Below, in pieces: positions 1 through 34,694 of a stretch of 34,694 nucleotides of DNA. The stretch is taken from the NCBI RefSeq assembly GCF_000003605.2, contig NW_003131564.1:1-34694 (forward strand). The letters run 5' to 3'. Every line of letters starts with the position of its first letter. Position 1 is the stretch's first letter. Made by a program: the position numbers and the translations under genes. The notes under the pieces were generated by a model. That model saw nothing but the letters and a program-made list of their open reading frames with translations. It was not told where the DNA came from and made no database searches. The DNA is from Saccoglossus kowalevskii. Lineage: Eukaryota; Hemichordata; Enteropneusta; Harrimaniidae.

Positions 1-80
1 TTGGTATGCAATGTTTGTTACCACATACAAATGAAGACGCCTTGGTATGCAAATTTGTTACCACATACAATGAAGACACG
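1..80. repeat. Module C fragment at the left edge of the window
   Basis: The first unit (1-41) has the GCAATGTTTG core and GACGCC end seen in complete C modules, plus one extra A in its ACAAATGAAG segment. Unit 42-80 is a 39-bp GCAAATTTG form. The window therefore opens inside the array, not at its border. Confidence 0.8.
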
Positions 81-160
81 TTGGTATGCAAAGTTCGTTA
101 ACACATACAACACAAACACCTTGGTATGCAAATTTCGTTACCACATACAATAAAGACACC

Positions 161-1002
161 TTGGTATGCAAAGTCCTTTACCAGATGCAATACAGACACC
201 TTGGTACGCAAAGTTCGTTACCACATACAATAAAGACACCTTGGTATGCAAAGTCCGTTACCCCATGCAATACAGAAACCTTGGTATGCAAAGTTCGTTG
301 TTACCACATACAATACAGACACATTGGTATGCAAGGTCCGTTACCAAATGCAATACAGACACCTTGGTATGCAAAGTTCGTTACCACATACAATACAGAC
401 ATCTTGGTATGCAAAGTTCGTTACCACATACAATATAGACTCCTTGGTATGTAATGTTCGTTACCACATACAATACAGACACCTTGGTATGCAAAGTTCG
501 TTACCGCATACAATGAAGACACCTTGGTATGCAAACTTGTTACCACATACAATACAGATACCTTGGTATGCAAAGTTCGTTACCACATACAATAAAGACA
601 CCTTGGTATACAAAGTTCGTTACCACATCCAATACAGACACCTTGGTATGCAAAGTTCGTTATCGCATGCAACAAAGACACATTGGTATGCAAAGTTCGT
701 CACCACATACAATACATACACCTTGGTATGCAAAGTTCGTTAACGCATACAATAAAGACACATTGGTATGCAAAGTTCGTTACCACATACAATAAAAGAC
801 AACTTGGTATGCAATGTTCGGTACCACATACAATAAAGACACCTTGGTATGCAATGTTCGGTACCACATACAATACAGACACCTTGGTATGCAAGGTCCG
901 TTCCCACATACAATGAAGACACCTTGGTATGCAAGGTTCGTTACCACATACAATGAAGACACCTTGGTACGCAAATTTGTTACCACATACAATACAGACA
1001 CC
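161..1002. repeat. A+B 21-mer higher-order repeat, copy 1 (842 bp)
   Basis: A spans 161-682 and starts with the GTCCTTTACCAGATG unit, then GGTACGC, GTTACCCCATG...GAAACC, the 43-bp unit at 281-323, CCAAATG, TATAGACTCC, TGTAATG, CAATGAAG, a 39-bp AACTTG unit ending GATACC, GGTATAC...CCATCC and a TATCGCATGC unit. B spans 683-1002, with TTCGTCACC, TTAACGC, two TTCGGTACC units, two CAATGAAG units and a closing 39-bp GGTACGCAAATTTG unit. It is one base longer than the other five copies because of an extra A near 794 (CAATAAAAGAC). Confidence 0.85.
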
Positions 1003-1400
1003 TTGGTATGCAAATTTGTTACCACATACAATACAGACACCTTGGTATGCAATGTTTGTTACCACATACAATACAGACACCTTGGTATGCAAATTTGTTA
1101 CCACATACAACACAGACACCTTGGTATGCAAAGTTTGTTACCACATACAATAAAGACACCTTGGTATGCAAAGTTCGTTACCACATACAATATAGACACC
1201 TTGGTTTGTAATGTTCGTTACCACATACAATACAAACACCTTGGTATGCAAAGTCCGTTACCACATGCAATACAGACACCTTGGTACCCAAAGTTCGTTA
1301 CCACATACAATAAAGACACCTTGGTATGCAAAGTTCGTTACCATATACAATACAGACACATTGGTATGCAAAGTTCGTTACCACATACAATACAGACACC
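964..1400. repeat. 39-bp-rich run followed by ordinary monomers
   Basis: Units 964-1002, 1003-1041 and 1082-1120 are 39 bp, with a 40-bp GCAATGTTTG unit at 1042-1081 between them, resembling module C. From 1121 the units are ordinary 40-mers, including TTTGTAATG near 1203 and an unusual GGTACCC unit at 1281 that recurs at 19,896. The block about 804-1215 is repeated at 16,829-17,240 (shift 16,025). Confidence 0.75.
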
Positions 1401-2082
1401 TTGGTATGCAAAGTCCTTTACCAGATGCAATACAGACACCTTGGTACGCAAAGTTCGTTACCACATACAATAAAGACACCTTGGTATGCAAGGTCCGTTA
1501 CCCCATGCAATACTGAAACCTTGGTATGCAAAGTTCGTTGTTACCACATACAATACAGACACATTGGTATGCAAGGTCCGTTACCAAATGCAATACAGAC
1601 ACCTTGGTATGCAAAGTTCGTTACCACATACAATACAGACACCTTGGTATGCAAAGTTCGTTACCACATACAATATAGACTCCTTGGTATGTAATGTTCG
1701 TTACCACATACAATACAGACACCTTGGTATGCAAAGTTCGTTACCACATACAATGAAGACACCTTGGTATGCAAACATGTTACCACATACAATACAGACA
1801 CCTTGGTATGCAAAGTTCGTTACCACATACAATAAAGACACCTTGGTATACAAAGTTCGTTACCACATCCAATACAGACACCTTGGTATGCAAAGTTCGT
1901 TACCGCATACAACAAAGACACATTGGTATGCAAAGTTCGTCACCACATACAATACATACACCTTGGTATGCAAAGTTCGTTAACGCATACAATAAAGACA
2001 CATTGGTATGCAAAGTTCGTTACCACATACAATAAAGACACCTTGGTATGCAATGTTCGGTACCACATACAATAAAGACACC
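1401..2082. repeat. A module, copy 2, with a shortened B
   Basis: A runs 1401-1922 with its 43-bp unit at 1521-1563. It lies exactly 1,240 bp (31 units) after copy 1 and follows it unit by unit to about 2080. The unit before the 43-mer has GGTCCG and ends TACTGAAACC, a private change shared only with the copy near 11,148-11,187. B is only four units (1923-2082) and then jumps to a TTTGTATGC unit at 2083. Confidence 0.8.
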
Positions 2083-2202
2083 TTTGTATGCAATGTTCGT
2101 TACCACATACAATACAGACACATTGGTATGCAAGGTCCGTTACCACATGCAATACAGACACCTTGGTATGCAAAGTTCGTTACCAATTACAATACAGACA
2201 CC

Positions 2203-2481
2203 ATGGTATGCAAAGTTCGTTACCACATACATTACAGACACCTTGGTATGCAAAGTGCGTTACCACATACAATACAAACACCTTGGTATGCAAAGTTCGT
2301 TACCATATACAATACAGACTCCTTGGTATGTAATGTTCGTTACCACATACAATACAGACACCTTGGTATGCTAAGTTCGTTACCACATACATTACAGACA
2401 CCTTGGTATGCAAAGTGCGTTACCACATACAATACAACACCTTGGTATGCAAAGTTCGTTACCATATACAATACAGACACC
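2203..2481. repeat. Module D run (160-bp tetramer HOR)
   Basis: Ordered units are CATTACAG, GTGCGTT, CATATAC, TGTAATG, TGCTAAG/CATTACAG, GTGCGTT and CATATAC. The two GTGCGTT units are 160 bp apart. The unit 2403-2441 is 39 bp because its second half reads CAATACAACACC. The first unit starts ATGG instead of TTGG. Confidence 0.8.
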
Positions 2482-3038
2482 TTGGTATGCAAAGTTCGTT
2501 ACCACATACAATACAGACACCTTGGTATGCAAAGTTCGTTACCTCATACAATGAAGACACCTTGGTATGCAAATTTGTTACCACATACAATACAGACACC
2601 TTGGTATACAAAGTTCGTTACCACATACAATAAAGACACCTTGGTATGCAAAGTTCGTTACCACATACAATACAGACACATTGGTATGCAAAGATCGTTA
2701 CCACATACAATAAAGACACCTTGGTATGCAATGTTCGTTACCACATACAATACAGACACCTTGGTATGCAATGTTCGTTACCACATACAATGAAGACACC
2801 TTGGTATGCAAATTTGTTACCACATACAATACAGACACCTTGGTATGCAATGTTCGTTACCACATACAATGAAGACACCTTGGTATGCAAACTTGTTACC
2901 ACATACAATACAGATACCTTGGTATGCAAAGTTCGTTACCACATACAATAAAGACACCTTGGTATACAAAGCTCGTTACCACATCCAATACAGACACCTT
3001 GGTATGCAAAGTTCGTTACCGCATACAACACAGACACA
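2482..3038. repeat. Mixed monomers ending in the tail of module A
   Basis: Ordinary 40-mers with CAATGAAG and 39-bp GCAAATTTG units, plus a GCAAAGATCG unit near 2690 whose change recurs near 27,820 and 28,855. The stretch 2880-3038 is the last four units of module A (39-bp AACTTG, CAATAAAG, GGTATAC with GCTCG, TTACCGC) and joins a full B module. Confidence 0.7.
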
Positions 3039-3357
3039 TTGGTATGTAAAGTTCGTCACCACATACAATACATACACCTTGGTATGCAAAGTTCGTTAAC
3101 GCATACAATAAAGACACATTGGTATGCAAAGTTCGTTACCACATACAATAAAGACACCTTGGTATGCAATGTTCGGTACCACATACAATAAAGACACCTT
3201 GGTATGCAATGTTCGGTACCACATACAATACAGACACCTTGGTATGCAAGGTCCGTTACCACATACAATGAAGACACCTTGGTATGCAAGGTTCGTTACC
3301 ACATACAATGAAGACACCTTGGTACGCAAATTTGTTACCACATACAATACAGACACC
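3039..3357. repeat. Module B, full 319 bp
   Basis: Eight units in standard order from TTCGTCACC to the 39-bp GGTACGCAAATTTG unit. The first unit has GGTATGTAAAG. Two TTCGGTACC units 40 bp apart supply GGTACC (KpnI) sites. It opens the longest ordered superunit of the window, B-E-F-D-A, 3039-4919. Confidence 0.82.
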
Positions 3358-3637
3358 TTGGTATGCAAAGTTCGTTACCACATACAATACAGACACCTTG
3401 GTATACAAAGTTCGTTACCACATACAATAAAGACACCTTGGTATGCAAAGTTCGTTACCACATACAATACATACACATTGGTATGCATAGTTCGTTACCA
3501 CATACAATAAAGACACGTTGGTATGCAAAGTTTGTTACCACATACAATACATACACATTGGTATGCAAAGTTTGTTACAACATACAATAAAGACACCTTG
3601 GTATGCAAAGTTCGTTACAACATACAATACAGACACA
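3358..3637. repeat. Module E, 280 bp
   Basis: Seven 40-bp units: consensus, GGTATAC, a CATACACA end, GCATAG, TTTG with CATACACA, TTTGTTACAAC and TTCGTTACAAC. The same order follows a B module at 7588, 13,029 and 34,474, and occurs again at 13,831. Confidence 0.82.
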
Positions 3638-3997
3638 TTGGTATGCAAGGTCCGTTACCACATGCAATACAGACACCTTGGTATGCAAAGTTCGTTACCA
3701 CATACAATACAGACACCTTGGTATGCAAAGTTCGTTACCACATACAATATAGACACCTTGCTATGCAAAGTCCGTTACCACATGCAATACAGACACCTTG
3801 GTACGCAAAGTCCGTTACCACATACAATAAAGACACCTTGGTATGCAAAGTCTGTTACCCCATGCAATACAGAAACCTTGGTATGCAAAGTTCGTTACCA
3901 CATGCAATACAGACACCTCGGTATGCAAAGTTCGTTACCACATACAATACAGACACCTTGGTATGCAAAGTCCGTTACCACATACAATACAGACACC
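3638..3997. repeat. Module F, 360 bp
   Basis: Nine units: GGTCCG/CATGC, consensus, CAATATAG, GCTATGC/TCCG, GGTACGC/TCCG, TCTGTTACCCC with GAAACC, TTCG/CATGC, TCGGTATGC and TCCG. It leads directly into a D run. The same nine-unit order occurs at 16,229-16,588. Confidence 0.8.
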
Positions 3998-4397
3998 TTG
4001 GTATGCAAAGTTCGTTAACACATACATTACAGACACCTTGGTATGCAAAGTGCGTTACCACATACAATACAAACACCTTGGTATGCAAAGTTCGTTACCA
4101 TATACAATACAGACACCTTGGTATGCAAAGTCCGTTACCAATTACAATACAGACACCTTGGTATGCAAAGTTCGTTACCAGATACATTACAGACACCTTG
4201 GTATGCAAAGTGCGTTACCACATACAATACAAACACCTTGGTATGCAAAGTTCGTTACCATATACAATACAGACTCCTTGGTATGTAATGTTCGTTACCA
4301 CATACAATACAGACACCTTGGTATGCTAAGTTCGTTACCACATACATTACAGACACCTTGGTATGCAAAGTGCGTTACCAAATACAATACAAACACC
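3998..4397. repeat. Module D run, 400 bp
   Basis: Ten 40-bp units with GTGCGTT near 4050, 4210 and 4370, an exact 160-bp spacing. The fourth position alternates between TCCG with CCAATTAC and TGTAATG forms. The block is repeated at 18,260-18,659 with a shift of 14,262 bp. Confidence 0.84.
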
Positions 4398-5039
4398 TTG
4401 GTATGCAAAGTCCTTTACCAGATGCAATACAGACACCTTGGTACGCAAAGTTCGTTACCACATACAATAAAGACACCTTGGTATGCAAAGTCCGTTACCC
4501 CATGAAATACAGAAACCTTGGTATGCAAAGTTCGTTGTTACCACATACAATACAGACACATTGGTATGCAAGGTCCGTTACCAAATGCAATACAGACACC
4601 TTGGTATGCAAAGTTCGTTACCACATACAATACAGACACCTTGGTATGCAAAGTTCGTTACCACATACAATATAGACTCCTTGGTATGTAATGTTCGTTA
4701 TCACATACAATACAGACACCTTGGTATGCAAAGTTCGTTACCTCATACAATGAAGACACCTTGGTATGCAAACTTGTTACCACATACAATACAGATACCT
4801 TGGTATGCAAAGTTCGTTACCACATACAATAAAGACACCTTGGTATACAAAGTTCGTTACCACATCCAATACAGACACCTTGGTATGCAAAGTTCGTTAC
4901 CGCATACAACACAGACACATTGGTATGCAAAGTTCGTCACCACATACAATACATACACCTTGGTATGCAAAGTTCGTAAACGCATACAATAAAGACACAT
5001 TGGTATGCAAAGTTCGTTACCACATACAATAAAGACACG
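4398..5039. repeat. A module, copy 3, with a three-unit B fragment
   Basis: A runs 4398-4919 with the 43-bp unit at 4518-4560. The CCCC unit reads CATGAAATAC, and the TGTAATG unit has TTATCAC. B (4920-5039) is cut after three units, one reading TTCGTAAACGC, and joins E-type units. Confidence 0.8.
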
Positions 5040-5677
5040 TTGGTATGCAAAGTTTGTTACCACATACAATACATACACATTGGTATGCAAAGTTTGTTAC
5101 AACATACAATAAAGACACCTTGGTATGCAAAGTTCGTTACAACATACAATACAGACACATTGGTATGCAAGGTCCGTTACCACATACAATGAAGACACCT
5201 TGGTATGCAAATTTGTTACCACATACAATACAGACACCTTGGTATGCAAAGTTCGTTACCTCATACAATGAAGACACCTTGGTATGCAAATTTGTTACCA
5301 CATACAATACAGACACCTTGGTATACAAAGTTCGTTACCACATACAATAAAGACACCTTGGTATGCAAAGTTCGTTACCACATACAATACAGACACATTG
5401 GTATGCAAAGTTCGTTACCACATACAATAAAGACACGTTGGTATGCAAAGTTCGTTACCACATACAACACAGACACCTTGGTATGCAAATTTCGTTACCA
5501 CATACAATAAAGACACCTTTGTATGCAATGTTCGTTACCACATACAATACAGACACATTGGTATGCAAGGTCCGTTACCACATGCAATACAGACACCTTG
5601 GTATGCAAAGTTCGTTACCACATACAATACAGACACCTTGGTATGCAATGTTCGTTACCACATACAATGAAGACACC
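5040..5677. repeat. E fragment and mixed 40-mers
   Basis: 5040-5159 holds the last three units of module E (TTTG/CATACACA, TTTGTTACAAC, TTCGTTACAAC). Then follow CAATGAAG and 39-bp units, an ACCTCAT unit and a segment (GCAAATTTCG, then TTTGTATGCAATG) that recurs near 15,350-15,500, 21,620-21,760 and 30,050-30,180. The 15.35-kb copy is shifted 9,911 bp and the 30-kb copy 24,606 bp. Confidence 0.7.
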
Positions 5678-5913
5678 TTGGTATGCAAATTTGTTACCAC
5701 ATACAATACAGACACCTTGGTATGCAAATTTGTTACCACATACAATACAGACACCTTGGTATGCAATGTTTATTACCACATACAATGAAGACACCTTGGT
5801 ATGCAAATTTGTTACCACATACAATACAGACACCTTGGTATGCAATGCTTGTTACCACATACAATACAGACACCTTGGTATGCAAATTTGTTACCACATA
5901 CAATATAGACACC
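5678..5913. repeat. Module C (beta order), 236 bp
   Basis: Six units of 39-39-40-39-40-39 bp. The 40-mers carry GCAATGTTTATT and GCAATGCTTG. Each 39-mer contains ATGCAAATTTG, so this module has four perfect ATGCAAAT octamers. Confidence 0.82.
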
Positions 5914-6350
5914 TTGGTATGTAATGTTCGTTACCACATACAATACAGACACCTTGGTATGCAAAGTTCGTTACCACATACAATACAGACACCTTGGTAT
6001 GCAATGTTTATTACCACATACAATGAAGACACCTTGGTATGCAATGTTTGTTACCACATACAATGAAGACGCCTTGGTATGCAAATTTGTTACCACATAC
6101 AATGAAGACACCTTGGTATGCAAATTTGTTACCACATACAATACAGACACCTTGGTATGCAATGTTTGTTACCACATACAATACAGACACCTTTGTATGC
6201 AAATTTGTTACCACATACAACACAGACACCTTGGTATGCAAAGTTTGTTACCACATACAATACAGACACCTTGGTATACAAAGTTCGTTACCACATACAA
6301 TAAAGACACCTTGGTATGCAAAGTTCGTTACCACATACAATATAGACACC
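5914..6350. repeat. Mixed C-like monomers
   Basis: A TGTAATG unit, a TTTATT unit, a GACGCC unit at 6034-6073, then 39-mers at 6074-6112, 6113-6151 and 6192-6230. The last begins TTTGTATGC. This resembles a C module whose preceding G module has been shortened. Confidence 0.68.
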
Positions 6351-6825
6351 TTGGTATGTAATGTTCGTTACCACATACAATACAGACACCTTGGATGCAA
6401 AGTTCGTTACCACATACAATACAGACACCTTGGTATGCAATGTTCGTTACCACATACAATACAGACACCTTGGTATGCAAAGTTCGTTACCACATACAAT
6501 ACAGACACCTTGGTATGCAAAGTTCGTTACCACATACGATATAGACACCTTGGTATGTAATGTTCGTTACCACATACAATACAGACACCTTGGTATGCAA
6601 ATTTGTTACCACATACAATACAGACACCTTGGTATGCAATGTTTGTTACCACATACAATGAAGACGCCTTGGTATGCAAATTTGTTACCACATACAATGA
6701 AGACACCTTGGTATGCAAATTTGTTACCACATACAATACAGACACCTTGGTATGCAATGTTTGTTACCACATACAATACAGACACCTTGGTATGCAAATT
6801 TGTTACCACATAAAACACAGACACC
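6351..6825. repeat. G+C 12-mer higher-order repeat, copy 1 (475 bp)
   Basis: G (6351-6589) contains TGTAATG, consensus, TGCAATGTTCG, consensus, the diagnostic CATACGATATAG unit and TGTAATG. C (6590-6825) is 39-40-39-39-40-39. It is one base short of the 476-bp norm because the second G unit reads TTGGATGC. The last C unit has CATAAAACACAG, shared with the copies near 17.7 and 26.4 kb. Confidence 0.82.
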
Positions 6826-7145
6826 TTGGTATGCAAAGTTTGTTACCACATGCAATACAGACACCTTGGTATACAAAGTTCGTTACCACATACAATAAAG
6901 ACACCCCTTGTATGCAAAGTTCGTTATCAATACAATATAGACACCTTGGTATGTAATGTTCGTTACCACATACAATACAGACACCTTGGTATGCAAAGTC
7001 CATTACCACATGCAATACAGACACCTTGGTACGCAAAGTTCGTTACCACATACAATAAAGACACCTTGGTATGCAAAGTTCGTTACCATATACAATACAG
7101 ACATATAGGTATGCAAAGTTCGTTACCACATTCAATACAGACACC
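6826..7145. repeat. Ordinary monomers with a shared deletion
   Basis: Eight units with no HOR module assigned. One begins CCCTTGTATGC (near 6905). The next reads GTTATCAATACAATATAG, one base short; the same deletion recurs near 17,798 and 26,548, while a length-intact TTATCACATAC form is near 31,568. A unit ending ACATATAGG marks the start of the 1,762-bp-shifted block. Confidence 0.7.
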
Positions 7146-7587
7146 TTGGTATGCAAAGTCCGTTACCACATGCAATACAGACACCTTGGTACGCAAAGTT
7201 CGTTACCACATACAATAAAGACACCTTGGTATGCAAAGTCCGTTACCCCATGCAATACAGAAACCTTGGTATGCAAAGTTCGTTGTTACCACATACAATA
7301 CAGACACATTGGTATGCAAGGTCCGTTACCACATGCAATACAGACACCTTGGTATGCAAAGTTCGTTACCACATACAATACAGACACCTTGGTATGCAAT
7401 GTTCGGTACCACATACAATAAAGACACCTTGGTATGCAATGTTCGGTACCACATACAATACAGACACCTTGGTATGCAAGGTCCGTTACCACATACAATG
7501 AAGACACCTTGGTATGCAAGGTTCGTTACCACATACAATGAAGACACCTTGGTACGCAAATTTGTTACCACATACAATACAGACACC
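7146..7587. repeat. Shortened A joined to shortened B, copy at 7.1 kb
   Basis: A is reduced to six units (7146-7388) with the 43-bp unit at 7266-7308. Its first unit is TCCGTTACCACATGC, not TCCTTTACCAGATGC. B is five units (7389-7587), starting at the first TTCGGTACC unit. The same junction is at 8908-9349, shifted 1,762 bp. Confidence 0.8.
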
Positions 7588-7867
7588 TTGGTATGCAAAG
7601 TTCGTTACCACATACAATACAGACACCTTGGTATACAAAGTTCGTTACCACATACAATAAAGACACCTTGGTATGCAAAGTTCGTTACCACATACAATAC
7701 ATACACATTGGTATGCATAGTTCGTTACCACATACAATAAAGACACGTTGGTATGCAAAGTTTGTTACCACATACAATACATACACATTGGTATGCAAAG
7801 TTTGTTACAACATACAATAAAGACACCTTGGCATGCAAAGTTCGTTACAACATACAATACAGACACA
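7588..7867. repeat. Module E, second copy
   Basis: Seven units in the order seen at 3358, again directly after a B module. One unit reads GGCATGC in place of GGTATGC. The following unit has GGTCCCG, one extra C. Confidence 0.8.
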
Positions 7868-8108
7868 TTGGTATGCAAGGTCCCGTTACCACATGCAATA
7901 CAGACACCTTGGTATGCAAAGTCCGTTACCACATACAATAAAGTCACCTTGGTATGCAAAGTTCGTTACCACATACAATACAGACACATTGGTATGCAAA
8001 GTTCGTTACCACATACAATAAAGACACGTTGGTATGCAAAGTTCGTTACCACATACAATACAGACACCTTGGTATGCAAAGTCCGTTACCACATACAATA
8101 CAGACACC

Positions 8109-8388
8109 TTGGTATGCAAAGTTCGTTACCACATACATTACAGACACCTTGGTATGCAAAGTGCGTTACCACATACAATACAAACACCTTGGTATGCAAA
8201 GTTCGTTACCATATACAATACAGACACCTTGGTATGTAATGTTTGTTACCACATACAATACAGACACCTTGGTATGCTAAGTTCGTTACCACATACATTA
8301 CAGACACCTTGGTATGCAAAGTGCGTTACCACATACAATACAAACCCCTTGGTATGCAAAGTTCGTTACCATATACAATACAGACACC
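8109..8388. repeat. Module D run, 280 bp
   Basis: Seven units with GTGCGTT spaced 160 bp. The TGTAATG unit has TTTG and the last GTGCGTT unit ends CAAACCCC. Both changes are shared with the right end of the D run at 10,468-11,067, at a shift of 2,679 bp. Confidence 0.8.
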
Positions 8389-8907
8389 TTGGTATGCAAA
8401 GTTCGTTACCACATACAATACAGACACCTTGGTATGCAAAGTTCGTTACCTCATACAATGAAGACACTTTGGTTTGCAAATGTGTTACCACATACAATAC
8501 AGACACCTTGGTATACAAAGTTCGTTACCACATACAATAAAGACACCTTGGTATGCAAAGTTCGTTACCACATACAATACAGACACATTGGTATGCAAAG
8601 TTCGTTACCACATACAATAAAGACACATTGGTATGCAAAGTTCATTACCACATACAACACAGACACCTTGGTATGCAAATTTCGTTACCACATACAATAA
8701 AGACACCTTGGTATGCAATGTTCGTTACCACATACAATACAGACACATTGGTATGCAAAGTCCATTACCACATGCAATACAGACACCTTGGTACGCAAAG
8801 TTCGTTACCACATACAATAAAGACACCTTGGTATGCAAAGTTCGTTACCATATACAATACAGACATATAGGTATGCAAAGTTCGTTACCACATTCAATAC
8901 AGACACC
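8389..8907. repeat. Ordinary monomers including a variant 39-mer
   Basis: Consensus, ACCTCAT/CAATGAAG and a 39-mer near 8469 with GGTTTGCAAATGTG. Then come E-like units and, from about 8752, the left part of the 1,762-bp duplicated block (TCCATTACC, GGTACGC, CATATAC ending ACATATAGG, CATTCAATAC). Confidence 0.68.
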
Positions 8908-9349
8908 TTGGTATGCAAAGTCCGTTACCACATGCAATACAGACACCTTGGTACGCAAAGTTCGTTACCACATACAATAAAGACACCTTGGTATGCAAAG
9001 TCCGTTACCCCATGCAATACAGAAACCTTGGTATGCAAAGTTCGTTGTTACCACATACAATACAGACACATTGGTATGCAAGGTCCGTTACCACATGCAA
9101 TACAGACACCTTGGTATGCAAAGTTCGTTACCACATACAATACAGACACCTTGGTATGCAATGTTCGGTACCACATACAATAAAGACACCTTGGTATGCA
9201 ATGTTCGGTACCACATACAATACAGACACCTTGGTATGCAAGGTCCGTTACCACATACAATGAAGACACCTTGGTATGCAAGGTTCGTTACCACATACAA
9301 TGAAGACACCTTGGTACGCAAATTTGTTACCACATACAATACAGACACC
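8908..9349. repeat. Shortened A joined to shortened B, copy at 8.9 kb
   Basis: This is a unit-for-unit repeat of 7146-7587 with the 43-bp unit at 9028-9070. By eye I saw no difference within the joined segment. The repeated block extends roughly 6990-7698 against 8752-9460, then diverges at CAATAC versus CAATGAAG. Confidence 0.82.
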
Positions 9350-9628
9350 TTGGTATGCAAAGTTCGTTACCACATACAATACAGACACCTTGGTATACAA
9401 AGTTCGTTACCACATACAATAAAGACACCTTGGTATGCAAAGTTCGTTACCACATACAATGAAGACACCTTGGTATGCAAACTTGTTACCACATACAATA
9501 CAGACACCTTGGTATGCAAAGTTCGTTACCACATACAATACAGACACCTTGGTATGCAAAGTTCGTTACCACATCCAATACAGACACCTTGGTATGCAAA
9601 GTTCGTTACCGCATACAACAAAGACACA

Positions 9629-9947
9629 TTGGTATGCAAAGTTCGTCACCACATACAATACATACACCTTGGTATGCAAAGTTCGTTAACGCATACAATA
9701 AAGACACATTGGTATGCAAAGTTCGTTACCACATACAATAAAGACAACTTGGTATGCAATGTTCGGTACCACATACAATAAAGACACCTTGGTATGCAAT
9801 GTTCGGTACCACATACAATACAGACACCTTGGTATGCAAGGTCCGTTACCACATACAATGAAGACACCTTGGTATGCAAGGTTCGTTACCACATACAATG
9901 AAGACACCTTGGTACGCAAATTTGTTACCACATACAATACAGACACC
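9629..9947. repeat. Module B, full 319 bp
   Basis: Standard eight-unit order, preceded by the tail of module A (39-bp AACTTG, CCATCC, TTACCGC). One unit ends GACAAC instead of GACACC; this change is also at 16,821-16,828 and 32,424-32,433. Confidence 0.8.
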
Positions 9948-10467
9948 TTGGTATGCAAAGTTCGTTACCACATACAATACAGACACCTTGGTATACAAAG
10001 TTCGTTACCACATACAATAAAGTCACCTTGGTATGCAAAGTTCGTTACCACATACAATACAGACACATTGGTATGCAAAGTTCGTTACCACATACAATAA
10101 AGACACGTTGGTATGCAAAGTTCGTTACCACATACAATACAGACACATTGGTATGCAAAGTTTGTTACAACATACAATAAAGACACCTTGGTATGCAAAG
10201 TTCGTTACAACATACAATACAGACACATTGGTATGCAAGGTCCGTTACCACATGCAATACAGACACCTTGGTATGCAAAGTTCGTTACCACATACAATAC
10301 AGACACCTTGGTATGCAAAGTTCGTTACCACATACAATATAGACACCTTGGTATGCAAAGTCCGTTACCACATGCAATACAGACACCTTGGTACGCAAAG
10401 TCCGTTACCACATACAATAAAGACGCCTTGGTATGCAAAGTCTGTTACCCCATGCAATACAGAAACC
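9948..10467. repeat. Ordinary monomers, E fragment and shortened F
   Basis: The first units are consensus, GGTATAC and CAATAAAGTCACC. 10,148-10,227 has two TTACAAC units of module E. 10,228-10,467 is the first six units of module F, ending with TCTGTTACCCC...GAAACC, and leads into the long D run. Confidence 0.72.
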
Positions 10468-11067
10468 TTGGTATGCAAAGTTCGTTACCGCATACATTAC
10501 AGACACCTTGGTATGCAAATTGCGTTACCATATACAATACAAACACCTTGGTATGCAAAGTTCGTTACCACATACAATACAGACACCTTGGTATGCAAAG
10601 TCCGTTACCACATACAATACAGACACCTTGGTATGCAAAGTTCGTTACCACATACATTACAGACACCTTGGTATGCAAAGTGCGTTACCACATACAATAC
10701 AAACACCTTGGTATGCAAAGTTCGTTACCATATACAATACAGACACCTTGGTATGCAAAGTCCGTTACCACATACAATACAGACACCTTGGTATGCAAAG
10801 TTCGTTACCACATACATTACAGACACCTTGGTATGCAAAGTGCGTTACCACATACAATACAAACACCTTGGTATGCAAAGTTCGTTACCATATACAATAC
10901 AGACACCTTGGTATGTAATGTTTGTTACCACATACAATACAGACACCTTGGTATGCTAAGTTCGTTACCACATACATTACAGACACCTTGGTATGCAAAG
11001 TGCGTTACCACATACAATACAAACCCCTTGGTATGCAAAGTTCGTTACCATATACAATACAGACACC
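10468..11067. repeat. Longest module D run, 600 bp
   Basis: Fifteen 40-bp units. The GTGCGTT-type units near 10,520 (as TTGCGTT), 10,680, 10,840 and 11,000 are spaced exactly 160 bp, giving almost four tetramers in a row. The middle two tetramers are identical by eye except for the fourth unit (TCCG versus TGTAATG). This points to recent local expansion of the tetramer. Confidence 0.84.
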
Positions 11068-11430
11068 TTGGTATGCAAAGTTCGTTACCACATACAATAC
11101 AGACACCTTGGTACGCAAAGTTCGTTACCACATACAATAAAGACACCTTGGTATGCAAGGTCCGTTACCCCATGCAATACTGAAACCTTGGTATGCAAAG
11201 TTCGTTGTTACCACATACAATACAGACACATTGGTATGCAAGGTCCGTTACCAAATGCAATACAGACACCTTGGTATGCAAAGTTCGTTACCACATACAA
11301 TACAGACACCTTGGTATGCAAAGTTCGTTACCACATACAATACAGACTCCTTGGTATGCAAAGTTCGTTACCACATACAATATAGGCTCCTTGGTATGCA
11401 AAGTTCGTTACCACATACAATAAAAACACC
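11068..11430. repeat. Partial A module, copy 6
   Basis: Units include GGTACGC at 11,108, GGTCCG/CCCC with TACTGAAACC, the 43-bp unit at 11,188-11,230 and CCAAATG at 11,231. A CAGACTCC unit and a TATAGGCTCC unit follow in place of TATAGACTCC/TGTAATG. The TACTGAAACC change links it to the copy at 1401. Confidence 0.75.
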
Positions 11431-11509
11431 TTGGTATGCAAACTTGTTAACCCATTACATAGAAAACCCTTGGGAAGGCAAACTTGTTACCACATACAAT
11501 ACAGACACC
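11431..11509. repeat. Most degenerate pair of monomers
   Basis: The first unit (11,431-11,469) is AACTTGTTAACCCATTACAT followed by AGAAAACCC. The second (11,470-11,509) begins TTGGGAAGGC in place of TTGGTATGC. Together they carry roughly ten changes, while neighbouring units carry one to three. They occupy the position of the 39-bp AACTTG unit of module A. They look like a local cluster of mutations or an old recombination joint. Confidence 0.75.
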
Positions 11510-11589
11510 TTGGTATACAAAGTTCGTTACCACATCCAATACAGACACCTTGGTATGCAAAGTTCGTTACCGCATACAACAAAGACACA

Positions 11590-11908
11590 TTGGTATGCAA
11601 AGTTCGTCACCACATACAATACATACACCTTGGTATGCAAAGTTCGTTAACGCATACAATAAAGACACATTGGTATGCAAAGTTCGTTACCACATACAAT
11701 AAAGACACCTTGGTATGCAATGTTCGGTACCACATACAATAAAGACACCTTGGTATGCAATGTTCGGTACCACATACAATACAGACACCTTGGTATGCAA
11801 GGTCCGTTACCACATACAATGAAGACACCTTGGTATGCAAGGTTCGTTACCACATACAATGAAGACACCTTGGTACGCAAATTTGTTACCACATACAATA
11901 CAGACACC
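11590..11908. repeat. Module B, full 319 bp
   Basis: Standard eight-unit order. It follows a shortened A tail (GGTATAC/CCATCC, TTACCGC) after the degenerate pair. Two TTCGGTACC units carry GGTACC sites. Confidence 0.8.
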
Positions 11909-12187
11909 TTGGTATGCAAAGTTCGTTACCACATACAATACAGACACCTTGGTATACAAAGTTCGTTACCACATACAATATAGACACCTTGGTATGTAAT
12001 GTTCGTTACCACATACAATACAGACACCTTGGTATGCAAAGTCCGTTACCACATGCAATACAGACACCTTGGTACGCAAAGTTTGTTACCACATACAATA
12101 AAGACACCTTGGTATGCAAAGTTCGTACCATATACAAGACAGACACATAGGTATGCAAAGTTCGTTACCACATACAATACAGACACC
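11909..12187. repeat. Ordinary monomers between B and A
   Basis: Seven units: consensus, GGTATAC/CAATATAG, TGTAATG, TCCG/CATGC, GGTACGC/TTTG and a unit with TTCGTACCATATACAAG (one T missing). It ends with a unit starting ATAGGTATGC. Similar strings precede the A modules at 20,014, 22,572, 26,768 and 31,792. Confidence 0.7.
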
Positions 12188-13028
12188 TTGGTATGCAAAG
12201 TCCTTTACCAGATGCAATACAGACACCTTGGTACGCGAAGTTCGTTACCACATACAATAAAGACACCTTGGTATGCAAAGTCCGTTACCCCATGCAATAC
12301 AGAAACCTTGGTATGCAAAGTTCGTTGTTACCACAAACAATACAGACACATTGGTATGCAAGGTCCGTTACCAAATGCAATACAGACACCTTGGTATGCA
12401 AAGTTCGTTACCACATACAATACAGACACCTTGGTATGCAAAGTTCGTTACCACATACAATATAGACTCCTTGGTATGTAATGTTCGTTACCACATACAA
12501 TACAGACACCTTGGTATGCAAAGTTCGTTACCACATACAATGAAGACACCTTGGTATGCAAACTTGTTACCACATACAATACAGATACCTTGGTATGCAA
12601 AGTTCGTTACCACATACAATAAAGACACCTTGGTATACAAAGTTCGTTACCACATCCAATACAGACACCTTGGTATGCAAAGTTCGTTACCGCATACAAC
12701 ACAGAAACATTGGTATGCAAAGTTCGTCACCACATACAATACATACACCTTGGTATGCAAAGTTCGTTAACGCATACAATAAAGACACATTGGTATGCAA
12801 AGTTCGTTACCACATACAATAAAGACACCTTGGTATGCAATGTTCGGTACCACATACAATAAAGACACCTTGGTATGCAATGTTCGGTACCACATACAAT
12901 ACAGACACCTTGGTATGCAAGGTCCGTTACCACATACAATGAAGACACCTTGGTATGCAAGGTTCGTTACCACATACAATGAAGACACCTTGGTACGCAA
13001 ATTTGTTACCACATACAATACAGACACC
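12188..13028. repeat. A+B 21-mer higher-order repeat, copy 2 (841 bp)
   Basis: Complete A (12,188-12,709) and B (12,710-13,028), with the 43-bp unit at 12,308-12,350. That unit has CCACAAACAAT, a private change shared with the 43-mer at 33,953. The second unit has GGTACGCGAAG, and the unit before B ends CAGAAACA. Confidence 0.87.
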
Positions 13029-13308
13029 TTGGTATGCAAAGTTCGTTACCACATACAATACAGACACCTTGGTATACAAAGTTCGTTACCACATACAATA
13101 AAGACATCTTGGTATGCAAAGTTCGTTACCACATACAATACATACACATTGGTATGCATAGTTCGTTACCACATACAATAAAGACACGTTGGTATGCAAA
13201 GTTTGTTACCACATACAATACATACACATTGGTATGCAAAGTTTGTTACAACATACAATAAAAACACCTTGGTATGCAAAGTTCGTTACAACATACAATA
13301 CAGACACA
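13029..13308. repeat. Module E, third copy
   Basis: Directly follows B. One unit ends GACATC and another has CAATAAAAACACC; both changes are reproduced 802 bp downstream, marking the tandem duplication. Confidence 0.8.
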
Positions 13309-14640
13309 TTGGTATGCAAGGTCCGTTACCACATGCAATACAGACACCTTGGTATGCAAAGTCCTTTACCAGATGCAATACAGACACCTTGGTACGCAAA
13401 GTTCGTTACCACATACAATAAAGACACCTTGGTATGCAAAGTCCGTTACCCCATGCAATACAGAAACCTTGGTATGCAAAGTTCGTTGTTACCACATACA
13501 ATACAGACACATTGGTATGCAAGGTCCGTTACCAAATGCAATACAGACACCTTGGTATGCAAAGTTCGTTACCACATACAATACAGACACCTTGGTATGC
13601 AAAGTTCGTTACCACATACAATATAGACTCCTTGGTATGTAATGTTCGTTACCACATACAATACAGACACCTTGGTATGCAAAGTTCGTTACCACATACA
13701 ATGAAGACACCTTGGTATGCAAACTTGTTACCACATACAATACAGATACCTTGGTATGCAAAGTTCGTTACCACATACAATAAAGACACCTTGGTATACA
13801 AAGTTCGTTACCACATCCAATACAGACACCTTGGTATACAAAGTTCGTTACCACATACAATACAGACACCTTGGTATACAAAGTTCGTTACCACATACAA
13901 TAAAGACATCTTGGTATGCAAAGTTCGTTACCACATACAATACATACACATTGGTATGCATAGTTCGTTACCACATACAATAAAGACACGTTGGTATGCA
14001 AAGTTTGTTACCACATACAATACATACACATTGGTATGCAAAGTTTGTTACAACATACAATAAAAACACCTTGGTATGCAAAGTTCGTTACAACATACAA
14101 TACAGACACATTGGTATGCAAGGTCCGTTACCACATGCAATACAGACACCTTGGTATGCAAAGTCCTTTACCAGATGCAATACAGACACCTTGGTACGCA
14201 AAGTTCATTACCACATACAATAAAGACACCTTGGTATGCAAAGTCCGTTACCCCATGCAATACAGAAACCTTGGTATGCAAAGTTCGTTGTTACCACATA
14301 CAATACAGACACATTGGTATGCAAGGTCCGTTACCAAATGCAATACAGACACCTTGGTATGCAAAGTTCGTTACCACATACAATACAGACACCTTGGTAT
14401 GCAAAGTTCGTTACCACATACAATATAGACTCCTTGGTATGTAATGTTCGTTACCACATACAATACAGACACCTTGGTATGCAAAGTTCGTTACCACATA
14501 CAATGAAGACACCTTGGTATGCAAACTTGTTACCACATACAATACAGATACCTTGGTATGCAAAGTTCGTTACCACATACAATAAAGACACCTTGGTATA
14601 CAAAGTTCGTTACCACATCCAATACAGACACCTTGGTATG
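13037..14640. repeat. 802-bp head-to-tail tandem duplication (E plus A, two copies)
   Basis: About 13,037-13,838 and 13,839-14,640 match unit by unit: E (13,029 and 13,831), one GGTCCG/CATGC unit, then A (13,349 and 14,151) with 43-bp units at 13,469-13,511 and 14,271-14,313. The clearest difference I saw is TTCGTT to TTCATT near 14,206. The joint replaces the TTACCGC end of A by a GGTATAC unit of E. The length equals 20 units plus 3 minus 1, as expected from the embedded 43-mer and 39-mer. Confidence 0.85.
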
Positions 14641-14832
14641 CAAAGTTCGTTACCGCATACAACAAAGACACATTGGTATGCAAAGTTCGTCACCACATAC
14701 AATACATACACCTTGGTATGCAAAGTTCGTTAACGCATACAATAAAGACACATTGGTATGCAAAGTTCGTTACCACATACAATAAAGACACCTTGGTATG
14801 CAATGTTCGGTACCACATACAATAAAGACACC
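14151..14832. repeat. A module, copy 9, with a shortened B
   Basis: A is 14,151-14,672 and B is four units (14,673-14,832). It then jumps to a TTTGTATGC unit at 14,833, the same joint as at 2083, 29,523 and 33,315. Confidence 0.82.
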
Positions 14833-15508
14833 TTTGTATGCAATGTTCGTTACCACATACAATACAGACACATTGGTATGCAAGGTCCGTTTCCACATGC
14901 AATACAGACACCTTGGTATGCAAAGTTCGTTACCAATTACAATACAGACACCTTGGTATGCAAAGTTCGTTACCACATACATTACAGACACCTTGGTATG
15001 CAAATTTGTTACCACATACAATACAGACACCTTGGTATGCAAATTTGTTACCACATACAATACAGACACCTTGGTATGCAGTGTTTATTACCACATACAA
15101 TGAAGACACCTTGGTATGCAAATTTGTTACCACATACAATACAGACACCTTGGTATGCAAAGTTCGTTACCTCATACAATGAAGACACCTTGGTATGCAA
15201 ATTTGTTACCACATACAATACAGACACCTTGGTATACAAAGTTCGTTACCACATACAATAAAGACACCTTGGTATGCAAAGTTCGTTACCACATACAATA
15301 CAGACACATTGGTATGCAAAGTTCGTTACCACATACAATAAAGACACGTTGGTATGCAAAGTTCGTTACCACATACAACACAGACACCTTGGTATGCAAA
15401 TTTCGTTACCACATACAATAAAGACACCTTTGTATGCAATGTTCGTTACCACATACAATACAGACACATTGGTATGCAAGGTCCGTTACCACATACAATA
15501 AAGACACC
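14833..15508. repeat. Mosaic of D, C and E-like units
   Basis: A TTTGTATGC unit and a GGTCCGTTTCC unit lead to a single D unit (CATTACAG, 14,953-14,992). That unit joins 39-bp C-type units (14,993-15,031, 15,032-15,070, then GCAGTGTTTATT). ACCTCAT, GGTATAC and TTTGTATGC units follow, matching 5205-5590 in order. Confidence 0.68.
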
Positions 15509-16068
15509 TTGGTATGCAATGTTCGGTACCACATACAATAAAGACACCTTGGTATGCAATGTTCGGTACCACATACAATATAGACACCTTGGTATGCAAG
15601 GTTCGTTACCACATACAATGAAGACACCTTGGTACGCAAGGTTCGTTACCACATACAATACAGACACCTTGGTATGCAAAGTTCGTTACCACATACAATA
15701 CAGACACCTTGGTATGCAAAGTTCGTTACCACATACAATAAAGACACCTTGGTATGCAAAGTTCGTTACCACATACAATAAAGACACGTTGGTATGCAAA
15801 GTTCGTTACCACATACAACACAGACACCTTGGTATGCAAAGTTTGTTACCACATACAATAAAGACACATTGGTATGCAAAGTTCGTTACCACATACAATA
15901 CAGACACATTGGTATGCAAAGTTCGTTACCACATACAATAAAGACACCTTGGTATGCAATGTTCGGTACCACATACAATAAAGACACCTTGGTATGCAAT
16001 GTTCGGTACCACATACAATATAGACACCTTGGTATGCAAGGTTCGTTACCACATACAATGAAGACACC
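15509..16068. repeat. Two copies of a truncated B core, 440 bp apart
   Basis: The order TTCGGTACC, TTCGGTACC/CAATATAG, GGTTCG/CAATGAAG, GGTACGC occurs at 15,509 and again at 15,949. The first copy continues as GGTACGCAAGG; the second becomes a hybrid GGTACGCATAG unit at 16,069. The GGTCCG/CAATGAAG unit of a normal B is absent from both. Ordinary and CAACACAG units lie between. Confidence 0.72.
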
Positions 16069-16228
16069 TTGGTACGCATAGTTCGTTACCACATACAATA
16101 AAGACACGTTGGTATGCAAAGTTTGTTACCACATACAATACATACACATTGGTATGCAAAGTTTGTTACAACATACAATAAAGACACCTTGGTATGCAAA
16201 GTTCGTTACAACATACAATACAGACACA
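16069..16228. repeat. E fragment starting with a B/E hybrid unit
   Basis: The first unit has the GGTACGC start of the B end unit fused to the GCATAG core of module E. Three E units follow, ending TTCGTTACAAC. It is a recombination joint within a single 40-bp unit. Confidence 0.75.
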
Positions 16229-16588
16229 TTGGTATGCAAGGTCCGTTACCACATGCAATACAGACACCTTGGTATGCAAAGTTCGTTACCACATACAATA
16301 CAGACACCTTGGTATGCAAAGTTCGTTACCACATGCAATATAGACACCTTGGTATGCAAAGTCCGTTACCACATGCAATACAGACACCTTGGTACGCAAA
16401 GTCCGTTACCACATACAATAAAGACACCTTGGTATGCAAAGTCTGTTACCCCATGCAATACAGAAACCTTGGTATGCAAAGTTCGTTACCACATGCAATA
16501 CAGACACCTCGGTATGCAAAGTTCGTTACCACATACAATACAGACACCTTGGTATGCAAAGTCCGTTACCACATACAATACAGACACC
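16229..16588. repeat. Module F, 360 bp, second full copy
   Basis: Nine units in the order of 3638-3997, including TCTGTTACCCC...GAAACC and the TCGGTATGC unit. The third unit reads CATGCAATATAG. It again leads into a D tetramer. Confidence 0.8.
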
Positions 16589-16748
16589 TTGGTATGCAAA
16601 GTTCGTTACCACATACATTACAGACACCTTGGTATGCAAAGTGCGTTACCACATACAATACAAACACCTTGGTATGCAAAGTTCGTTACCATATACAATA
16701 CAGACACCTTGGTATGCAAAGTCCGTTACCACATACAATACAGACACC
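16589..16748. repeat. Module D, single 160-bp tetramer
   Basis: CATTACAG, GTGCGTT, CATATAC and TCCG units, one each. This is the minimal form of the D repeat. Confidence 0.78.
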
Positions 16749-16828
16749 TTGGTATGCAAAGTTCGTTACCACATACAATATAGACACATTGGTATGTAAT
16801 GTTCGTTACCACATACAATAAAGACAAC

Positions 16829-17145
16829 TTGGTATGCAATGTTCGGTACCACATACAATAAAGACACCTTGGTATGCAATGTTCGGTACCACATACAATA
16901 CAGACACCTTGGTATGCAAGGTCCGTTACCACATACAATGAAGACACCTTGGTATGCAAGGTTCGTTACCACATACAATGAAGACACCTTGGTACGCAAA
17001 TTTGTTACCACATACAATACAGACACCTTGGTATGCAAATTTGTTACCACATACAATACAGACACCTTGGTATGCAATGTTTGTTACCACATACAATACA
17101 GACACCTTGGTATGCAAATTTGTTACCACATACAACACAGACACC
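16829..17145. repeat. Shortened B running into C-like 39-mers
   Basis: Two TTCGGTACC units, GGTCCG and GGTTCG with CAATGAAG, then 39-mers at 16,989, 17,028 and 17,107 with one 40-mer at 17,067. The segment 16,829-17,240 repeats 804-1215. Confidence 0.77.
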
Positions 17146-17225
17146 TTGGTATGCAAAGTTTGTTACCACATACAATAAAGACACCTTGGTATGCAAAGTT
17201 CGTTACCACATACAATATAGACACC

Positions 17226-17701
17226 TTGGTATGTAATGTTCGTTACCACATACAATACAGACACCTTGGTATGCAAAGTTCGTTACCACATACAATACAG
17301 ACACCTTGGTATGCAATGTTCGTTACCACATACAATACAGACACCTTGGTATGCAAAGTTCGTTACCACATACAATACAGACACCTTGGTATGCAAAGTT
17401 CGTTACCACATACGATATAGACACCTTGGTATGTAATGTTCGTTACCACATACAATACAGACACCTTGGTATGCAAATTTGTTACCACATACAATACAGA
17501 CACCTTGGTATGCAATGTTTGTTACCACATACAATGAAGACGCCTTGGTATGCAAATTTGTTACCACATACAATGAAGACACCTTGGTATACAAATTTGT
17601 TACCACATACAATACAGACACCTTGGTATGCAATGTTTGTTACCACATACAATACAGACACCTTGGTATGCAAATTTGTTACCACATAAAACACAGACAC
17701 C
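17226..17701. repeat. G+C 12-mer higher-order repeat, copy 2 (476 bp)
   Basis: G is 17,226-17,465 with CATACGATATAG, and C is 17,466-17,701. One C unit reads GGTATACAAATTTG, breaking its octamer. It matches copy 1 at a shift of 10,876 and copy 4 at a shift of 8,747. Confidence 0.84.
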
Positions 17702-18059
17702 TTGGTATGCAAAGTTTGTTACCACATGCAATACAGACACCTTGGTATACAAAGTTCGTTACCACATACAATAAAGACACCTTGGTATGCAAAGTTCGTT
17801 ATCAATACAATATAGACACCTTGGTATGTAATGTTCGTTACCACATACAATACAGACACCTTGGTATGCAAAGTCCGTTACCACATGCAATACAGACACC
17901 TTGGTACGCAAAGTTCGTTACCACATACAATACAGACACCTTGGTATGCAAAGTTCGTTACCACATACAATGAAGACACCTTGGTATGCAAAGTTCGTTA
18001 CCACATACAATATAGACACCTTGGTACGCAAATTTGTTACCACATGCAATACAGACACC
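17702..18059. repeat. Ordinary monomers
   Basis: Includes the GTTATCAATACAATATAG deletion form near 17,798, TGTAATG, TCCG/CATGC, GGTACGC and CAATGAAG units, and a 39-mer GGTACGCAAATTTG near 18,021 with CATGC. No HOR module is complete here. Confidence 0.68.
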
Positions 18060-18659
18060 TTGGTATGCAAAGTCCGTTACCACATACAATAAAGACACCT
18101 TGGTATGCAAAGTCTGTTACCCCATGCAATACAGAAACCTTGGTATGCAAAGTTCGTTACCACATGCAATACAGACACCTCGGTATGCAAAGTTCGTTAC
18201 CACATACAATACAGACACCTTGGTATGCAAAGTCCGTTACCACATACAATACAGACACCTTGGTATGCAAAGTTCGTTAACACATACATTACAGACACCT
18301 TGGTATGCAAAGTGCGTTACCACATACAATACAAACACCTTGGTATGCAAAGTTCGTTACCATATACAATACAGACACCTTGGTATGCAAAGTCCGTTAC
18401 CAATTACAATACAGACACCTTGGTATGCAAAGTTCGTTACCACATACATTACAGACACCTTGGTATGCAAAGTGCGTTACCACGTACAATACAAACACCT
18501 TGGTATGCAAAGTTCGTTACCATATACAATACAGACTCCTTGGTATGTAATGTTCGTTACCACATACAATACAGACACCTTGGTATGCTAAGTTCGTTAC
18601 CACATACATTACAGACACCTTGGTATGCAAAGTGCGTTACCACATACAATACAAACACC
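18060..18659. repeat. Shortened F (200 bp) and D run (400 bp)
   Basis: F units run 18,060-18,259, from TCCG/CAATAAAG through TCTGTTACCCC and TCGGTATGC. D follows at 18,260-18,659 with GTGCGTT units 160 bp apart. One unit has CACGTAC instead of CACATAC near 18,481. It repeats 3798-4397 at a shift of 14,262. Confidence 0.8.
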
Positions 18660-19022
18660 TTGGTATGCAAAGTCCTTTACCAGATGCAATACAGACACCT
18701 TGGTACGCAAAGTTCGTTACCACATACAATAAAGACACCTTGGTATGCAAAGTCCGTTACCCCATGCAATACAGAAACCTTGGTATGCAAAGTTCGTTGT
18801 TACCACATACAATACAGACACATTGGTATGCAAGGTCCGTTACCAAATGCAATACAGACACCTTGGTATGCAAAGTTCGTTACCACATACAATACAGACA
18901 CCTTGGTATGCAAAGTTCGTTACCACATACAATACAGACTCCTTGGTATGCAAAGTTCGTTACCACATACAATACAGACACCTTGGTATGCAATGTTCGT
19001 TACCACATACAATGAAGACACC
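18660..19022. repeat. Partial A module, copy 10
   Basis: Starts with TCCTTTACCAGATG and carries the 43-bp unit at 18,780-18,822. After CCAAATG and CAGACTCC it leaves A and becomes TGCAATGTTCG/CAATGAAG, the lead-in to module C. Confidence 0.76.
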
Positions 19023-19258
19023 TTGGTATGCAAATTTGTTACCACATACAATACAGACACCTTGGTATGCAAATTTGTTACCACATACAATACAGACACC
19101 TTGGTATGCAATGTTTATTACCACATACAATGAAGACACCTTGGTATGCAAATTTGTTACCACATACAATACAGACACCTTGGTATGCAATGCTTGTTAC
19201 CACATACAATACAGACACCTTGGTATGCAAATTTGTTACCACAAACAATATAGACACC
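19023..19258. repeat. Module C (beta order), 236 bp
   Basis: 39-39-40-39-40-39 with TTTATT and GCTTG units. The last 39-mer has CACAAACAATATAG. It is directly followed by module G. Confidence 0.8.
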
Positions 19259-19695
19259 TTGGTATGTAATGTTCGTTACCACATACAATACAGACACCTT
19301 GGTATGCAAAGTTCGTTACCACATACAATACAGACACCTTGGTATGCAATGTTCGTTACCACATACAATACAGACACCTTGGTATGCAAAGTTCGTTACC
19401 ACATACAATACAGACACCATGGTATGCAAAGTTCGTTACCACATACGATATAGACACCTTGGTATGTAATGTTCGTTACCACATACAATACAGACACCTT
19501 GGTATGCAATGTTTGTTACCACATACAATGAAGACGCCTTGGTATGCAAATTTGTTACCACATACAATGAAGACACCTTGGTATGCAAATTTGTTACCAC
19601 ATACAATACAGACACCTTGGTATGCAATGTTTGTTACCACATACAATACAGACACCTTGGTATGCAAATTTGTTACCACATACAACACAGACACC
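19259..19695. repeat. G+C higher-order repeat, truncated copy (437 bp)
   Basis: G (19,259-19,498) is complete with CATACGATATAG; one unit starts ATGG near 19,418. C lacks its first 39-mer and begins with the GCAATGTTTG/GACGCC 40-mer at 19,499, so the repeat is 39 bp short of 476. Confidence 0.8.
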
Positions 19696-20013
19696 TTGGT
19701 ATGCAAAGTTTGTTACCACATGCAATACAGACACCTTGGTATACAAAGTTCGTTACCACATACAATAAAGACACCATGGTATGCAAAGTTCGTTACCACA
19801 TACAATATAGACACCTTGGTATGTAATGTTCGTTACCACATACAATACAGACACCTTGGTATGCAAAGTCCGTTACCACATGCAATACAGACACCTTGGT
19901 ACCCAAAGTTCGTTACCACATACATAAAGACACCTTGGTATGCAAAGTTCGTTACCATATACATACAGACACATAGGTATGCAAAGTTCGTTACCACATA
20001 CAATACAGACACC
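19696..20013. repeat. Ordinary monomers with two single-A losses
   Basis: Contains TTTG/CATGC, GGTATAC, TGTAATG and GGTACCC (19,896) units. Two neighbouring units lose one A each (CATACATAAAG near 19,921 and TATACATACAG near 19,957). The last units match the lead-in to other A modules, with the ATAGG start. Confidence 0.68.
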
Positions 20014-20854
20014 TTGGTATGCAAAGTCCTTTACCAGATGCAATACAGACACCTTGGTACACAAAGTTCGTTACCACATACAATAAAGACACCTTGGTAT
20101 GCAAAGTCTGTTACCCCATGCAATACAGAAACTTTGGTATGCAAAGTTCGTTGTTACCACATACAATACAGACACATTGGTATGCAAGGTCCGTTACCAA
20201 ATGCAATACAGACACCTTGGTATGCAAAGTTCGTTACCACATACAATACAGACACCTTGGTATGCAAAGTTCGTTACCACATACAATATAGACTCCTTGG
20301 TATGTAATGTTCGTTACCACATACAATACAGACACCTTGGTATGCAAAGTTCGTTACCACATACAATGAAGACACCTTGGTATGCAAACTTGTTACCACA
20401 TACAATACAGATACCTTGGTATGCAAAGTTCGTTACCACATACAATAAAGACACCTTGGTATACAAAGTTCGATACCACATCCAATACAGACACCTTGGT
20501 ATGCAAAGTTCGTTACCGCATACAACAAAGACACATTGGTATGCAAAGTTCGTCACCACATACAATACATACACCTTGGTATGCAAAGTTCGTTAACGCA
20601 TACAATAAAGACACATTGGTATGCAAAGTTCGTTACCACATACAATAAAGACACCTTGGTATGCAATGTTCGGTACCACATACAATAAAGACACCTTGGT
20701 ATGCAATGTTCGGTACCACATACAATACAGACACCTTGGTATGCAAGGTCCGTTACCACATACAATGAAGACACCTTGGTATGCAAGGTTCGTTACCACA
20801 TACAATGAAGACACCTTGGTACGCAAATTTGTTACCACATACAATACAGACACC
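20014..20854. repeat. A+B 21-mer higher-order repeat, copy 3 (841 bp)
   Basis: A 20,014-20,535 and B 20,536-20,854, with the 43-bp unit at 20,134-20,176. Private changes include GGTACACAAAG, TCTGTTACCCC, GAAACTTTGG just before the 43-mer, and TTCGATACC near 20,470. Total length is exactly that of the other copies. Confidence 0.86.
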
Positions 20855-21257
20855 TTGGTATGCAAAGTTCGTTACCACATACAATACAGACACCTTGGTA
20901 TACAAAGTTCGTTACCACATACAATAAAGACACCTTGGTATGCAAAGTTCGTTACCACATACAATACAGTCACATATGGTATGCAAAGTTCGTTACCACA
21001 TACAATAAAGACACGTTGGTATGCAAAGTTTCGTTACCACATACAACACAGACACCTTGGTATGCAAATTTCGTTACCACATACAATAAAGACACCTTTG
21101 TATGCAAATGTTCGTTACCACATACAATACAGACACATTGGTATGCAAGGTCCGTTACCACATGCAATACAGACACCTTGGTATGCAAAGTTCGTTACCA
21201 CATACAATACAGACACCTTGGTATGCAATGTTCGTTACCACATACAATGAAGACACC
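20855..21257. repeat. Ordinary monomers with three single-base insertions
   Basis: The order follows 5318-5677 (GGTATAC, CAATAAAG, CAACACAG, GCAAATTTCG, TTTGTATGC). It has an extra base in CAGTCACATATGG, an extra T in AAGTTTCG and an extra A in GCAAATGTTCG between about 20,969 and 21,112. Confidence 0.68.
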
Positions 21258-21493
21258 TTGGTATGCAAATTTGTTACCACATACAATACAGACACCTTGG
21301 TATGCAAATTTGTTACCACATACAATACAGACACCTTGGTATGCAATGTTTATTACCACATACAATGAAGACACCTTGGTATGCAAATTTGTTACCACAT
21401 ACAATACAGACACCTTGGTATGCAATGCTTGTTACCACATACAATACAGACACCTTGGTATGCAAATTTGTTACCACATACAATATAGACACC
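21258..21493. repeat. Module C (beta order), 236 bp
   Basis: 39-39-40-39-40-39 with TTTATT and GCTTG units, matching 5678-5913 at a shift of 15,580. No full G follows; a TGTAATG unit leads into CAATAAAG units. Confidence 0.8.
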
Positions 21494-21813
21494 TTGGTAT
21501 GTAATGTTCGTTACCACATACAATAAAGACACCTTGGTATGCAAAGTTCGTTACCACATACAATACAGACACATTGGTATGCAAAGTTCGTTACCACATA
21601 CAATAAAGACACGTTGGTATGCAAAGTTCGTTACCACATACAACACAGACACCTTGGTATGCAAATTTCGTTACCACATACAATAAAGACACCTTTGTAT
21701 GCAATGTTCGTTACCACATACAATACAGACACATTGGTATGCAAGGTCCGTTACCACATACAATAAAGACACCTTGGTATGCAATGTTCGGTACCACATA
21801 CAATAAAGACACC
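21494..21813. repeat. Mixed monomers leading to a B core
   Basis: Units with CAATAAAGACACG, CAACACAG, GCAAATTTCG and TTTGTATGC repeat 15,274-15,500 at a shift of 6,265. A GGTCCG unit and the first TTCGGTACC unit (21,774) follow. Confidence 0.7.
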
Positions 21814-22211
21814 TTGGTATGCAATGTTCGGTACCACATACAATATAGACACCTTGGTATGCAAGGTCCGTTACCACATACAATGAAGACACCTTGGTAT
21901 GCAAGGTTCGTTACCACATACAATGAAGACACCTTGGTACGCAAATTTGTTACCACATACAATACAGACACCTTGGTATGCAAAGTTCGTTACCACATAC
22001 AATACAGACACCTTGGTATGCAATGTTCGGTACCACATACAATACAGACACCTTGGTATGCAAGGTCCGTTACCACATACAATGAAGACACCTTGGTATG
22101 CAAGGTTCGTTACCACATACAATGAAGACACCTTGGTACGCAAATTTGTTACCACATACAATACAGACACCTTGGTATGCAAAGTTCGTTACCACATACA
22201 ATACAGACACC
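21814..22211. repeat. 199-bp tandem duplication of the B core, first site
   Basis: Five units (TTCGGTACC, GGTCCG, GGTTCG, 39-bp GGTACGCAAATTTG, consensus) occur at 21,814-22,012 and again at 22,013-22,211. The copies differ at CAATATAG versus CAATACAG in the first unit. Confidence 0.8.
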
Positions 22212-22571
22212 TTGGTATACAAAGTTCGTTACCACATACAACACAGACACCTTGGTATGCAAAGTTTGTTACCACATGCAATACAGACACCTTGGTATAC
22301 AAAGTTCGTTACCACATACAATAAAGCCACCTTGGTATGCAAAGTTCGTTACCACATACAATATAGACACCTTGGTATGTAATGTTCGTTACCACATACA
22401 ATACAGACACCTTGGTATGCAAAGTCCGTTACCACATGCAATACAGACACCTTGGTACGCAAAGTTCGTTACCACATACAATAAAGACACCTTGGTATGC
22501 AAAGTTCGTTACCATATACAATACAGACACATAGGTATGCAAAGTTCGTTACCACATATAAAACAGACACC
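22212..22571. repeat. Ordinary monomers before an A module
   Basis: GGTATAC/CAACACAG, TTTG/CATGC, a CAATAAAGCCACC unit near 22,320, TGTAATG, TCCG/CATGC, GGTACGC, CATATAC and an ATAGG unit with CATATAAAACAG. The CAAAGCCACC change recurs near 23,760, 24,840 and 25,125, linking these segments. Confidence 0.68.
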
Positions 22572-23412
22572 TTGGTATGCAAAGTCCTTTACCAGATGCA
22601 ATACAGACACCTTGGTACGCAAAGTTCGTTACCACATACAATAAAGACACCTTGGTATGCAAAGTCCGTTACCCCATGCAATACAGAAACCTTGGTATGC
22701 AAAGTTCGTTGTTACCACATACAATACAGACACATTGGTATGCAAGGTCCGTTACCAAATGCAATACAGACACCTTGGTATGCAAAGTTCGTTACCACAT
22801 ACAATACAGACACCTTGGTATGCAAAGTTCGTTACCACATACAATATAGACTCCTTGGTATGTAATGTTCGTTACCACATACAATACAGACACCTTGGTA
22901 TGCAAAGTTCGTTACCGCATACAATGAAGACACCTTGGTATGCAAACTTGTTACCACATACAATACAGATACCTTGGTATGCAAAGTTCGTTACCACATA
23001 CAATAAAGACACCTTGGTATACAAAGTTCGTTACCACATCCAATACAGACACCTTGGTATGCAAAGTTCGTTATCGCATGCAACAAAGACACATTGGTAT
23101 GCAAAGTTCGTCACCACATACAATACATACACCTTGGTATGCAAAGTTCGTTAACGCATACAATAAAGACACATTGGTATGCAAAGTTCGTTACCACATA
23201 CAATAAAGACACCTTGGTATGCAATGTTCGGTACCACATACAATAAAGACACCTTGGTATGCAATGTTCGGTACCACATACAATACAGACACCTTGGTAT
23301 GCAAGGTCCGTTACCACATACAATGAAGACACCTTGGTATGCAAGGTTCGTTACCACATACAATGAAGACACCTTGGTACGCAAATTTGTTACCACATAC
23401 AATACAGACACC
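22572..23412. repeat. A+B 21-mer higher-order repeat, copy 4 (841 bp)
   Basis: A 22,572-23,093 and B 23,094-23,412, with the 43-bp unit at 22,692-22,734. It shares TTACCGCATACAATGAAG and TATCGCATGCAACAAAG with copies at 161 and 23,852, so these three form a subgroup. Confidence 0.87.
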
Positions 23413-23611
23413 TTGGTATGCAATGTTCGGTACCACATACAATAAAGACACCTTGGTATGCAATGTTCGGTACCACATACAATACAGACACCTTGGTATG
23501 CAAGGTCCGTTACCACATACAATGAAGACACCTTGGTATGCAAGGTTCGTTACCACATACAATGAAGACACCTTGGTACGCAAATTTGTTACCACATACA
23601 ATACAGACACC
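23214..23611. repeat. 199-bp tandem duplication of the B core, second site
   Basis: Units TTCGGTACC, TTCGGTACC, GGTCCG, GGTTCG and the 39-mer occur at 23,214-23,412 and 23,413-23,611. The unit boundary differs by one monomer from the 199-bp duplication at 21,814, so the two arose by separate events. Confidence 0.8.
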
Positions 23612-23851
23612 TTGGTATGCAAAGTTCGTTACCACATACAATACAGACACCTTGGTATACAAAGTTCGTTACCACATACAACACAGACACCTTGGTATGC
23701 AAAGTTTGTTACCACATGCAATACAGACACCTTGGTATACAAAGTTCGTTACCACATACAATAAAGCCACCTTGGTATGCAAAGTTCGTTACCACATACA
23801 ATATAGACACCTTGGTATGTAATGTTCGTTACCACATACAATACAGACACC
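23612..23851. repeat. Ordinary monomers
   Basis: Six units (consensus, GGTATAC/CAACACAG, TTTG/CATGC, GGTATAC/CAAAGCCACC, CAATATAG, TGTAATG), repeating 22,172-22,411 at a shift of 1,440. Confidence 0.7.
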
Positions 23852-24692
23852 TTGGTATGCAAAGTCCGTTACCACATGCAATACAGACACCTTGGTACGC
23901 AAAGTTCGTTACCACATACAATAAAGACACCTTGGTATGCAAAGTCCGTTACCCCATGCAATACAGAAACCTTGGTATGCAAAGTTCGTTGTTACCACAT
24001 ACAATACAGACACAGTGGTATGCAAGGTCCGTTACCAAATGCAATACAGACACCTTGGTATGCAAAGTTCGTTACCACATACAATACAGACACCTTGGTA
24101 TGCAAAGTTCGTTACCACATACAATATAGACTCCTTGGTATGTAATGTTCGTTACCACATACAATACAGACACCTTGGTATGCAAAGTTCGTTACCGCAT
24201 ACAATGAAGACACCTTGGTATGCAAACTTGTTACCACATACAATACAGATACCTTGGTATGCAAAGTTCGTTACCACATACAATAAAGACACCTTGGTAT
24301 ACAAAGTTCGTTACCACATCCAATACAGACACCTTGGTATGCAAAGTTCGTTATCGCATGCAACAAAGACACATTGGTATGCAAAGTTCGTCACCACATA
24401 CAATACATACACCTTGGTATGCAAAGTTCGTTAACGCATACAATAAAGACACATTGGTATGCAAAGTTCGTTACCACATACAATAAAGACACTTTGGTAT
24501 GCAATGTTCGGTACCACATACAATAAAGACACCTTGGTATGCAATGTTCGGTACCACATACAATACAGACACCTTGGTATGCAAGGTCCGTTACCACATA
24601 CAGTGAAGACACCTTGGTATGCAAGGTTCGTTACCACATACAATGAAGACACCTTGGTACGCAAATTTGTTACCACATACAATACAGACACC
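23852..24692. repeat. A+B 21-mer higher-order repeat, copy 5 (841 bp)
   Basis: A 23,852-24,373 and B 24,374-24,692, with the 43-bp unit at 23,972-24,014. The first unit is TCCGTTACCACATGC, replacing the usual TCCTTTACCAGATGC. Private changes are GTGG at 24,015, ACTTTGG near 24,491 and CAGTGAAG near 24,600. It lies 1,280 bp after copy 4 counted from the 43-mers. Confidence 0.86.
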
Positions 24693-25092
24693 TTGGTATG
24701 CAAAGTTCGTTACCACATACAATACAGACACCTTGGTATACAAAGTTCGTTACCACATACAACACAGACACCTTGGTATGCAAAGTTTGTTACCACATGC
24801 AATACAGACACCTTGGTATACAAAGTTCGTTACCACATACAATAAAGCCACCTTGGTATGCAAAGTTCGTTACCACATACAATATAGGCACCTTGGTATG
24901 CAAAGTTCGTTACCGCATACAACAAAGACACATTGGTATGCAAAGTTCGTCACCACATACAATACATACACCTTGGTATGCAAAGTTCGTTAACGCATAC
25001 AATAAAGACACATTGGTATGCAAAGTTCGTTACCACATACAATAAAGACACCTTGGTATGCAATGTTCGGTACCACATACAATAAAGACACC
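24693..25092. repeat. Ordinary monomers and a four-unit B fragment
   Basis: Units to 24,892 repeat 23,612-23,811. A CAATATAGGCACC unit joins a TTACCGC unit, then 24,933-25,092 holds the first four B units (TTCGTCACC, TTAACGC, CAATAAAG, TTCGGTACC). Confidence 0.7.
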
Positions 25093-25772
25093 TTGGTATG
25101 CAATGTTCGTTACCACATACAATAAAGCCACCTTGGTATGCAAAGTCCGTTACCCCATGCAATACAGAAACCTTGGTATGCAAAGTTCGTTGTTACCACA
25201 TACAATACAGACACATTGGTATGCAAGGTCCGTTACCAAATGCAATACAGACACCTTGGTATGCAAAGTTCGTTACCACATACAATACAGACACCTTGGT
25301 ATGCAAAGTTCGTTACCACATACAATGAAGACACCTTGGTATGCAAACTTGTTACCACATACAATACAGATACCTTGGTATGCAAAGTTCGTTACCACAT
25401 ACAATAAAGACACCTTGGTATACAAAGTTCGTTACCACATCCAATACAGACACCTTGGTATGCAAAGTTCGTTACCGCATACAACAAAGACACATTGGTA
25501 TGCAAAGTTCGTCACCACATACAATACATACACCTTGGTATGCAAAGTTCGTTAACGCATACAATAAAGACACATTGTATGCAAAGTTCGTTACCACATA
25601 CAATAAAGACACCTTGGTATGCAATGTTGGGTACCACATACAATAAAGACACCTTGGTATTCAAGGTCCGTTACCACATACAATGAAGACACCTTGGTAT
25701 GCAAGGTTCGTTACCACATACAATGAAGACACCTTGGTACGCAAATTTGTTACCACATACAATACAGACACC
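25093..25772. repeat. Shortened A joined to shortened B
   Basis: A keeps TTACCCCATG...GAAACC, the 43-bp unit at 25,173-25,215, CCAAATG and consensus, but lacks the TATAGACTCC/TGTAATG pair, then continues from CAATGAAG to TTACCGC. B (25,495-25,772) lacks one TTCGGTACC unit, has TTGTATGC with one G missing near 25,576, and reads TTGGGTACC at its remaining GGTACC unit. Confidence 0.76.
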
Positions 25773-25972
25773 TTGGTATGCAAAGTTCGTTACCACATAC
25801 AATACAGACACCTTGGTATACAAAGTTCGTTACCACATACAACACAGACACCTTGGTATGCAAAGTTTGTTACCACATGCAATACAGACACATTGGTATA
25901 CAAAGTTCGTTACCACATACAATAAAGACACCTTGGTATGCAAAGTTCGTTACCACATACAATATAGACACC

Positions 25973-26448
25973 TTGGTATGTAATGTTCGTTACCACATAC
26001 AATACAGACACCTTGGTATGCAAAGTTCGTTACCACATACAATACAGACACCTTGGTATGCAATGTTCGTTACCACATACAATACAGACACCTTGGTATG
26101 CAAAGTTCGTTACCACATACAATACAGACACCTTGGTATGCAAAGTTCGTTACCACATACGATATAGACACCTTGGTATGTAATGTTCGTTACCACATAC
26201 AATACAGACACCTTGGTATGCAAATTTGTTACCACATACAATACAGACACCTTGGTATGCAATGTTTGTTACCACATACAATGAAGACGCCTTGGTATGC
26301 AAATTTGTTACCACATACAATGAAGACACCTTGGTATGCAAATTTGTTACCACATACAATACAGACACCTTGGTATGCAATGTTTGTTACCACATACAAT
26401 ACAGACACCTTGGTATGCAAATTTGTTACCACATAAAACACAGACACC
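25973..26448. repeat. G+C 12-mer higher-order repeat, copy 4 (476 bp)
   Basis: G 25,973-26,212 and C 26,213-26,448, with CATACGATATAG near 26,158 and a CATAAAACACAG end unit. Four 39-mers carry ATGCAAAT. Confidence 0.84.
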
Positions 26449-26767
26449 TTGGTATGCAAAGTTTGTTACCACATGCAATACAGACACCTTGGTATACAAA
26501 GTTCGTTACCACATACAATAAAGACACCTTGGTATGCAAAGTTCGTTATCAATACAATATAGACACCTTGGTATGTAATGTTCGTTACCACATACAATAC
26601 AGACACCTTGGTATGCAAAGTCCGTTACCACATGCAATACAGACACCTTGGTACGCAAAGTTCGTTACCACATACAATAAAGACACCTTGGTATGCAAAG
26701 TTCGTTACCATATACAATACAGACACATAGCTATGCAAAGTTCGTTACCACATACAATACAGACACC
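26449..26767. repeat. Ordinary monomers
   Basis: TTTG/CATGC, GGTATAC, GTTATCAATAC (deletion form), TGTAATG, TCCG/CATGC, GGTACGC, CATATAC and an ATAGCTATGC unit. It is the usual lead-in to an A module and matches 31,472-31,791 at a shift of about 5,024. Confidence 0.7.
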
Positions 26768-27055
26768 TTGGTCTGAAAAGTCCTTTACCAGATGCAATAC
26801 AGACACCTTGGTACGCAAAGTTCGTTACCACATACAATAAGACACCTTGGTATGCAAAGTCCGTTACCCCATGCAATACAGAACCTTGGTATGCAAAGTT
26901 CGTTGTACCACATACAATATAGACACGTTGGTATGCAAAGTCCGTACCACATGCAATACAGACACCTTGGTACGCAAAGTCCGTTACCACATACAATAAA
27001 GACACCTTGGTATGCAAAAGTCTGTTACCCCCATGCAATACAGAAAACCTTGGTA
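26768..27055. other. A/F mosaic with a dense cluster of single-base indels
   Basis: The first unit reads GGTCTGAAAAG, shared with 31,792. Between about 26,838 and 27,047 seven homopolymer-length changes appear: four losses (AATAAGAC, GAACC, GTTGTACC, CCGTACC), then three gains (GCAAAAG, ACCCCC, GAAAACC). The 43-mer is only 42 bp here (26,886-26,927). Elsewhere units keep length for hundreds of bases. Sequence error in a hard-to-polish repeat is the simplest reading; a real decaying patch is the alternative. Confidence 0.72.
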
Positions 27056-27169
27056 TGCAAAGTTCGTTACCACATGCAATACAGACACCTCGGTATGCAA
27101 AGTTCGTTACCACATACAATACAGACACCTTGGTATGCAAAGTCCGTTACCACATACAATACAGACACC
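26928..27169. repeat. Shortened F leading to a D run
   Basis: TCCG/CATGC, GGTACGC, TCTGTTACCCC...GAAACC, TTCG/CATGC, TCGGTATGC and TCCG units, as in 3758-3997 but with the indels described for the overlapping patch. Confidence 0.72.
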
Positions 27170-27609
27170 TTGGTATGCAAAGTTCGTTAACACATACATT
27201 ACAGACACCTTGGTATGCAAAGTGCGTTACCACATACAATACAAACACCTTGGTATGCAAAGTTCGTTACCATATACAATACAGACACCTTGGTATGCAA
27301 AGTCCGTTACCAATTACAATACAGACACCTTGGTATGCAAAGTTCGTTACCACATACATTACAGACACCTTGGTATGCAAAGTGCGTTACCACATACAAT
27401 ACAAACACCTTGGTATGCAAAGTTCGTTACCATATACAATACAGACTCCTTGGTATGTAATGTTCGTTACCACATACAATACAGACACCTTGGTATGCTA
27501 AGTTCGTTACCACATACATTACAGACACCTTGGTATGCAAAGTGCGTTACCACATACAATACAAACACCTTGGTATGCAAAGTTCGTTACCATATACAAT
27601 ACAGACACC
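27170..27609. repeat. Module D run, 440 bp
   Basis: Eleven units with GTGCGTT spaced 160 bp. The first ten match 18,260-18,659 at a shift of 8,910, and the run is repeated at 28,245 (shift 1,075). Confidence 0.82.
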
Positions 27610-27968
27610 TTGGTATGCAAAGTTCGTTACCACATACAATACAGACACCTTGGTATGCAAAGTTCGTTACCTCATACAATGAAGACACCTTGGTATGCAA
27701 ATTTGTTACCACATACAATACAGACACCTTGGTATACAAAGTTCGTTACCACATACAATAAAGACACCTTGGTATGCAAAGTTCGTTACCACATACAATA
27801 CAGACACATTGGTATGCAAAGATCGTTACCACATACAATAAAGACACCTTGGTATGCAATGTTCGTTACCACATACAATACAGACACATTGGTATGCAAG
27901 GTCCATTACCACATGCAATACAGACACCTTGGTATGCAATGTTCGTTACCACATACAATGAAGACACC
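27610..27968. repeat. Ordinary monomers
   Basis: Consensus, ACCTCAT/CAATGAAG, a 39-mer, GGTATAC, GCAAAGATCG, TGCAATGTTCG and a GGTCCATTACC/CATGC unit. The order repeats after the next D run with one unit missing. Confidence 0.68.
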
Positions 27969-28204
27969 TTGGTATGCAAATTTGTTACCACATACAATAC
28001 AGACACCTTGGTATGCAATGTTCGTTACCACATACAATGAAGACACCTTGGTATGCAAATTTGTTACCACATACAATACAGACACCTTGGTTTGCAAATT
28101 TGTTACCACATACAATACAGACACCTTGGTATGCAATGTTTATTACCACATACAATGAAGACACCTTGGTATGCAAATTTGTTACCACATACAATACAGA
28201 CACC
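27969..28204. repeat. Module C, variant order, 236 bp
   Basis: 39-40-39-39-40-39, where the first 40-mer is a GCAATGTTCG/CAATGAAG unit and the last has TTTATT. One 39-mer starts TTGGTTTGC, so its octamer is lost. Confidence 0.76.
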
Positions 28205-28244
28205 TTGGTATGCAAAGTTCGTTACCACATACAATACAGTCACC

Positions 28245-28684
28245 TTGGTATGCAAAGTTCGTTAACACATACATTACAGACACCTTGGTATGCAAAGTGC
28301 GTTACCACATACAATACAAACACCTTGGTATGCAAAGTTCGTTACCATATACAATACAGACACCTTGGTATGCAAAGTCCGTTACCAATTACAATACAGA
28401 CACCTTGGTATGCAAAGTTCGTTACCACATACATTACAGACACCTTGGTATGCAAAGTGCGTTACCACATACAATACAAACACCTTGGTATGCAAAGTTC
28501 GTTACCATATACAATACAGACTCCTTGGTATGTAATGTTCGTTACCACATACAATACAGACACCTTGGTATGCTAAGTTCGTTACCACATACATTACATA
28601 CACCTTGGTATGCAAAGTGCGTTACCACATACAATACAAACACCTTGGTATGCAAAGTTCGTTACCATATACAATACAGACACC
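28245..28684. repeat. Module D run, 440 bp
   Basis: Eleven units repeating 27,170-27,609. The private differences I saw are CATTACATACACC near 28,593 and the CAGTCACC end just before the run. Confidence 0.82.
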
Positions 28685-29362
28685 TTGGTATGCAAAGTTC
28701 GTTACCACATACAATACAGACACCTTGGTATGCAAAGTTCGTTACCTCATACAATGAAGACACCTTGGTATGCAAATTTGTTACCACATACAATACAGAC
28801 ACCTTGGTATACAAAGTTCGTTACCACATACAATAAAGACACCTTGGTATGCAAAGATCGTTACCACATACAATAAAGACACGTTGGTATGCAAAGTTCG
28901 TTAACACATACAACACAAACACCTTGGTATGCAAATTTCGTTACCACATACAATAAAGACACCTTGGTATGCAATGTTCGTTACCACATACAATACAGAC
29001 ACATTGGTATGCAAGGTCCATTACCACATGCAATACAGACACCTTTGGTTATGCAAAGTTCGTTACCACATACAATACAGACACCTTGGTATGCAATGTT
29101 CGTTACCACATACAATGAAGACACCTTGGTATGCAAATTTGTTACCACATACAATACAGACACCTTGGTATGCAAATTTGTTACCACATACAATACAGAC
29201 ACCTTGGTATGCAAACTTGTTACCACATACAATACAGACACCTTGGTATGCAAAGTTCGTTACCACATACAATAAAGACACCTTGGTATACAAAGTTCGT
29301 TACAACATCCAATACAGACACCTTGGTATGCAAAGTTCGTTACCGCATACAACAAAGACACA
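28685..29362. repeat. Ordinary monomers, 39-mer triplet and A tail
   Basis: Starts like 27,610 on. The unit near 28,895 (TTAACACATACAACACAAAC) matches 81-120. An insertion (CTTTGGTTATGC) lies near 29,043. Three consecutive 39-mers occupy 29,126-29,242, the last an AACTTG form. The A tail (GGTATAC with TTACAACATCC, TTACCGC) follows. Confidence 0.7.
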
Positions 29363-29522
29363 TTGGTATGCAAAGTTCGTCACCACATACAATACATACA
29401 CCTTGGTATGCAAAGTTCGTTAACGCATACAATAAAGACACATTGGTATGCAAAGTTCGTTACCACATACAATAAAGACACCTTGGTATGCAATGTTCGG
29501 TACCACATACAATAAAGACACC
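29363..29522. repeat. Four-unit B fragment
   Basis: TTCGTCACC, TTAACGC, CAATAAAG and TTCGGTACC units. It is followed by the TTTGTATGC unit at 29,523, as at three other sites. Confidence 0.76.
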
Positions 29523-29642
29523 TTTGTATGCAATGTTCGTTACCACATACAATACAGACACATTGGTATGCAAGGTCCGTTACCACATGCAATACAGACA
29601 CCTTGGTATGCAAAGTTCGTTACCAATTACAATACAGACACC

Positions 29643-29801
29643 TTGGTATGCAAAGTTCGTTACCACATACATTACAGACACCTTGGTATGCAAAGTGCGT
29701 TACCACATACAATACAAACACCTTGGTATGCAAAGTTCGTTACCACATACAATACAACACCTTGGTATGCAAAGTTCGTTACCATATACAATACAGACAC
29801 C
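29643..29801. repeat. Short module D
   Basis: CATTACAG, GTGCGTT, a 39-bp unit ending CAATACAACACC and CATATAC. The CAACACC deletion is shared with the D run at 2203 but sits on a different unit. Confidence 0.72.
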
Positions 29802-30283
29802 TTGGTATGCAAAGTTCGTTACCACATACAATACAGACACCTTGGTATGCAAAGTTCGTTACCTCATACAATGAAGACACCTTGGTATGCAATTTTGTTA
29901 CCACATACAATACAAGACACTTTGGTATACAAAGTTCGTTACCACATACAATAAAGACACCTTGGTATGCAAAGTTTCGTTACCACATACAATACAGACA
30001 CATTGGTATGCAAAAGTTCGTTACCACATACAATAAAGACACGTTGGTATGCAAAGTTCGTTACCACATACAACACAGACACCTTGGTATGCAAATTTCG
30101 TTACCACATACAATAAAGACACCTTTGTATGCAATGTTCGTTACCACATACAATACAGACACATTGGTATGCAAGGTCCGTTACCACATGCAATACAGAC
30201 ACCTTGGTATGCAAAGTTCGTTACCACATACAATACAGACACCTTGGTATGCAATGTTCGTTACCACATACAATGAAGACACC
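29802..30283. repeat. Ordinary monomers with four length changes
   Basis: Follows the order of 5240-5677 with extra bases in CAAGACACTTTGG (about 29,912), AAAGTTTCG (29,975) and GCAAAAGTTCG (30,012), and a GCAATTTTG 39-mer near 29,890. TTTGTATGC and GGTCCG/CATGC units follow. Confidence 0.68.
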
Positions 30284-30519
30284 TTGGTATGCAAATTTGT
30301 TACCACATACAATACAGACACCTTGGTATGCAAATTTGTTACCACATACAATACAGACACCTTGGTATGCAATGTTTATTACCACATACAATGAAGACAC
30401 CTTGGTATGCAAATTTGTTACCACATACAATACAGACACCTTGGTATGCAATGCTTGTTACCACATACAATACAGACACCTTGGTATGCAAATTTGTTAC
30501 CACATACAATATGGACACC
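30284..30519. repeat. Module C (beta order), 236 bp
   Basis: 39-39-40-39-40-39 with TTTATT and GCTTG units. The last 39-mer has CAATATGGACACC. Directly joined to module G. Confidence 0.8.
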
Positions 30520-31432
30520 TTGGTATGTAATGTTCGTTACCACATACAATACAGACACCTTGGTATGCAAAGTTCGTTACCACATACAATACAGACACCT
30601 TGGTATGCAATGTTCGTTACCACATACAATACAGACACCTTGGTATGCAAAGTTCGTTACCACATACAATACAGACACCTTGGTATGCAAAGTTCGTTAC
30701 CACATACGATATAGACACCTTGGTATGTAATGTTCGTTACCACATACAATACAGACACCTTGGTATGCAAATTTGTTACCACATACAATACAGACACCTT
30801 GGTATGCAATGTTTGTTACCACATACAATGAAGACGCCTTGGTATGCAAATTTGTTACCACATACAATGAAGACACCTTGGTATGCAGATTTGTTACCAC
30901 ATACAATACAGACACCTTGGTATGCAATGTTTGTTACCACATACAATACAGACACCTTGGTATGCAAATTTGTTACCACATACAATATAGACACCTTGGT
31001 ATGTAATGTTCGTTACCACATACAATACAGACACCTTGGTATGCAAAGTTCGTTACCACATACAATACAGACACCTTGGTATGCAATGTTCGTTACCACA
31101 TACAATACAGACACCTTGGTATGCAAAGTTCGTTACCACATACAATACAGACACCTTGGTATGCAAAGTTCGTTACCACATACGATATAGACACCTTGGT
31201 ATGTAATGTTCGTTACCACATACAATACAGACACCTTGGTATGCAAATTTGTTACCACATACAATACAGACACCTTGGTATGCAATGTTTGTTACCACAT
31301 ACAATGAAGACGCCTTGGTATGCAAATTTGTTACCACATACAATGAAGACACCTTGGTATGCAAATTTGTTACCACATACAATACAGACCCCTTGGTATG
31401 CAATGTTTGTTACCACATACAATACAGACACC
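30481..31432. repeat. 476-bp head-to-tail tandem duplication (G+C)
   Basis: 30,481-30,956 and 30,957-31,432 match throughout. G+C units are 30,520-30,995 and 30,996-31,471. I saw three differences: ATGGAC versus ATAGAC, GCAGATTTG (near 30,887) versus GCAAATTTG, and GACACC versus GACCCC (near 31,389). The length equals twelve units with four 39-mers. Confidence 0.86.
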
Positions 31433-31471
31433 TTGGTATGCAAATTTGTTACCACATACAACACAGACACC

Positions 31472-31791
31472 TTGGTATGCAAAGTTTGTTACCACATGCA
31501 ATACAGACACCTTGGTATACAAAGTTCGTTACCACATACAATAAAGACATCTTGGTATGCAAAGTTCGTTATCACATACAATATAGACACCTTGGTATGT
31601 AATGTTCGTTACCACATACAATACAGACACCTTGGTATGCAAAGTCCGTTACCACATGCAATACAGACACCTTGGTACGCAAAGTTCGTTACCACATACA
31701 ATAAAGACACCTTGGTATGCAAAGTTCGTTACCATATACAATACAGACACATAGGTATGCAAAGTTCGTTACCACATACAATACAGACACC
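31472..31791. repeat. Ordinary monomers before an A module
   Basis: TTTG/CATGC, GGTATAC ending GACATC, TTATCACATAC/CAATATAG (length-intact form of the 26,548 deletion), TGTAATG, TCCG, GGTACGC, CATATAC and ATAGG units. Confidence 0.7.
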
Positions 31792-32632
31792 TTGGTCTGA
31801 AAAGTCCTTTACCAGATGCAATACAGACACCTTGGTACGCAAAGTTCGTTACCACATACAATAAAGACACCTTGGTATGCAAAGTCCGTTACCCCATGCA
31901 ATACAGAAACCTTGGTATGCAAAGTTCGTTGTTACCACATACAATACAGACACATTGGTATGCAAGGTCCGTTACCAAATGCAATACAGACACCTTGGTA
32001 TGCAAAGTTCGTTACCACATACAATACAGACACCTTGGTATGCAAAGTTCGTTACCACATACAATATAGACTCCTTGGTATGTAATGTTCGTTACCACAT
32101 ACAATACAGACACCTTGGTATGCAAAGTTCGTTACCACATACAATGAAGACACCTTGGTATGCAAACTTGTTACCACATACAATACAGACACCTTGGTAT
32201 GCAAAGTTCGTTACCACATACAATAAAGACACCTTGGTATGCAAAGTTCGTTACCACATCCAATACAGACACCTTGGTATGCAAAGTTCGTTACCGCATA
32301 CAACAAAGACACATTGGTATGCAAAGTTCGTCACCACATACAATACATACACCTTGGTATGCAAAGTTCGTTAACGCATACAATAAAGACACATTGGTAT
32401 GCAAAGTTCGTTACCACATACAATAAAGACAACTTGGTATGTAATGTTCGGTACCACATACAATAAAGACACCTTGGTATGCAATGTTCGGTACCACATA
32501 CAATACAGACACCTTGGTATGCAAGGTCCGTTACCACATACAATGAAGACACCTTGGTATGCAAGGTTCGTTACCACATACAATGAAGACACCTTGGTAC
32601 GCAAATGTGTTACCACATACAATACAGACACC
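31792..32632. repeat. A+B 21-mer higher-order repeat, copy 6 (841 bp)
   Basis: A 31,792-32,313 and B 32,314-32,632, with the 43-bp unit at 31,912-31,954. The first unit starts GGTCTGAAAAG. The unit after the AACTTG 39-mer has lost the usual GATACC and GGTATAC changes. In B, GACAAC, GGTATGTAATGTTCGG and a final GGTACGCAAATGTG are private or rare. Confidence 0.86.
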
Positions 32633-33154
32633 TTGGTATGCAAAGTTCGTTACCACATACAATACAGACACCTTGGTATACAAAGTTCGTTACCACATAC
32701 AATAAAGTCACCTTGGTATGCAAAGTTCGTTACCACATACAATACAGACACATTGGTATGCAAAGTTCGTTACCACATACAATAAAGACACGTTGGTATG
32801 CAAAGTTCGTTACCACATACAATACAGACACATTGGTATGCAAAGTTTGTTACAACATACAATAAAGATACCTTGGTATGCAAAGTTCGTTACAACATAC
32901 AATACAGACACCTTGGTATGCAAAGTTCGTTACCACATCCAATACAGACACCTTGGTATGCAAAGTTCGTTGTTACCGCATACAATACAGACACATTGGT
33001 ATGCAAACTTGTTACCACATACAATACATACACCTTGGTATGCAAAGTTCGTTACCACATACAATAAAGACACCTTGGTATACAAAGTTCGTTACAACAT
33101 CCAATACAGACACCTTGGTATGCAAAGTTCGTTACCGCATACAACAAAGACACA
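32633..33154. repeat. Mosaic stretch with an out-of-context 43-mer
   Basis: CAATAAAGTCACC, E-type TTACAAC units (32,833-32,912) and a CCATCC unit, then a 43-bp unit at 32,953-32,995 flanked by units unlike those of module A and reading TTGTTACCGC. A 39-mer with CATACACC and the A tail (GGTATAC with TTACAACATCC) follow. The displaced 43-mer suggests gene conversion or unequal exchange. Confidence 0.72.
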
Positions 33155-33474
33155 TTGGTATGCAAAGTTCGTCACCACATACAATACATACACCTTGGTA
33201 TGCAAAGTTCGTTAACGCATACAATAAAGACACATTGGTATGCAAAGTTCGTTACCACATACAATAAAGACACCTTGGTATGCAATGTTCGGTACCACAT
33301 ACAATAAAGACACCTTTGTATGCAATGTTCGTTACCACATACAATACAGACACATTGGTATGCAAGGTCCGTTACCACATGCAATACAGACACCTTGGTA
33401 TGCAAAGTTCGTTACCAATTACAATACAGACACCTTGGTATGCAAAGTTCGTTACCACATACATTACAGACACC
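33155..33474. repeat. Four-unit B fragment, TTTGTATGC joint and one D unit
   Basis: B units 33,155-33,314 jump to TTTGTATGC at 33,315, then GGTCCG/CATGC and CCAATTAC. A single CATTACAG unit (33,435-33,474) follows and switches to a GCTTG unit of module C. Confidence 0.74.
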
Positions 33475-33872
33475 TTGGTATGCAATGCTTGTTACCACAT
33501 ACAATACAGACACCTTGGTATGCAAATTTGTTACCACATACAATATAGACACCTTGGTATGTAATGTTCGTTACCACATACAATACAGACACTTTGGTAT
33601 GCAAGGTCCGTTACCACATACAATGAAGACACCTTGGTATGCAAGGTTCGTTACCACATACAATGAAGACACCTTGGTACGCAAAGTTCGTTACCACATA
33701 CAATACAGACACCTTGGTATGCAAAGTTCGTTACCACATACAATACAGACACCTTGGTATACAAAGTTCGTTACCACATACAATACAGACACCTTGGTAT
33801 GCAAAGTTCGTTACCACATACAATGAAGACACCTTGGTATGCAAACTTGTTACCACATACAATACAGATACC
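33475..33872. repeat. Ordinary monomers
   Basis: GCTTG, 39-mer with CAATATAG, TGTAATG, GGTCCG/CAATGAAG, GGTTCG/CAATGAAG, a GGTACGCAAAGTTCG unit, consensus units and the 39-bp AACTTG/GATACC unit at 33,834. The order is that of C end, B end and A tail joined together. Confidence 0.68.
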
Positions 33873-34473
33873 TTGGTACGCAAAGTTCGTTACCACATAC
33901 AATAAAGACACCTTGGTATGCAAAGTCCGTTACCCCATGCAATACAGAAACCTTGGTATGCAAAGTTCGTTGTTACCACAAACAATACAGACACATTGGT
34001 ATGCAAGGTCCGTTACCAAATGCAATACAGACACCTTGGTATGCAAAGTTCGTTACCACATACAATACAGACACCTTGGTATGCAAAGTTCGTTACCACA
34101 TACAATATAGACTCCTTGGTATGTAATGTTCGTTACCACATACAATACAGACACCTTGGTATGCAAAGTTCGTTACCACATACAATGAAGACACCTTGGT
34201 ATGCAAACTTGTTACCACATACAATACAGATACCTTGGTATGCAAAGTTCGTTACCACATACAATAAAGACACCTTGGTATACAAAGTTCGGTACCACAT
34301 ACAATAAAGACACCTTGGTATGCAATGTTCGGTACCACATACAATACAGACACCTTGGTATGCAAGGTCCGTTACCACATACAATGAAGACACCTTGGTA
34401 TGCAAGGTTCGTTACCACATACAATGAAGACACCTTGGTACGCAAATTTGTTACCACATACAATACAGACACC
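33873..34473. repeat. Shortened A joined to shortened B near the right end
   Basis: A starts at GGTACGC (33,873) and carries the 43-bp unit at 33,953-33,995 with CCACAAACAAT, as in the copy at 12,308. It runs through TATAGACTCC, TGTAATG, CAATGAAG and AACTTG, then jumps to B through a hybrid GGTATACAAAGTTCGGTACC unit near 34,279. B ends with the 39-mer at 34,435-34,473. Confidence 0.78.
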
Positions 34474-34694
34474 TTGGTATGCAAAGTTCGTTACCACATA
34501 CAATACAGACACCTTGGTATACAAAGTTCGTTACCACATACAATAAAGACACCTTGGTATGCAAAGTTCGTTACCACATACAATACATACACATTGGTAT
34601 GCATAGTTCGTTACCACATACAATAAAGACACGTTGGTATGCAAAGTTTGTTACCACATACAATACATACACATTGGTATGCAAAGTTTGTTGA
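34474..34694. repeat. Module E cut by the window end
   Basis: Five E units and the first 21 bases of the sixth, again directly after a B end unit. The final two bases are GA where the module would have AC. That may be a change, the edge of the array or the edge of the assembly. Confidence 0.75.

What the first reader, a model, noticed from the sequence alone, without database searches (positions are those of the whole stretch)
1..34694. Unfamiliar 40-bp satellite with several nested levels of higher-order repeat
One 40-bp unit fills 34.7 kb, yet its variants fall into fixed-order modules: 160 bp (D), 236 and 240 bp (C, G), 280 bp (E), 319 bp (B), 360 bp (F), 476 bp (G+C) and 841 bp (A+B). Regular higher-order structure in satellites is known from homogenised arrays such as primate alpha satellite. 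Seeing several distinct HORs of one short monomer interleaved in 35 kb is unusual. I do not recognise the monomer.
Basis: partly seen in the sequence, partly recalled or inferred. Interest (0 to 1): 0.7.

Follow-up and report, generated by a model that had tools for sequence, protein, structure and literature searches.

The report
Acorn-worm 40-bp minisatellite with shuffled blocks
This stretch is one very long run of a 40-letter DNA repeat, most likely from a marine acorn worm, in which blocks of repeat variants recur at all distances instead of forming the regular nested repeats first proposed; it is an ordinary kind of repeat with an unusually well-mixed layout.

Summary
The window is a whole 34,694-bp contig made of 869 head-to-tail pieces of one 40-bp unit (201 variants, mean 94% identity to consensus). 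The recurring fixed-order modules are real: 88% of monomers lie in a duplicated block, against no blocks in three shuffles. The "nested higher-order repeats" are mostly not: no lag dominates and only three short tandem HOR segments were found. Blocks (median 11.5 monomers, about 460 bp) recur at similar density from lag 10 to 868 monomers and equally between contigs. The mitochondrial contig points to an acorn worm, most likely Saccoglossus kowalevskii. In the readable genome the unit sits on three contigs, 45.7 kb. One contig holds an array edge beside LRR exons; that edge shares no block with the interior. Six of 15 readable contig starts that I sampled are filled by long arrays of other 26-66-bp units, with a mosaic of varying degree. 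Simulations disfavour short local tandem duplication; they do not separate large-segment unequal exchange from conversion-like copying. New member of a known kind; modest interest.

The parts
1..34694 (+). uninterrupted array of 869 pieces of the 40-bp unit TTGGTATGCAAAGTTCGTTACCACATACAATACAGACACC; both contig ends lie inside the array
   Evidence: the window is the whole contig G000:C2328 as far as shown
10548..11068 (+). local tandem HOR, 160 bp (4 monomers), about 3.25 copies, 89% of monomer pairs within one difference
13029..14633 (+). local tandem HOR, 802 bp (20 monomers), 2 copies
6986..7698 (+). longest exact duplicated block: 17 monomers at lag 1762 bp (713-bp exact run); partner starts at about 8748; ends approximate
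3159..3397 (+). 239-bp, 6-monomer module; further copies start at 7389, 9151, 9749, 11710, 12830, 20656, 23413 (8 in all); neighbours shared by some copies and different in others
3079..3397 (+). 319-bp, 8-monomer module (contains the 239-bp one); further copies start at 11630, 12750, 20576
19499..21019 (+). longest approximate duplicated block (38 monomers, score 23); partner starts at 31275; end approximate

Best explanation
A non-coding, very long minisatellite array (45.7 kb on three contigs, probably one locus) in an acorn worm (most likely Saccoglossus kowalevskii), with one edge beside tandem LRR exons. Point variants arise in single monomers; blocks of monomers are then copied within the array by out-of-register exchange between sister or homologous arrays, or by conversion-like repair, with donor and acceptor up to tens of kilobases apart. 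The interior thus becomes a well-mixed mosaic while the array edge is left out. SHOWN: the array, the variants, the blocks, the flat distance profile, a divergent edge, the three-contig distribution in the readable genome. INFERRED: the exchange mechanism, that the three contigs are one locus, the absence of a function, and the exact species.
For: Density of shared blocks is the same within the window (44.5 per 1e5 monomer pairs), between the window and contig C75 (43.8) and within C75 (44.3), and shows no trend from lag 10 to 868 monomers. Adjacent monomers are identical less often than chance (0.7% at lag 1 against 1.8%), which speaks against recent slippage. The 18 edge pieces on C485 share no block with the window or C75; 4 of 95 interior pieces of the same size also share none, so this alone is modest; 9 of 17 whole edge monomers are absent from window and C75, while interior pieces of 18 have on average 2.2 and at most 6 monomers absent from the rest of the window. 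The exact 30-mer occurs 205 times in the readable genome: 163 in the window, 37 on C75, 5 on C485; a 34-mer with up to 3 mismatches 828 times: 635, 176 and 17. 91 of 108 singleton monomers are one change from a repeated type. Simulations. Species: Pfam names ten mitochondrial proteins in an order with ND5-CYTB adjacent, ND6 on the minus strand after CYTB, and ND2 before ND1; COX1 is inverted. This fits the description of S. kowalevskii (PMC3121625, passages). ATA codons in COX1 align to Ile at 5 of 9 aligned sites (2 Val, 1 Leu, 1 Met; read by hand).
Against: No simulated model fits easily: after filters on diversity, flatness and block length 4 of 1188 conversion, 2 of 1059 exchange and 0 of 1087 tandem runs were left. 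Ranked by overall distance instead, the ten closest runs were 3 exchange, 3 tandem (the closest of which had segments of 58-94 monomers), 2 conversion and 2 mixed, so large tandem duplications are not excluded. Exchange with shifts above 200 monomers is flat but tends to leave exact runs of about 100 monomers, while the window's longest is 17. Five of 20 sampled contig starts read wholly as N and four partly, so copies of the unit could lie in withheld stretches. The far end of the array was not found, and the search for an allelic flank did not complete. C75 could be the other allele.
Confidence: 0.7

Rival explanations
1. A centromeric or pericentromeric satellite with several nested HORs, as in primate alpha satellite.
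For: Three short tandem HOR segments exist and recurring modules are far above chance.
Against: No HOR period dominates. Only three contigs carry the unit in the readable genome. One array edge abuts LRR exons. By reading, the consensus has no CGGG and so no canonical CENP-B box (motif recalled; variants in the window were not scanned).
Confidence: 0.08
2. Replication slippage or short local tandem duplication and deletion alone made the blocks.
For: A few adjacent duplications exist. Three of the nine stretches tested (L009, L026, L028) have more near than far block pairs. 11 of 85 matched runs with mean segment under 40 monomers reach a near/far ratio of 1.5 or less, and 17 of 42 with 40-100 monomers.
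Against: The window's near/far ratio is 1.35; simulated tandem duplication with mean size under 40 monomers gives medians of 6-17, and 0 of 1087 tandem runs passed the filters on block length. Neighbouring monomers are less alike than chance in the window.
Confidence: 0.15
3. The mosaic is an assembly artefact from stitching reads inside an array.
For: The contig is unplaced and lies wholly in the array. C75 starts and ends with irregular, indel-bearing monomers, as low-coverage contig ends do.
Against: C75, only 10.25 kb and so possibly a single long read (inference), shows the same block density. Blocks of about 460 bp are much shorter than long-read overlaps. Other arrays show a similar layout to varying degree.
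Confidence: 0.1
4. A coding repeat, translated into a repetitive protein.
For: Mechanical + strand ORFs reach 356 aa.
Against: The unit is 40 bp (not a multiple of 3), so the frame rotates each copy; 39- and 43-bp variants are common; the 181 ORFs of 80 aa or more overlap each other along the whole window.
Confidence: 0.02

Closest known systems
Hypervariable minisatellites with interspersed variant repeats (recalled, e.g. human MVR-typed loci)
   Same: 10-100-bp unit, head-to-tail, one locus as far as seen, interspersed point variants, divergent edge
   Different: Longer than typical loci (45.7 kb assembled against usually a few kb, recalled); block copies are evenly mixed over about 35 kb
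Dispersed HOR blocks in the Arabidopsis CEN178 centromere satellite (recalled; the paper asked for was not held)
   Same: Short blocks of consecutive variants recur at many distances and do not form regular tandem HORs
   Different: Unit 40 bp against 178 bp; no evidence of a centromere; seen on three contigs only
Primate alpha-satellite HORs
   Same: Variant order above the monomer level; local HOR segments of 160, 476 and 802 bp
   Different: No dominant HOR period; monomers about 90% identical to each other against about 70% within alpha HORs (PMC8122249, passages)
Amphioxus minisatellite-like 'mirage' repeats in globin and Adh genes (PMC3087553, passages)
   Same: Minisatellite-like repeats in a marine deuterostome; array boundaries excluded from homogenisation
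   Different: Mirages are duplicated exon-intron boundaries, 3 and 6 units in the two BflGb6 haplotypes; here about 1,140 copies, none seen to include an exon

Membership tests
Minisatellite (VNTR) array | head-to-tail unit of about 10-100 bp | tested here: met
   40-bp unit, 868.5 copies
Minisatellite (VNTR) array | confined to one or few loci | tested here: met
   three contigs, all + strand, account for 205 of 205 and 828 of 828 matches; withheld stretches could not be searched
Minisatellite (VNTR) array | length polymorphism between alleles | tested here: inconclusive
   C75 shares blocks with the window, the longest 33 monomers, but whether it is an allele is unknown; the allelic flank search did not complete
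HOR satellite (alpha-satellite type) | a dominant multi-monomer period with near-identical adjacent copies over long stretches | tested here: not met
   best lag 7.0% exact; three segments of 2-3.25 copies
HOR satellite (alpha-satellite type) | centromeric location or CENP-A binding | not testable with these tools
   no chromosome map or ChIP data
Dispersed-block mosaic satellite (CEN178-like; features recalled) | recurrence of runs of 3 or more variant monomers at many distances | tested here: met
   168 blocks with no trend from lag 10 to 868 monomers; 3-monomer words likewise
Repeat protein gene | one open frame through the array | tested here: not met
   longest mechanical ORF 356 aa in 34.7 kb

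The most novel reading that the evidence does not exclude
In this acorn worm, long minisatellites of unrelated sequence are homogenised mainly by distance-independent copying of blocks of roughly 0.2-2 kb within each array (conversion-like or break-induced), so arrays of tens of kilobases stay well mixed without forming regular HORs; the genome would then be a natural set of replicate arrays for measuring such copying.
Probability: 0.25. Interest if true: 0.5.

Novelty: new member of a known kind. Interest (0 to 1): 0.3.

Why it matters
It corrects a tempting reading (nested HORs) to a well-mixed mosaic, and shows that the pattern is not special to this window but appears to varying degree in several unrelated minisatellites of one genome. 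Such arrays could test whether homogenisation of tandem repeats is local (slippage) or long-range (unequal exchange, conversion), because many independent arrays with countable variants seem to sit in one genome.

Tried and rejected
Exact 22-mer of the unit in viral contigs and genome contigs: 0 matches each (relatives of the own genome may be left out there). Rfam on the window: 0 families at the gathering threshold. Hairpin potential of the dimer on either strand: not above shuffles, z 0.60 and 0.67. Relatedness of the unit to those of 7 other arrays: no pair with the window unit at p 0.05 or below; 4 of 28 pairs, all among the other arrays, reached it, uncorrected. First guesses of bird, amphioxus and mollusc were set aside after the mitochondrial order and code were read; molluscs were not tested.

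Papers. Listings: '40 bp satellite' + higher-order repeat 0 papers; hemichordate + genome assembly + minisatellite 2; hemichordate mitochondrial order 4; amphioxus + minisatellite 5; Asymmetron + genome assembly + PacBio 2; Saccoglossus kowalevskii + mitochondrial genome + cox1 + inversion 4; Saccoglossus kowalevskii + genome assembly + tandem repeat 13; CENP-B box 6, 5 listed; Saccoglossus + satellite DNA 4; HOR mechanisms 41, 15 listed. From titles and abstract starts alone none describes such repeats in acorn worms, which does not show that none is in print. Passages only were seen of PMC2697986, PMC2034537, PMC3121625, PMC3087553 and PMC8122249. One Arabidopsis centromere paper was not held.

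Simulation design. An exploratory set; 1047 runs kept of 2400 planned (read out); 3334 kept of 6000 planned. Runs were cut off by time, which favours quick settings, and runs whose array fell below 869 monomers were dropped uncounted. Variants were infinite alleles. The exchange and tandem models both duplicate or delete adjacent segments and differ only in the size law of the segment. The limits were set by me around the observed values.
Full report
What is there. The window is contig C2328 (1-34694) of a 572-Mb, 4830-contig assembly. It is one tandem array from end to end: TRF gives a 40-bp period, 868.5 copies, 89% matches. A wrap-around alignment to the + strand consensus splits it into 869 pieces: 724 of 40 bp, 114 of 39 bp, 18 of 43 bp, 11 of 41 bp, one of 42 bp and a 21-bp end piece. 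There are 201 distinct monomers, mean identity to consensus 94.1%. Of the 201 types, 108 are singletons, 91 of them one change from a repeated type.

Is the order random? No. Repeated words of four monomers number 133, against a mean of 0.035 in 200 shuffles. With one difference per monomer allowed, 168 duplicated blocks reach a score of 7 or more, against 0 in each of 3 shuffles; 87.8% of monomers lie in at least one block; the median block is 11.5 monomers and the longest 38. At base level, 87.6% of the window lies in a 120-bp exact word that occurs at least twice, and 70.6% in such a 236-bp word.

Is it a set of nested HORs? Mostly no. For lags of 1-399 monomers the share of identical monomer pairs is at most 7.0%, chance being 1.8%. 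A segment counts as a tandem HOR only if the aligned run is at least one period long. For periods of 1-119 monomers three segments qualify: 160 bp x3.25, 802 bp x2 and 476 bp x2. These hold 184, 374 and 176 bases in exact runs of 120 or more, one run each, so the test is not failed outright; lags 236, 240, 280, 319 and 360 hold none. Among lags of 30-19,999 bp the strongest are 14262, 8747 and 9220 bp, then 802. The eight copies of the 239-bp module share some neighbours and differ in others.

Distance profile. Block density is 23-83 per 1e5 monomer pairs in every lag bin from 10 to 868 monomers, without a trend; there are no blocks at lags of 1-9. Three-monomer words behave alike: 0 at lags 1-3, 1.2 per 1000 at 4-10, and 1.8-3.8 in all further bins to 860. 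Neighbouring monomers are identical in 0.7% of pairs, below the 1.8% of chance. Contig C75 (10,251 bp) is wholly the same array. Of its first 10,000 bases, 226 of 252 monomers occur in the window; it shares blocks with the window at 43.8 per 1e5, against 44.5 within the window and 44.3 within C75. The blocks are thus as well mixed between contigs as within them.

Place in the genome. The exact 30-mer occurs 205 times in the readable genome and a 34-mer with up to 3 mismatches 828 times; C2328, C75 and C485 account for all: 163 + 37 + 5 and 635 + 176 + 17. All lie on the + strand of their contigs (0 reverse). On C485 the array begins at about 9611 and runs to the contig end. To its left lie LRR exons on the - strand (four ORFs given to Pfam, all with LRR matches; ORFs) and a 2.7-kb array of a 44-bp unit. 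The 18 edge pieces, of which the first was cut one base short by my script and the last is cut by the contig end, share no block with the window or C75; 4 of 95 interior pieces of 18 monomers also share none, so this alone is modest. With the first monomer read whole, 9 of 17 whole edge monomers are absent from the window and C75, whereas interior pieces of 18 have a mean of 2.2 and at most 6 absent from the rest of the window. Divergent edges are expected where homogenisation is by recombination; exclusion of boundary copies is reported for amphioxus minisatellite-like repeats (PMC3087553, passages).

Organism. Contig C4830 (17,037 bp) is a mitochondrial genome: rRNA and tRNA by Rfam and ARAGORN, ten proteins by Pfam (ATP6, COX3, ND3, ND4L, ND4, ND5, CYTB, ND6 on the minus strand, ND2, ND1), COX1 on the minus strand by match to solved structures; COX2 was named by reading only. 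ND5 and CYTB are adjacent, ND6 follows CYTB, ND2 precedes ND1, COX1 is inverted. Passages of PMC3121625 derive the S. kowalevskii order from that of Balanoglossus by inversion of COX1 and transposition of ND1 or ND2; passages of PMC2697986 give ND5-CYTB adjacency and ATA = Ile in hemichordates. In COX1, 9 of 10 ATA codons fall in the alignment to 7o37_a: 5 opposite Ile, 2 Val, 1 Leu, 1 Met (read by hand). I conclude an acorn worm, most likely S. kowalevskii; a relative with the same order is not excluded.

Is the window special? It does not seem so. Of 20 contig starts fetched (numbers picked by me, two of them neighbours of the window, mostly short contigs, so not a random sample), 5 read wholly and 4 partly as N. 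Of the 15 readable, 6 are filled by arrays of units of 26, 30, 44, 44, 47 and 66 bp and 2 by tandem units that hold tRNA genes. I tested nine stretches: these six arrays, the array at the left end of C485 (read in its 22-bp half unit), C75 and the window. All nine have blocks, with none in shuffles at the threshold used, and block coverage from 0.44 to 0.88; some rest on few blocks (3 in L026, 6 in L009 and in L015). In six of nine near pairs are no more frequent than far pairs; in three (L009, L026, L028) they are. L028 has several short tandem HORs. So the mosaic is shared in kind, but not equally flat.

Mechanism. Forward simulations with local tandem duplication and deletion, unequal exchange with a maximum shift, copying of blocks from any place to any place, and a mixture were compared. 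By overall distance no model wins: of the ten closest runs 3 were exchange, 3 tandem, 2 copying, 2 mixed. Among runs matched in diversity and coverage, a near/far ratio of 1.5 or less (observed 1.35) was reached by 11 of 85 tandem runs with mean segment under 40 monomers and 17 of 42 with 40-100; by 17 of 57 exchange runs with maximum shift under 200 and 44 of 46 above; and by 97 of 103 copying runs. Exchange above 200 tends to leave longer exact runs (median maximum about 100) than the 17 observed, and copying of blocks under 40 monomers leaves too few long runs. In a second set 29 tandem, 38 exchange and 29 copying runs matched diversity and flatness; after adding block lengths 0 of 1087, 2 of 1059 and 4 of 1188 were left, and after adding the number of shared runs 0, 1 and 1. 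The data thus disfavour short local duplication alone and leave exchange of large segments and conversion-like copying open; no simple model fits well.

Verdict. The observation of recurring modules is right; the interpretation as several nested HORs is mostly wrong. It is a long minisatellite, probably one locus, of an acorn worm, with a well-mixed internal mosaic, in a genome where other long minisatellites are easy to find. No function is indicated.

Noticed in passing
L015, L020, L021, L023, L026, L028 (starts of contigs C200, C2327, C2329, C3000, C4500, C4828): Long arrays of 26-66-bp units fill the 10 kb fetched from each of these contigs: the genome seems rich in very long minisatellites.
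   Followed up: partly
L022 (C2500:1-10000): 39 tandem tRNA genes on the minus strand, 38 of them labelled His, with anticodons GTG and ATG mixed, in units of about 225-265 bp.
   Followed up: no
L027 (C4826:1-7500): 13 tandem tRNA-Trp genes, many spaced about 467 bp.
   Followed up: no
L009 (C485:3298-9574, - strand): A series of LRR exons between a 44-bp array and the 40-bp array; several open frames begin alike, as if the exons were themselves tandemly duplicated.
   Followed up: partly
L030:1-671 (C4830): A 141-bp tandem repeat with 4.8 copies, 99% matches, next to ATP6 in the mitochondrial contig.
   Followed up: no
window, 17 places: 17 of the 18 monomers of 43 bp carry a GTT duplication (TTCGTTGTTACC); one of these types starts a 163-bp module in 7 copies, so it is a handy marker for tracing block copies.
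   Followed up: no
window 1-34694: Adjacent monomers are identical less often than chance (lag 1: 0.7% against 1.8%), and no 3-monomer word recurs at lags 1-3.
   Followed up: no
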